A stretch of 64,000 nt of DNA from the NCBI GenBank assembly GCA_025917655.1, contig CP084612.1, positions 248,001 through 312,000 on the forward strand, written 5' to 3'. The notes under the pieces are model-generated. The model had not been told where the DNA came from, did not search any database, and worked only from the letters and a program-made list of their open reading frames with translations. The translations under genes and the position numbers were made by a program. Of the stretch, positions 1 to 64,000 are shown piece by piece. Source of the stretch: Chlorella sorokiniana (taxonomy: Eukaryota; Chlorophyta; Trebouxiophyceae; Chlorellales; Chlorellaceae). Each line of letters opens with the position of its first letter. The first letter of the stretch is position 1.

Positions 1-2356
1 CGCACCAATGGCAGACAGCATGGCATCCCCCCACCCCCCACCCACCCACCCACCCACCCCCAACCCCACCCACACTCCACCCCCGCAGCAGCGGCCCACC
101 CTGCAGCTCGGGGTCTTCGTCCTCGCGGGCCGCCTTGTGCAGCTGGCGCAGCTTGGAGAAGTTGAGCTTGTTGAGGGCCAGCAGCAGCTCAAAGGCGTGC
201 AGCGCGTCGCCTGCGCAGCATCGTTTGGGAGGCGGGGGAGGCGCGCGTGGCTGCTGTACACAGCCCAGGATCGCCCTGTGCCGCCCCCCACCCCCATCCA
301 CCTTCCCACCACCACCACACCCACCCACCTTCCCACCACCACACCCACCCCCTTCCACCACCTCCACACCCACCCACCTACCCACCCACACCAGCAGCAG
401 CGCCTCACCCTGCTCCTGGGTGTGGTACTCGCCCTTGGGCATGGCGATGGAGGCCAGCACCACCTGCGCATGTGTGGGCACGCGCAGAGGCTGGAGTGAA
501 GGAGAGTGTGCATATGTGTGTGTGTTTGGTGGGGAGGCGGGGTTCGGGAAAAGGGGGAGGCGGGGTTCGGGAAAAGGGGGAGGCGGGGTTCGGGAAAAGG
601 GGGAGGCGGGGTTCGGGAAAAGGGGGCGGGGGCTGGCAGCGTTGCACCAAGCACAGCCAGCAAGCACCCCTTTCCCTTCCCTGAGCGTCGCCCACCTTGC
701 CCCCCTCATGTTTTGGTAATCCATGAACTGCAGGGCGTCGCCGCGCGCCCGAGACGCGTTGGTCTGCAGCCGGGCGCACACACAGCTTGAGCTGGAGAGG
801 CGGTCTGTTGCACGCAGCTTCCCTGCCAGCGCCTCATGCACAACGTTGAAGAGAAATCTGCCAATCGCGGGCCCCATAGGCCGCCCTGTGGGGCCCGTGA
901 TAGAGGCGGCTGCCGCCCTGCTGCCCGCCGCCCACGCTGGGCAGCCCACATGGCCAGACGCCCACTCACCCCCACCCTGTTAAGGAGCACACACACACTA
1001 GACATAGCGCGCTGCCACCAAGAACACGCACTCACACAACCCGCCACCACCACCACCACCACCTCACACACACCACATCGTAAACCACACCAAGCCCCCC
1101 CGACACACAACACACGCACGCACGCACACCTTGAAGAAGGCGGCCACCCGGGCAGGGCCACTGTGTCTGATGAGAAGTAGGCGGCCATGGAGAGAGAGAT
1201 GTACCACTGGTTGAGGTAGGAGCTGCGGGGGGTGGGTGGCAGGGCGGATGGCAAGCCGTTGGCACGGAATTGTGGACTGGGGAGGGATAACGACGAGGAA
1301 AGGGCGTCTGGGCTGGAGACCAAAGGGGCACCTGTCTTGCACTGAGCGACAGGCGGGCACCGGCGGCAGCGGCAGCGGCAGCAGTGGCGCAAGAAAAGCC
1401 AGGCTCACTTGATCATCAGGTTGACGCCGTGCTCGCATTTCTCACTGTAGTCCTGCTTGGGAAGGTGGGAGGCAGCTGAAACCAGCATTGATGCGGGTGA
1501 ACACGGCAGACTGAGGGCAGCGCGCGCCGCCCTCGACAGGGCCAGCCACCAGCGAATGCTGTTGTGCACCGAGAACGCCGCGCCAGCTGCCGCACCAGAC
1601 ACACACAAGGGTTTGGCCCCTTGCCAAAGTGCTTGGGGAAGCTGCTTGCTGTGGATCAAGGAACACGGCGGCGCGGCGCACCTGACGCACAAACGTCTTG
1701 GCGGAGGAGTCGGCGTTGACGCAGCCAGAGCAGACGCGGTCATACTCCATGCTGACCTGCGGTACGGTGCGGTACGGTCCAGTCCTAGAGTCAGTGCGGT
1801 GCTGCTTTGATGTCGTTTTAAGCTTGCGATTTAAGCTTGCGAAAGAAGGGAGCAGGCCGCGGATTGGAGAGGCCGGAGAGGCTGGAAGGGTGCTCGTGGG
1901 CAGCGGCGGCTGCGGCGGCGGCTGAGTGGCGCGCCTCAAGGCGACCTGTTTGGTTTGCTGGGACCCCAGGCAGCCAGCTCTCACCTCCTCCAGCGGCTTC
2001 TGCATCACTCCCGGAACCTGCCGGGTCTGGGCCTGCATCAGGTGGAACGAGCGGAAAAAGGCAGATGGAGGGCACCCACCCAGCCGCTGCGTCAGCGGGC
2101 CGCCTTCTCCGCAGCAGCGGTGCCTGGCGGCAGCACAGGCCAAAACCTCGCTGGCTTTCAGTGGGTGCATGGAAGCCCTGCGCTGCCTTCCTCCTGTCGC
2201 CAGGAGGCCCGCAAGGCATGTCCAAGATGGTTGCTGGGCGCGGCAGTGGAGCGGTGCCCCTGGCCAGCCTTCAACCACCCAGCCACCCACCTCTGCGGTT
2301 GTAGCCATGCCGGTTGCCTGCTTGACGCTCTCAACAGCACCAGTAAGGGTCTCCAT
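1..2356 (-). CDS. Ferritin-like protein (partial, C-terminus beyond left edge)
   Basis: Read on the minus strand, the exons spell a diverged plant/algal ferritin. The start ATG at 2356 opens METLTGAVESVKQ. Later exons lie near 2060-1982 (VMQKPLEEV, like the VF-P-EEV lead-in of plant ferritins), 1755-1690, 1455-1405 (DYSEKCEHGVNLMI), 1225-1130 (YISLSMAAYF), 790-710 (FMDYQNMR), 490-400 (SIAMPKGEYHTQEQG) and 210-about 102 (GDALHAFELLLALNKLNF). The final exon with the C-terminal helix is outside the window. By eye alignment the ferroxidase ligands are not conserved: E27 is Y, Y34 is S, H65 is D and E107 is N. This suggests a structural or non-catalytic subunit. One base is missing in the GGG run near 1150, breaking the frame between ALPG and VAAFFK. 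It is divergent from the second ferritin-like gene, with starts 188 bp apart. The family call is firm; exon ends are approximate. Confidence 0.8.
541..632. repeat. Intronic minisatellite, 23 bp x 4
   Basis: Four tandem copies of a 23-base unit (G-rich with a TTCGGGAAAA core) begin at 541, 564, 587 and 610. They lie in the ferritin-like intron between the exons near 400-490 and 710-790. Confidence 0.9.
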
Positions 2357-2544
2357 GGGAAGAGGAACAGTAGGGGGCGGGGTGCCTCGTGGGCCAGGTG
2401 TTGGGTTCGCTGGCTGCTGGCGAGACGGCAGTACAGCGCGCCTGTCCAATGTTTGAGCCTTGCCCTCCCGATTTTGTCCGGCAGAACACCTCGTTTCCTC
2501 ACTTATCGTCCACTTCTCGACCGTAACAGAGCCAAGACGAAAGC
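2357..2544. promoter_or_regulatory. Shared divergent promoter of the two ferritin-like genes
   Basis: 188 bp separate the two opposing ATG codons, so both genes must use overlapping 5' flanks. No clear TATA box or named operator was identified. Shared, probably metal-responsive control is inferred only from the family and the arrangement. Confidence 0.6.
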
Positions 2545-4963
2545 ATGGCGTCCGTGGTGGCTCCTGAGAAGCAGCAGCCCAGCAGCCAGACGGAGGGCAG
2601 GTACAAGGAGGAGCTGTCTGGCGTGGCCAACCTCCCTCTGGAAGAGGCAAGGCGAGGGAGGGGCGCGGATTGGGCCGCAGCGGCGGTCAGGCAGTCCAAG
2701 GCTGGGAGAAGGCGGCAGAGCTGGCCGCCGCTGCGCGGCAGCTGCTCGCCGGGCGAAGGAGTAACCCGGCCTGATGCCAACTTCCAGCCCACACGCCAGG
2801 AAGGCGACTGCTGCCCTGCGCTTGAGGGATCCTTGGTGCAATTGCAGGTGAAGACCAGGCGCTATGGCGAGACGGAGCAGGGGCAGGTGCGCCTCAACCT
2901 CCGCCTCTGCATCCCAATCTCCCCTACCCCCGCCAGCAGCTCTGCAAGCTGCCCAGCGTACTGCCTCCACCATTGCAAGCGCACCGCAGGTCAACGCCAC
3001 CACCTTTGTGCGGGTGGACTATGCTGGGGAGCTGGAGGATGCAGTGAACAAGCAGATTGAGTGAGGCAGCAGCAGCGGGGGAATCGGGCTTGGGCGCGGC
3101 TTGCTGTGAGACGCCAGGCTTGGGGGGTGGGGGGGTGGGGGGTGGGGTGAGGGAAGGGGCACAGAGGCAGCGGAATGTGGGCTTGCCCTGCACAAGCGGT
3201 GTAGCAGGCGGGTTGGGGGCTACGGGCAGGGTGGCAGCAGAGTCTTCCTGCTCTCGGTCAGCAGCTCTGCACGCAAGGCTGTACCTTGATAGCGGACTAC
3301 GCTTGGGTTGCTGCAAGCCTCACCCCGTTGTCTCCCATGCATCGCTCTGGCCACCACTTCCCCGCCATCCAACCCTAACACATTTCCCTCACCTTCATTC
3401 GGTCCAACGGCGCAGCTTCGACTTCTCCCTGGGCTACGCGCTGCTGGCCATGGCCGCCTACTTCGATCGGGACACGGTGGCGCTGCCCGGCATCTCCAAG
3501 ACGTTCAGGGTGAATCTTGCTGGCCAGCATGCGCTTGGGCGGGGAAGGGGTGGGGGGGTGGGGCGTGGGGGGCCTCAATCGCATCCGTGACGCAATGATC
3601 TAGAGCTCGCCCCCATCACCACCTTCACCCCCGCAGAAGATGAGCGACGACGTGTGGGGTAACGCCGAGAAGTGGATCAACTTCCAAAACACGTGAGGCT
3701 TGCAGCTGCGCAGCCTGGTGCTGCTGCATGGAGCCGTGGCTGAGGAGGGGCTCAGCTGGCCCCGTGCTCGCGAGGCTCAGTGCGCCGCCGCTGTGCGCAA
3801 GAGCCGAGGCCCATCAAGTGCTGCGTCGCCTGCTGTCCCTGTGCACAGCTCATCCCTGCTCACAACTTGTCTGGGATGCGACAGCTGAGCTGCTGACCCG
3901 GCCTGCCGCCGCCCGTCTGCTTCATCGCCCAACGCCCGCCTGCTCCATCGTTGTTGCAGCCGCGGCGGCAGGGTGCAGCTGCTGGCGGTGCCGATGCCCG
4001 ACTCCGACTACTTCAACGCGGACAAGGGTGCGGGGCATGGTGTAAATTGCTGCCAGCCAGTGCTTGATGGTGCCCCTGAACTACTTCTGTGCTGACAGTG
4101 GGGGAGGGTGCTGGGATCTGGCGTTGTGCTGTGACTGTCTGCAAGACATGCTTATCAGCACGTCTACTTTAAGTGCTGCGTCATTGTGCTGCACCTTGCT
4201 GTTGGCGGCCAGCAGGCGCTACAGGCGCCTGCATGCAGCCGGCCATGCCCTTGGTCCAACCCCAACCCTTCCAACCTGCGCCGCCCCCGCCCCCCCCACC
4301 CCCACCCCCACCCCCCACCCACCCACTCCCAGGGGATGCCCTGTACGCTTTTGAGCTGGCGCTGGCGCTGCAGAAGCTCAACTTTGACAAGCTGAAGGCG
4401 ATGCACAGCCTGGCCGACAAGACCGACGACTTCCAGGCGGGTTTCACACCGCATCTGCTGCCTGCCTGTAGCTCCAGGCTGGTCTGTCTGTCATTTGCGT
4501 TGGCCTGGCTGCTGTCTCAAAGACTTTGCAGGCAGTGTGACAACTAGGGGCCCTCGTTTGCATCCTCCTTCCCCTTGAATCCTGCTGCCGGCCTGCCGCC
4601 AATAGGTGTGCAACCCTTGCCGGTGCATGACATCAGGATCGCCCTCACATCCCCCCCCTCCGCCCCGCCCCCGTCCTTAACTCCCCGCAGGCCCAGGATT
4701 TCATCGAAGACGAGATGAGCGCCCAGGTAAAGGTGGTGAAGTGGCTGGGGACCGCGTCTGCGAGGTGGGTGCTGGCCAAAGCGCTTGCTGCAGGCGAGCT
4801 GGCTGGTGCCGAGAGTGGCACCAAGGCGTTGCGATTTGCCTTCTTGTGGGAATGCACCTGGTGTGATTGCTGCCGTGTTGTACTGGTTCTTGTGCTGCAG
4901 CTCAAGCGCGTGGGCAAGGGCCACGGCGTGTTCCACTTTGACGAGAAAATCGACCAGCTGTGA
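2545..4963 (+). CDS. Ferritin-like protein
   Basis: An iron-storage four-helix-bundle protein, read from eight exons. It starts at ATG 2545 (aagcATGG). Exons with clear edges are to 3060 (ends GELEDAVNKQI), 3415-3509 (LLAMAAYFDRDTVALPG), 3637-3693 (NAEKWINFQN), 3960-4027 (RGGRVQLLAVPMP), 4333-4436 (DALYAFELALALQKLNF) and from 4691 (AQDFIEDEMSAQVK). The final exon carries LKRVGKGHGVFHFDEKIDQL, the classic plant ferritin C-terminus. Exon 1 seems to end at a GC donor (GAAGAG|gcaagg) and the 4436 junction is also GC-AG. The last junction (4764/4901) is out of phase by one base, probably a sequence error. Ferroxidase positions are degraded (E27 to D, Y34 to L, E62 to V, H65 to N, E107 to Q), but Q141 is kept. 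No transit peptide was resolved. Confidence 0.87.
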
Positions 4964-5082
4964 GCGGCAGCAACGAGTCCGTGGCGTTGAATGGGCAGGA
5001 GCAGTCCACACTTGGGTTGCTCAGCCTTTGCCAGCCAATAAGGCATACTACTGAAGTTTTGCTGCCTACTTAGTCCGAAAGT

Positions 5083-5087
5083 TGTAA
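5083..5087 (+). terminator. Poly(A) signal TGTAA of the plus-strand ferritin-like gene
   Basis: TGTAA lies 120 nt after the stop codon, at the usual place for green-algal polyadenylation. Motif match and position only. Confidence 0.5.
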
Positions 5088-5259
5088 TGACAGTGCAGGG
5101 AAGGGGGCGCCACTGCATTGGCGGCATGGGGCGGTTGCAGCGTGCGATCCATGTGTGCATTGCTGCGCCGCCATGACCAGAGGTAGCACCGTTCCGTCTT
5201 CGCCCGCTACGTATGTGTGTTTCAGCGCTGTGTATGCATATTGAAAGGTGTACAACACC

Positions 5260-8200
5260 ATGTCAAGGCGTGCTGCGGAAGATGGGTCTGCCGTCAAACG
5301 AGCGAGAAGGGATAGCGGCACGCCCCCGCCGACTTCTGAAATAGTGGAAGATGAGGAGGAAGCTGCGAGCGGCGTGGCCATGGCGGTGGCCGTGTGGGGC
5401 TCGCGGTGCGGAGTGGCCTGGTTTGACGAGGGCAAGGTGCGCGGCAGAGACGAAAACTTGTAAAGCTAGTCCTGAAGTTGCCGTGAAAGCGATCCAAAGC
5501 TGTGTCCATGCAAAGCCCAGCGCCACCTAGCCGTGCCCCGCCTCGGGCAATGGGCGTCACCGCTCTTCTTCCTTTTCTCCACTCATCTGTCTGCAGCTCT
5601 TCTGCATGGAGTCGGAAGACGACACCACCGGCCCCTTTCGGCACCAGCTGCTGCAGCTTGCCAAGCTGCACGCCCGCCCCTCGGTGATTTACGTGAGCAG
5701 CAAGGCGGACGTCGAGCTCGTGCGCCTGCTGCGGGCGCCGCTGGCCGGCGCCGCACCGCCGCCGCCGCCAGCCACTCCCAGCCGTGGCACGGCCGGCGCC
5801 GGCACAGATGAGGCATCGCAGGACGATGAGGAGGGCTGTTTTGACGTGCGCACCGAGCGCAGCACGCTCTTCCTGCCCAAGGCGGCACGAGCAATGCTGG
5901 AGGCTGTACATGTGCGCGGTACACCCCCGGCCTGACCCCCCGCGAGCGCCTGCACCGCCTCAACACCCACCTCTCGCTGTCCAGCGAACAGCAGGTGTGT
6001 GCAGCAGGGGCGCTGCTGGCCATCCTGGCCCGCGAGGGGCGGCTGGCCCCAAGCGGCGGCGGCGACGTGGGTGCTGACGAGGATGCGGGCGGCGGCGCCG
6101 CCATTGAGCTGGCCGCCGTGCAGGAGGTCAGCCTGGACGGCTACCTGCTGGTTGACCCAGGCTCCATGGCGGCGCTGCAGATATTCCAGGAGGAGCAGCA
6201 CCCGGCTGCAGCCATGGGCATCGGTGGGCGTTCGGAGGGGTGGCGTTGCGACGGCGGCAGCCGGCCCATGCACTGCTTGAGCGCACTAGCTCCTCATAAT
6301 GAAGCTTCGTATGTATTTCAGTTGAGAGTCTACCCTCCAGTCGTTTACCCTTGCAGGCCAGCCCAAGGAGGGCTTCTCCGTTTCGGCTGCCTCAACCGCT
6401 GCGTCACCGCCCGGGACGCCGCCTGCTGCGCCTCTGGTTCCGCCGCCCCATCGTCAACCTGGCGGTGCTGGAGGACCGGCTGGACGGGGTGGAGTTCTTC
6501 ATGCGCCGCGCCGACGATGTGGACGCCCTGCGGTGGGTTGGGGCGGGCTCTGCTTGCTGGGTGCGCTGCGGTGAGCTCTGCGCTGCGGTAGGTGCTCTGG
6601 GCAAAGGGAAGGGGCTTCGATGTTGGGAACTGCTGGTCAGGTGCCTGCCGGGCCGGGCGGTTTCGCAAGTCTCGCCGCAGACGATGGCGTGCTCTCGCTT
6701 CTTCAAAGCAGAGGGGCTGGTGGTTGAATCCGAGGCGCTTGTCCGACAGGCTGCCTCCGCATCCTCCATGCAACCAGCCTGCCTTGTGAGGCTGACACAC
6801 TGTCCCCCACCCCCCTCCCCCTCCCCGCCAGGGACCTTCTGCGGAAGGTGAAGGACGCGCCGCGACTGCTGGCGCGGCTGCAGGCGCAGCAGGCGCTGCC
6901 CGACCGCGCCGACTTTGCAGCGCTGCAGGCTAGCCTGGCAGCCACGCTGCTGATTCGAGACGCGCTGGTGCAGCTGGCGCCAGAGGAGGCGCAGGCCAGC
7001 CTGGCGGCGGGTACTGCGGCGGCCACTGACCCCGTCGGCTGCCCCCGCAGCGGCTTGGGCGCAGGATTTACGCCTATGGCACTCGAAACGGGTTGGGCAG
7101 GGGACGACGGCTGCAGCGGAGACAACGGCAGTCTGTGGGGGGCACCTCCTCCTCACGCGACCCGCACCGACATGCGCAGCAGCAGCAGCAGCAGCAGCAT
7201 GGGCAGCGGCGGCAGGTGCGGGAGGAGCGGGCGCGCGCGGCTCCCCCTCCCTGCCAAGCATCCTTTTCAAAGCCACCGCCGTCATCCGCCGAGAGCTGCT
7301 GCTGTGTGGGTGCAGGGCCTGCGCAGCCTCCTGGGCTTGGCTGCTGCCATCCGAGCAGCTGCCGCCCGGCCGCCGCTGCTTCCTCCCGCACCGCGCTGCC
7401 GAGCCGGCCACTCCTGCTCCCTCCCTGCATCTCACTGTGTCCTCTCTTGCGGACACCCAATGCATGCGCCGCCACCGACGTCACACCAACCCCGTGCCAC
7501 CACAAATAGTCATACACGTTTCCCCCTTCCCCATCTCTGCCCACCTTGTGACCACGTGAAACACACACACACACACACACGGTTTCCCTGCTTGCCCCCT
7601 CCCCCCAGGCCACAACCTGGTCTCCCATGTGATGGACCTGGGCCCGCAGGCGGCGCAGGACGGCCACCTGATAGCGGCGGCGGTCAGCCCGGAGCTGGAT
7701 GCGCTCAAGGAGGAGTACTGGGCCCTGCCCGACTTCCTCACGCAGCTGGTGGGCGCATAATAATCGATCAGCATGATTGGGGGGTGCACTTACTGGGTGG
7801 ACCTCGCTAGGGGGAACAGACAGCGGGGGGGAGGGGCAGCTGATCGGGGTGTGCAGCGGTGGGCAGCGGCGGCATGCCTCCTCGCGGCCGGGAGGGCGCT
7901 GCGGGGAAGGCATGCCTGCAGACTGCCGCTTGACAGGGCTGCGCTGCCGCCTGGGCACCGGAACTTCGTGCATCATTGAAAGTCGCATGCCCAGCTCTTG
8001 CAAACTTGATGCCTGGCATCCTGCAGCGCATGCGCCCGCTCAGCGTGGTTTTCTGACTGCCAGGTGGAGGCTGAGCTGGCACGAATCCCGCCGGAAATGA
8101 GCGCCGGGGTGGAGCAGCAGCTGTGGTCGATTGCGTACCTGCCGCAGGTGCGTGGCAGCCGCCGGGAAGCTGGCGGGGCAGCTACGCACAAACATCCAAC

Positions 8201-11094
8201 ACCCCTCAGCATCGTAGCGACAGCGGCGCTGCGTGCCTCCCTCTTACGGCACGCTTCTGTGACCTTCAGCATGCCTGGCTGTCCTCTGCCGATGGGTTGC
8301 AGGTGGGGTTTGCTTTGCGGGTGGAGGGCGGCCGCCTGGCGGCACACCTTGAGGAGGCGCTGCCCGACTTCCAGTTTGCGTTTGAGGGCGGCGCCAGCAG
8401 CGAGGTGCGGCGCTGGAGGCTCCCCCTGGTGCTCGTTGCATGCGCGCTTGTTTACGCTCACGAAGACTGCTGCTGGACGCCCATAGCCCGCCAGCCTCTT
8501 ACCGATGGGGCCAAAGCCCAGGCCTGTCCCGCCAACTCAACCCTGCTTCCCTCGCGCCACCATTCCGCCTCTCGCTTCCTCCTTTCAGGACGCCGCCGGG
8601 GTCTACTACCGCTGCGACACCACACACGCCCTGGACCAGCGCTACGGCGACCTGCGGAACAGGATACAGGCGAGGGTGCCGGGAGTGGCACCGCCCGCCC
8701 TGCTGACGGGGCCGAACGCCGGCCATTGGCGTTTTCCGCTGGAGACCGCCGCGCGTTGCTGTGACCTTGCCGGTGCCCCGCTGTTTCAAGCAGAGCAAAC
8801 AAAAGACTTCCAACAACTGACAGCAGACACTGACAGCAGTGCCCACCATGTTGTCCCTCGGCAGGACATGGAGGCGGGCATCGCCTGCAACGTGGTGCGC
8901 CGCCTGGCAGAGCACAGCGCGCACGTCGCGGCGGCCTGCGAGGCGGCCGCCGAGCTGGACTGCCTGCTGTCGCTGGCCCTGGCGGCGCGCCAGCTCAACC
9001 TGAGCCGCCCCACGGTGCGCTCGTGTTGCGGTCGCAGCTCGCTCGGTTTGGGGGCGGTGCTCGGTTGTGAGGCTGCTGGGAGCTGTTCCGCTCTCCCTTC
9101 TGTTGCCAGCCCACCCAGGCACAGTGCTTGTCCCGCCCTGAAGCGCTCAGCATTGTTTCCTCAACGTTGTCTGTGCAGCTCACCCGCTCCAACGAGCTGG
9201 TGATCGAGGGCGGGCGGCACCTGCTGACGGAGCAGCTGGTGGGCACCTTCATCCCCAACGACACGCGCATGGCGGCGGAGGAGGGGCGCATCCAGGTGGG
9301 GCGGGGTGGCGGTGATGATAAGGGCGGGAGAAGGCAGGCGGAATCATGTGAGTGGGTGTGGGTGTGTGAAGGGGGGCGCTGTCAAGCGCATGTGCCCTCG
9401 TCAGCCACAGCCCCCCTCCCCCACCAACGGCGTGCAGGTTGTGACGGGCCCGAACTTCAGCGGCAAGAGCTGCTATGCGAAGCAGGCGCGGCCCCTCAGC
9501 ATCGACGCTGCCCGGCTGCCGCACACAAGCGCCAGCACTTCTGCACCCCGCCTGCTGTGATTGGCATCTCCTGCAGTATGCCAAGGAAGGAAGCAGCCCC
9601 GTTTGATCTGGCCCTCCCCTGATCCGGTCCCTCCCCCTGTGCTTGCACCCCCCCCCCCACACACACACCACCCCCATTCTCATCTCAGGTGGCCCTGATC
9701 ACCTTCCTGGCTCATGTGGGGTCCTTTGTGCCCGCCGCCTCCGCGCGCGTGGGCCTCACCGACCGCATCTTCACGCGGGTGGCGTCGCGCGAGGCGGCGG
9801 CGCTGCCCCAGTCCGCCTTCATGATCGACCTGAGCCAGGTGGCGGCCATGCTGCGCCTCAGCACGGAGCGGTGAGCTTGCTATAGCTTAAGGGGGGCAGC
9901 CGGTCGGGGAGGGTTCGCTGAGGCGGGTGCCCATGGAGCACACCATCCGGGTCGTTGCCTGCCAGCCTGCTGACCGGAAGCTGTTCTTTCCCGCCCTGCC
10001 AGTGGACGCTGCCCCTTTTGCAATCTACCGCCTGCAATCTCGCCCGCGGTTTTTCCATCGCCCACCCACCCCGCACCACCACCACCACCACCAACCCTGC
10101 CACCGCAGCTCCCTCTGCATCATTGACGAGTTTGGCAAGGGCACGCTGGCGGCAGACGGCGTGGGCCTGCTCTGCGCCACGCTGCGCCGCTTTGCAGCGC
10201 TGCCCCAGCCCCCACGCGTCGTGCTGTGCACGCACTTCAGGTGCGGCAGCTGGCGAGCGGGCAGCCGGGGTTGGAATCGAGGCAGGCTGGGCTGCCTGGG
10301 AGGCAGCAAGGGGCGAACACAATGGGGACGGGCGCCCGGCAGGGAGCTATCAGCAGCCTGCGAGATGGCGGCGCTGCTTCCACTGCTAACGCCTGCGAGC
10401 CCCCTCGCCGTGCCCATCGTTGCAGCGAGGTGCTGCAGCCGCGCTTCCTGCCGCGCAGCCCGCAGCTGAGCTTCCTCACCATGAGCGTGCTGGCGGATGG
10501 GGAGGCACCACAGCAGGCACAGCAGGCACAGCAGGCGGCAGCTATGGCGGAGGCGGGGCCCGGGATGGCCGTCAGCCGCAGCCGGCAGGCAGCGAGGCAC
10601 GGGAGGGCGGCGGCTGCGCCGCCCGTACCGCAGGAGCTGGTGTTCCTGTACCGCCTGGTGGCGGGCCACGCCGCCCCAGCTTCGGGCTGTACTGCGCACG
10701 GCTGGCGGGCGTACCGTCAGCCACTCTGGAGCGCGCCCGCGGCTTCCTTGCAGCCCAGGTGAGCCGCTGTCAAAGCTGCTTGGACACCCAAAATCCGTGT
10801 GCATGCAATGATGGTGCCTGCCGCAACGCGCCTGCCTCCTCTCCGCTGCTTGGCACCCGCTGGCCACACAGTCTGCGAGGTCGTTGTGCGTTGCAGTGGT
10901 TGACGCCCCTCCCGCCAACCTCCCGTCGACTGCCGCAGGCACACGGTGCCGCGCTGCATCGCGACCCTGCCGGACAGCATGCACAGCGCGCCACAACGTA
11001 CCGCGGCCTGGTGGCGCGGCTGGCGGCGCTCAACGTGCACGACGGCGAGGCGGCGGCGCGCCTGGCGGCGGATGCCGCTGAGGCGCTGGCCTGA
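5260..11094 (+). CDS. MSH5: MutS homologue 5, meiotic recombination protein
   Basis: MSH5 forms a clamp with MSH4 that stabilises meiotic recombination intermediates for crossing over. The start is ATG 5260 (MSRRAAEDGS) followed by an acidic, basic N-terminus. Exon 1 ends at 5436 and exon 2 starts at 5597. Core-domain pieces follow: FGCLNRCVTA, RRLLRLWFRRPIVNLAVLED near 6380-6530, and a helical lever region to about 9020. The ATPase has Walker A GPNFSGKS near 9450, then VALITFLAHVGSFVPA (about 9690), SAFMIDLSQVAAMLR, and Walker B with the MSH5-type signature IIDEFGKGT near 10120 (MSH4 has DELGRGT at this point). The C-terminus ends NVHDGEAAARLAADAAEALA. There is no mismatch-binding FXE motif, as expected for MSH5. 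The frame needs one extra base near 5918, near 6380 and near 6412. More than ten introns; middle exon ends are approximate. Confidence 0.94.
7561..7580. repeat. CA microsatellite in an MSH5 intron
   Basis: A run of about ten AC/CA dinucleotides lies just upstream of an intron acceptor in MSH5. Confidence 0.85.
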
Positions 11095-11133
11095 GGGCAG
11101 CAGGCGCCGCCCAACACAGCAATTCCGTGATGA

Positions 11134-11138
11134 TGTAA
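11134..11138 (+). terminator. Poly(A) signal TGTAA of MSH5
   Basis: TGTAA is 40 nt after the MSH5 stop codon. Motif and position only. Confidence 0.45.
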
Positions 11139-11601
11139 GTATGCCGCAGATGACCTCAGAGTTTCTGTCTGGAGCTCGCATGATTTGTTGGGTCCAGTGC
11201 CAGGGCAAGCTGCTTGGGTGGCAGCGGCAGGCGGCAGCCGCGGCAACACAGTCCAGAAGAGCGTCCTACCACCATGCGGCTGGTTGCGCTCGTTGGTCGA
11301 AACAGGGTTCAATGTCCGTCCTTTGCATTGATGCTAGCCTTTAATTGCCAGGGCCCAGCGCTGGGCGCAGGGCACGTGGAGGCTTGCAAGCTTCATAACC
11401 GGCATCAGCATAGCTTGATCGAAAGGATGCGCCAGCAGCGAGGCAGCGGGCGCGCACTGCATTTGTGCGTGAAAGCCCTGCTGCGTTTTCAACCGGCACT
11501 GTTGAAACTGCAAACCGTCCCATTCTCACACCCCTAGCAGTCCATCCACCATGCCACCTTTTACCGATCAATGTGAAACAATCCAGAGGCTGTTCTGAAC
11601 C
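11139..11601. other. Intergenic, MSH5 to sulfotransferase
   Basis: No coding pattern, RNA gene or repeat seen. It presumably holds the promoter of the next gene. Confidence 0.5.
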
Positions 11602-13208
11602 ATGACGGTGGCCGGTCCACCTCGCAAGCACCGCGGAGCGCGCTTTCCGCTCAGTTTACTAGCCCTGCTGGCCGTTACAGCCTTGGTAGTGCGCCACCTG
11701 CACAGCGCAGGCTCCAGCGGGGATGAGCTGGACATGGAGGCTGCCGTGGCGGCGCGGCAGTGCCCCGTGCGCCGCCCGGCTTCCCTGTGGACAGCGTGGC
11801 GCTGATCCACATCCCCAAAACAGCAGGCAAGTCCATCCGCCAGCATGTTTGGTGGCTGGCAAGGGTACCGGCGCGTTCAAGTTCACCAGCTGTCTGTGTG
11901 GGCCAGCTGGCACAGAATGCTACACCTGCCGTCTCGCCGCCCCCCTTCCCGCCGTGTGCCCGCGCACCCCACCAAGGTGCCCATGGCCCAGTGTCGGAAT
12001 CTGCGCCTCCCGCGCGCTGTCTACTATACCGTTCTACAGCCCCTCCTGGAGCCAGCGACAACTCAAAACCCAGCACCTTAATTGTGCCCCCCCCCGCCCG
12101 CCCGCCCGCCCTCTGTGCCGCAGGCAGCTTCCTGCACCAGGCCCTGCGCGCGCTGCTGCCCAAGGAGGGCGCGGCCGCTTCTGCTCCTGGGGCCCCGGCC
12201 GCGACCTGCCCGCCGTCTTCTCCACCTGTGCGCGGGGCCCCCGGCCCGACCACGCCGCCCTCTTCGACGCCACGCGCGCCGCCTTCCCGGCAAACTGCTC
12301 CGGCCTGGCCGCCCACCAGGACGTCGCCTACTTTGACGCCGTCGGCCTCGACTACTCGCGCACACTGACCGTCACCGCGCTGCGCCACCCCGTGGACCGC
12401 GTGCTCTCCGCCTATTTCTACTCGCTGCGCCAGGGCGCCCCTTTGTGAAGGGCTACGAGCCCAAGAACGAGTCCGACTTCTCGGGGCTGCTGCGCTTCGT
12501 GGCCGACGACCCCGCGGACGCGTCCAACCTCATGGCCCGCCTGCTGGGAGGCGGCCGGCACTGCGCGTGGCCGGGCACGGCGCCGCCCACGCCGCCGCAC
12601 CGCCTGCTGCACGCCGCCAAGCGCAACCTGGCGCGCGTCTGTGTGTTGGTCATCTCGGTGAGGCTTCTTTGGTGGGTGGGTGGGTGGGTATGGAAGGGGA
12701 GCACGAGGTGTTGTGCATGTCGGTGGGGGCAGCATGAGGGGGTTAGGATGGCGTGGCTGGGACTGGGGTGGGTGGGGGCGGGGGAGCAGGCAGACGCATC
12801 GTGCCTCAGCGCAGTTTGGGAGGTGGCGGCGGGCTGCTGCGAGCGCTCCAGTCAGCCTGTTGCCCTGCCGTGGCCCAGCTTGCCAAGCAACCCCCTTCTC
12901 CCACCCCACATAAAATAATCCAGGAGTTCATGGACGAGTCGCTGGTACGCCTCGCCCGCGCCGGCGGCTGGGGCTCGCGCCGCGTGCTGCGCCTGTCCAC
13001 CGAGCTGGAGGCGCAGTCTGCGGCGACCCGGGGCACGGCGCGCGTCAACGCCGCCCCCGACAAGCCGCCGGTGCCCGCGGATGCGCGGCTGGCCATCGAG
13101 CGCGCCAACCAGCTGGACATGCAGCTCTACGAGTTCGCCCTGCGACTTTTCATGCGCCGCTCCCTGGGCGGCGGCGGCGGTGGCGGCGGCGGCGGACTAC
13201 CGATGTGA
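11602..13208 (+). CDS. Golgi-type carbohydrate sulfotransferase (type II membrane protein)
   Basis: It probably transfers sulfate from PAPS to a glycan in the Golgi lumen. ATG 11602 opens a short basic cytosolic tail and one membrane span (FPLSLLALLAVTALVV), as in type II Golgi enzymes. The PAPS 5'-phosphosulfate loop is LIHIPKTAGKSIRQHVW (about 11806-11856). The 3'-phosphate motif is LRHPVDRVLSAYFYS (about 12380-12425). The intervening sequence and the C-terminal QEFMDESLVRLARAGGWGSR / ANQLDMQLYEFALRLF match the Gal-3-O / heparan 2-O sulfotransferase superfamily. The acceptor sugar cannot be told. The frame needs one added base near 11778, 12168 and 12440, all in G/C runs. The end is ambiguous: a GGC repeat gives a poly-Gly tail and stop at 13208, but a one-base change there would extend the protein to a stop at 13266. 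Confidence 0.8.
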
Positions 13209-13660
13209 GTTGCGCACCAGCCTGGGCCTGCGCCCGTTGACATCTGCATCCCGCTTGATTGAGTAAGCACTGAATAATGAAATAATTGGCCCTCTCTCCA
13301 GTTTCCATTGCGATGTATTAGGCAGCAGCTGCAGCAGCAGCTGCACTGGGCAGTTTGGCTGTGACCCGTTGGGTCAGCCGTACTGCTGGCACTTGCCTGC
13401 AGGGTGGGCCCAGTGCCCACTGCGCATGCAATGGCAGGTCCCAAGTCCCATTGGCTGTCCTGCAAGCAGGGGGCCTTGCCAATGCAGTCATCTTGCAGCC
13501 GACGTGCTGTCTGCCTTGCTGGCGGCGTCGCCTCCCCTGGGCGCCCCAAGAAGCGGGTTTCTCGCCTCCAGCAAAGCCGCGATTTCCGCTCACTCTCAAC
13601 ACGCTCTTGCTGGCAGATTCAGGCCAGGCAGGCCGCACCCGATACAGACGCGCCGCAGCC
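13209..13660. other. Intergenic, sulfotransferase to DUF3455 gene
   Basis: Contains an alternative sulfotransferase end (to 13266) and a short CAG-rich stretch near 13321-13345. Nothing else supported. Confidence 0.5.
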
Positions 13661-15270
13661 ATGGAGCGGGCCTCGTTTTGGAAGGTCCTCCTGCTTTCGG
13701 CTTGCTGGGCAAAGGCCCTCGACTGGCAATGTGTCCGGGGCCAGGCCGACGCGCCAAGCCCCGCCCCCGGTGAACCTTGACAAACGCTAGCAGAGAGACT
13801 CGCGCGCGGGGTGTCTGTTGTCAGTGCAATTCTGTGTGCCTGGCAGGTGGCTGCAGCAGGCACCCAGCTTGAGCCCGGCCGCAGGCAGCGCGCGGCACCG
13901 CCGCCGTTGCTGCACGGCAGCAGCGCAGCTGCCCCGTCTCACCCGTTTGAGCGTGAAGCTGCCCCCAATTCCGCCCCCTGCCGCCCAGGCGATGCAAGCC
14001 TTGGGTTTCCAGCTGCCGCGGCTGTCCCCAGCACTCCCGCCCCCGAGCCTGCCACGAATGGGCTGAGCCCGTGCCAGGCAGGACTCAACTACTCCTCTGT
14101 CTTCATGCCGCCGCAGGCGCGGCTCGCCTTCCGCTTGTACGGTGAGGCTCATGGATGCTTGCCAAAGGCGGCCTGTGTGCCCCGAGCTGCCACATGGCGG
14201 TGGTTGCCATGCCCCCTGCTCTCCTGAAATCAGGCCTGCAGGGGCGCACCCAGTCAGGCAGCCTGTTTGGTTCCCGCTTGTCGCTGCAGTCAGCGGGACC
14301 AGGAACTACACCTGCCAGACCTTCACGCTCCAGTTCGGCCCAGCCATGGCCCTCAGCCGCACTGAGCGAGACTATACGTGTGCGTGCCTGCTGCCTGCCC
14401 AGCTGTCTGCCGATTGAAGCCTTGGGAAAGCCGCTCCAAACCGGCCGCGCCACCTTGCTGTGCTTCTCCCTCCTCTCGTCTGCCCTGCCAGCGCGTCACC
14501 TCCTCCCTCCCCTGCCTCTCCCCCCATGGCAGGTCTGGGGTACTACACGTCCCCTTTTGTGGGATACATCGACTGCGCAGAGCCAGGCAGCGGGCGCCAC
14601 CTGGGCAAGGTAACCTTGGACACGACCGTACCCCGTGCAGGTGGGATGAGCGGCTCTTGCGCTCAAACTGCTCCCTTGATTGTGCTCCTGCCCAGGACGG
14701 GTCGGCTGATTGCAGCCCGGAAGGGCCGTCCCGTCCCTGGGGAGTCTGCCTGGAGGCAGCTGACACAAGGGGCTGTCTTGGGCGCGCCAGCCCTCCCAGG
14801 AGGGCAGGAGGCACCCCAGCCCGGCATTGCCAACCGCCACTTGTCTGTGTTCTCACTGAGCCGCCTCGCCAACCCTCACGGGTGCCTCCTCTTGCAGTGT
14901 TCGTTGCTGCGTCGCCGGATGGCTCAGCCACCAACGAGCCATGGGGGCGCTTCAAAATAACAACAGACGGGGAGCTGCCGCCGCCAACTACGTCGTGCGG
15001 TACAACACGACTGGCGGGGTGCGTACCGCCTGGCGTGGCTGCACAGCAGCAAGTGGTGGTGTTGGGCGGTCTTGTGGTGTGGGAGTCACGGGAACAGAGC
15101 CGTAGTGATGCGGCGGCACCGCTAGTCGGTCAACCTGAGCAGCTTCTGTGCACGCGTGTCACGTGACAACCCTGCCGCCGATGCAGGTACGGCCAGCGCA
15201 GTGCACCGCGCCCCGCGGCGAGTGGGTGACGGTGCCCTTCACCGCCGTCCAGGACTATTTCTGGTGCTGA
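13661..15270 (+). CDS. Secreted DUF3455-family protein
   Basis: ATG 13661 follows a good context (gcagccATGG) and begins a signal peptide (MERASFWKVLLLSACWAKA). Exon pieces then match DUF3455 in order: PPQARLAFRLYG (about 14110-14140), NYTCQTFTLQFGPAMAL (14300-14355), GYYTSPFVGYIDC (14535-14575), FVAASPDGSATNEPWGRFK (14900-14960), VVRYNTTGG (about 14985) and the typical C-terminal GEWVTVPFTAVQDYFWC, with stop at 15268-15270. The function of DUF3455 is unknown; members are mostly small exported proteins of fungi, bacteria and algae. The linker after exon 1 is Pro/Ala-rich. At least five introns; the exon 1/2 phase is not resolved. Family assignment is from the motif series, by eye. Confidence 0.7.
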
Positions 15271-16094
15271 AGGGGCATCTCGATGACAAAGTTGCAGATA
15301 GATTGGGAGGTGTCAGCCGGCGACACGTGGATGGAGCCACCTGGCAGCACCTGCCTCTCAAGTTGGCGCGCAGCAGCACGGCTGCAGTCTGCAGCAACTG
15401 TGGGCCGTTGCGGCTGCTCGCTGCTGGACAGTATGGAACTTTTCTCGTGATGCTTCACATCATGCATGCATTGCCTTTAGCGTGAACAATGTGGGTTGTT
15501 GGCATGCAGCGAACCCCAGGGGCTCCCCCAACAAGGGCTGCATCCGTTGGCACGACGTTGGCACGACCTAACGGGGTGGCCGGGGGGGCCTCCTCGACTT
15601 CGAAGTGTGCGGCTCAGCATTAGCGACTGTGTTGCTGACCTGGACATCCTTCACAGCAATCTGTGCTGACTCTCTCTGGCTCCTACCACAAGAGAACCCA
15701 CAAGCAAAGCTGTAAAAACGTGCTGCAGCTTTCCAGCAGTACAAGCCCTGCACTAAGGCAAGCAGAGAAAACCTCGGGCAGAAGGCTGGCGAAGCGCCCA
15801 CGACGCCTGATCAGTGCAGAGCTCGGAACTGGTTAGGACCAGTGGCCAGACGGTTGACAAGGCAAGGCCCAGGCCCGCACCTCTCCCGTAGCATCCCTGG
15901 GGACTCCAGGACGCCTTGCTGCTTCTTCGTGCTTGCTCCGAGAGCAAAGAAGGGTAGGGGGCGAAGGGAATGGAGGCGCCCAGCGCCCGTCCGCCAGGCT
16001 TGCTAACGGACGGTGCTGCCGCTCGCCACAGCCGCAGCGCTGAAATCAGAGGCTGCACCCTGCCCGCCCGAGTGCGCAGTCTTTGCAGCCAGCT
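15271..16094. other. Intergenic, DUF3455 gene to RPA2
   Basis: About 820 bp without a coding pattern on either strand. I see no repeats or RNA gene. Probably the DUF3455 3' UTR and the RPA2 promoter. Confidence 0.5.
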
Positions 16095-18395
16095 ATGGAC
16101 CGTGACATGCTTGCAGCAAGTGGCGAGGGGCGCGAGGCCCCTGCCAGCGGACTGAGCCAGGAGATGGCAGCAGCCTGGATCTACGGCAGCTGCCACGGCG
16201 GCGGCGGCGGCACTGGGCTGAGTGCGCCGCCAGCGGCCCCGCCCCCACCCCTGGCAGCCTGCCCCCTGCTGCGCCCGTTTGGCTCCCCCATCAGACCCTC
16301 CAGGGCCAGCATGGCGGTGGGCAGCAGCCCCGCTTTAGCGGCGGCGCCGCTCCCGAACGCCCGCCCTTGCTGCTCAGCTGGCGGCCGCCACCAGCCCCGG
16401 GCAGCCCCCTGGTGGCGGCGCCTACGAAGCCTTTGCCGGCACCCAGTTCATGCCCACGTAAGGCTCTTATTCCTTCGAAAGGCATTGCATCTGAGAGGGG
16501 GGTCTGCTGAAGCTCCCACGGCTGCCCAGCGGCTGCCCTGCAGCTACCTACCCCGCGGCTGCACGCTCGCTGCGTGCCCACCTTGGTCCACTTCCCAACG
16601 CACCCGCCCACTCAAGCCGCCCACCCTGCACAGGCCAGCCCCGGGGCCCGAAGGCGCCGGCGGCTTCGTCCTCCCCACACACGGGGTCGGTGCCGGGCAG
16701 CTGAGCGTGCCTAGAGAGGCTCTTGAGTCTTGTTCAGTGAGCTGGGGGGACCCTTGAGGTGTGGGGTTCACCTGCTAAATGTGCAGCGGTGCGATTCAGC
16801 TGTCCGTTCTTGCTGCAGCACAACAGGGAAAAACCTGGTCCGCACGGTCAGTAAAACCTCCCTTCTTTTTACTGCAGCCAACTGCGCCAGCCGCCCCCTG
16901 CATGCCGCGCCCTGCAGGCCTTCCAGACGGATGTTGGGAAGCTGCGCAGCGCCACCGTGAAGCAGCTGCACGACGCGCTGGCGGGCGGCAGCGGCGCCAG
17001 CGTGGCGCTGGATGGGCAGGAGCTGCTGGGGTCCGGGGTCAAGGCAAGCCCCCAGCTGGCCATAGCCAGGGCTACAGCGGGGCTTAGCTGAGCCCCGCGC
17101 CTCCCGGCTGCCGGGCTGGGCTGCCAGGCTGGGGCCGTCGAGGCTGCTGCCGCCCCACCGCCTTTGCGGGCGCCGCCTGGCCTGCAGCTGCGGCACAGCC
17201 AAAGCACAGCCAGAGAACATCCAGGCGGCCTCCAGGAACACGTGGCAGCTCTGCTCCAGAGACTGGGCCAGAGCATCGCTCCACAGCCCTCTCAGAGGCC
17301 CTTTGCCCCTCCCGCAGCATGTGCGCTGCGACTTACCCTGGAGGGGTGGGAAGCGCCCTGAAGAAATGGTCAAAAGTGCTGCCGCTGCACTGCCGCTGCA
17401 CCCCGCAGTTGGAGCTGATTGGGAAGCTGGAGGGGGTGCAGGAGTCGGGCGGCTGCCTGCTGGTCACCCTGAGCGACGGCACGGGGCGCGCAACGGCATG
17501 CTACTGGCCCATGGGCAACGACGACAGTGAGTGCTGCATGCGAGTGCTGCTGCCCAGCCTGCTGAGCACCTGCGGGCTGTGCAGCTGTGCACGCCGCTGC
17601 TAGCAATCCAGAGCGGCAGGCCGGCGCTCCGTGTGTGTGTGCTCGTCCGTGTGCCGGGCTGCTGCCCAGCACTTGGGCTGCAGTTCATGCTACAATAGTC
17701 TTGCCAGGCGGATGCGGTGGGGGCGGCCGCGCTGCTGACATGACAGTTTGGATGGCCTCCGGGGCAGCGCTGCGATTTCCGCGCTGGCATATCAACACAG
17801 GCAGCCCAAGCTGTGCTGTCCCCTTTCCCCTTACCTTGTCCCCCAACACGCACAACAACACATGCAGGGCTGGCACAGCCTAGCTCGTGGCCGGTGGGGC
17901 GCTACGTGCAGCTGGGCCTGACGGCGAACGCCTTTGGCAGGCAGTCCAGCCTGCAGGTGCTGCGCTGCCGGCTGGTGCTGGACCACAACGAGGCAAGCAG
18001 CAGCAGCAGCACCCTCCGTCGTGTGCCTTTGCTTGTTGCGATACGGGGGAGGGGGAGGGCTGTCACCCTGCCCGCCGTATCGCACCCACGTGAGCGCAGC
18101 CGACCCCCAGCAGTACCAGCAGTACAAGCTGTGGTGGCTGCGCGCTCCCATGCAGCCGGCTTGATGCCCGCAGAGTGTCCACAGCCCCCCGCAGGTCACC
18201 ACTCACTTCCTGCGCTGCATCTTCCAACGCCAGCACCTCCGCCAGCTGGCCTCCCAGGCAGCCGCAGCGCCGGAGGCCGGCGGTGGCAGGGAGCGGGCGG
18301 GCGAGGAATGGAGGCCGGGGCAGGTGGCGCAGCGCGGATGGCAGGGCGGCGGCGGGGTGCAGGAGGCTTCCGACGTGGCGCGCAGGCTCTTTTGA
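16095..18395 (+). CDS. RPA2: Replication protein A 32 kDa subunit
   Basis: The middle subunit of the single-stranded DNA binding trimer RPA, used in replication, repair and recombination. ATG 16095 (MDRDMLAASGEG) opens the Gly/Ser/Ala-rich, usually phosphorylated N-terminus. The domain start is LRSATVKQLHDALAGGSG and VALDGQELLGSGVK (about 16930-17045). The OB-fold strands follow: LELIGKLEGVQESGGCLLVT (from about 17410), LSDGTGRATACYWPMGNDD (to about 17525), WPVGRYVQLGLTANAFGR (about 17890-17940) and the hallmark LVLDHNEVTTHFLRCIFQRQ. Exons join cleanly across the DHNE / VTTHF intron (17994 to about 18196). It ends RRLF at stop 18393-18395. The C-terminus is short; a winged-helix domain as in animal RPA2 is not evident and may be absent. 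Confidence 0.88.
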
Positions 18396-18621
18396 ACATC
18401 TGCGGAGGCTACTGCCGGGCCTTTGGCTGTGCAAAGTTGAGCGCATGGCTTTTTGATGCATCGATCGTTTGCATTGCATGAAGCGGACAGGATTGCTGGT
18501 TGGGCATAGCTGCCAAGGCGCCAACCGATCGACGTGTGAATGTCCAGCAAGGCAAAGGGTGGCTGGGCAAGCAAGGATAATGGCAGGCGTGCATTAAGGT
18601 ACGCATACGGCTGGCCATGCG

Positions 18622-20510
18622 TCAAGGGTATGCCTGAGAGACTGCAGCGCTGTCAGCGGCTGCAGCTTCAGCGCGGCATTCGACCCGTGGCACGCGCCCT
18701 CCTACCGGCCTGGCCGCCCGCCGGGAAGCGCCGGCGCCGTTGCCGGCCAGCAGCGCCGCCCGCCGCCGCTCCTGTGCAGCCACCGGCGCGGCGGTCGCGT
18801 TCTCTTCGCCCGCAGCGGCATGGGATCGCTTGCTGGGGACGGTTCCCGCGGCGGCCGGGGGAAGGTTGCGCCGGGCCAGCGGGCGCCGCTGCCGCGGCGG
18901 CGCCACGTCGCCGTCGGGCGCGGGCGCCCGGCAAAGGGAGCGCCGCCGTGTCGTCGACGGCAGGCGCAGGCATGGCAGGCGCTGCTGGTTCAAGGGGTCC
19001 GGCCGGATCCGTGTCGGCGGCGGGCTGCTCTGCCCCGGGGCAGGCTCTGGAGCGGCGGCAAGCTGCAGCACAGTGGACAGCTGCTCCTGGCGGCGCCGCG
19101 CCGCCAGCAGGGCCGCCTGGTCGGTGCGAGGCAGCTTGGAGCAGATGAGGTCTGCAGCGCGTCCAGCAAAGCAGGAGAGGGTGGGGGAAGGGGGAGAGGT
19201 TGCTGAGCTGCGACGGAAAGTTGACCAAACAGCAGGCTCGCAAGCGTGGCCCTGCCCTTTTGCAGCGCATCAGAGCGCCAGGCAAGCAGGGGCGGGCCCA
19301 GGCTAGAGATGTTGCGCCGCCACTGCAACTCACAGAAGGCGCGCCTCTTGCCCGTCTGCTGGTTGTGCTCGCGGACCTCCACCAGCGGGCCATCCTCTCC
19401 TCCACACTGCTCGGGGGACCCGGCGGCGAGCCCTGCTGCTGCTGCGCCGCCGCTTGCTGGCAGGGCGGCGGCTGCCCGGCAACCCCCTATCAGCCAGAAC
19501 AAGGCGAAGCAGCTGCCGCTGGGGAGGCAGGGCCGCACAGAGATCCCGCAGCCTCCTGCCAGCACCCACGAGGATGGGGTGGCGGTCAGGGGGTTTGGAT
19601 ACTAACAGCTGCTTCAAACAGTGGCAGCCAGCAGCTGCGGATCGCCCAGCCCAGCCCACCGCCCAGCCCGCCCACCTGACCACCTCCCTGCGCTCCTTCT
19701 CGCTCAGCTTCAGGGACAGCTGCGTCTGGTTGGCGCAGCCTGCATCGCTCACAGGCCGGCTCATGAAGCTCTGCACCAGGCGCAGGCGTGGGTGCAAGCA
19801 GGTCGCTATCAGGCCTGGTCGGCGCGAGTGCGGCAACAGCGAGGCGGGCCGCGCCCCCGCAGCGCTCTGCGCTGCGGCGGCGCAGGGCCAGCATCCGTAC
19901 GTGGGTGCTGCGCTGCAGACAGGGACAAGGGGGCAGCCCCACCTTCAGCTGCAGCGCAGGGCCCTGCGCCGGCCACGTCGCCAGCGCCTCCACCGCCCAC
20001 TCAGGCAGCTCGTAGGTGGCGGGCGGCGAGGCGGCGGCGCGGCGGCTGGCCTCGAGCTCGCGCTGCAGCGAGGCGCGGATGGCTGGGAAGGCGCGGCAGG
20101 CAGCTGCGGCGGGCAGGGATGGGCAGGGAGTCAGGTGGGCAGTCCTTCCTCCCTGAAAGGGTGACGCAGAGCAGGGTGCAGAGCCGGCACAGGCAGGCAA
20201 CACTGTGGCACAGCAACAGCGAAATCCTGCCGAGTGGGGCAGGAATGCATCATCCCGACAGTTCCGCACATCCTCACCCGCAGCCTCCTCGGCCTTGCCC
20301 TGCCACACCAGCCGGAGCACCGCGCGCGGAAAGGGCGGCGACTGGGGTGGCGCAGCCGCGGCGTCAGCCGCGCTGCCGCAGGTCCCTTGGCCGTGCATCC
20401 CTGCCCCAGCCACCGTGTTGTTCAAGTCTATGGGGAGCGGAAAGGTGGCTGCAAGGGCGACATCGCCTGCAGAAAGCTCCCTGAACCCCAGCCGGTCGGT
20501 GGACAGTTTC
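18622..20510 (-). CDS. Unrecognised protein with a conserved-looking helical core
   Basis: I do not recognise this gene. The minus strand carries exon-like blocks with clean acceptors and donors: STDRLGFRELSAGDV and FPLPIDLNNTVAGAG (about 20510-20390), VLRLVWQGKAEEAAGE, FPAIRASLQRELEASRRAAA and YELPEWAVEALATWP (about 20100-19970), SFMSRPVSDAGCANQTQLSL with KLSEKERREVV (about 19770-19685), PLVEVREHNQQTGKRRAF (about 19390-19335), then LICSKLPRTDQAALLAARRR (about 19145-19085). The C-terminus is a basic, Ala/Arg/Pro-rich tail ending QAYP (stop 18622). The start was not found: the first block follows an AG acceptor, so a further 5' exon is likely. It is convergent with RPA2. The call rests on exon-like conservation of pattern only. 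Confidence 0.5.
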
Positions 20511-21035
20511 TATAAGAGCAAGGCGAGAGCAAAAGAACACCTCCAGTCCGTTTCGGAGTCTAAAGCCCGATAAGAGGCGCCGCTATCACAGCCAGGCTCA
20601 GACGCAAGGCTGTACACACCGGGAATAATTCAGGACACGCTCCAGCGAACTGTTGCCAGCTGCGATTGGCTGGCACCGTAGAAAGAGGCTCCCGGGTCTG
20701 GAGCTCGCGCTTCCTGCAGCCGCGACCGGTGGTGCGCCTATCAAAAAGGTGGCCGTGGCCTGTTGGGAGCTTTGCTGCAGCAAGTAAAGCCGGGGGCTCT
20801 CCTTCTAAAAGTCACCTCCACACACACGCTGCTGGGCCTTGGGCCTGCTTCAGTGGATTAATTCATTGTGGGTGAACAGCACAGCCCCATGCAGTGGTTC
20901 CAACCCTGCCGCCTCCTCGCTGGCCCTCGCGGGACTACCGCCGCCGCTCGCCATGGCCATGATGCAGGCTGTTCACAGCCCAAAGCAGTGTGCGCAGAGC
21001 AGAAACAGTGCACTGCACTGTAACTGAATATGATT
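20511..21035. other. Gap between two minus-strand genes
   Basis: About 500 bp that should hold the 3' UTR of the NIP30-like gene and the 5' end of the unknown gene. No supported coding exon was found, although the missing first exon of the unknown gene may be here. Confidence 0.4.
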
Positions 21036-22990
21036 TTAGCTGCCCTCGCTGTCGTCGCTGCCATAGCCGCCCAGCAGACCTGCCAGCCCCGGGCCCTCCT
21101 CGCTTCCGCTGCCCCCGCCGCCGCTCCCCTGCTGCTGCTGCTGCTCCGTGCGCTGCCGCTTGCTTGCCGGCTCGCTGCCGCCGCCTGCCGCCGCCGGATC
21201 GTCCCTGCCCTTCACCCTCACCATCGGCCGGACTATTGGCTTGACCACCACCAGCGGCTGCTTCTTGGGCCGCTCCGCCCGCGGCGGCGCCGCCCGGTCC
21301 GCCTGCCCCGCAGCCGCCGCCGCGCCGCCCGCCCCCGGCTGCTGCTCCCCGCTGCCGGGCGCCGCCGCCGCTGCCTCCCCCCGCCGGGCTGCTCCTGCTG
21401 CTGCTGCGCGGCGTGGAAGGCGGCGAGCGCCTCCTCCTCTTCCCGTGTCGCCGCCAGCAGCGCGTCCCGCTCCCGCTGCGCCACGGCGTCCAGGAACTCG
21501 TACTCGTCGTCATCCAGCGGCCGGTTCTTGCCCTGCAACGCGATGTGGAATCAGAGGAATCGGATGCATGTGGTGCAACACGATGTGGAATCGGATGCAT
21601 GTGGTTGCTCTCTCCCTGCGACTGACTGGTCGGTGGCCAAAGATGAAAGATGGGGTGGGGGTTGCAATGCAAAGGTGCCGGGCTGGCGAGCCAGCGGCAG
21701 CAGTGCTGGCGCAGCAGACGGGCAAGGGGGAGCTGGCCCGGCGAGCCTGCGGCGCACACCGGCGCAGCGAGCAGGTGTAGGGCTCGCTCGCAGTCGCTGC
21801 TAGGCTTTGAAAGCTCTGGAGAGGGCCGCCCGCAAGCAGCTGCTCCCGGCAGGCACCATGCCCGCCGCCGATGATGCGCTCCTCCCGCAGCGCGCGGCTG
21901 AAAGAAGCAGGGACGCCTGCCGGCAGCCACACGAGACATGCTGCCCTCCTGGGCACCCCCTCCCACCGCTGCCCGGCAGCTGCCCCGCACCTGCTTCATG
22001 GTCTTCCATTGCTCCTGGAAAGCAGCCTCCTTGGCATCCTTGGCATCCTTCAAGATCTGCAGAGGCGGCGGCCGAGGATGGTTGGACAGCGGGTAGGAGG
22101 CAGGGGGTGGCCTGGAGGGCGGCGGCAGCGGGTAGAAGGGAGGGAGGTGGCCTGTAGGGTGCGGGCGGCCGCCGCAGCAGCGCAGCAGGCGAGGGCAGGG
22201 GCTCCGAGGGGAGAGGGTGGCGGCGCCCGAAGCCACGGCAGGGCAGCGGCGGGTACGTGCCCGCCCAGAGCAGCAGAGCGCCTGCTTGGCTGAGGCAGGG
22301 GTGCCTTGGCGGCTCACTTTGGAGGCACTTGTGCTGCACACCATAATGTTTTTCGGGGCACACCTGCCACCCTGGCATGCATGGTCCAGCTGAATCTTGT
22401 ACGGCAGGCGTACTGACGCTAGACCGTGTAACACCCCAGGCAGCAACAGCACCTGCGCCCCCGGCAAAACCAGGCAACAAAGCAAATCAGAGGCCAGCCG
22501 CACCTGCGCCAACGGCTTCTCGGGCGCAATCGTGCCGTCCTCCACCGCCAACCCCGCTGGGTCTTGATCTCCTCCAGCTGCCGAGCAGAAGGGGCGAGGA
22601 AGGGGTGGAGGGCGTTGGCGGGGCCAGCTCAAGTGCCCGGCTGCATGGGCGGCTCAGCATAACGTGAAGGCTGGGCTGCCCGCTGCATGCTCCTCGCTAC
22701 GGGCGTCAGGGGCTTTTGACACGCCCTCCAAACAGCGCCAAGTAAAAGCACATCCAGCCATGCAGCAAGCGCAGCACCACAATGCACAGCAGCACAGCGC
22801 AGCGCAGCACCAAAACGGCGCAGCGCAGCGCGCCTCTGTCTCCGAAATGAACTTCTTGCCGCCGCCGCCCAGCGCCTCGGCCAGCGCCTTGCCCTCGGCG
22901 GCGGCGGCCTTCTTGGCTTCGGTGGGGAACACCGAGGCGGCGTCGCGGCCCAGAACCTCCTCGCGGTCGTAGTACCGCTCCTCCCTGCAT
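21036..22990 (-). CDS. NIP30/FAM192A (PIP30)-like nuclear protein
   Basis: FAM192A/PIP30 in animals binds proteasome activator PA28-gamma; plant relatives are nuclear proteins of unclear role. The conserved N-terminal domain can be read across exons: GKKFISETE (about 22850), LEEIKTQRG, VEDGTIAPEKPLAQ (about 22540-22500), ILKDAKDAKEAAFQEQWKTM (about 22055-21995) and NRPLDDDEYEFLDAVAQRER (about 21530-21470), then a coiled-coil EEEEALAAFHAAQQQQE. A basic low-complexity linker leads to KPIVRPMVRVKGRDD and an acidic Ser/Gly tail ending YGSDDSEGS (stop 21036). A single base is missing in the GGGG run between KTQRG and LAVEDG. The upstream exon ERYYDREEVLGRDAA (about 22970) lengthens the N-terminus relative to the family; the true start was not found. 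Confidence 0.75.
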
Positions 22991-23423
22991 CCGTGTGCAG
23001 CAGCTGGAAGCAGTGAGCGCAGGCCTATATGTGGGGCGGCGGCGGCAGCAGGGGCCGCTGCCCGCTTCAAGGAAGCGTGGGCGGCCGGCGGTGCGGCATC
23101 CGGGATGCTGCCCACCTGGGGACTCGCACCAGCTCCACAGGCTTCCTGTCCATGGCTGCAGGGGCGCGCGAGACACTTGGAGCGTGGCAACTGCAGCCCA
23201 CTTGCAGCTCCCTTGCAAAACTCGGCTGCCTTGTCAGAGTCGCAAGTGAGGTTACGATTTGAGAAAGCGTCTTTCAAGCATGTCGTACCATCGGAGTACG
23301 CTGATGGTGCCGCATGCGGAGGGGCTCTTGAGAACCTCGTTTGTCTTGCTCTCGTGCTGTTCTCATTTCATTTATCGAGAAAACGTGGGTTTAGCAGAAG
23401 TCAGCGGCAGAAGGGCCTTCGAA
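22991..23423. promoter_or_regulatory. Divergent 5' region of the NIP30-like gene and MTFP1
   Basis: The two genes diverge here. The first NIP30-like exon may also lie in this stretch. No specific motif identified. Confidence 0.4.
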
Positions 23424-24705
23424 ATGGAGAGCCCTGCGGCGGTGTCCTCTAGGCAGCAGGAGCGCGACATGTTTCGTGGCTCACTGCTCCGTTACGTCGC
23501 ATTCACGAGTGAGTGCATTGCTGCTCGCCGGTTGGGGCAGGTTGCGACGCCTTGCTGTCTGATCGCAGCGTGCCCGCCGCCCCAGTGGCCAAGCCCCGCT
23601 GCCTCAGCACCATCCGTCCTCTGGTGTTGCTTGCTTGCAGGCGACCTTGGAGAGTCGTTCAAGCCTTTCATCAGCAGGCGTCTGTACCTTGGCAGGTGGG
23701 CGGCCATGCCGCGGCGAATGGGACGTGTTGCCGCTTTGGCCTGCTCGTGCAGCAGCTTTGGACAGACGCACATCTGCCGCCTGCCCCTGCCGCCCACCTC
23801 TCTGCAGCTATGCCATCGTGGCACTCTATGGCTTGGCAGACACGTTGGACAAGGGCCGCAGAGCACACCACCGCGTCGCAGCCGCCCGCCGGCGGCCCCA
23901 CGCCGCTTCTGTCGCTTCCCGGAGCGGCGCCCGGCAACGCAGCGCTCAACACGAACCCCAGCTGCCCCCAACGCCACCCTCTCGGCCCTCTGGCGCCACG
24001 CTGCATCAGACGGCCTTTGCGGCGGCATCAGCCTGCACCGCCTGCCTGCCGCCGCCCGCCGCCTGCCACGCCGGCAGCGCCGCGGAGGGTCGGTCGACGG
24101 CGGTGCCGGTGGCCGCCGCTGTGCTGGACACCGCCCTCTGGCACAGCGCCGCCTCGCTGGCCATCCCGGCTGTGGCCATCAACAGGTGCGCGGAGTGGCT
24201 TTTTGGAAAGCTTATGGGGCATGCGTCCGGACGGCAGCACTCAGCGATCCGGGTGGCGCCGCTGGGCGCTGCGCACTGCCGACGTGCCGCTCCTGCGGGC
24301 CGCCCATCCCTGCTGCCTTGCCAATTGGCTCCGCACCCCCAACCTGCCGTAGGACGGTGTGGGCCACGGGCGAGCTTCTGGCGCGCAGCGGAGCGGCGGC
24401 ACGCCTCCCCGCCCGCGTGGCCGCGCTGGCGCCCTCCGCCGCGGGTCTCGCCCTCATCCCGCTGCTCGTGCCGCGCATCGACGAGGCTGTGACAAACTGG
24501 ATGGACGCCCGCCTGCGCCCGCACCTGCCTCCGGTGAGCCTTTGTGGAGCGGCGGCGGCGGCTGGGGGAGGGGAAGTGCTGACCGGAACGGCCGGTCTGC
24601 CAGCCAGTCGATCGGTTTTTTATTGTGCCGACGGCCATGCCCACCCTCTGGTCTTCTCTGGTACAGGAAGCTCTGACCCCGTCTACCCACCACAAGGCCA
24701 CTTAG
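23424..24705 (+). CDS. MTFP1: Mitochondrial fission process protein 1 (MTP18 family)
   Basis: An inner mitochondrial membrane protein that promotes fission in animals. It starts at ATG 23424 (cgaaATGG) and reads MESPAAVSS, then RDMFRGSLLRYVAFTSE. Exon 2 is GDLGESFKPFISRRLYLG, exon 3 YAIVALYGLADTLDKG, all close to the MTP18 pattern RYxGYxNExGE-FR-, SY-YV-AD--DKG. The later half has VAAAVLDTALWHSAASLAIP and AVAIN, then TVWATGELLARSG, LALIPLLVPRIDEAVTNWMD, matching the last two membrane segments. A Pro/Ala-rich insert (about 23870-24090) is unusual for the family. The last intron ends at 24666 and the final exon codes EALTPSTHHKAT with stop 24703-24705. Confidence 0.9.
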
Positions 24706-25490
24706 CAGGATGAGGATGCTTCCACACACTCGGGCAGGGCCGCTCGAGCTGCCACGACTCGACTCAATGTAGCACCTTTCACTCCTCATGCTTTGCTGAA
24801 GGGGCCATATCACAACTCATTTGATAACCGCAACATTGCATGACCCCCTTGCCTGAACTGCTTGTACCCTTTGCCAGCTCCCATTGCGCCCATGACGCCT
24901 GTCTGCCATGAATGACCTTATCCGAGAGAAATCCTACACTGCAGCTGTAGATGTTCGATCCTTCCCCTGATCAGTTGATTCCTCTCTTTGTCAAATGCGC
25001 TCCAACTCCAGCGGCCTTCTATTGCGTTGACCTTGTTCTCTTGCAATGGTTTACACCTGAATTGCGGCCAAATCGTGGCTCAGAACCACTCTGTATACCA
25101 AGCTTTAATGCAATTGATACTGGTAAAAAATCCGGGTACCTAAAACGGCAGTTCAGGGTGCGCTCGTCAGCAGTGGGAGCAGGAGCAATATCAGTCGGGT
25201 CGCGCTTGGCCGAGGGCAGGCATTAAAGCAGCTTGGTGGACGGCAGCGTCAGGCGGTCAGCTCTGGGATGGTCAGGGCTCAAGTGAAGAAAGAGCAATGC
25301 AGAGCTTGAAACATGGGCAATGCAAAGTGCTGAGGACGACGCGAGGTAGGGCTCCTGCTTACAGCCCTTACACAGGATTGACGGTGCCAGACCGGCAGCC
25401 CAGCAACAGCTGGACCCTGGGGTCGGCGGCGGCCGCTCCACTGCACCATGCGGCTGCGGGCAGGCGGGAAAGGGACTGAGAAGCGTCAGG
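24706..25490. other. Intergenic, lower-GC stretch
   Basis: Noticeably more AT-rich than its surroundings, especially 24770-25140. No coding pattern, RNA gene or repeat could be supported. It may include the 3' UTR and last exons of the minus-strand gene that follows. Confidence 0.45.
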
Positions 25491-25558
25491 GGCCATGGCT
25501 GGTGGCTTCGGTTTTGGAGTAGGCAGTGATGCAGCAGGGCTGCGCAGCGCGGCATGGC

Positions 25559-26383
25559 TCACCTCTGCATTCGACTTGGGATGCCCGCAGGGGAGTTGCT
25601 GGCCCTCCATCGGTCCCGCCGGCCGTCAGCAGCAGAGGATCTGCGGCCAGGGCCGCCGCCAGCCGGCGGCCCGCGTGCTTGGGCAGCAGCAGGCTGATGG
25701 CGATGGCGCCGTCGCTGCCGCTGGCTTGCACCCGCAGCACTACAGCTGCCACTACCGCCGAGCCTGCAGAGGTGGACGGACACACGGGCCAGCGGCCCCA
25801 ACGTCAGCCCCAAGGCACCAAGCAGGTGGATCGTTCGAATCGACAGCCGGGATGTCTCCCCTGCACGCCTACCTGCAGCGTCTGAAGCAGCCGGCAGCAG
25901 CGAGCGGAGGAAGGCCTGCTGCGCCGCTGCCGCCGCCGCCATCTCCGCCGCGTGGGGCCCGCTCGTGGCGAGCAGCGCGGTGACGTTCCACACCGCGTCT
26001 TGCTGCACATCCTCAGCCGCAATGGGCTCCTTTGCTGGCGCATCTGCTGAGCGGCGGTCGCCAGTAAACAGTGCTTGCTCTGCCTGCTGCCCACCGCCAA
26101 GAAGGAAGCGTCGGGAGCGGTGCCGGCCGCCTTCACCGCCAGCCAGGCCACTGGTGTGTCGTGAACCAATGGCTGACAGCGCCAGCATCGCAAGCAGGGT
26201 GGCGCCTGTCAACACAAGGTGGGGCTGCCGGGGCCGGGCGCCCTGGCTGCGGGCAGCGGCGGCGCCCACGTCTGGCATGCCGGCTGCTCGTCGTTGCCCC
26301 CGAAAGCGAGCCAAACAGGCGGCGCTTGGCGCCGCTTGCGCGGGAGAGGCTCTGCACTGCCTCAACGCTGTCTCCTGCGGCAT
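25559..26383 (-). CDS. Possible single-pass membrane protein, unknown function
   Basis: ATG 26383 on the minus strand opens a basic Ala/Arg-rich N-terminus of about 50 residues followed by one hydrophobic span (LVLTGATLLAMLALSAIG), a type II signal-anchor layout. A Gly/Arg-rich stretch leads to DAVWNVTALLATSGPHAAEM and AAAQQAFLRSLLPAASDA, where a GT donor is visible (about 25870). A second block, AVVAAVVLRVQASGSDGAIA and SLLLPKHAGRRLAAALAADP, lies between an AG acceptor near 25765 and a donor near 25560. More exons probably continue towards 25210 but I could not assign them. No family recognised. Confidence 0.45.
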   Translation of the reverse strand: MPQETALRQCRASPAQAAPSAACLARFRGQRRAAGMPDVGAAAARSQGARPRQPHLVLTGATLLAMLALSAIGSRHTSGLAGGEGGRHRSRRFLLGGGQQAEQALFTGDRRSADAPAKEPIAAEDVQQDAVWNVTALLATSGPHAAEMAAAAAAQQAFLRSLLPAASDAAGRRAGETSRLSIRTIHLLGALGLTLGPLARVSVHLCRLGGSGSCSAAGASQRQRRRHRHQPAAAQARGPPAGGGPGRRSSAADGRRDRWRASNSPAGIPSRMQR

Positions 26384-27167
26384 GGACGACGATCAAGATG
26401 AGAGAGCAATGTGCTGGGGCGCCCGGGCCGCCTGGCGCCGAATTTTGAACGGTGGCACTTCCACCCACCTGTTGCCTGCTCCCACCAGGGCGCCTGCTGC
26501 GCGCTGTTGCCGCTCAAAGGTGGAATTGCTGGTTCTGACCAGCCTGACTCGGGGGTGTGTGGGCTGTAGGCCGCCATCCAGCCTGTTCCGGTTAGTAACA
26601 CCCCCAACGGAGCGGCATGTTTGAGGCTATCCCGTGTTGCTGCAGCGTCCCTTGATTGAACGGAGCGCTTGCGGATCGCCAAACATGGAATGCACGCACA
26701 GGGGTTCAGGTAGCTAGCTGTCACCCCATTGCAGGGCTCGCTTTCACCGGGCAGCGCGCACGCAACATTGGGGATTCATCGAAAGTTTACTTTGCACGAC
26801 AGGGTGGGAGGCAGGCTGTGAGTGAGGTGCGATCGCTCCTGCTGCCGCTGCTGTGCCCGCCGGGTTCAGGCGAGCGCCGCGATGGTGCCCATCCCTGCTG
26901 CATCACCACAACAGGGAAGCAGGGCCGGTCTTATCTAACAATAGTGTCCCGAAACTCAATTCAACAAGTTTTGATGTTAGAAAATTGCAAACAATGGGGC
27001 AGCGGCTATGCGGCGCTCTGCCTGGGCCGCCGCCGTCGACCGCGCCACCCGCTGGGCTGAATGCACCATCCACGACAGCTGAGCGGCCTATTCGTTGGAG
27101 ATCAATTGGTAGTCAAGAAGTCAAGTACCCCGCCTTTGTTTAGCGAACAAGCACGCCGGCGCTCGCG
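26384..27167. other. Intergenic between two minus-strand genes
   Basis: About 780 bp, with an AT-rich patch at 26930-27000. No gene, RNA or repeat supported. Holds the promoter of the membrane-protein gene and the 3' UTR of the DUF3431 gene. Confidence 0.45.
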
Positions 27168-28797
27168 CTAGAAGGGCCACAGGCGCAGGCTGCAGCGCTT
27201 GGGCGCGGCGTCAGCCGAGCCCAGCAGCCCGGCCCAGATGCGCTCCATGTAGTGCCCCGCCTCCGTGTTGCGTGCCGCCGCCAGCTGGTCGCGCAGGGCA
27301 GCGTACGTTGCCCGCCCGCGCAGCTGCACGTGGCTGCGGTGCACCGCCAGGAAGCCGGCAGGGCACCACGCCTGCACGGGGGGGGGAGGGGGATGTACAG
27401 GCATTTCGACAATCGCAGCGCACTGCACGTGCGACCATCTGGTGCACCGCTGAGCAAGCCTGCTGGTGATGCCAACGCACGGCGCCTGCTGCACCGCTGC
27501 CGGCACAGCTCCGCTGCGCTAACACTCTGCCCGGGCTGCTGCATGTGGCCCACCGGCACCGCACCTGCGGCAGCGGCCCCCGATGTACTCGGTGTGCCAC
27601 GCGCCAAAGGGGCGCGGGGTGGCCGGGTGCAGCGGCACCCCCAGGCGCTGCCGCTCCGCGTCGGTGAGCGCGCTGGCGTTGCCGGAGTCCGTTGTGCCTA
27701 GCCAGCTGCAGGGGGTGGCGGCAGCACAGTCAGCGAGGGCTGGCCCCGGGCGTGTGCACAATGGCTGTGCCAGGAGGGAGGCAGCTGACCAAGCGCGCGG
27801 CTGCTGTGACGCTGCTGTGACGCTGCTGTGACGATGCCGCGGGCTGTCCATGCGGCAGCAGGGCTCCTGCAGCGCTGGCTGCTGCCGGCGGCGGCAGGGT
27901 CTGGGCTGCCCGAGCCCACCTGTTCAGGTAGAAGCCCCAGTGCTCCCCTCCACTGACCAGACCGCTGCAGACGAAGCCCTCGGATTGGGCCCGCCGCCAG
28001 CTTCCGCGTAGCTCCTCCAGCGCCGCGCGCTTGCCCCTGTGTTTTTGTTTTTTTGGGGGAGGGGCGTTGTTGGGCAGCAGCCAGCACCCCCAAAGTCCAA
28101 ACAGTTGTATGAGCAGGGTGTGCTGTCCGCCCCTTCCCGACGGATCAGCGCCCTTTTGAGGCTGCGAGCAGCACCGCACCCGCTGAGCGCCGCCGAGCCC
28201 ATCACGAACAGCGTCACGTCGGCCAGCGAGTGGTAACGCTCCGTCATGTGGTGCAGGTACGTATGCGCCTCGCGCCCCACATTGGGCAGCCGGATGGCAC
28301 CTGCGGCAGCAGGGCGGCAGAGGGACAAGGGTTCATTTTTGAGAGATCATCACAGCAGCTGCGCAGGGCCTGGGAGGTCGCCAGATTGCGGCGGGCACGC
28401 AAGCCCCGCAATGCCAAGCACAGCACCCACCTGGCGGCTTGCGCGGCCCTTTGGAGTACACTGTCACTACGGCGCCGCTGCCAAGGGATTGCAGCATGCG
28501 CGGCACCAGTGTGTCGAGATCCTCGTCGTAGTGTGCAACCACCAGCTCCACAGGCGGGCCGGCAGCCGCAGGCGCGCGCCCTCTGCCCCCCGAGGCTGCG
28601 CTCCGTGCAAGGAAGCACCAGGGTGCCCCGGTGCCTGGTGAAGAGGATGACCGCTGCAGCTGCCGCTGACAGCAGCACGGTCAGACATGCGCACCTGCTC
28701 GCTGCCGCTGAGCGGGCCTTCCACGCGCGGCGGCGGCCTGCAACGGCTGGACTGCCGACTGGGCTGGCCACCAAGCCGCCCGCTGCTCAATTTGCAT
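27168..28797 (-). CDS. DUF3431-family type II membrane protein (glycosyltransferase-like)
   Basis: DUF3431 proteins are fungal and algal proteins of unproven activity, often listed beside glycosyltransferases. The likely start ATG 28797 (MQIEQRAA) needs one base added to join the signal anchor LTVLLSAAAAAVILFTRH. The domain begins VELVVAHYDEDLDTLVPRML, then GSGAVVTVYSKGP, followed by IRLPNVGREAHTYLHHMTER and YHSLADVTLFVMGSA (about 28300-28195), the DUF3431 signature. Later exons give WGFYLNRW, WLGTTDSGNASALTDAERQR, PFGAWHTEYIGGRC, then AWCPAGFLAVHRSHVQLR, and end EAGHYMERIWAGLLG, with stop 27168-27170. That GHY-ER-W motif is the expected C-terminal end. A second frame change sits in the six-base G run near 28585. 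Confidence 0.83.
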
Positions 28798-29522
28798 TGG
28801 AGGCTTGAGGATCTTCCGTCGATTGCACGAGGAGGGGACCGACGGCGGAGCGGGAGACGAAAGGCGCTCGACGCGCTTCAACTTGTCTGACCCGGCACCG
28901 CGGCCCGGTAGGTGCTGAACAGAGCTCTAAAAGTGCTTTCGGCAATTGGGATGCCGGCGAGAGGGGAGGGGGTCCTTGATGCAGCGGCGGTGGCGGCAGC
29001 AGCTGTGCAGACTCAGCTCCTTCAGGCGCTTTCAGGCGCTTCAATCACGTCAGAACGTCAAAGATGTGTTCCAATCTTGACGAATTTGCTGGAAAACAGA
29101 AGGTAGATGGGCAGGGCTGCCGCATGATGCAGGATTTGAACAGGCACGCCAGGCTGTGTCATCAGATCATCATGTCGACAAGGCAAGGCGCCTGCCAGGT
29201 CAACCACGCCACCCCAACCCCTGCCGGCCCCTTCCGCTCGCATCTGTGTGCGCCTTTTGGAAGTGAAGCCGCTAACTACAGGGCTGCGCGCATAGCGCAT
29301 CCTGCCGAGTGTAGTGACAGGGCCCGTCCCAGCCTGTGCAGCAGCGGCAACTCCGGTGCTGAGCTTACAGGGAGAGGCTGGCGTCAGCCAGCGCCGGGTA
29401 AGGGACGAGCGAACAAACTGAAACGCGTCCACAGCGAAAGCAGCGGGTGCAGGGGTGCGCAGCTGCCGCCAGGTGGCTGGCGCCTGCAGCGCGGCATCCG
29501 CCTACAATCCGGGCCGCCCGCA
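28798..29522. other. Intergenic, DUF3431 gene to UQCRH
   Basis: No coding pattern seen. A short direct duplication (CAGGCGCTT twice) lies at about 29023-29042. Contains the UQCRH 3' end. Confidence 0.45.
29365..29369 (-). terminator. Poly(A) signal TGTAA of UQCRH
   Basis: TGTAA on the minus strand, about 155 nt after the UQCRH stop. Motif and position only. Confidence 0.4.
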
Positions 29523-30209
29523 TCACTTCAACTGCTCGAACAGCTTGGGGGCGGCGCACTTGTCTATGCAGTGCCAGTAATCTGCGCAGGGCAGCACCGA
29601 GAACAGCTTGTTGGCAGCGCGGGCATGCTGCCGACACTCTTGAATGCCGGGCACGCTGGCAGACAGCGCAGCTGCAGACAGCCGCAGCCTTGTGCAACAG
29701 CCGCTCACCGAATGCTTGGCCCGTGCAGTGCGCCTCTTCATTCCCACTCTGCAGCCAAAAGGGAAGCAACATCAACTTGCAAGCGCAGAGCAGAAGCAGG
29801 AAGGGCTGACCGCAGCAGCAGGCTGCCACACGACAATGGCAAGCACACTGACCTTCTCGATCCGCTCAGCGCATGCCTGCACAACAGCAAAGCAGCACAC
29901 AACGTTCATCGGCAGAAGTGGACTGGCAGTGGCCTCCGAGAGGCGGCAGGCTTCACCCCTGCTGCCGCCGCTGAAGGCCGGCCCCCACCCTGGCTTTGAG
30001 CCGCCCACGACAGCTGTAGACTACCCGTTTGATGTTGGTGACAGCCTTGCAAGCAAGCCTGCACCCTGGCAGGCCTGGCTTGACACGGCCTGCTGCTGCC
30101 CTGCCGCGGGCGACAGCCTTACCTGGTACTCTAGCCAGGCCTTGACGCACTGCGGCTTGCAAGACTCCTCCACCTCGATCTGAGGGTTCACGGGCTCCTC
30201 GTCGGCCAT
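29523..30209 (-). CDS. UQCRH: Cytochrome bc1 complex hinge subunit (subunit 6/8)
   Basis: The small acidic hinge protein of mitochondrial respiratory complex III, which sits beside cytochrome c1 and cytochrome c. Four exons read cleanly on the minus strand. ATG 30209 gives MADEEPVNPQIEVEESCKPQ and CVKAWLEYQ. A small exon near 29877-29854 gives ACAERIEK. A third near 29745-29706 gives SGNEEAHCTGQAF. The last gives DYWHCIDKCAAPKLFEQLK with stop 29523-29525. The four cysteines expected to form the two disulfides of the hairpin (CKPQC...HC...HCIDKC pattern) are all present. The length (about 70 residues) fits the family. It is divergent from RPN5, with starts about 300 bp apart. Confidence 0.95.
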
Positions 30210-30511
30210 AGCTGGCGGGGTGCAAACCCAAGCCGCAGAGCTGCTGCCAAGCTCTCGATGTCGTCAAGAGACCGCGATCAGCCGATTGGCACCACGCTAG
30301 GCGCCCCAAACAGGCAGAGCGGCGGTAGCAGTACTCGAGAAACGTAGTGCTGTCTGCAAAGCAGTGGAGTCGAGGGCGTGGTTGCATACCAGGAAGCTTC
30401 AGTTACATTGTCAGGCGCCATCGAAGCATACAGACACGGACCAGGGCCCGCAGTTTGGCTGATCACTCCCTGATCGCCAGCCTCTAGCAGTCCCGGCGCT
30501 GCCTGGCCGCG
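30210..30511. promoter_or_regulatory. Divergent promoter, UQCRH and RPN5
   Basis: 302 bp between opposing start codons of two housekeeping genes. No named element identified. Confidence 0.5.
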
Positions 30512-33500
30512 ATGGCGGCGGCCATGGAGCACGAGAGCCCCAAGGACGCGGTCTTGGATCAGGAGAAGGTTGACAGCGATGTGGCTCGCCTCAAAGGGCT
30601 GGCCAGCACGCAGCGGCAGGAGGCCATTGACGGGCTGCTCGCGCTGGAGAAGCAGGGGCGCGTGGCGGAGGACATCGTCACCACCCGCAAGGCCTGCACC
30701 GCTCTTCTGGAGGTGGGCCCGGCGGCCGCCTCGGCTCGCCCTGCGGTGCTTGCTTCCTGCAGCGCCAGCAGCATTTTGATGTCCGAGCGATGTGTCGTTC
30801 GAAAGAGGACACGGCATGGCTGCCCACATTCCAAAATGTTCAGCATGACAGACAGCCCGCCGAAATTTGGCGCTGCCCGTCGGACCCAACCGCCCGCCAA
30901 GCCGCTGGGCTGCCCCTCACGCGCCCCCTGCCCCAGGTGCTGCACGCGGCGGGCGACTGGAAGGCGCTGCAGGAGTATGTTGTGCTGCTGTCCAAGCGGC
31001 GCAGCCAGCTGAAGCAGGCGGTGACGGGCATGGTGCGGCAGTGCATGGGCTACCTGGCTGACGCTCCCGACCAGGTGGGTGCTGTCACAGGAAGCTGGCG
31101 GGGCAGCAAAGCGGTGCGTGCAGCCGCACTGTCTGGTGGAAGCACCGCAGTCGGACGACGGCGGCGATGTTCAAGCGACTGCGCTGCCACCCTCCGGGCC
31201 CATGTATGGCAACTAAATAGCAGCTATAGGATAGCAGTCGCTCAGCTGCCTGGCGGCACTGGAAGTCTGGCCTCAGCGGGCTGGCTCCAGAGTCTCCGTT
31301 GCACGCATTTTTACCGCCTCTGCGTGCTGCTGTACGGCCCTGTACCGCTCCGTGCCGCAGGCCACCAAGGTGGAGCTGATCAAGACGCTGCAGGCGCTGA
31401 CGGAGGGCAAGGTGCGGCTCGCAGCCCCCTCACCTCGCGACCACTCACATCCCTGGGCCCTCGTCCGCCCCTGCAGCCCGCCCTGCCGCTGACAAATGCC
31501 CTGCACTTGCCTGCTGCTCCAGCATCAAAGCCGACGTGCATGGAATCTATCCAAACGGTCAGCACTGGCGCGATGCATCAGCCCCACCACTGTTGCGCCG
31601 CGTTCGCAGATTTATGTGGAGATTGAGCGCGCGCGGCTGACCCGCCAGCTGGCGCGCATCAAGGAGGAGGAGGGGCAGGTGCAGGAGGCCGCCGAGATTC
31701 TGCAGGAGGTCCCCGTGGTGAGGCGCCGCCGCTGCTGGGGGCCCTGATCAGATTTGCTCCTACGGCTAGCAGGTCCAGAGCGTGCCAATGGGGCAAGGCA
31801 GGGGCAGCAAGCTCGCCGGCGGCTGCCACAACCTGCGACCCGCTTTCTGTCGCCGCTCGCCCCTCCGCGCTCGGCTCGGCTGGCCTCTGGCGCTGCCGCG
31901 CAGCGCTCCTTCCCCCTAGAATTGGCGCTGGCTGCTGTGCCGCTCTTGCACCTCCCGGGGTTGCCCTGCACGCGTCTGCCTGCATGGCGGCCCCGCCTGA
32001 CCCCCCACCCCCCACCCTCCCTCCCCCTTTCCCCGGCTGGCCGCGCCGAGCAGGAGACGTTTGGGGCCATGGCCAAGAGCGAGAAGATTGCCTACATCTT
32101 GGAGCAAGTGCGGCTGTGCCTGGACCGCAAGGACTTCGTGCGCGCGCAGGTGGGTGGGTTGGTGAGAAGAGAGGAGTGCGGGCAGCGCGGGTGGGCGTCT
32201 CTGCCTCTTGCGTGTAACCTTGTTTTGCAATGGTGGTGCGGCTGCTGGGTGTGCGGGGATGCGGTCGGGCAGGTCAGGTGTGGGCGTGAGAGTAGGGGAC
32301 TGGAAGTGCGGGTGGGTGGGTGGTGTGGGGGTGGCGCGGCTAGGAGCCCCAGCGTGCCTACAGTCGGCGTATGATCCCACCTCTGGACCAGCCTGCGGGC
32401 CGCCGCTGTGGCTCCCAAGTTACTGTGCTGTGTACGGCTGAGCTGCGCTGTCCAAGCTCACACCTCACGCCCCTGCCTGTTTCCCCCCCTCCCCTTCTTT
32501 CCCCCTCTTTCTTTCTCTCGCCGCAGATCCTGTCCAAGAAGGTGTCCCCCGCGCCTTCCAAGTGGCAGAGGGACAGAAGAAGGGGGAGAACACGGGGAGA
32601 TCGGCATCGAGGGCACCGCCATTGAGGCGCCCGAGGAGGTGCGCTGGAGGGAGGGGGGCTGGGGGGCACTGCCGCCCAGGCTGGCTAGGCTGTGCCGCCG
32701 CCGCTGTCGAAGGAGGCCTGCTGCGCCTGTGCTGTGCTGGGAGCTGCTCGCCTCGTGTCTGGATCAGGTGTGCTGCCCTGCCCGCTGAGCGGCGCAGCTT
32801 CAGCCGCGCTGCACCCGGCATGCGCATGCAGGCTCTGTGCAGCACTCGGTTCTGCACCTGCCGTCAGCGCCTTGCCCCGCGCGTGGCCCCAATTCCCCCA
32901 CCCCCAGCGTATCTCCTGCCCCTGCCCCCCCACCCACCACCACACACACACACCTGCTCACGGCATGCCGCCGCCGCCGCCCCCGACCTCCTGCTGCCGC
33001 CCGCAGGGCACCCTCCCTGGAGGCCCTCAAGCTGCTCTACTACTCCCTCATGGTGCGCTTCCACGCACACGAGGCCAACTACCTGGAGATGGCGCGCTGC
33101 TACAGGCGCGCGCTCCTTGCTCTTGTGGGCCCTTTTGTTCTTGGGCGGGGGCGTAGGGGGGCGTGGGGGCGACATGCTAGTGATGTGTGAGGTTTGGGCG
33201 GGTGGCGGGCATGCTTTGTGTGGGATGGTTGGGGGCTGTGGGCTGTGTTTGTTTTGTGATGGTAGGGGTGCTCCCGAGGAGCAGCCGGGTGGCTGCGGCA
33301 GTGGGGAAACCCCTTGCCAAGCGGGGGAGGCAGGCTGGGCAGCAGGGCCGGTGGGCGGCAGCTCGCCACCTCGACGCCCCCTGCTTGCTTGTCCAGACTT
33401 GCTGTTGCTGTCTGGGTCCAACCCTGCAGGGCCGTCTACGACACGCCATCCATCCAGGAGGATGCGGCCCGCTGGCAGGACGTGCTGAAGAAGATCTGCT

Positions 33501-35518
33501 GGTGGGTAAAACCTGTGCTGCTGGGTCGTCGCGGGCGGTGGCGACGGCGGCGGGCCGCGCCGGCTTGCTGTGCACAGTCGTCGCTGCGCCTCGCATGCAC
33601 CTCACGTTCATCTTGCCGAGAAAACCCTGTTTTTCACGCGCCCCACACCGCTCTCTCGCTCCCTTTCCTCCACGCATGGCACGCCGCTGTCAGACCTGCT
33701 TATGCATCGCCCTCACACACACACACACCCACACTTCCACACACACACGCACGTGCAGGTACGTCGTGCTGGCTCCCCGCGGCACGGAGCAGATCACGCT
33801 GCTGGGCACCACGGCGGGCGACAAGCGGCTGGAGGAGCTGCCGCTGCACGCGGAGCTGCTCAAGAAGTTCACCGGGCGGGAGGTGGGTGGGGGCGCGGGA
33901 GGGGCCGGGTAGGGGCAGGGAGCAGGGTTGCCGTTGTGGGTGTCCGGTCACCAGGGTGGGGGCATCGTGTTTATATGGCAGTGCAGCGCTCGCGTGCTGG
34001 CCACAAGAGGGTGGGCTGGCTGCAGCCGGGCGGGCACGCAAGTTTGTGGGCAGCGCAGCTGAGCGCCAAAGGGGCGAGACCGACTATGTGCTGCTGGTTG
34101 GGCAGCGGCTGCGAGTCTGCTGCTGCGTGGCCTGCCGGCCTCGCTTGGGGCCCTCTTGCCGGCTGTCGCGCCAGCTTGGACCCCGGCATGCACATGCTGG
34201 TGCCGCCGCCGGGCCGGCTTTCAATCGCTTAGCCAGGTCCATCCTCTCACCTCCATCTGCCCCACCCGCTCAAGCCCCCGCTCTTCCTACCGCCCTTGTC
34301 TCTCCCGCCCCCTGTGAGCAGGTGCTGTGGTGGAAGCATGTGGAGGCAGAGTATGCGGCAGAGCTGGATGCGCAGGCAGACGTGTTTGGCGGCGAGGAGG
34401 GCCAGAAGCGGAGAGCGGGTGCGTCGCCTGCAGCACAGCTAACACAGGGCTGCGGTTGCCCGCAGCTGGGCAAAAGCAGGCGGCGGGGCCTGGGCGTCCG
34501 CTGCTGAGACTGGCATGCGTGACCGGCACCGCCGCGTGCTCGCTCAGCTCCCTTCTGCCGCCGACTGCGTGGCGATGCCCAGCGAGGCTTGTGCCTACCT
34601 GGCGCCGCTTTCCTTGCCTGGTCCCCCTCTCCCCACCCTCGAACACACGCCACCATCATCATCCACACAAGCAAGGGCCCCTCCACTGCCCCCCTTCTCC
34701 ACCCACTCCCTCCCAAAACCACCACCACCACCCACACGCTCCCTCCACCCCTAACCACCACCGTCCCGCAGACTTCAAGCTGCGCGTCATCGAGCACAAC
34801 CTGCAGGTCATCGCCGGCTACTACTCGCGCATCACCATGCAGCGCCTGGCCCAGCTGCTGGACCTCACCCCGGACGAGGTGGGGCGGAGAGGGGGAGAGA
34901 GATGGTGGGGCTTGTGCTGGGCAGCGCTGGGGGCCGGCGGGCGGTGGCAGGGTGCGCTGGGCGCCGTCTGTGTGTCCAGCGCAGGGGTGCGTGGAGCAGG
35001 GTGGCCGCAGGCAAGCCGTGCTCGTGGCCTCAGCCGGCTGGCGCCCTGCCTGCGTGCGCGCCCGGCTGCAGGCTGAGAAGCGGCTGTCGGAGCTGGTGGT
35101 GGGCGGCAGCCTGACGGCGCGCATCGACCGCCCCGCGGGCATCGTGCGCTTCGCCAAGCGCAGGTGAGGGGCGGCAGCAGGCAGCCCAGCGCTCCTCGCA
35201 TGGCCGCTTCTGGAGCGCTGCTGTTGGCGTTGGGGGCCCGCCGCCCTGCGACCGCTCGGCTGCCCCTGCCTCTGCCTGCCTGCCGCCTCCGGCGAGCGAT
35301 CGCTGCCCCAATTGAGGTGTGCACGCAGACTTTCTTCCACCCATACTACGCGACAGCAGCGCCGCGCCTGCCCCCTCCCCCTGCGCAGCGGCCCCAGCGA
35401 GGCCCTCAACAGCTGGAGCGGCAGCATCGGGCGGCTGCTGGTGCTGGTGGAGAAGACGTGCCAGCAGATCCAGAAGGAATCGATGGTGCACCGAGTGCCC
35501 ATCGGCGCACAGGGCTGA
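30512..35518 (+). CDS. RPN5: 26S proteasome regulatory lid subunit RPN5 / PSMD12
   Basis: A PCI-domain scaffold subunit of the proteasome lid. ATG 30512 follows Ala-rich context. Exons in order include [40 protein letters not shown] with [20 protein letters not shown] (to about 31072), [145 protein letters not shown], then the PCI helices [20 protein letters not shown] and [36 protein letters not shown] and a C-terminal helix with [15 protein letters not shown]. At least a dozen introns. One base is missing near 32550 (C run) and the 32639/33007 junction is out of phase. Confidence 0.96.
33715..33758. repeat. CA-rich microsatellite in an RPN5 intron
   Basis: CA dinucleotide tracts interrupted by CC and TT lie just before the acceptor of the YVVLAPRG exon. 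Confidence 0.7.
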
Positions 35519-35593
35519 CGGCGCACAGGGCTGACGCCAAACACATGCCTGCTCGACCCCCCCCCCCTGCCCCCGCCTCCCTACCCGCCCATG

Positions 35594-35598
35594 TGTAA
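35594..35598 (+). terminator. Poly(A) signal TGTAA of RPN5
   Basis: TGTAA is 76 nt after the RPN5 stop. Motif and position only. Confidence 0.5.
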
Positions 35599-35804
35599 GT
35601 GTGGCACCCTGGCAAAGGAAGAGGCAAAGCTGGGTGCTTGATCGCGCCGGCGTCCCTCGCCGATGCGACGGCGTGGGTGTGAATATGGCGGGCTCGTCCC
35701 GCCAGCTGTGTGCCTGCAGCTGCTGCTCCCCTTTCCCATCCAAACTGGGGTCAGTGCGGGGCCTTTTCGAGGCCGTGCGAGGCTTTGTCAGGCGGCAAAG
35801 CTGT

Positions 35805-36290
35805 TTGGGAGGAGCCACCGGCCTGCAGCGCCAGCAGCAGCGGGTTCGCCCCCACCGCGCAGCGAAGCTCCGCTGTCTCGACGCCATGCCCAGCGCTGGG
35901 CTCATTCTGTGCTCATGCCCCTGCTGGCTGTCGCGCTTCCAGGTTGCGGCTTGGCCAGGGCACAAGGGGCCGTGGCAGCAAAGGCGGGTGCAGCGGGCAG
36001 CAGGCGGGTGCGCCAGCTTGCTCAGGGACCATGATACCATGTTGGTTGTTGGTTGTTGACCTTCACTTTGACGCCGCAGCTTTCTATTGACCTCAACTTG
36101 ACGCCGCACCCTGTCAATGGCACACTTGGCCCGTGCAAGTTGCCCCTGCGGATTGCGCAAGGTATGCATTGGAAAGCGGTGGGCACCGTCCGCTTAGGGT
36201 CCGCCCTCCATCATGCGCAGCACCCAACTCAGCCGCCACACTCTGCTTGGGTGCGCATCGAGTCTGGTTTATGTTCTTTCCACGCGTAAC
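35805..36290 (+). repeat. Subfamily-A flanking repeat, copy 1
   Basis: This 5' flank of MYND copy 1 is closely similar to 38985-39480 (plus) and 44935-45395 (minus). Shared landmarks are TGGGAGGAGCCAC, CTCATGCCCCTGCTGGCTGT, GTTGTTGACCTTCA and GGAAAGCGGTGGGCACCGTC. The unit begins with sequence that in the other two places directly follows a MYND stop codon, so it looks like a 3' UTR plus promoter. Confidence 0.85.
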
Positions 36291-36307
36291 GCTCATAGAA
36301 AGTAAGA

Positions 36308-38929
36308 ATGGAGGTCCTGAAAGCCTCGTTAGAGGCCTTCTGCGACCGGAGCCAAGCTCCCCGGACTTTCAAGGAGCGCACGGTCCCCATGCTGGTTCAA
36401 CAATACCAGCAACTTGTATCGGAGCTCCGCAGAAGCACGGGCGGGTTGCCAGACCCCCTCGTTGAACGCATCGTGGTGAACCCTTGCTGCGCCTCCGTTT
36501 GTGTTTCTAGAGCGTTGATTTCAACCACGATGGCATCGTAAGCGTGTGCGCATTGCTGCCTCCCTTTCCCGACACCTCACACTGATTGTTGCCACTCGCC
36601 CCGCCCGACCCCCACTGGGCACGCTTTTACTGATGACCTGTTTGGACTTTTCAGAAGGCTGGGCACCCCAGACACAGTCTCTGATAGCTTGCTCACCGTT
36701 CCCCACTACGAGGAGCTGGTGCTGCCGGTGCTGCGGCGGGCGAGCCCCAACCAGGCCGCGGGGCCGTGCAGCTTGTCATCCAGAGCCGCCCCTGCACGTT
36801 GTCGGCTGCGCAGCGTCGGGAGGCGGTGCGGCACGCGTGCCGGCTGACTGCGGCGCATGCTGCTACCTCGGTACAGCGCAGCTGCTGCTGCGCAATGCTG
36901 CTCATACTCATCAATGACCGGCATCTGGGTGCGAACGCCGCCGCATGCGCTCCGCCTCCTACTGCTCGGTTGCCCATCGCCTGCTGTCTGCACGCACATG
37001 CCAGCGACCTGCCATGCGCGTGTATTGCCCAGCCCCCGCCCGCCATGGCACATGCGCAGGCGAGCCCCTGCTGGCCCCCGGCGCAGCGCCGCCACCTGGC
37101 GAAAGCGATGACACAGACGACGGCGCGTTGGCTGCGGCCGTAGCCGCTCTAGAGCATGGCGCCTTGGAACTCTTGCTGGAGTTCCTGGCCGGGTGGGCTG
37201 CCTGCGGCAACCTGCAGCAGCGAGACGCAGGCAGGCTGTGCCTGCCGTTAACGGCGGCACAGGCAGGATCGCCCCTGCTGCCCACCGTTGCCTTCGGGCA
37301 CACGCTAAGGCCCCCTTCCACCGCCCCCACCCCCTTCCCGGACCACAGTTCTGACCGCCCCTTCCCCTGCGCATCTGAGAAAGTGTTCAAGTGAGTGCGA
37401 CGCCACCAGCTGCTGCACGAGGGGCGGCGGCGGGCGGCATCCCCGAGCTCTTGGGCGCGCCAGGCCGCGCTCGGGGGGCGCGTCCCCTGGCCGCCGTCGT
37501 TCCCACCCCCCACCTCCGTCCTCTCCTTGCCCCTGACCCAACACACACACCATTGCAGGGCCCTGCTAGCGCTTTGCGAAGCCATGCCGGCGGCGTGCCT
37601 CAGCCAGGACAGGGGGTGGGGTGAAGATGCGGAGGCGTGTGAGCGAGTGCGTGGCTGCCAACCCCAGCCTGGCGCGCCGCTTGGTGGCTGTGATGGAGGG
37701 AGACAACGAGGTCTGTGACAGCGGAGCATGGGCATCGGCGCTGCTGTTGGTGTGGGTGGTGGGAGAGGCGCCGCTTTCCGTGAACTTGCGGGGCCGGCCT
37801 GTTGGAGCCGCCGCTTCAGTATGGCACAGCGGGGCGGCGGCGAGGCCGGCCAGCCGTGTCTGCGCTGCCCCAAAACCTGTGGCTCCATGCCTGCATGCAA
37901 ATCGAACGTCGACGAAGTGGGGGGCACCGCATGTGGCCACGGACGCTGGTCACTGCTGGCCGCCCCCTCTTGTGTGCAGGAGGGGAACATGGCCGCAGCC
38001 AACCTGGTCAACATATGCGTGTTGTTGGGCCTGAACTCCCGTTTTGCCGAGGGCCTCCCGCGCTGCGCAGCCTGCGACGGGAGGGGGCCGCGCCTGCTCT
38101 TCGCCAGCTGGCCGGCAAGCCATGGATGCAGGGCAGGTGGGCTGCGACGCTGCTGGTTGTGCAAGCAGGGGCCAGCCTGCTTGTTGAACGAAGGTTTACA
38201 GCGCCGCCGCTGCTGGCCGCGGCCGCACCCGCCTGCCGCAGGAGCATGGAAGACATGCAAGAGGCCGTGCTCTTTGCTGAGGGCGTGCTGCAGAATCTGG
38301 ACGGAGTGGCGGCGGGGCAGCGCCCCCCCGGTCAATTGCCGCTGCCTACGGGCCGGTTCCCGCTGTGCCGGACTTTCCTCGCATGCTTACGGTTGAAAGC
38401 GTCCGCACCCACCTGGCGGGGTTGAGTGTGCGGCAGCTGCGCCGCGTGCTGCAGCTGCTGGGCGTCGACAGCAGCGGCTGCCTGGAGAAAGAGGAGCTGG
38501 TGGAGAAGGTGATGCAAACGGCGGCAACGGACGGCCCTGCCGCCGCAGCTTTTGCGCTGTCCCAAACATCATTGCACGGGGGCAGGAGCCGGAAGCGAGC
38601 AACTCACAGGCGCCAGGCAGCCTGACGCAGCAGCCATCGGCTGGCGGCTCCAGGCTGCACATCGCTGCTGCAGGCGGGCAGCAAGACGCCGCAGCAGGTG
38701 CCACGCGGGCAGCCGCCGCGGCAGCCCCTCAGGCCGCGGGCGGTGGCGGCGACAGCAGCAGCCGGCCCCCGAGAGGCGCTGCGCTCGCTGCGGCGCCAGC
38801 CCAAGCGAAGTAATCAAGCTGCGGCGCTGCGCCTGCGGGCTGGTGCGCTACTGCGGCGAGCGCTGCCAGGGCGAGGACTGGGTGGGGCACAAGGCTGCTT
38901 GCAAGGAGGCGCGGCAGCGGCAGCAATAG
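36308..38929 (+). CDS. MYND array copy 1 (subfamily A)
   Basis: The product is likely a regulatory scaffold protein; function unknown. ATG 36308 starts MEVLKASLEAFCDRSQAPRT. Exon 1 ends at the GTAAGC donor at 36538. Then come HYEELVLPVLRRASPN, QLVIQSRPCTLSAAQRREAV, RVSECVAANPSLARRLVAVM (about 37640) and an ARM-like region with AANLVNICVLLGLNSRFAEG. The SAP-like helical domain is LSVRQLRRVLQLLGVDSSGC plus LEKEELVEKV (38424-38515). An Ala/Gln linker leads to the MYND finger RCARC...RCAC...YCGERC...HKAAC (38785-38905), ending EARQRQQ at stop 38927-38929. The usual acceptor of exon 2 is changed: where copy 2 has CCCCCAG, this copy has GGGCAC near 36616-36622, with a possible new TTTTCAG nearby. 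One base is missing before the MYND finger. Plausibly functional but uncertain. Confidence 0.82.
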
Positions 38930-38984
38930 GCTTGAGCGCTGTGTGGTGCCGCCGTGCCGCCCTCAGCCCATAAGCATCAGTGTC

Positions 38985-39480
38985 AGCGCTTGGGAGGAGC
39001 CACGGGCGTGCCCACCGCCAGCAGCAGCGGGTGCGCCCCCATCCCCCAGCGGAGCTCTGCCATCTGCGACACCATGCCTATTGCTGGTCCCAGGCTGTGC
39101 TCATGCCCCTGCTGGCTGTCGCGCTTCCAGGCCGCGGCTTAAGCCAGGGCACAAAGGGGCGTGGCAGCAAAAGCGGGTGCAGCTGGCAGCAGGCGGGTGC
39201 TGCAGCGTGCTGTAAGGCCCATCTTGGTTGTTGACCTTCAGTTCGACGCCGCGCCCTGTCATTCACCTCAGCTTGACGCCGCACCCTGTCATTGACCTTA
39301 CCTTCCCGCAGCACCCTGTCAAATGGCACACTTGCCCCATAAAAGTTGGCCCTGCTGATTGCTCAAGGTACGCATTGGAAAGCGGTGGGCACCGTCCGCC
39401 CTCCAGCATGCGCAGCACCCACTCAGCCGGTCACATTTTTTCTCTGAGCATCGGGTTTGGCATTTTAGCGCGTTGTATTA
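38985..39480 (+). repeat. Subfamily-A flanking repeat, copy 2
   Basis: Same unit as at 35805, lying between copies 1 and 2. It contains short imperfect repeats of a roughly 28-base element (GACGCCGC, then CCCTGTCA, then TTGACCT) at 39230-39332, with fewer repeats in the other two units. Confidence 0.85.
39211..39215 (+). terminator. Possible poly(A) signal TGTAA of MYND copy 1
   Basis: TGTAA 282 nt after the copy 1 stop, inside the repeated flank. Weak support. Confidence 0.25.
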
Positions 39481-39505
39481 TTTTGCGTGTATTATAAAAC
39501 CAAGA

Positions 39506-42063
39506 ATGCAGGTCCTGAAAGCCTCGTTAGAGGCCTTCTGCGACCGGAGCCGAGCTCCCCTGACTTTCAAGGAGCGCACGGTCCCCATGCTGCTTCAACA
39601 ATACCATCAAATTGTAACGGAGCTCAGCAGCACCACGGGCGGATTGCCAGACCCCCTCGTTGATCGCATCATGGTGAACCCTTGCTACGCCTCCATCTGT
39701 GTTTCTGAAGCGTTGAATTCAACCGTGTTGGCATCATAAGCGTGCGTGCAATGCTGCCTCCCTTTTCCGACACCTCTCCTTGATTGTTGCCACTCGCCCC
39801 GCCCACGCCCGCCCCCAGGCTTTTATTGATGACCTGCTTGAAGGACTGCTCAAAAGGCTGGGCACCCCAGGCACAGTGTCTAGTAGCTTGCTCACCGCTC
39901 CCCACTACGAGGAGCTGGTGCTGCCGGTGCTGCGGCGAGCGAGCCCTAACCAGGGCGCCTGCCCCATGCAGCTTGTCATGTTGAGCCGACCCTGCACGCT
40001 GTCGACTGCGCAGCGTCGGGAGGCGGTGCTGCACGCGTGCCGGCTGGCTGCGGCGCACGCTGCTACCTCGGTACAGCGCAGCTGCTGCTGCACAATGCTG
40101 CTCAAACTCATCAATGACAGGCATCTGGGTGCGAACGCCGCCGAATGCCGCTATGCCACCCGCCCACTGCTGCTCGGTTGCCCATCGCCGCCCGCCTGCA
40201 CGCACATGCCGGCGGCTTGCCATGCGCGGTACGGCTGACACCCCCGCCCGCCATGGCGCAGGCGAGCCGCTGCTGGCCCCGGGCGGGGCGCCGGGCGGGG
40301 CGCCGCCACATGGCGAAAACGACGACAGGGACGACGGCGCGTTGGCTGCGGTCGTAGCCGCTATAGAGCATGGCGGCTTGGAAATCTTGCTGGAATCCCT
40401 GGCCAGGTGGGCTGCCTGTGCTGAACTGCAGCAGCAAAGCACAGGCAGGCTGTACCCGCCGTTGGCCGCGGCACAGCCGGCATCGCCCCCGCTGTCCCCA
40501 CCAGTGCCTTCGGGCACACGCTCTGAGGGCCCCCCAATCACCCACCCCTGGACCACAGCTCTGACGGCCCGTTTCCCTGCGACCCTGAAGAAGTTGTCAC
40601 GTGGGTGCAACGCCGCCAGCTGCTGCATGCGTGGCAGCGGCGGGCGGCATCCCCGAGCTCTTGGAGGCGTCGCGGCCCCCACCTCCGTCCACTCCTTGCT
40701 CCTTGACCCAACACACACACTGTCGCAGGGCCCTGGCTGCGCTTTGCACGGCCGTCCCGGCAGCGTGCCTCAGCCAGGACAGGGGGTGGTCTGACGTGAT
40801 GGAGAGGCGCGTGAGCGACTGCGTGGCTGCCAACCCCACCCTGGCGCGCCGCTTGGTGGCTGCGATGGAGGGAGACGACAAGGTCTGTGGCAGCAGAGCA
40901 TGGGCATGCGGTGCCGCTGTTGGTGTGGGTGGTGGGACAAGCGTCGTTCTTCCGTGAACTTGCGGAGGCTGCCTGTTAGGCTAGACTTGCAGCTTCAGAG
41001 GGGCAGAACGGGTCGGCGGCTAGGCCTGCGAGCAGTGGCTGCGCTGCCCCAGGTCATGCGATGGCATGCCCATGCTTGCAACTCGGACGACGACGGAGTG
41101 GAGGGGGCACCGACTGTGGCCGCGAGAGCGGGCACCGCCCACCCCCCCTCCCCGCCCTGTGTGCAGGAGGGGCACATGGTCGCGGCCAGTCTGGTCAACA
41201 TGTGCGTGCTGGCGGCCATAGCCTCCCGCTTTGCTGAGGGCCTCCCCGCGCTGCGCAGCCTGCGGCTGGAGGGGGCCGCGCCTGCCCTTCGCCAGCTGGC
41301 CGGCAAGCCCAGGATGCAGGGCACGTGGGCGGCGGCGCGGCTGGCTGTGCATGGCAAGCAGGGGCCAAGTCTGCTTGCTGAAGCGAAGGCTCACCGCGTC
41401 GCCGCCCATGGCCGCGGCCACACCCGCCTGCCGCAGGGGCATGGAGGGCATGCGACAGGCGGTGCTCTACGCCCAGAATGTGCTGCAGAATCTTGACGAT
41501 GCGGCTGCGGGGCGGCTGCCGCCGCTCCCTCCGTCCCTCGCTGCCTACGGGCCGGCCGCCGGCGGCGGGCAGCGCGCTGGCACGCTTCCAAGGAAGGGCT
41601 TCCGGCGCCACCTGGCGGGGTTGAGCGTGCGGGAGCTGCGCCGCGTGCTGCAGCTGCTGGGCGTCGACAGCAGCGGCTGCCTGGAGAAGGAGGAGCTGGT
41701 GGAGAAGGTGATGCAGACACCGGGCGCCATCGGCGCTGCCGCAGCAGTTTGCTCGCTGCCCGATGCATGCCTGCACGACGGTGCTGCAGACGAGCGACAA
41801 GGCGCCGCGGCAGCCCCTCAGGCCGCGGGCAGCGGCGACAGCAGCAGCCAGCCCCCGAGAGGCGCTGCGCTCGCTGCGGCGCCAGGCCAAGCGAAGCAAT
41901 CAAGCTGCGGCGCTGCGCCTGCGGGCTGGTGCGCTACTGCGGCGAGCGCTGCCAGGGCGAGGACTGGGCGGGGCACAAGGCTGCGTGCAAGGAGGCGCGC
42001 GGCGGCGGCGGCAGGGGCAGGAGGCAGGGGGTGCAGCCTGAGGGCCAGCTACTGCACAGCTGA
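39506..42063 (+). CDS. MYND array copy 2 (subfamily A)
   Basis: ATG 39506 starts MQVLKASLEAFCDRSRAPLT. The domain order is as in copy 1: HYEELVLPVLRRASPNQGAC, QLVMLSRPCTLSTAQRREAV, RVSDCVAANPTLARRLVAAM, ASLVNMCVLAAIASRFAEGL with LPALRSLRLEGAAPALRQLA (41240-41310), GMEGMRQAVLYAQNVLQNLD, the SAP-like LSVRELRRVLQLLGVDSSGC plus LEKEELVEKVMQT (41620-41720), and the MYND finger with all eight ligands (41858-41990). It has a short extra tail ending QPEGQLLHS at stop 42061-42063, absent from copy 1. Two problems: the exon 1 donor is ATAAGC where copies 1 and 3 have GTAAGC (39736), and the linker-MYND junction lacks one C. If the donor change is real, splicing must use another site, perhaps the GT at 39742. 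Confidence 0.8.
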
Positions 42064-42093
42064 GCAGGGTTGCATTACAGCGTTCGCAACAGT

Positions 42094-42098
42094 TGTAA
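42094..42098 (+). terminator. Poly(A) signal TGTAA of MYND copy 2
   Basis: TGTAA 31 nt after the copy 2 stop codon. It lies in the 280 bp gap between tail-to-tail copies 2 and 3. Confidence 0.5.
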
Positions 42099-42343
42099 AC
42101 ACAGCGGCCTGCAGGCAGATGGCAGACACCCAGTATCAAACCGCATCCAGCCACAGCCGCCTTGGAAATGGCAGAGGTGCCTTTGGCGCTATCATGCACA
42201 TGCCAGCAGTGTGCAAGCACTCACAACTATCCACAGCTGTGTGCAAGCTGTTCGAAGCTGCTGCTGCGCTTCTCAACAGGGCCACGACAGCACTGATGCT
42301 GGTGGGCAGAGGGCGGCACGGCGGCACCACACAGCGCACAAGC

Positions 42344-44921
42344 TTAGTGCTGCTGCCGCCGTGCCTGCCTGCACGCCGCCTTGTGCCCCGCCCAGTCCTC
42401 GCCCTGGCAGCGCTCGCCGCAGTAGCGCACCAGCCCGCAGGGGCAGCGCTGCAGCTTGATTGCTTCGCTTGGGCTGACGTCGCAGCGAGCGCAGCGCCTC
42501 TCAGGGGACTGGCTGCTGCTGTCACCGCTGCCGCCAACGGCATGAGGGGCTGCCACGGCGGCTGCGCGCGTGGCACCCGCTGCGGCGCCTTGCTGCCCGC
42601 CTGCGGCACCGTCCTGCAGCCTGGAGTTGCCAGCCGATGGCTGCTGCGTCACGCTGCCTGGCGCCTGTGGGTTGCTTGCTCCTGGCTCCGGCCCCGCGGG
42701 CAGCGATGCTTCAGTCAAACCAAAAACTGCGACGGCAGCGTTGCCGGAGTCCGGTGTCTGCATCACCTTCTCCACCAGCTCCTCCTTCTCCAGGCAGCCG
42801 CTGCTGTCGACGCCCAGCTGCTGCAGCACCCAGCGCAGCTGCCGCACACTGAACCCCGCCAGGTGGGTGCGGAAGCTCTCCCCTGCAGCCTGCCATCAGA
42901 CTGCGGCACGGCGGGAACTGGCCCCCAGGCAGCGGTGCGCGACGAGGGGAGCGGCGGTAGCCACCCCGCCACCGCTTCGTCCAGATTCTGCAGCACGCTC
43001 TCGGCATAGAGCACCGCCTGTCGCAAGCTCTCCCTGCCCCTGCGGCAGGCGTGTGCGACGCCGCCAGCGGCGGCGGCCCTGTGAGCTTTGCTTCAGCAAG
43101 CAGCCTGCCCTCTGCTTGCCGAGCACGCAGCAGCCGCGTCGCAGCCCACCTGCGGAACATCCCGGGCTTGCCGGCCAGCTGGCGAAGGGCAGGCACGGCC
43201 CCCGCCCGCCGCAGGCTGCGCAGCGCGGGAGGCCCTCGGCAAAGCGGGAGGCCACGGCCACCAACACGCACATGCTGACCAGGTCGCCCGCGATTAAGTG
43301 CCCCTCCTGCACACAGGGGGAGGAGGGGGCGGTGACCGTTTCTGCGGCCACATGCGGTGCCCCCTCCACTCCGCTGCCGTCCGCTTCGCAAGAGGGCATG
43401 GAGTGACAGGGCTTAGGGCAGCGCAGATACGGCTCGCAGGCCTGGCCGGCGCCCCTTTCTGCCCCTCTGAGGCTGCAAGTCTAGCCTAACAGGCCGGCTC
43501 TGCAAGTCTATGGAAGAGCGACGCTTTCACCACCCACACCAACAGCGGCACCGCATGCCCATGCTGTGCTGCCACAAACCTCGTCATCCCCCTCCATCGC
43601 AGCCACAAAGTGGCGCACCAGGGTGGGGCTGGCAGCCAAGCACTCGCTCACGCGCCTCCGCATCGTTTGACCCCACCCGTCGCCCATGCTGAGGCACGCC
43701 GCCGGCATGGCTTCGCAAAGCACTGCCAGGGCCCTGCATCGGTGCGTGTGTTAGGTCGGGGGAGTACAGGGCGGAGGGGGGGAGGGGGGGACGACAGCAG
43801 CAAGGGGGCACCACTGGTGTTGCACACACCTGAATACCCTTTCAGGGTCACAGAGAGATGTCTTGTCGGAGCGGGCGGAAGCGGGGTCATAGCTGTGGTT
43901 GGGGGCGCGCGCGCGCGGCCTTAGCGTGTACCCGAAGGCAACGGTGGACAGGGGGCGATGCCGGGCTGTGCCGTCGCCCACCGCGGGCACAGCCTGCCTG
44001 TGCCTCGCTGCTGCAGTTCGGCGCAGACCGCCCACCTGGCCAGAAAATCCAGAAAGATTTCCAAGCCGCCATGCTCTAAAGCGGCTACGGCCGCAGCCAA
44101 CGCGCTGTCGTCTGTGTCGTCGTTTTCGCCAGGTGGCGGCGCCACGCCCGGCATCACGCCCGGGGCCAGCAGCGGCTCGCCTGCGCATGTGCCATGGCGG
44201 GGGGGGGGTTGGCCACAACGCGCATGGCAGGTCGCTGGGATGTGCGTGCAGAAAGCAGGCCATGGGCAACCGAGCGGCAAGAAGCGGCAGAGCGGCAGGC
44301 GGCAGGGTTCCCACCCAGGGCCCTGTCACTGATGAGTATGCGCAGCGTTGCACAGCAACCGCGGCGATCTATCGAGGTAGCAGCGTGCGCCGCGGCCAGC
44401 CGGCACACGTGCCGCACCGCCTCCCGACGCTGCGCAGCCGACAGTGTGCAGGGGCGGCTCAGCATGACAAGCTGCGCAGGGCAGGCTGCCTGGGTGGGGC
44501 TCGCCCGCCGCAGCACCGGCAGCACCACCTCCTCGTAGTGGGGAGCGGTGAGCAAGCTACTAGAGGGTGTGCCTGGGGTGCCCAGCTTTTTGAGCAGTCC
44601 TTTAAACAGGTCATCACTGAAAGCCTGCTGGGGGAGCGGCGCGTGGCGGCGGGGACGGTGTGAGGGAGGCAGCAGTGTGCGCACGCTTACGATGCCATCA
44701 CAGTTGAAATCAAAGCTCCAGAAGCACCGAATGGAGGCGCAGCAAGGGTTCACCAGGATGCGTACAACGAGGGGGTCTGGCAACCCGCCCGAGGTTCTGC
44801 GGAGCTCCGTTACAATTTGCTGGTATTGTTGAAGCAGCATGGGGACCGTGCGCTCCTTGAAAGTCCGGGGAGCTTGGCTCCGGTCGCAGAAGGCCTCTAA
44901 CGAGGCTTTCAGGACCTCCAT
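42344..44921 (-). CDS. MYND array copy 3 (subfamily A, inverted)
   Basis: ATG 44921 on the minus strand opens MEVLKASLEAFCDRSQAPRT. Exon 1 (44921-44691) ends WSFDFNCDGI at a GTAAGC donor; DFNCDGIVS looks like an EF-hand loop but may be coincidental. Exon 2 (from about 44624) reads AFSDDLFKGLLKKLGTPGTP and HYEEVVLPVLRRASPTQAAC, then QLVMLSRPCTLSAAQRREAV. Later pieces are RVSECLAASPTLVRHFVAAM (about 43660), GDLVSMCVLVAVASRFAEGL and LQNLDEAVAGWLPPL. The SAP-like QLRWVLQQLGVDSSGCLEKE is at about 42840-42780. This copy has an intact open frame from the SAP-like domain through the linker (PEPGASNPQAPGSVTQQPS) and MYND finger to stop 42344, so it is the best reference for the C-terminal half of subfamily A. 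Confidence 0.88.
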
Positions 44922-44934
44922 TCTTGGTGCTTAA

Positions 44935-45395
44935 TGAAAACTACGCGTGAAAATACCAGATCCGATGCTCATTCAAGCAGAGAAGAAGTGTGGCCGGCTG
45001 AGGTGGGTGCTGCGCATGCTGGCCGGATGACGGTGCCCACCGCTTTCCAATGCCATACCTCGTGCAATCAGCAGGGCCAACTTGTATGGGCCAAGTGCGC
45101 CATTTGACAGGGTGAGCTGTCAAGGTGAAGGTCAACAAGCACCAACCAACATGGCCCCTGAGCACGCTGGAGCACCCGCCCGCTGCCTGCTGCACCCGCC
45201 TATGCTGCCACGCCCCCTTGTGCCCTGGCCAAGCCGCGACCTGGAAGCGCGACAGCCAGCAGGGGCATGAGCGCAGCCTGGGCCCAGCGATGGGCATGGC
45301 ATCACAGATGGCAGAGCTCCGCTGCGGGGTGGAGGCGCACCCGCTGCTGCAGGCGCTAGGCAGGCTGGTGGCTCCTCCCAAACACTGGCACTGAT
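44935..45395 (-). repeat. Subfamily-A flanking repeat, copy 3 (inverted)
   Basis: The same unit as at 35805 and 38985, in minus orientation, between copy 3 (subfamily A) and the 3' end of copy 4 (subfamily B). The minisatellite part is shortened to one GACAGCTCACCCTGTCA-like unit. Confidence 0.85.
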
Positions 45396-45441
45396 GCTGG
45401 TGGGCAGAGGGCAGCACGGCGGCACCAACCCGCGCTCAAGC

Positions 45442-48394
45442 CTATTGCTGCCGCCGCCGCGCCTCCCTGCAAGCCGCCTTGTGCCCCGCCCAGTCCTCGC
45501 CCTGGCAGCGCTCGCCGCAGTAGCGCACCAGCCCGCAGGGGCACCGCCGCAGCTGCACGCCCTCGCTTGGGCTGGCGCCGCAGCGAGCGCAGCGCCTCTC
45601 GGGGGCTGCCTGCTGCTGTCGCCGACGCCGCCCGCGGCTTGAGTGGCTGCCATGGCGGCTGCGGGCGTGTCACCTGCTGCGGCGCCTTGCTGCCTTCCTG
45701 CGGCACCGTCCTGCAGCCTGGAGTCGCCAGCAGCCGATGGCTGCTGCGTCACGCTGCCTGGCGCCTGTGGGTTGCTCGCTCCTGGCTCCGGACCCTCGGG
45801 CAGCAATGTTTGGGGCAAGGCGAAACCTGCAGCGGCAGGGCCGTCCGCTGCCGCCGGCTGCCTCACCCTCTCCACCGGCTCCTCTTTCTCCAGGCAGCCG
45901 CTGCTGTCGACGCCCAGCTGCTGAAGCACCTGGCGCAGCTGCCGCACGCTCGAGCTCGCATCCAGACGATCGCGCATGTGGGACGGATTGCCGGTGCCAG
46001 CGTTTGCTGTCGCAGAAAGAGGTGTGGCTGTCTCCTCCCCACTGCTGGAGGCCGCAGCTGTGAGGCCCCCTGTATGATTTCGAGCGCCATTTGTATTGCA
46101 GTCACGATTTCTTGCAGCCTTACATACCGCCTGCGGGGGCACACACACGCGGACAAGGCCACTCGCAGGCAGCGCTGCGGCCGAGGCGACGCATGCAGCA
46201 GGCAGGCTCATCGCCCTGTTGCGGGCACCCTTCAACAGAACCGTGGCGCACGCGCGGTTGAGCCCCTCCCTCAGCCGCAGCAGCCAGTTGTCGCCGGGCA
46301 CGAGCGGCGCAGCGCAGCGGCTCGGCAGCAGAGGCCCCCACCTTGCATGCAGCCAGGGCTGGGCAGCGGCGCGTTTCAGGCGAGGCAGCACGCCCGCCCT
46401 GTACAACTGAATCAGCGCCGTAATGCTGGTTGTGCGGCCGCCCGATTCCAGCGCGGCCCTGCCCCAGAGCAGGGCGGGGTTGGCATGGATGGCCATGAAG
46501 GCGGGTTCAGCCACGACCGCCAGCAGGGTCAGCACCTCCAGCAGCTCGTCCTGCACAGGCCGCCAGAGAGATGCTTGTTGTGGGAACGAGCAAGGGGAAG
46601 GCTTCTTTGCCTTGAACCAGGGACGGGGGCGAGGGGGAAGAGGCCCGCACGCGCGCATGCGTGCCTCCGCAAGCGCCAAGCAAAGGGCACAAGTGCCCCC
46701 AAACGCAAACAGGAGGCGGTGGCCGTTGTGTGCGCATGGCTGACAAACACAGACACAGAGGGCTCCCCAGTCTCGTGTGCCATGCTGCATCCCCACAGAC
46801 GCCCCCCCCCCAAGTCCCCCGCTCACCTCGCCTTCAGACTCCATCCAGGCTGCTAACGCGCGGGCGAGGGCAGGGGTTGATGCGACGCAGGCGTTCAGAC
46901 GGCGCATGCTCTCGGTGCCTCCCGCCCCGGTTTCGATTTCCATGCTGTCCTTACACAGCTCGACCAGCAGACTGCAGACAGACATAGCGCAGAGCCCACA
47001 CGCTGTGGCAGAGGATGGCGTGCAGCAGGCGCCGGAGAGCCAAGCTGCACAAGCAAGATCAGCGAGGGCCGGCAAGAGCAGCAGCAGGTGGCGGGGGCGG
47101 GGTGGGGTTGGGGGCCAGGGTGAGGGCATGCAGCGGCGCCCCCATCACCCTTTCGCGATGTCAACGATGCGACTCTGCGCCTCATCATCACGACGAGCCT
47201 CGCAGCTGCTTGCGGCAAGTCAGGGGCAGGCAGGCGTGAGCAAAGCGGGGGCAGGGGGCAGCACGTGAACGCACGGGGACCAGCATGTGGGATGCAGTGC
47301 TGCCGCACGTCGCTGCAGCAGCCCACACGCTGGTCCCCGTGTCCCCGCCACCCCATTTCATGAGATCAGCCGAGGCCGTTTGGCAAACTAAGAGGTTAAC
47401 GCGCCAGGCTGGCAGAGCAAGGAGCGCAGCTCACCCGGCCAGATAGGCCGCCACAGACTCAAAAGCGCCGCAGCGCACCGCCTCCGCGCGCGACACCAAA
47501 ACCTCCCGGGGTGGCCACAATCCCGGCAGGCAGCGGCACAAGGTCTGGGGGAGGCGAAGGGACACGAGGGGCGGGCAGGCGTTTGGGTCGGGGGCAGCGA
47601 AGGAGGAGGGCAACAGCGCTTCAGACCGGCGCATCCGTCAGCGCATGCGATCGAGTTGCACTGACAGGGAGTGGGGCAGTAGTTGCAGTACAGGCCGTAC
47701 AGCCAGACAGAGGGCCCACGCACCCGAATACATCAAATCGTTCGTCACCAAGAAAAGAGTGTACAGGCAGGAGGCCTGCTCAGCAGAACCCGCCGCTGCA
47801 TCGGCAGCAAGGCGGCACACGCGCTGCACTACCTCCCGCAGCCGCTCTGGCGAGAGGGTGCAGGGGCGGCTGTTGTTGATGAGTTCCAGCGTCGCGCTCG
47901 CCAGCTGGCTGGGCGGGGCCAGCCGCAGCAGCGGCAGCACCAGCCGGTCATGGTGCACCGCCACCAGGTGCTGCAGGTGGCCATGATGGGAGCTCCCCCG
48001 TATTTTGCTGATGAGCCTGTGGTAGGCAGACAAGAAGCCCTGCGCAGGGGCCTGGCCAGAACGGGGTCAGCTTGGCTGGCGGCGACGCACTGGCGGCAGG
48101 CGCCCACCCCCCAACAGCCTCCTCGCCAAACGAACGGCGGCCGCGGGGTGTCATTCCGGGGCCTGGGAAGCACACACTGCACCGGCTGCTGCGAGCGCCA
48201 AGGGTTTGCGGGCTCTTCCGGCGCACCGACAGTGTCTCCGCTATGCGGTCGGCTGACAGCCGATCCAGTTCTGCGACTCCCGCCTCGAGTTCCAGATATT
48301 TCGTGAGAACAACTGACACCATTCCCTCCCTCAGAGCGCTGGGAGCCCTGCACTCGTCGCACGCCGTCAGCAAAGAGGCCCGCAGCTGCTCCAT
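45442..48394 (-). CDS. MYND array copy 4 (subfamily B)
   Basis: ATG 48394 gives MEQLRASLLTACDECRAPSA, then TKYLELEAGVAELDRLSADR. Exon 2 reads FLSAYHRLISKIRGSSHHGH and DRLVLPLLRLAPPSQLASAT, INNSRPCTLSPERLREVVQR, clearly homologous to subfamily A. A small exon AAYLAG lies near 47450. ESMRRLNACVASTPALARAL (about 46910-46850) and an ARM-like exon (ELLEVLTLLAVVAEPAFMAI, about 46555-46490; ALIQLYRAGVLPRLKRAAAQ; PWLHARWGPLLPSR) follow, then the SAP-like QLRQVLQQLGVDSSGCLEKE at about 45940-45890. The MYND finger (45610-45470) has all ligands and ends EARRRQQ at stop 45442-45444, without the tail seen in copy 7. One C is missing at the linker-MYND boundary. The first 500 bases are nearly identical to copy 8. 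Confidence 0.83.
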
Positions 48395-48559
48395 TGTCTA
48401 GCAGCAGGTCGCGATTCCACAGCAAACGCGAGCAGAGGCACGCAGTCGCGTCGTGAGACGATCCTGCTGTGCCCCTGCAGAGCCCGTTGGGCTTCTCTGG
48501 CGGCAGCATATCTGGCAACAACATCGACGCATGGGCTGTCCCACTCTCACTGCTCTGAC

Positions 48560-48715
48560 CCTTGCATGAGTGGACCAGCTTGTCCGCACAGCATCCTACA
48601 TGCATGTTATCAGCGCTGCATGCAGCCGGCAGGAATGTGTCGGGCCCGCTGCAGAGGCGCCAGCTGGCGCATCCGCCGCTCCTCGATGCTTTCCTTGAAT
48701 TGTTCTCACACCCTC
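48560..48715 (-). repeat. Subfamily-B intergenic unit 1
   Basis: A sequence found between all B copies (also near 52165, 55480, 58915 and 62225). Landmarks on the plus strand are CTTGCATGAGTGGACCAGC, GCAGCCGGCAGGAATGTGTC and CGCATCCGCCGCTCC. Its lower-strand right half overlaps the 3' end of the upstream B gene. Confidence 0.85.
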
Positions 48716-51700
48716 AGAAAAAACATTTCATCAGAGACGCCCCCTTGATGCCATCCTTCCCTGCCCAGCTGTGCAGTAGCTGCCCCTCAGGCTGGACCTC
48801 CCCCTCCTGCCTCTGCCGCCGCCCGCGCTCCCTGCACGCCGCCTTGTGCCTCGGCCAGTCCTCGCCCTGGCAGCGCTCGCCGCAGTAGCGCACCAGCCGG
48901 CAGGGGCAGCGCCGCAGCTTGACTGCTTCGCTTGGGCTGGCGTCGCAGCGAGCGCAGCGCCTCTCGGGGACTGGCTGCTGCTGTCGCCGCTATTGTGGCT
49001 GCCGGGCGCCGCCGCAAGCGCGGCGGCAGGCTCAACGCCGCCCCGCCCAGACGCCTGGAAACCAGCGAGGTCGGCTTGCGGCGATCGCTGCTGCGGTGTG
49101 CTGCCGCACGCGTCGGCCACCGGCGGCGGCGGGGCAGAACCGGTGCCGCCGCTGCTCCCGGTTGCTCCCTCCCTTCCTGCCGCAGCTGCTGCTGCTGCCG
49201 GGAGGCGCGCCGCGCTTGGAGGGTGCGCGTCAGAAGCGCCTGCGCCTCGTTCCTCCCAGCCTCCTCCACCTTCTCCACCAGCTCCTCCTTCTCCAGGCAG
49301 CCGCTGCTGTCAATGCCCAGCAGCTGCAGCAGCAAGCGCAGCTCCCGCACACTCAAGCTCGCAATCGGATCGCGCGTGCCGGCCGGATCGGCGCTGGTGC
49401 CGGCGCCTTCCATTGCAGAGAGAGGTGCGGCCGTCTGCTCCCCGCTGTCGGCGGCCGCATCGGTGAGGCCCTCCTGAATCATCTGTACCGCAGCGCTGAC
49501 GTGCTCCTGGATCTCATCGAGCACTCCTTGCACCGCAGCCACAGCTGCCTGCAGCTTTACGTACCGACTGCGGGAGGCAGGTGCAAGCAGGCAAACACTC
49601 AGCGACGCATGCAGCAGGCAGGCTCCTCGCCCTGTTGCACACTGCAGGCTCGCGGCCCTGTCGCGGGCGTCATTCAACAAATCCGTGGCGCAGGCGCGGT
49701 TGCGCTGCATCCCGCCGATGCGTCTGTTGCAGCTCAGCCGCAGCAGACCAGGTGCGAGCAGAAGCGGGCAGCGCGGCAGCAGAGGCCCCCACCTCGTGCG
49801 CAGCCAGGGCTGAGCGGCGACGCGGTTCAGGCGTGGCAGCACGCCCGCACTGTGGAGCTGAAACATCGCTGGCATGCCGCTCGAGTCCCTGCTCCACAGC
49901 CGGTCAAAGTCGCCGCCGACGGCGACAATGGCGGGGGCAGCCACCAGCGTCAGCAGAGTAAGCGCCTCAAACAACACCTCCTGCTGCACGGGGCAAACCA
50001 GGGATGCAGAGCTTCTCTCTTTGCTGAGACTTTTGTTGTGGGAACGAGCAGGGGGAAAGGGGAAGGTTTCTTTGTTTTGAACTGGAGGAGAAGGGCGGGC
50101 GGGGGGGGATAGTTTTTGCAAAATCTCGTGTTTTTGTAAGAAAACCTGTTGACGTTTAATATGTATACGAGACACTGGGACGTGCTCTGAATTATCTAAT
50201 TTCACACCAAAATCCAAATCTAAGTACGGGCGGCACCGCCGTGGCGACGCACCACGAGCGCCATGAAAAGGATAGAGGTAGCCCCCAAAGGGAAGGCAGC
50301 AGGCTTCGTGTGCGCATGAATGACAATCCCAGTCACAGAGGGCGCCCCAGTCTCGTCGCATGCCATGCTGCATCCCCACACACACACCTCGTCCTCACAC
50401 CCCAGCCAGGCCGCAAACGCGCGGGCGAGGGCAGGGGTGGCGGCGACGCAGGCGTTCAGGCGGCGCGCGCTCTCGGTGCCTTCCGGGGGGTTCCGGGTTC
50501 CGTGTTGTCCTTGCACAGAACCAGCAGCAGGCTGCAGACAGAAACAGCGCAGAGCCCACACGCAGTGGCTGAGGATAGAGTGTAGCAGACGCCGCAGAGC
50601 GGGGCTGCACAAGCAAGAGCAGCGAGTGCAGGCGCAGCAGCAGGTGGCGGGGGACAGGGTGGGGGCCAAGGTCAGGGCATGTTGCGGCGCCCCCTTCACC
50701 TGTGCGTGACTTCATCAAAGCGGTTCTGCTCCTCATCCTCACGTCGAGCCTCGCAGCTGCTCGGGGAAGGGCAGGGCCAGGCAGGCATAAGCAAAGCGGG
50801 GACACGGGGGCTGCACCAAGCAGCGTGGGTTTTGAGGCATGGATGCAGCAGCGTTGCCGCACGTCGCTGCAGCAGCCCACGCGCTGGCTCCTATGCGCCC
50901 TCTAAGCCTCTAAGCCGAGGCTTTGTGGCACACGCAGAGAGATTTTGCACCACAGCGTTAACCCGCCAGGCTGGCAGCGAGGGACGCAGCTCACCCGGCC
51001 AGATAGGCCGCGACCGACTCAAAAGCGCCGCAGCGCACCGCCTCCGCGCGTGCGACACCAAAAGCTCCCGGGGTGGCAACGGACCCGGCGGGGAGCGGCA
51101 AGCAGTCTGCGGGGCAAGGCGGAGGGGTAGCGAGGAGTAGCGGGGCTGTCGACGGCTGGCAGCAGGCGGGTAGGGGGCGGCGGCAGGAGAGCCCAACAGC
51201 ACTGCAGATTGGACCATCCACGGTATGCAGTCATCAGTGCTTGTGATGGTGCTGCACTGGCAGAAAGAGGGGCAATTGTTGCTGCACAAGCCGTGCAGCC
51301 AGGCAGAGGGCCCACGCACCCGGATACATCACATCGTTCGTCAACATGGAAAGAGTGGACAGGGTGGCGGCCTGCTCAGCAGAACCCGCCACTGCATTGG
51401 CAGCAAGGCGACACACGTGCTGCACCACCTCCCGCAGCCGCTCTGGCGAGAGGGTGCAGGGGCGGCTGATGGTGACCAGTTCCAGCACGCCGTTTGTCAG
51501 GCTGGGCGGCCAGTGCTGCAGCAGCGGCAGCACCAGCCGCTCGTAGTGCACCGCCACCAGGTGTTGCAGGAGGCATGTCCCTGACAGTTTGCCGATGAGC
51601 CCGTGGTAGGCCGACAAGAAGTCCTGCGCAGGGTCCTAGAATGAATTACTGATATACTATACTGATGCTCATGGGTTCAGCCGGCCGCACAGGCGGCGAC

Positions 51701-52001
51701 GCAATGGCGGCAGCCCCTCCATGGGCCTCCCGGTTAGAACGAACGGCGGCCGCGGGTATCATTCCGGGGCCTAAGCAGCACATACTGCACCCACTGCTGC
51801 GAGCGCCAAGGGTTTGCAGGCTCTTCCGCGCACCGACAGTGTCTCCGCTAGGCGGTCGGCTGACAGCCGATCCAGTTCTGCGACTCCCGCCTCGAGTTCC
51901 AGATATTTCGTGAGAACAATTGACACCATTCCCTCCCTCACAGCGCTGGGAGCCCTGCACTCGTCGCACGCCCTCAGCAAAGAGGCCCGCAGTTGCTCCA
52001 T
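48714..52001 (-). CDS. MYND array copy 5 (subfamily B)
   Basis: ATG 52001 gives MEQLRASLLRACDECRAPSA. The order is as in copy 4: FLSAYHGLIGKLSGTCLLQH with YERLVLPLLQHWPPSLTNGV and ISRPCTLSPERLREVVQHVC (about 51600-51420), AAYLAG (about 51000), ESARRLNACVAATPALARAF (about 50490), VLFEALTLLTLVAAPAIVAV (about 49985-49925), the SAP-like LSVRELRLLLQLLGIDSSGC plus LEKEELVEKVEEA (about 49355-49250), and the MYND finger (48965-48840) with all eight ligands (its last loop is WPRHKAAC). The tail runs VQPEGQLLHSWAGKDG and SLMKCFF to stop 48714-48716. One C is missing in the CCCC run before the MYND finger. The intron near 50.1-50.23 kb holds an AT-rich insertion absent from sister copies. Confidence 0.82.
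50105..50230. repeat. AT-rich insertion in a copy 5 intron
   Basis: About 120 bp of low-GC sequence (for example GACGTTTAATATGTATACG) interrupts the intron where copies 4, 6, 7 and 8 pass directly from the G-run to the GCGACGCACC landmark. No open reading frame, clear terminal inverted repeat or target duplication could be seen. Confidence 0.65.
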
Positions 52002-52164
52002 CGTCGAACAGCAGATCGCGAGTCCACGACAAACTCGAGCAGAGGCAAGCATTCGCATTGTGAGGCGATCCTGCTGTGCCCCCTCAGCGCCTGCTTGGCT
52101 CCCCTTGGCGGCGTCATTTCCTCGCAGCACATCGACGCATGGGCTGTCCCACTCTCACTGCTCT

Positions 52165-52330
52165 GACCCTTGCATGAGTGGACCAGCCTGCATGCACAGC
52201 ATCCTGGATGCATGTTGTCAGCGGTGCAGCCGGCAGGAATGTGTCGGGCCCGTTGCAGAGGTCGCCAGCTAGCGCATCCGCCGCTCCTTGATGCTTCGCT
52301 TGAATCGTTCTCACACCCTCAGAACAGACA
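52165..52330 (-). repeat. Subfamily-B intergenic unit 2
   Basis: Same unit as at 48560. Together with its flanks (about 52045-52600) it is almost identical to about 58795-59340. Confidence 0.85.
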
Positions 52331-52369
52331 TTTCATCGAAAAAGCCCCCTCTGATACATCCTTTTCGGC

Positions 52370-55318
52370 TCAGCTGTGCAGTAGATGCCTGCTGTCAGGC
52401 TGCACCCCCTCCTCCTGCCCCTGCCGCCGCCGTACCTCCCTGCACGCAGCCTTGTGCCCCGCCCAGTCCTCGCCCTGGCAGCGCTCGCCGCAGTAGCGCA
52501 CCAGCCGGCAGGCACAAGGGCGCAGCTTGATCGCCTCGCCTGGGCTGGCGCCGCAGCGAGCGCAGCGCCTCTCAGGGGCTGGCTGCTGCTGTCGCCGCTA
52601 TAGTGGCTGCCGGGCGCAGCCGCGAGCACGGCGGCAGGCTCAACGCCGCCCTGCCGAAAAGCCTGGCACCCGGCGAGGCCGGCTTGCGGCGCTCGCTGCT
52701 GCGACGTGCTGCCGCCCGCGCCGGCAGCCGGCAGCGGCGGGGCAGAAACCGTGCTGCCGCTGCTCCCCGGCTGCTCCATCCCTTGTTGCTGCTGCTGCTG
52801 CTGCTGGGAGGTGCACTGCACTTGTAGGGTGTGCGTCAGAAACGCAGCCGCCCGCACATCCTTCCTCCCTGCCTCCAACACCTTCTCCACCAGCTCCTCT
52901 TTCTCCAGACAGCCGCTGCTGTCGACGCCCAGGAGCTGCAGCACCCAGCGCAGATGCCGCACGCTCAAGCTCGCAATCGCATCGCGCCCGCAGGCCTGAC
53001 CGGCGCCGACGCCTGCCGTCGCAGAGAGAGGTGCGGTCTGCTCCCCGCTGCTGGAGGTCGCAGGGGAGAAGCGCTCCTGGATCGTTTTGAGCACTCCTTG
53101 TACCGTAGCCACGGCTGCCTGCAGCTTCACGTACCGACTGCGGTGGGCATGCACAAGCGGGCAGGGACAATCAGCAACGCATGCAGCAGGCAGGCTCATT
53201 GCCCTGTTGCGCACGCCATCAAACACAACTGTGGCGCAGGCGTGGTTGCGCCCCTCACTCAGCCGCAGCAGCCAGTTGCGGGCGCAAGCGGCCCCCACCT
53301 CGCGCGCAGCCAGGGCTGGGCGGCGACGCGGCTCAGGCGTGGCAGCACGCCCGCCCTGTGGAGCTGAATCATCGCCGCAATGCTGGTTGCGCGGCCGCCC
53401 GATTCCAGTGCGGCCCGGCCCCAGAGCAGGGCGGGGTCGGCTTGGGTGGCCACACAGGCGGGTTCAGCCACCAGCGCCAGCAGGGTCAGCGCCTCCCGCA
53501 GCTCATCCTGCATGGGCGCACAAAGGAGATGTTTTTTCTGTGGGATGAGCAGGGGAAAGGCTCCTTTGCCTTGAACCAGGGACGGGGGGGGGGGGTGGGG
53601 GGACGGGGCTGCGACGCACCGCGAGCGCCAAGGAGAGGGCTCAAGTGCCCCAAAAGGGTAGGCGACGGTGCTTTGTGTGCGCATGGCTGACAAGCACAGA
53701 CACAGGGGGCCCTCGCGTCTTGTCGCATACCGTGCCGTGTCCCCACAGCCGCTCGACACCTTCCCCCCCCCTCCTCCTCCCCCCGCCCACCTCGTCTTCA
53801 GACTCCAGCCAGGCCGCAAACGCACGGGCAAGGGCAGGGGTGGCGCCGACGCAGGCGTTCAGGCGGCGCGCGCTCTCAGAGACTACCATACTGGTTCTGG
53901 GTTCCATGTTGTCCAAACACAGCTGGAGGAGCAGACTGCAGACAACCAAGAGCAGCGGGGGCAGGCGCAGCAGCAGGTGGCGGGGGCTGAGCGGGGACCA
54001 GGGCGAGGGCATGTGGCGGCGCGCCCACCACCTTTTGCGATTTCGTTGAAGCGGCTGTGCTCCTCCTCTTCAAGACCATCCTCGCAGCTGCTCGGGGCCG
54101 GGCGGGGCAGGGCAGGCATGAGCAAAGTAGGGGCAGGGGGCTGCACCAAGTAGCGGGTTTGAGGCGTGGGATGCACAGCGTTGCTGCAGTGGCTGCAGCA
54201 GCCCACGCGCTGGCTTCTATGCCCCCGCCCCCTTTCAGCCGAGGCTGCGTGGCACACACAGAAAGGTGTGCACCACAGCGCGTCAGGCTGTCAAAGCCAG
54301 CGGCGCAGCTCACCCAGCCTGATAGGCTGCCACAGACTCAAGCGCCGCAGCGCACCGCCTCCGTGCGCGCAAGACCGAAACCCCTTGAAGAGGACACGGC
54401 CCCGGCAGGCAGCGGCCAAGAGTCTGGGGGCAAGGCGGAGGGGGCGAGGCGGGCTGGGCTGTCGACAGCTGGCGAGGCATGGCAATCTGGCGGGCCTGGG
54501 GCGGCAGCAGAGGAGCTCAACAGCGCTGCAGACCGCCGAATTTGCGATGCAGCCATCCGCGCTTACGATGGTGTTACGCTGACAGGGAGAGCGGCAGTGG
54601 TTGCTGAACAGCCGTTGCAGCCAGGCAGAGGGCAGACGCACCCTGAATCAGCACATTTTTCATGAAGATGTCAAGCGCGTACAGCCAGGTGGCCTGCTCA
54701 GCAGAACCCGCCGCTGAGTCGGCAGCCAGGTGGCACACGCGCTGCACCACCTCCCGCAGCCGCTCTGGCGAGAGGGTGCAGGGGCGGCTGATGGCGATCA
54801 GCTCCAGCACGCCGTTCGTCAGGCTGGGCGGCCCCCGCTGCAGCAGCGGCAGCACCAGTCGCTCATAGTGCACAGCCACCAAATGCTGCAGGTAGCCATT
54901 ATGGTATGCCCCCGGCAGTTTGATGATGAGCCCGCGGTAGGCCGACAAGAAACCCTTCACAGGGGCCGTACCGGAATGGGGTAGGCCTCACAGGCGGCGA
55001 CGCATCGGCGGCATCGGCGGCTGCCCCCAACCCCCAATCAGCCTCCCTCGCAAAACGAACGGCGGCCGCGGGGTATCATTCCGGGGCCTAAGCAGCACAC
55101 ACTGCACCCACTGCTGCGAGCGCCAAGGGTTTGCAGGCTCTTCCGCGCACCGAAAGTGTCTCCGCTGTGCTGCCGGCTGACAGCCGATCCAGTTGTGTAA
55201 CTCCCTTCTCGAGTTCCAGATATTTCGTGAGAACAGCTGACACCAGTCCCTCCCTCACAGCGATGGGAGCCCTGCACTCGTCGCACGCCCTCAGCAAAGA
55301 GGCCCGCAGCTGCTCCAT
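52370..55318 (-). CDS. MYND array copy 6 (subfamily B)
   Basis: ATG 55318 gives MEQLRASLLRACDECRAPIA. The order is as in copy 4: FLSAYRGLIIKLPGAYHNGY with YERLVLPLLQRGPPSLTNGV (about 54950-54800), ESARRLNACVGATPALARAF (about 53880), ELREALTLLALVAEPACVAT (about 53510-53450), MIQLHRAGVLPRLSRVAAQP, LQAAVATVQGVLKTIQERF, the SAP-like LSVRHLRWVLQLLGVDSSGC plus LEKEELVEKVLEA (about 52965-52880), a Gln-rich linker (QQQQQQQ), and the MYND finger (52570-52440) with all ligands. It stops after SRHLLHS at 52370-52372, shorter than copies 5 and 7. One base is missing in the CCCC run at the linker-MYND boundary (CAGCCCCTGAGAGG). The exon after 54.3 kb is less clear. Confidence 0.82.
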
Positions 55319-55479
55319 TGTCAAGAGGCAGGTCGCGAGTCCACAACAAACGCGAGCAGAGGCAAGCAATCACGTTTGAAGACGATCCTGCTGTGCCCCA
55401 TCAGCGCCCGTTGGGCTCCTCTGGCGGCGGCATTTCTGCAACAACATTGATACAATGGCTGTCCCACTCTCACTGCTCT

Positions 55480-55640
55480 GACCCTTGCATGAGTGGACCA
55501 GCCTGCATGCGCAGCATCCTGGATGCATGCTGTCAGCGCTGCAGCCGGCAGGAATGTGTCAGGCCCGTTGCAGAGGGCGCCAGCTAGCGCATCCACCGCT
55601 CCTTGATGCTTCCCTTGAATTGGTCCAATGCCCTCACAAC
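55480..55640 (-). repeat. Subfamily-B intergenic unit 3
   Basis: Same unit as at 48560. Here its right-hand part also codes the C-terminal tail of copy 7 (stop 55584). Confidence 0.85.
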
Positions 55641-58600
55641 AGACATTTCATCAAAGAAACCAACACTGATGCCATCCTTGCCCGCCAAGCTGTGCAGTAG
55701 CTGCCCTTCAGGCTGCACCCCCTCCTCCTGCCTCTGCCGCCGCCGTGCCTCCCTGCACGCAGCCTTGTGCCCCGCCCAGTCCTCGCCCTGGCAGCGCTCG
55801 CCGCAGTAGCGCACCAGCCGGCAGGCACAAGGGCGCAGCTTGATCGCCTCGCCTGGGCTGGCGCCGCAGCGAGCGCAGCGCCTCTCAGAGGGCCGGCTGC
55901 TGCTGTCGCCGCTTTTGTGGCTGCTGGGGGCCGCCGCAAGCGCGGCGGCAGGCTCAACGACGCCCTGCCCAGAAGGTTGGCAGCCAGCGAGGCCGGCTGG
56001 CGGCGATCGCTGCTGTGACGTGCTGCCGCCCGCGCCGGCCACCGGCGGCGGCGGGTTAGAAACCGTGCTGCCGCCCGCGCCGGCCACCAGCGGCGGCGGG
56101 GCAGAAACCGTGCTGCCGCTGCTCCCGGCTGCTCCATCTCTTGCTGGCGCTGCTGCTGCTCCTGGGAGGTGCTCTGCGCTTGCAGGGCGTGTATTATAAG
56201 CGCCGGCGCCCGCACATCCTTCCTCCCAGCCTCCGCCACCTTCTCCACCAGCTCCTCCTTCTCCAGGCAGCCGCTGCTGTCGACGTCCAGCTGCTGCAGC
56301 AGCAAGCGCGGCTGCCGCACGCTCAAGCTCGCAACCGGATCGCGCCTGCGGGCCGCACTGCCGCCGGCGCCAGCTTTTGCCTTCTCAGAGGGAGGCGTGA
56401 TCGTTTGCTCCCCGCTGTCTGCGGCCGCAGCTGCGAAGCGCTCCTCGATCGTTTTGAGCACCCCTTGTACCGCATCCAAGTATGCCCGCAGCTTTACGTC
56501 CAGCCTGCGGGGGGCGCACAAGCGGGCAAGGACACTGGCAGGCAGCGCTGCGGCCGAGGAGGCGCACGCAGCAGGCTCATTGCCCTGCTTCGCACGCCGT
56601 TTAAAATTACCATGGCACATGCGCGGTTGCGCCCCTTACTCAGACGCAACAGCCAGTTGCGGGCGCAAGCGGCCCCCACCTCGCACGCAGCCAGGGCTGG
56701 GCGGCAACGCGGGTCAGGCGTGGCAGCACGCCCACCCTGTACAGCTGAATCATCGCTGGCACGCCGCTAGCGTCCCTGCTCCACAGCCGGTCAAGGTCGC
56801 CGCCGATGGCGACAATGGCGGAGCGGCCACAACTGCCAGCAGGTTAAACACATCAGACAGCTGACGCTGCATGGGCGCACAAAGGAGATGCTTGTTGTGG
56901 AAACGAGCAGGGGGAAGGCATTTCTGTTGAACTGGGCTCATCAGATTCAGCGGGGGAGCGGGGGCGGGGCCGGGGGCGCGGCGCGGGGGGGCGCGCGACG
57001 CACCGCTAGCACTAAGGAAAGGGCACAAATGCCCCCAAATGGGAAGCGACAGCGCTATGTATGTGCATGGCTGACAAACAAAGACGCAGAGGCCTCTCCC
57101 GTCTCGTCGCACGAGGTGCTGCATTGCCACAGCCACCACCCCTGCTCACCTCCGCCTCAGAGTCCAGCCAGGCTGCAAACGCGCGGGCCAGGGCAGGGGT
57201 TGCGGCGACGCAGGCGTTCAGGCGGCGCGCGCTCTCAGTGCCTCCAAGAGGTTTATCTTTGTTGTCCTCGCACAGAACCAGCAGCAGGCTGCAAACGGAC
57301 AAAGCGCAGGGCCCACACGTGGTGGCTGAGGGTGGAGCGCAGCAGGCGCCAGAGAGCGGGGCTGCACAAGCAAGAGCAGCGAGGGCAGGCGCAGCAGCAG
57401 GTGGCGGGGGCAGAGTGGGGACCAGGGCAAGGGCATGATGCGGCGCCCCATCACCTGTGTGCGCTTTCAAAGAAGGACCTGTGATCCTCATCTTCAAAAC
57501 AAGCCTCGCAGCTGCGCGGGGCAGGGCAGGAACAGGCAGGCGTGAGCAAAATGATGACAAGGAGCTGCACTAAGCAGAGCGGGTTTGGGGCTTGGGATGC
57601 AGAGTTGCTGCACGCGGCTGCAGCATCCAACGCATTGGCGTCTATGTCCCCACCCCGCCCCCTCTCAGCCGAGGCTCTGCGGCACACACAGAAAGGTGTG
57701 CACCACAGCGCGTCAGGCTGTCAAAGCCAGGGCCGCAGCTCACTCAGCAACAGCGGCTGCCACAGACTCCAAAGCGCCGCAGCGCACCGCCTCCGCGCGC
57801 GCAACGTCATAAGCTCCCGGGGTGGCCAGGCATCCGGCGGGGAGCGGCAAGCAGTCTGCGAGGCAAGGCGGAGGGCGGCGAGCAGGAGCCGAGCTGTCGA
57901 CAGCTGGCGAGGCGCAGCGGGCAGGCGGGTCAGGGGCGGCGACAGGAGAGCCCAACAGCACTGCAGATCGGTCCATCCCCGCGATGCAGTCATCAGCGCG
58001 TGCGATTTGCACTGACAGGGAGAGGGGCAATTGTTGCGGTACAGGCCGTGCAGCCAGGCAGAGGGCCGCCGCACCCGGATACATCAAATCGTTCGTCAAC
58101 ACGGCAAGCATGGCAAAATGGGCGACCTGCTCAGCAAGCCCCGCCGCGGAGTCGGCAGCGCGGCGACACGCGTGCTGCACCACCTCCCGCAGCCGCTCTG
58201 GCGAGAGAGTGCAGGGGCGGCTGATGGTGATGAGGTCTAGCACGTCGATCGTCAGGCTGGGCGGCCCCCGCTGCAGCAGCGGCAGCACCAGCTGCTCATA
58301 GTGCACCGCCACCAGGTGCTGCAGCAGCAATGTCCCGGACAGTTTCCCGATGAGCTCGCGGTAGGCCAACAAGAAGTCCTGCACAGGGCACTAGTGCCAC
58401 TAGAATGATTACTGATGTACTGGTATTCTCTGGGTTGACCCGGCCGCACAGGCGGCGACGCAACGACGGCAGCCCCTCCATGGGCCTCCCGCTCCAAACA
58501 AGTGGCGGGGCAGCGTTCCCGAGCTTGGGCAGCACACATTGCACCGGGTGCTGCGAGCGCCAAGGGTTCGCGGCTCGGCGCGCACCGACAGTGTCTCCGC

Positions 58601-58753
58601 TGTGCTGCCGGCTGACAGCCGGTCCAGTTCTGCAACACCCTTCTCGAGTTCCAAATATTTCGAAAGAACAGCTGACACCAGTCCCTCCCTCACAGCGCTG
58701 GGAGCCCTGCACTCGTCGCACGCCCTCAGCAAAGAGGCACGCAGCTGCTCCAT
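55584..58753 (-). CDS. MYND array copy 7 (subfamily B, intact C-terminus)
   Basis: ATG 58753 gives MEQLRASLLRACDECRAPSA. Exon 2 is FLLAYRELIGKLSGTLLLQH and YEQLVLPLLQRGPPSLTIDV, ISRPCTLSPERLREVVQHAC (about 58370-58170). ESARRLNACVAATPALARAF lies near 57235-57170, the ARM-like exon near 56880-56580, and the SAP-like LSVRQPRLLLQQLDVDSSGC plus LEKEELVEKVAEA near 56320-56230; the P in RQPR could weaken helix 1. The linker contains a duplicated 15-codon block (about 56015-56105). The linker, MYND finger (about 55890-55765) and tail are in one open frame: PSERRCARC, then EEGVQPEGQLLHSLAGKDGI, and the end ALDQFKGSIKERWMR at stop 55584. It is the reference for the C-terminal half of subfamily B. Confidence 0.87.
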
Positions 58754-58914
58754 TGTCAAAAAGCAGGTCGCGAGTCCACGATACACCCGAGCAGAGGCAA
58801 GCATTCGCATTGTGAGGCGATCCTGCTGTGCCCCCTCAGCGCCTGCTTGGCTCCCCTTAGCGGCGTCAGTTCCTCGCAGTATTGTCGATGCAAGGGCTGT
58901 CCCTTACTCGCCAG

Positions 58915-59080
58915 AAGACCCTTGCATGAGTGGACCAGCTTGTATGCACAGCATCCTGGATGCATGTTGTCAGCGCTGCAGCCGGCAGGAATGTGTCGGG
59001 CCCGTTGCAGAGGTCGCCAGCTAGCGCATCCGCCGCTCCTTGATGCTTCGCTTGAATCGTTCTCACACCCTCAGAACAGA
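58915..59080 (-). repeat. Subfamily-B intergenic unit 4
   Basis: Same unit as at 48560 and nearly identical to unit 2 at 52165. Confidence 0.85.
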
Positions 59081-59121
59081 CATTTCATCGAAAAAGCCCC
59101 CTCTGATACATCCTTTTCGGC

Positions 59122-62063
59122 TCAGCTGTGCAGTAGATGCCTGCCCTCAGGCTGCACCCCCTCCTCCTGCCCCTGCCGCCGCCGTGCCTCCCTGCACGCA
59201 GCCTTGTGCCCCGCCCAGTCCTCGCCCTGGCAGCGCTCGCCGCAGTAGCGCACCAGCCGGCAGGCACAAGGGCGCAGCTTGATCGCCTCGCCTGGGCTGG
59301 CGCCGCAGCGAGCGCAGCGCCTCTCAGAGGGCCGGCTGCTGCTGTCGCCGCTATAGTGGCTGCCGGGCGCCGCTGCAAGCACAGCCGCAGGCTCAACGCC
59401 GCCCTGCCCAGCAGCCTGGCAGCCAGCGAGGTCGGCTGGCGGCGCTCGCTGCTGCGATGTGCTGCCCCCGGCGTCACCCACTGGCGGCGGCGGGGCAGAA
59501 CCGGCGCCGCCGCTGCTCCCCGGTTGCTGCCTCCCTTCCTGCCGCCGCTGCTGCTGCTGCTGGGAGGTGAGTTGCCCTGCAAGGGCGTCTGTCAGAAGCG
59601 CCGGCGCCCGCACGTCGTTCTTGTGTGCCTCCACCACCTTCTCCACCAGCTCTTCCTTCTCCAGGCAGCCGCTGCTGTCGACGCCCAGCTGCTGCAGCAC
59701 CCAGCGCAGCTGCCGCACGCTCAAGCTTGCAATCAGATCGCGCACGCGGGTTGCAATGCCACCGGCACCTTCCGTCGCGGCTGTCTGCTCCCTTCTGCTG
59801 GCAGGAGCAGCGGTGAGGCCCTCCTCGATCGTTTCGAGCACCTCAGCCACGGCACCCACGCCTGCCTGCAGGTTTGCGTACCGCCTGGGGGGCACACACA
59901 CGCGGGCAAAGACACTCAGGCAGCGTTGCGACCGAGGCGACGCATGCAGCAGGCAGGCCCATTGCCCTGTTGCGCACGCCATTCAACAACACCAAGGCAA
60001 AGGCGCGGTTGAGCCCCTCCTTCAGCCGCAGCAGCCAGTTGTCGCCGGGCGTGAGCGGCGAAGCGCTGGGGCGCGGCAGCAGAGGCCCCCACCGTGTGTG
60101 CAGCCAGGGCTGGGCGGCGGCGCGTTTCAGGCGTGGCAGCACGCCCGCCCTGTACAGCTGAAACATCGCTGCAACGCTGTTCGTATCGCTGCTCGAGAGC
60201 CGGTCGTGGTCGCTGCCAATGGCGACGATGGCGCGAGCAGCCACCAGCGTCAGCAGGGTCAGCACGTCATATAGCTCTCCCTGCATGGGCGCACAAAGGA
60301 GGAGCATGTTGTTGTGGGAACGAGCAGGGGGAGGCTTCTTTGCTAGGGCTGGGGAGGTCGGTGGAAATAAAGTCGGCGATGCACTGCGAATGAAAGCGCA
60401 CACATGCCCCCAAAGGGCAGGCGGCTGCACTTTGTGTATGGCGCATGGCTGACAAGCACAGACAAAGTGGCCCCTCGCGTCTTGTTGTATGCCGTTCTGC
60501 GTCCCCACAGCCGTTCGACCCCGCCCCCCCCGCGCCCCCACACACACACACACCTTATCCTCTGGCTCCAGCCAGGCTGCAAACGCGCGGGCGGGGGGGG
60601 GTGGCACCGAGGCAGGCGTTCAGGCGGCGCGCGCTCTCAGTGCTTCCCATAATGACTCCGGGTTCCATGTTGTCCAAACACAGCTGGGACAGCAGCCTGC
60701 AGACAGAAGATGCGCAGAGCCCACACGCAGTGGCCGAGGGTGGAGTGCAGCAAGCGCCTGAGATCAAAATTGCAACCAAGAGCAGAGAGGTCAAACAGTG
60801 GGGGCCAGTTGAGGGCATGTGGCGGCGCCCTCATCACCCTATCGCGAGTTTATCATGCTTCTCGCATTCGTGACGAGCCTCGCAGCTGTTCGTAAGGGCA
60901 GGGCAGGGCCAGACAGGCGTGAGCAAAGTGGGGATGGGGACAGCATGGAACGGCGTGGGGATGCAGTGTTGCCGCACGTCGCTGCAGCAGTTTACACGCT
61001 GGTCCCTGTGCCCCCGCCACCATTCAAGAGATCAGCGGAGGCCGTTTGGAAAGCTAAGACGCGCCAGGCTGGCAGAGCAAGGAGCGCAGCTCACCTGGCC
61101 AGATAGGCCGCGACCAACTCAAAAGCGCCGCAGCGCACCGCCCGCGCGCGACGCCGAAAGCTCCCGGGGTGGCCACGCATCCGGCGGGGAGCGGCACGAG
61201 GTCTGGGGGAGGCGAAGGGACACGAGGGGCGGGGCAGGCTGGCGGGGGAGGGGCAGTGGTGGGGGCGGCCAACAGCGCAGCAGATCGGTGCATCCACGGT
61301 GCAGACATCAGCGCGTGTGACTGTGCTGCACTGACAGGGAGTGGGGCAATAGTAGCGGTGCAGCCTGTCCAACCAGGCAGAGGGACAACGCACCCGGATA
61401 CGCCACATCGGTCGAGAAGAACCGAAGAGAGGACAGGCAGGAGGCCTGCTCAGCAGATCCCGCCGCTGCATCGGCAGCACGGCGGCACACGCGCTGCACC
61501 ACCTCCCGCAGCTGCTCCGGCGAGAGGGTGCAGGGGCGGCTGTTGTTGATGAGTTCCAGCGTCGCGCTCGCCAGCTGGCTGGGCGGGGCCAGCCGCAGCA
61601 GCGGCAGCACCAGCCGCTCATAGTGCACCGCCACCAGGTGCTGCAGGTAGCCATGATGGGAGCTCCCCGTATTTTGCTGATGAGCCTGTGGTAGGCAGAC
61701 AAGAAGCCCTGCGCAGGGGCCTGGCCAGAACGGGGTCAGCTTGGCTGGCGGCGACGCACTGGCGGCAGGCGCCCACCCCCAACAGCCTCCCTCGCCAAAC
61801 GAACGGCGGCCGCGGGGTGTCATTCCGGGGCCTGGGAAGCACACACTGCACCGGCTGCTGCGAGCGCCAAGGGTTTGCGGGCTCTTCCGGCGCACCGACA
61901 GTGTCTCCGCTATGCGGTCGGCTGACAGCCGATCCAGTTCTGCGACTCCCGCCTCGAGTTCCAGATATTTCGTGAGAACAACTGACACCATTCCCTCCCT
62001 CACAGCGCTGGGAGCCCTGCACTCGTCGCACGCCGTCAGCAAAGAGGCCCGCAGCTGCTCCAT
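59122..62063 (-). CDS. MYND array copy 8 (subfamily B)
   Basis: ATG 62063 gives MEQLRASLLTACDECRAPSA. The first 500 bases match copy 4 almost base for base, but exon 2 lacks one C (AGCTCCCC near 61665, where copy 4 has AGCTCCCCC), which breaks KIRGSSHHGY in this copy only. Later pieces are CTLSPEQLREVVQRVCRRAA, ESARRLNACLGATP (about 60650), ELYDVLTLLTLVAARAIVAI with MFQLYRAGVLPRLKRAAAQP (about 60285-60110), and one long open exon (59982-59122) carrying LQAGVGAVAEVLETIEEGL, the SAP-like LSVRQLRWVLQQLGVDSSGC plus LEKEELVEKVVEA, a Gln/Arg linker, and the full MYND finger. It ends QPEGRHLLHS at stop 59122-59124, without the ALDQFKGS tail of copy 7. Confidence 0.86.
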
Positions 62064-62149
62064 TGTCAGACAGTAAGTCGCGAGCCACGATACACGCGAG
62101 CAGAGGCAAGCAATCACGATTAAAGACGATACTGCTGTGCCCCCTCGCG

Positions 62150-62420
62150 CCTGCTGGGCTCCCCCTGGCGGCGTCATTTCCTTGCAGCATGTCGATGCAA
62201 GGGCTGTCCCCCTCTCACTGCTATGACCCTTGCATGTGGAACAGCCTGCATGCATAGCATCCTAGATGCATGTGTCAGCGCTGCAGCCCGCAAGAATGCG
62301 TTGGGCCAGTTGCAGAGGGCGCCCGCCAGCGCATCCGCCGCTCCTTGATGCTTCCCTTGAACTGTTCCAATAGCCTTAGAACAATACAATCCATGAGAGA
62401 CGCCCCCTCTGATCCATCCT
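62150..62420 (-). pseudogene. Remnant of a ninth B copy (C-terminal tail only)
   Basis: Upstream of copy 8 the B intergenic unit is present again (GCAGCCCGCAAGAATGCG, CGCATCCGCCGCTCC). It is followed by minus-strand coding remains DGSEGASLMDCI and LEQFKGSIKERRMR, matching the copy 7 tail DQFKGSIKERWMR. Homology stops abruptly near 62420; the MYND finger and everything upstream of it are missing. This marks one end of the array. Confidence 0.7.
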
Positions 62421-63022
62421 TCTCTTGCCCACGACAACACGCTTCCGTCGGGCGCAAACCGCTGTCGGGCGACAGCGGGCAGACACTGGGGCTCAGCAGG
62501 CCCCTTGGTCGCACAGTTCAAGAACCCATTCTGTTGGAAGTCACCTTGTCTCCCGTTTTTGCTCCCTGCGGCGGTGGGAGGGCCCCTGTTGCGAGCAGCT
62601 GTCATCCTGAGCAATACACAGCGACCGCCGCATACACCTCGCTGCCCATCCTCTTTGGATCGGCATGTGATCGCTTTATCCACGGCCTGCTCCCGCAAAC
62701 GGCTGCGCGACCCAGCGTCGGGTCGCGGTAAGCCGCAACAAACAGCTGCCTTGGGGCCAGGCGCGACATTGAGTTGTCGTTCATCATGAGAGATATTCAT
62801 AGCCCCGCAACCAAGGTAGGTGCGGCAGTCAGGAACGTTTGGCGCGGAACTCGCTGCTCGGTGCAGCGCCCCGAGTGGGCACCAGCTTGTATGGATACAA
62901 GCGGCCCATGTTGGCTTTGGGAGGAGAACTAGCCGCGCACAGCCCACCGGCCCCGCCACCCTTGCCCCGCCCCCTCGCTGCACCGAAGCTCTTGCTCGAC
63001 CTGCTGCTTTGCTGCAGGCGGG
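62421..63022. other. Unique sequence beyond the array
   Basis: No array homology, recognised protein or RNA gene. Open frames across it on the minus strand look like GC-rich chance readings. Probably the promoter region of the next gene. Confidence 0.45.
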
Positions 63023-64000
63023 ATGAGTTCCCACCAGCAGCGAGATCCGGGAGGAAGGGAGTCTGCAACCGGCGGGCTCTGCGGTGCTGCCGCCGCGCCT
63101 GGCGGCACCGTCGCCAATCCGTCCGCAGCCTTGTCCCGCCCCGCAGCGGCGCCGCGCGATGCTCTGCAGGCAGGAGGCGCAGCCCTTGGCACGCAGTCAG
63201 GCAGCCTGCCTGCCCAGGTGCGCAGCTGGATGGCGCCACAGGCTGCGTGCGTGCCCGGCTGCGGCGCCGAGCAGTGGGGAGGACCGTACCGGGCGCCGTG
63301 AGCAGCCGAAAGGCTCACGCTGCTGCCCACTGCCGCGCCGCCCTCTGCTGCAGGTGGCTCCCAGGGCGCATGCCAGGCGGACGCCAGATCCGCAGGGGCC
63401 TCATGCCGCACTGGCTGGCGTGGCGGCGCGCCACGCGTCAGCACCCACCTGGGGGCAAGCTGCTGCCGCGGGCACACCGGGCCCGGTACAGCAAGGGGGC
63501 CAGCCGCCCGAGGTGCGGCGCCGCCAGCTGCCCAGCCCTCCCTGCTTCAGCAGCAGCAGCAGCAGCAGTGGCAGCAGCGGCGGCAGGCAGCCGCCCCTGC
63601 GGCGCCGGCCGAGAGCAACGGGCCTCTGGCGCTGCTGCGGGAGTGGCAGGGCGCTCCATCCATCAGCGGGTTCCAGGGCGGCGCGGAAGAAGGCGGTGCG
63701 GTGGAGCAGCAGGCAGCGCTGCTTGCGGGCATGCCCCCAGCCGCGCTGCGCCGCCCTCCCTCAGGACCCTCCCCCACCCCCGGCTGCACACCTCTCGGCT
63801 GCCGCCATCGGTTGGCGGCCAGGCGGCGGCAGCCCCGCGCCCGCCCGGCCCGCTTGGCCGCACGCCAGGCAAGCGCAGCCGACGGGGCACGCTGGCAGCG
63901 GCTGCCGGCACCCTGCTGGCTGTCGCTCGCCCCCGCTGCCGCGCCTGGCTGTCACCGCTCTTTTTCCGCCGCTGCCCGCCGCAGGCCCGCCCTCGCACCG
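63023..64000 (+). CDS. Low-complexity protein, 5' part (cut by right edge)
   Basis: ATG 63023 (gcgggATGA) opens an Ala/Gly/Pro-rich region of about 65 codons (MSSHQQRDPGGRESATGG...) with a donor near 63218 (CCCAG|gtgcgc). After an intron a Gln-rich block (QQQQQQQ, from about 63548) is followed by NGPLALLREWQGAPSISGFQ and GMPPAALRRPPSGPSPTP. Such composition is common in algal transcription or chromatin regulators, but no domain is visible in the window and I assign no function. Confidence 0.4.

Follow-up and report, generated by a model that had tools for sequence, protein, structure and literature searches.

The region from ~36.3 to 62.1 kb of the window (the whole 64,000-nucleotide stretch of DNA analysed, in which window coordinates are contig coordinates minus 248000) was confirmed to be a tandem array of paralogues, comprising eight MYND-containing copies (c1 to c8) of one intron-containing gene, two on the forward strand and six on the reverse, with a repeat unit of ~3.1–3.6 kb. 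On balance, the array appears to be a young tandem cluster of a single lineage-specific family undergoing birth-and-death and exchange: the copies have a common exon plan, two types of N-terminal half, a near-common tail, one chimera among them and breaks in their reading frames, and the encoded proteins may be adaptors, most of whose genes may be decaying.

Organisation of the Array

Splice-aware alignment returned a single exon plan for the eight copies, with the same intron phases throughout (E3/E4 = 2, E4/E5 = 0, E5/E6 = 2) and an E1/E2 intron of phase 0 at the same residue in seven of the eight, c1 being the exception; the boundaries of exon 3 were uncertain in this alignment. The encoded protein runs from a helical-looking N-terminal region through a SAP-like helix-loop-helix and a variable Ala/Gln linker to a MYND finger, an order that, together with the common exon plan, upheld the preliminary description of the locus as an array of paralogues with a consistent domain order.

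The copies with a group A N-terminus are c1 (36308–38926, forward strand; breaks in exons 2, 4 and 5), c2 (39506–42060, forward strand; the stop of the MYND frame at 42061) and c3 (42347–44921, reverse strand). Those of group B, all on the reverse strand, are c5 (48717–52001; exon 4 break), c6 (52373–55318; exon 3 break), c7 (55587–58753; exon 5 break) and c8 (59125–62063; breaks in exons 2 and 4). The remaining copy, c4 (45445–48394, reverse strand; exon 6 break upstream of the SAP), is a chimera of a group B N-terminus with a group A linker and 3' flank. A further stretch (35802–36268, forward strand), earlier taken as the remnant of an additional gene copy, proved to be a duplicated 3' flank of the c1/c4 type from which the coding part is absent, its only matches being to the 3' flanks of those copies (78% identity to 38990–39429 and 44955–45384).

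A ninth, diverged and single-copy member lies ~22 kb beyond the window. Beyond these nine members no further relative was found in searches that included the same genome, viral contigs and prokaryote sequences. The reading of the locus as a paralogue array specific to it is supported. A search of the window for RNA genes gave no Rfam match above the gathering score and no tRNA.

Domains of the Encoded Protein

A separate Pfam search scored the finger at 35.1 and 37.7 against a cut-off of 22.7 bits (PF01753). In a genome search, the MYND fingers of all eight copies exceeded the Pfam gathering cut-off, namely those at 38780–38902 and 41866–41988 on the forward strand, and at 42371–42493, 45469–45591, 48834–48956, 52442–52564, 55755–55877 and, in c8, 59194–59316 on the reverse strand. 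Eight Cys/His residues were counted in each of the eight, and the earlier claim that all zinc ligands are kept therefore stood by count, but with a second ligand pair, in c8 as in every other copy, that is CxC and not CxxC. Codon and spacing comparisons that took in 25 of the 67 MYND hits in the genome recorded CxC in all nine family members and CxxC in the 16 other fingers compared.

The SAP-like domain of c8 (59629–59733, reverse strand) matched RNF34L-like_3rd (PF22968) at 28.9 bits against a cut-off of 27 bits; it alone exceeded that threshold, all eight copies being detected at E ≤ 1 with scores of 24.6–28.9 bits. Other Pfam scores for this part were 19.3 against 23.5 bits for ARMET_C (PF10208) and 11.6 against 23.9 bits for SAP (PF02037). 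Residues 51–80 of the c8 tail were predicted to form a helix, an extended loop and a second helix (mean pLDDT 92–93), a fold for which the best Foldseek matches were CARP2 (prob 0.97) and the SAP domain of PIAS1 (prob 0.96), none having an E value below 0.001. The proposed affinity with MANF-C and RNF34 was supported, the nearest domains being those of CARP2/RNF34 and the C-domains of MANF/CDNF. As regards the motif attributed to every copy, the GC-EK core was indeed present in all eight, but the exact string LLGVDSSGCLEKEELVEKV in three only (c1, c2 and c6). A prokaryote origin of the SAP-like part was rejected, none of 263 pattern stretches being confirmed, in a test that was weak because the query was 37 residues long.

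The N-terminal half is probably helical and fast-evolving, exon 2 being predicted as all-helical with a mean pLDDT of only 61. This region yielded no database match: the hand-spliced 567-aa c8 protein had no match to an ARM family in Pfam at E ≤ 1, the N-terminal region had no PDB sequence match at E ≤ 5, and the predicted fold of exon 2 had no fold match at E ≤ 0.001. ARM repeats, or indeed any solved N-terminal relative, were accordingly rejected, and the former designation of these exons as ARM-like blocks has been dropped, nothing having exceeded a Pfam cut-off. A viral origin of the N-terminus was also rejected, as 16 pattern stretches found in viral contigs with an N-terminal profile included none that was confirmed.

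Reading-Frame Breaks

Splice-aware alignment revealed that, ahead of the SAP, seven of the eight copies carry one or more indels that cause a net break of the frame (three in c1, two in c8 and at least one in each of c3 to c7), c2 having none. Furthermore, the SAP and MYND were out of frame with each other in six of the eight, including c2, c5, c6 and c7, a common frame being confined to c3 and c8 and, beyond the array, the ninth gene. Should SAP, linker and MYND belong to a single exon, none of the copies would be intact in the present assembly, and the initial account of eight complete copies could not be sustained. Because every copy is broken somewhere in the assembly as it stands, the array looks like a fast-turnover cluster and not like eight settled working genes.

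The array models comprise ~10.8 kb of coding sequence, counted up to the SAP and with the SAP and MYND included, and ten breaks were tallied in it. This figure omits, because the reference is poor there, the breaks that precede the SAP within exon 6 of c1, c2 and c3 (the two in c2 cancel), and it also omits the doubtful exon 1/2 junction of c1. An unlikely alternative is that several copies, or even most of them, are intact and working, the breaks being errors of the assembly consensus, mainly in G/C runs, where such errors are common. Approximately half of the breaks do lie within or beside G/C runs, including those of c4, c5 and c8 (both) and a spot before the MYND common to five copies; the diverged, single-copy ninth gene has one G-run break inside an otherwise well-kept SAP; and an omega below 1 for the MYND (see below) would be consistent with working genes. 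However, the breaks in exon 4 of c1, exon 3 of c6 and exon 5 of c7 are not simple G/C-run changes, an identical exon 5 break is common to c1 and c3, and only one frameshift-like junction was recorded in 112 HSP70 and CCT exon matches (19,404 nt), a yardstick obtained from split HMM matches and hence by a different and less sensitive method than the array count.

It also seems rather unlikely that the last intron falls within the linker, in which case the Ala/Gln stretch would be spliced out in most copies, the SAP/MYND frame would be free, and c2 at least would be intact. Splice-aware alignment placed a GT-AG intron at this position in c1, c2 and c6, with an acceptor (CAGCAG) just before the MYND, but the donors vary in place and sequence among copies, as those of the other introns do not, and SAP, linker and MYND form one open frame in three separate lineages (c3, c8 and the ninth gene). 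Under the birth-and-death reading preferred here, most copies would be in decay or recently dead, and the MYND would be their best-preserved part.

Probable Exchange Between Copies, and Selection

The N-terminal halves have diverged into two types, A and B. Codon agreement between the types at positions encoding the same residue was at the level expected by chance in all of E1 to E6pre (for example, 0.474 against 0.465 expected in E1; 0.352 against 0.352 in E6pre), whereas in the tail it exceeded expectation (0.951 against 0.762 for the SAP; 0.896 against 0.657 for the MYND); the corresponding dS values were 1.1–3.0 for the N-terminal half, 0.09 for the SAP and 0.20 for the MYND. The MYNDs of c6, c7 and c8 are identical in DNA, and c4 combines an N-terminus 89% identical to that of c8 (B) with a linker of type A (83%) and a 3' flank 86% identical to that of c1 (A). 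Taken together, the codon agreement, the identical MYNDs and the chimera indicate that the tails are not independent, and with copies that are also incomplete, conservation across the eight could not serve, as had been suggested, as eight-fold evidence of selection.

The conservation of the tail appears largely to reflect exchange between copies or codon-level constraint. In the linker that joins SAP to MYND, the types have no more than 36–43% identity, so exchange would need short tracts. Codon preference is strong (GC3 0.94 and 0.89), and agreement over shared codons is already 0.76–0.81 for unrelated MYNDs and 0.80 for the ninth gene; codon preference and nucleotide-level constraint could thus have a share in the SAP/MYND agreement.

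Codon bootstrap gave omega values of 0.42 (95% CI 0.23–0.83) for the MYND, 1.06 (CI 0.44–3.59) for the SAP, 0.74 (0.59–0.92) for the group B N-terminus and 0.85 (0.64–1.17) for that of group A. Judged from these sequence comparisons, purifying selection appears clear only on the MYND and weak on the group B N-terminus; the anticipated dN/dS below 1 held for the MYND, with its interval below 1, but not for the SAP-like part, with an interval spanning 1. Likelihoods from IQ-TREE were −2876.4 with omega free and −2884.3 with values entered as fixed for the group B N-terminus, and −357.5 and −367.4, respectively, for the group B MYND; because the parameter fixed in these runs is unconfirmed, the selection claims rest on the bootstrap. 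It is quite improbable that the array is a wholly non-functional repeat, in which an old gene was amplified as a DNA unit and is now neutral: the values for the SAP and the group A N-terminus, and the breakage of every copy under a single-exon tail, agree with such a history, but an omega of 1 is excluded by the bootstrap for both the MYND and the group B N-terminus.

Relationship to Known Systems

No name for the family was found in the libraries searched, and to that extent its status as undescribed stands; its broader kind, Chlorophyta proteins combining an alpha-solenoid with a MYND and subject to lineage-specific expansion, has been published (Cattelin et al., BMC Genomics 2026, PMC13126933). 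In that study 169 of 3300 alpha-solenoid candidates carry a MYND, in Chlorophyta only, MYND is the annotation of six of the 11 species-specific families of Table 5, and lineage-specific MYND paralogue families are reported from Edaphochlamys, Tetrabaena and Gonium; Craig et al. 2021 (PMC8226300) list MYND orthogroups among those that have expanded most in E. debaryana. Compared by description, and with the helical fold of the array weakly predicted, these proteins resemble those of the array in a helical N-terminal region, a MYND and lineage-specific paralogues, but differ in the SAP-like domain, which goes unmentioned in the relevant passages of PMC13126933. Relative to the published algal alpha-solenoid/MYND expansions, what is new here is the SAP-like insert.

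A role as organelle trans-acting factors, that is, as alpha-solenoid RNA-binding regulators of chloroplast or mitochondrial transcripts, is a published proposal for the MYND-bearing alpha-solenoid proteins of Chlorophyta (PMC13126933). For the present family such a role is quite improbable, since the c8 protein gave no PPR, OPR or RAP match in Pfam at E ≤ 1 (OPR possibly being absent from Pfam). Moreover, the conserved N-terminus of group B has acidic residues starting at residue 2 (E2, D13, E14), which is atypical of transit peptides.

RNF34/CARP2 (RFFL; PF22968, 1y02) provided both the best Pfam and the top Foldseek match to the SAP-like part (33% identity over 46 columns, E = 0.48), but unlike the RNF34/CARP E3 ligases the c8 protein has no RING or FYVE-like match (Pfam, E ≤ 1), its SAP-like domain being followed by a MYND. 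With regard to the MANF/CDNF C-domain (PF10208; 9i5y, 2kve), CDNF superposed over 41 columns at 1.2 Å (TM 0.86 by target length), a predicted-structure match that at E = 4.1 is supportive only. The MANF motif has a GC-x-EK core, as does the SAP-like part of the array, but the saposin-like ARMET N-domain had no match in the c8 protein (Pfam, E ≤ 1). The nearest PDB sequence to the array finger was the MYND of CBFA2T1/ETO (E = 0.0027), with DEAF-1 and SMYD3 also matched; their second ligand pair is CxxC whereas that of the array is CxC, and NHR, SAND and SET domains were not found in the array protein.

Other MYND arrays in the same genome (for example C4:2741–2756 kb, five fingers) are likewise tandem, with a MYND at the C-terminus and, upstream of it, long frames that look helical, but their N-termini are not detectably related to those described here, their fingers are CxxC and they have no PF22968 match. 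Some of their copies appeared by eye to be frame-shifted.

Possible Function and Significance

Evolving through birth-and-death with exchange between copies, the cluster would carry two old N-terminal types with a fast-evolving head. The protein may be an adaptor, the constant tail docking on a common partner while the variable helical head would select the other. The MYNDs of ETO and DEAF-1 bind short proline-containing peptides, and by analogy that of the array may do so too. There is only a slim chance that the system is one in which a tail of SAP-like domain and CxC-MYND is kept by exchange beneath diverging heads, giving an alga a changing recognition set of clade-specific client adaptors with Hsp70 as their common partner. 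The SAP-like domain of CDNF and MANF binds the ATPase domain of BiP (Hsp70), according to structure titles, and as the tail contains a SAP-like domain of that type, an Hsp70 is a candidate for the common partner.

The invariance of zinc ligands across a tandem array should, with due caution, not be equated with independent selection on each copy. Green algae possess many MYND proteins with helical N-termini whose function is untried experimentally, and the CxC finger and the MANF/RNF34-type insert offer two concrete experimental handles. The locus illustrates how such a family changes: the tail is common to the copies, the head splits into types, and copies die and recombine.

Organisation of the array and its gene model

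The window spans C10:248001–312000 in a genome of 38,804,885 bases (15 contigs); GC near 66%, the presence of introns and the abundance of MYND genes suggest a green alga. A genome search located eight MYND fingers scoring above the Pfam cut-off in the array (window ~36.3–62.1 kb), two on the forward strand (copies c1 and c2) and six on the reverse (c3–c8), within a repeat unit of ~3.1–3.6 kb. Every copy was modelled by alignment with hand-made reference proteins, using a script that allows for splicing and frameshifts; since these references were drawn from the copies themselves, agreement among the gene models is partly built in, that of the splice sites is not. The introns between exons 3 and 4 (phase 2), 4 and 5 (phase 0), and 5 and 6 (phase 2, donor GTGGG) occupied the same place in all eight copies, and that between exons 1 and 2 (phase 0) did so in seven.

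The N-terminal half (the head) sorted the copies into groups A (c1, c2 and c3) and B (c4–c8), with identities over the first 900 nt of 82–83% within A, 68–89% within B and 39–43% between them; the A and B proteins are 30–33% identical. Sequence upstream of the group B genes (window 62140–62400, and the equivalent place before c5–c8) was 84–87% alike among copies, so the promoter regions belong to the repeated unit. Among the flanking frames, window 30790–31626 (forward) matched the PSMD12/CSN4 N-terminal domain over its cut-off, while MutS domain III (8505–9203, forward) and ferritin-like (2–949, reverse) matches fell below theirs.

Own-genome searches with the B and A N-termini gave 31 and 28 matches respectively, all on contig C10, and the sole match outside the window (C10:334776–334955) fell in a single diverged ninth gene (~2186–5330 of the stretch C10:332000–339000). 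Exons 1 and 2 were recognisable, a MYND finger was present and the linker carried GGPSSGAQP repeats; the SAP-like domain read VRELK/ALQQLGIDCSSCREKEELV, its two parts separated by a frame break in a G run, and its core contained CSSC, a CxxC such as MANF likewise has. No relative was detected among viral contigs searched with the N-terminal profile, or among prokaryote genomes searched with the SAP-like part, a weak test with a 37-residue query.

Integrity of the reading frames

The copies, described preliminarily as eight complete genes, proved to carry ten net breaks upstream of the SAP-like domain in seven of the eight (c1, exons 2, 4 and 5; c3, exon 5, identical to that of c1; c4, exon 6; c5, exon 4; c6, exon 3; c7, exon 5; c8, exons 2 and 4), c2 having none. 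SAP and MYND stand in one frame in the ninth gene and in copies c3 and c8, but the distance between them breaks it in c1, c2 and c4–c7. The splice-aware script offered an intron at this point, but its donors varied in position from copy to copy; the favoured reading is therefore that the linker is coding and has been broken in six of the copies.

By a method less sensitive than the alignment applied to the array, HSP70 and CCT genes deployed as a yardstick (112 exon matches; 19,404 nt) exhibited one frameshift-like junction. At an HSP70 gene (C3:1270819–1271083), adjacent matches overlapped by 5 bases in different frames, the result of a frameshift or an assembly error. G/C runs contain or adjoin about half of the breaks in the array, and the break of the ninth gene as well, so consensus error is a live explanation for some of them, but one that the breaks in c1 exon 4, c6 exon 3 and c7 exon 5 fit poorly.

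Domain content

The hand-spliced c8 protein scored 35.1 bits against zf-MYND (cut-off 22.7), and fell short of the cut-offs for RNF34L-like_3rd (PF22968; 24.6 against 27) and ARMET_C (19.3 against 23.5). A genome search with PF22968 returned eight places at E ≤ 1, these being the eight copies, one of them over the cut-off. In the AlphaFold2 model of the c8 tail, the SAP-like part forms a helix-loop-helix (pLDDT 92–93); the remainder, MYND included, came out poorly (mean pLDDT 56). Foldseek ranked the SAP domains of CARP2 and PIAS1 highest for the SAP-like part (prob 0.97 and 0.96; E 0.48) and placed the C-domains of MANF and CDNF further down (E 4.1, with CDNF superposing at 1.2 Å over 41 columns), with zero matches at E ≤ 0.001. 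The N-terminal profile found no PDB match at E ≤ 5; exon 2 was predicted to be all-helical (pLDDT 61), and that model gave no fold match at E ≤ 0.001. The second zinc-ligand pair was CxC in 9/9 family members and CxxC in all 16 other fingers compared, a substitution which marks the array family.

Selection and exchange between copies

Codon-bootstrapped omega values indicated that the MYND finger is under purifying selection (0.42; 0.23–0.83) and that the head is fast-evolving (B, 0.74, 0.59–0.92; A, 0.85, 0.64–1.17). The expectation of dN/dS below 1 in both tail domains thus held for MYND and was not borne out for SAP, which cannot be told from neutral (1.06; 0.44–3.59).

Nei–Gojobori dS between A and B was 1.1–3.0 from exon 1 to the part of exon 6 upstream of SAP, 0.09 in SAP and 0.20 in MYND. 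Codon preference was allowed for by comparing codons where A and B have the same residue, with each block's codon usage as the expectation: agreement equalled that expected in all six upstream blocks (0.35–0.51 against 0.35–0.47), and reached 0.951 against 0.762 in SAP and 0.896 against 0.657 in MYND. However, in a separate comparison in which A and B MYNDs agreed at 0.905, agreement was 0.76–0.81 for unrelated MYNDs of the genome and 0.80 for the ninth gene, which tells against a simple reading. With only 36–43% identity between the two types of SAP–MYND linker, exchange would need to be confined to short stretches, or else constraint acting on the DNA as such plays a part. Copy c4 points directly to exchange: its head is of type B (89% to c8), but its linker (83% to c1 and c3) and 3′ flank (86% to c1) are of type A. 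So do the MYNDs of c6, c7 and c8, identical over 123 nt, and the 3′ flanks of c6 and c8, which are 99% alike.

Relation to other MYND genes and proposed role

Neither the SAP-like/MYND pair nor a named family was found in the literature searched, most subscription papers lying outside its scope, and to that extent the preliminary view that the family is not a named one stands. Alpha-solenoid proteins that carry MYND are reported from Chlorophyta alone, where they have expanded in particular species (PMC13126933); in E. debaryana, the most strongly expanded orthogroups include MYND ones (PMC8226300), and MYND numbers vary in diatoms (PMC7779022). The array family is filed with the Chlorophyta expansions, as a differing form.

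The genome is itself MYND-rich (67 matches). Another tandem array (C4:2741306–2755993) contained five MYND fingers with an N-terminus not detectably related; by eye, a long upstream frame was kept in two copies and switched in two. Further clusters lay at C9:393–430 kb, C9:2151–2160 kb, C12:816–824 kb and C13:407–417 kb.

In ETO and DEAF-1, the MYND finger binds short peptides that contain proline. The SAP-like and MYND tail resembles a docking module shared by the copies, with the head as the variable part; from this docking-like tail, variable head and peptide binding we infer, as the favoured reading, an adaptor family in rapid turnover, most copies of which would be decaying here.
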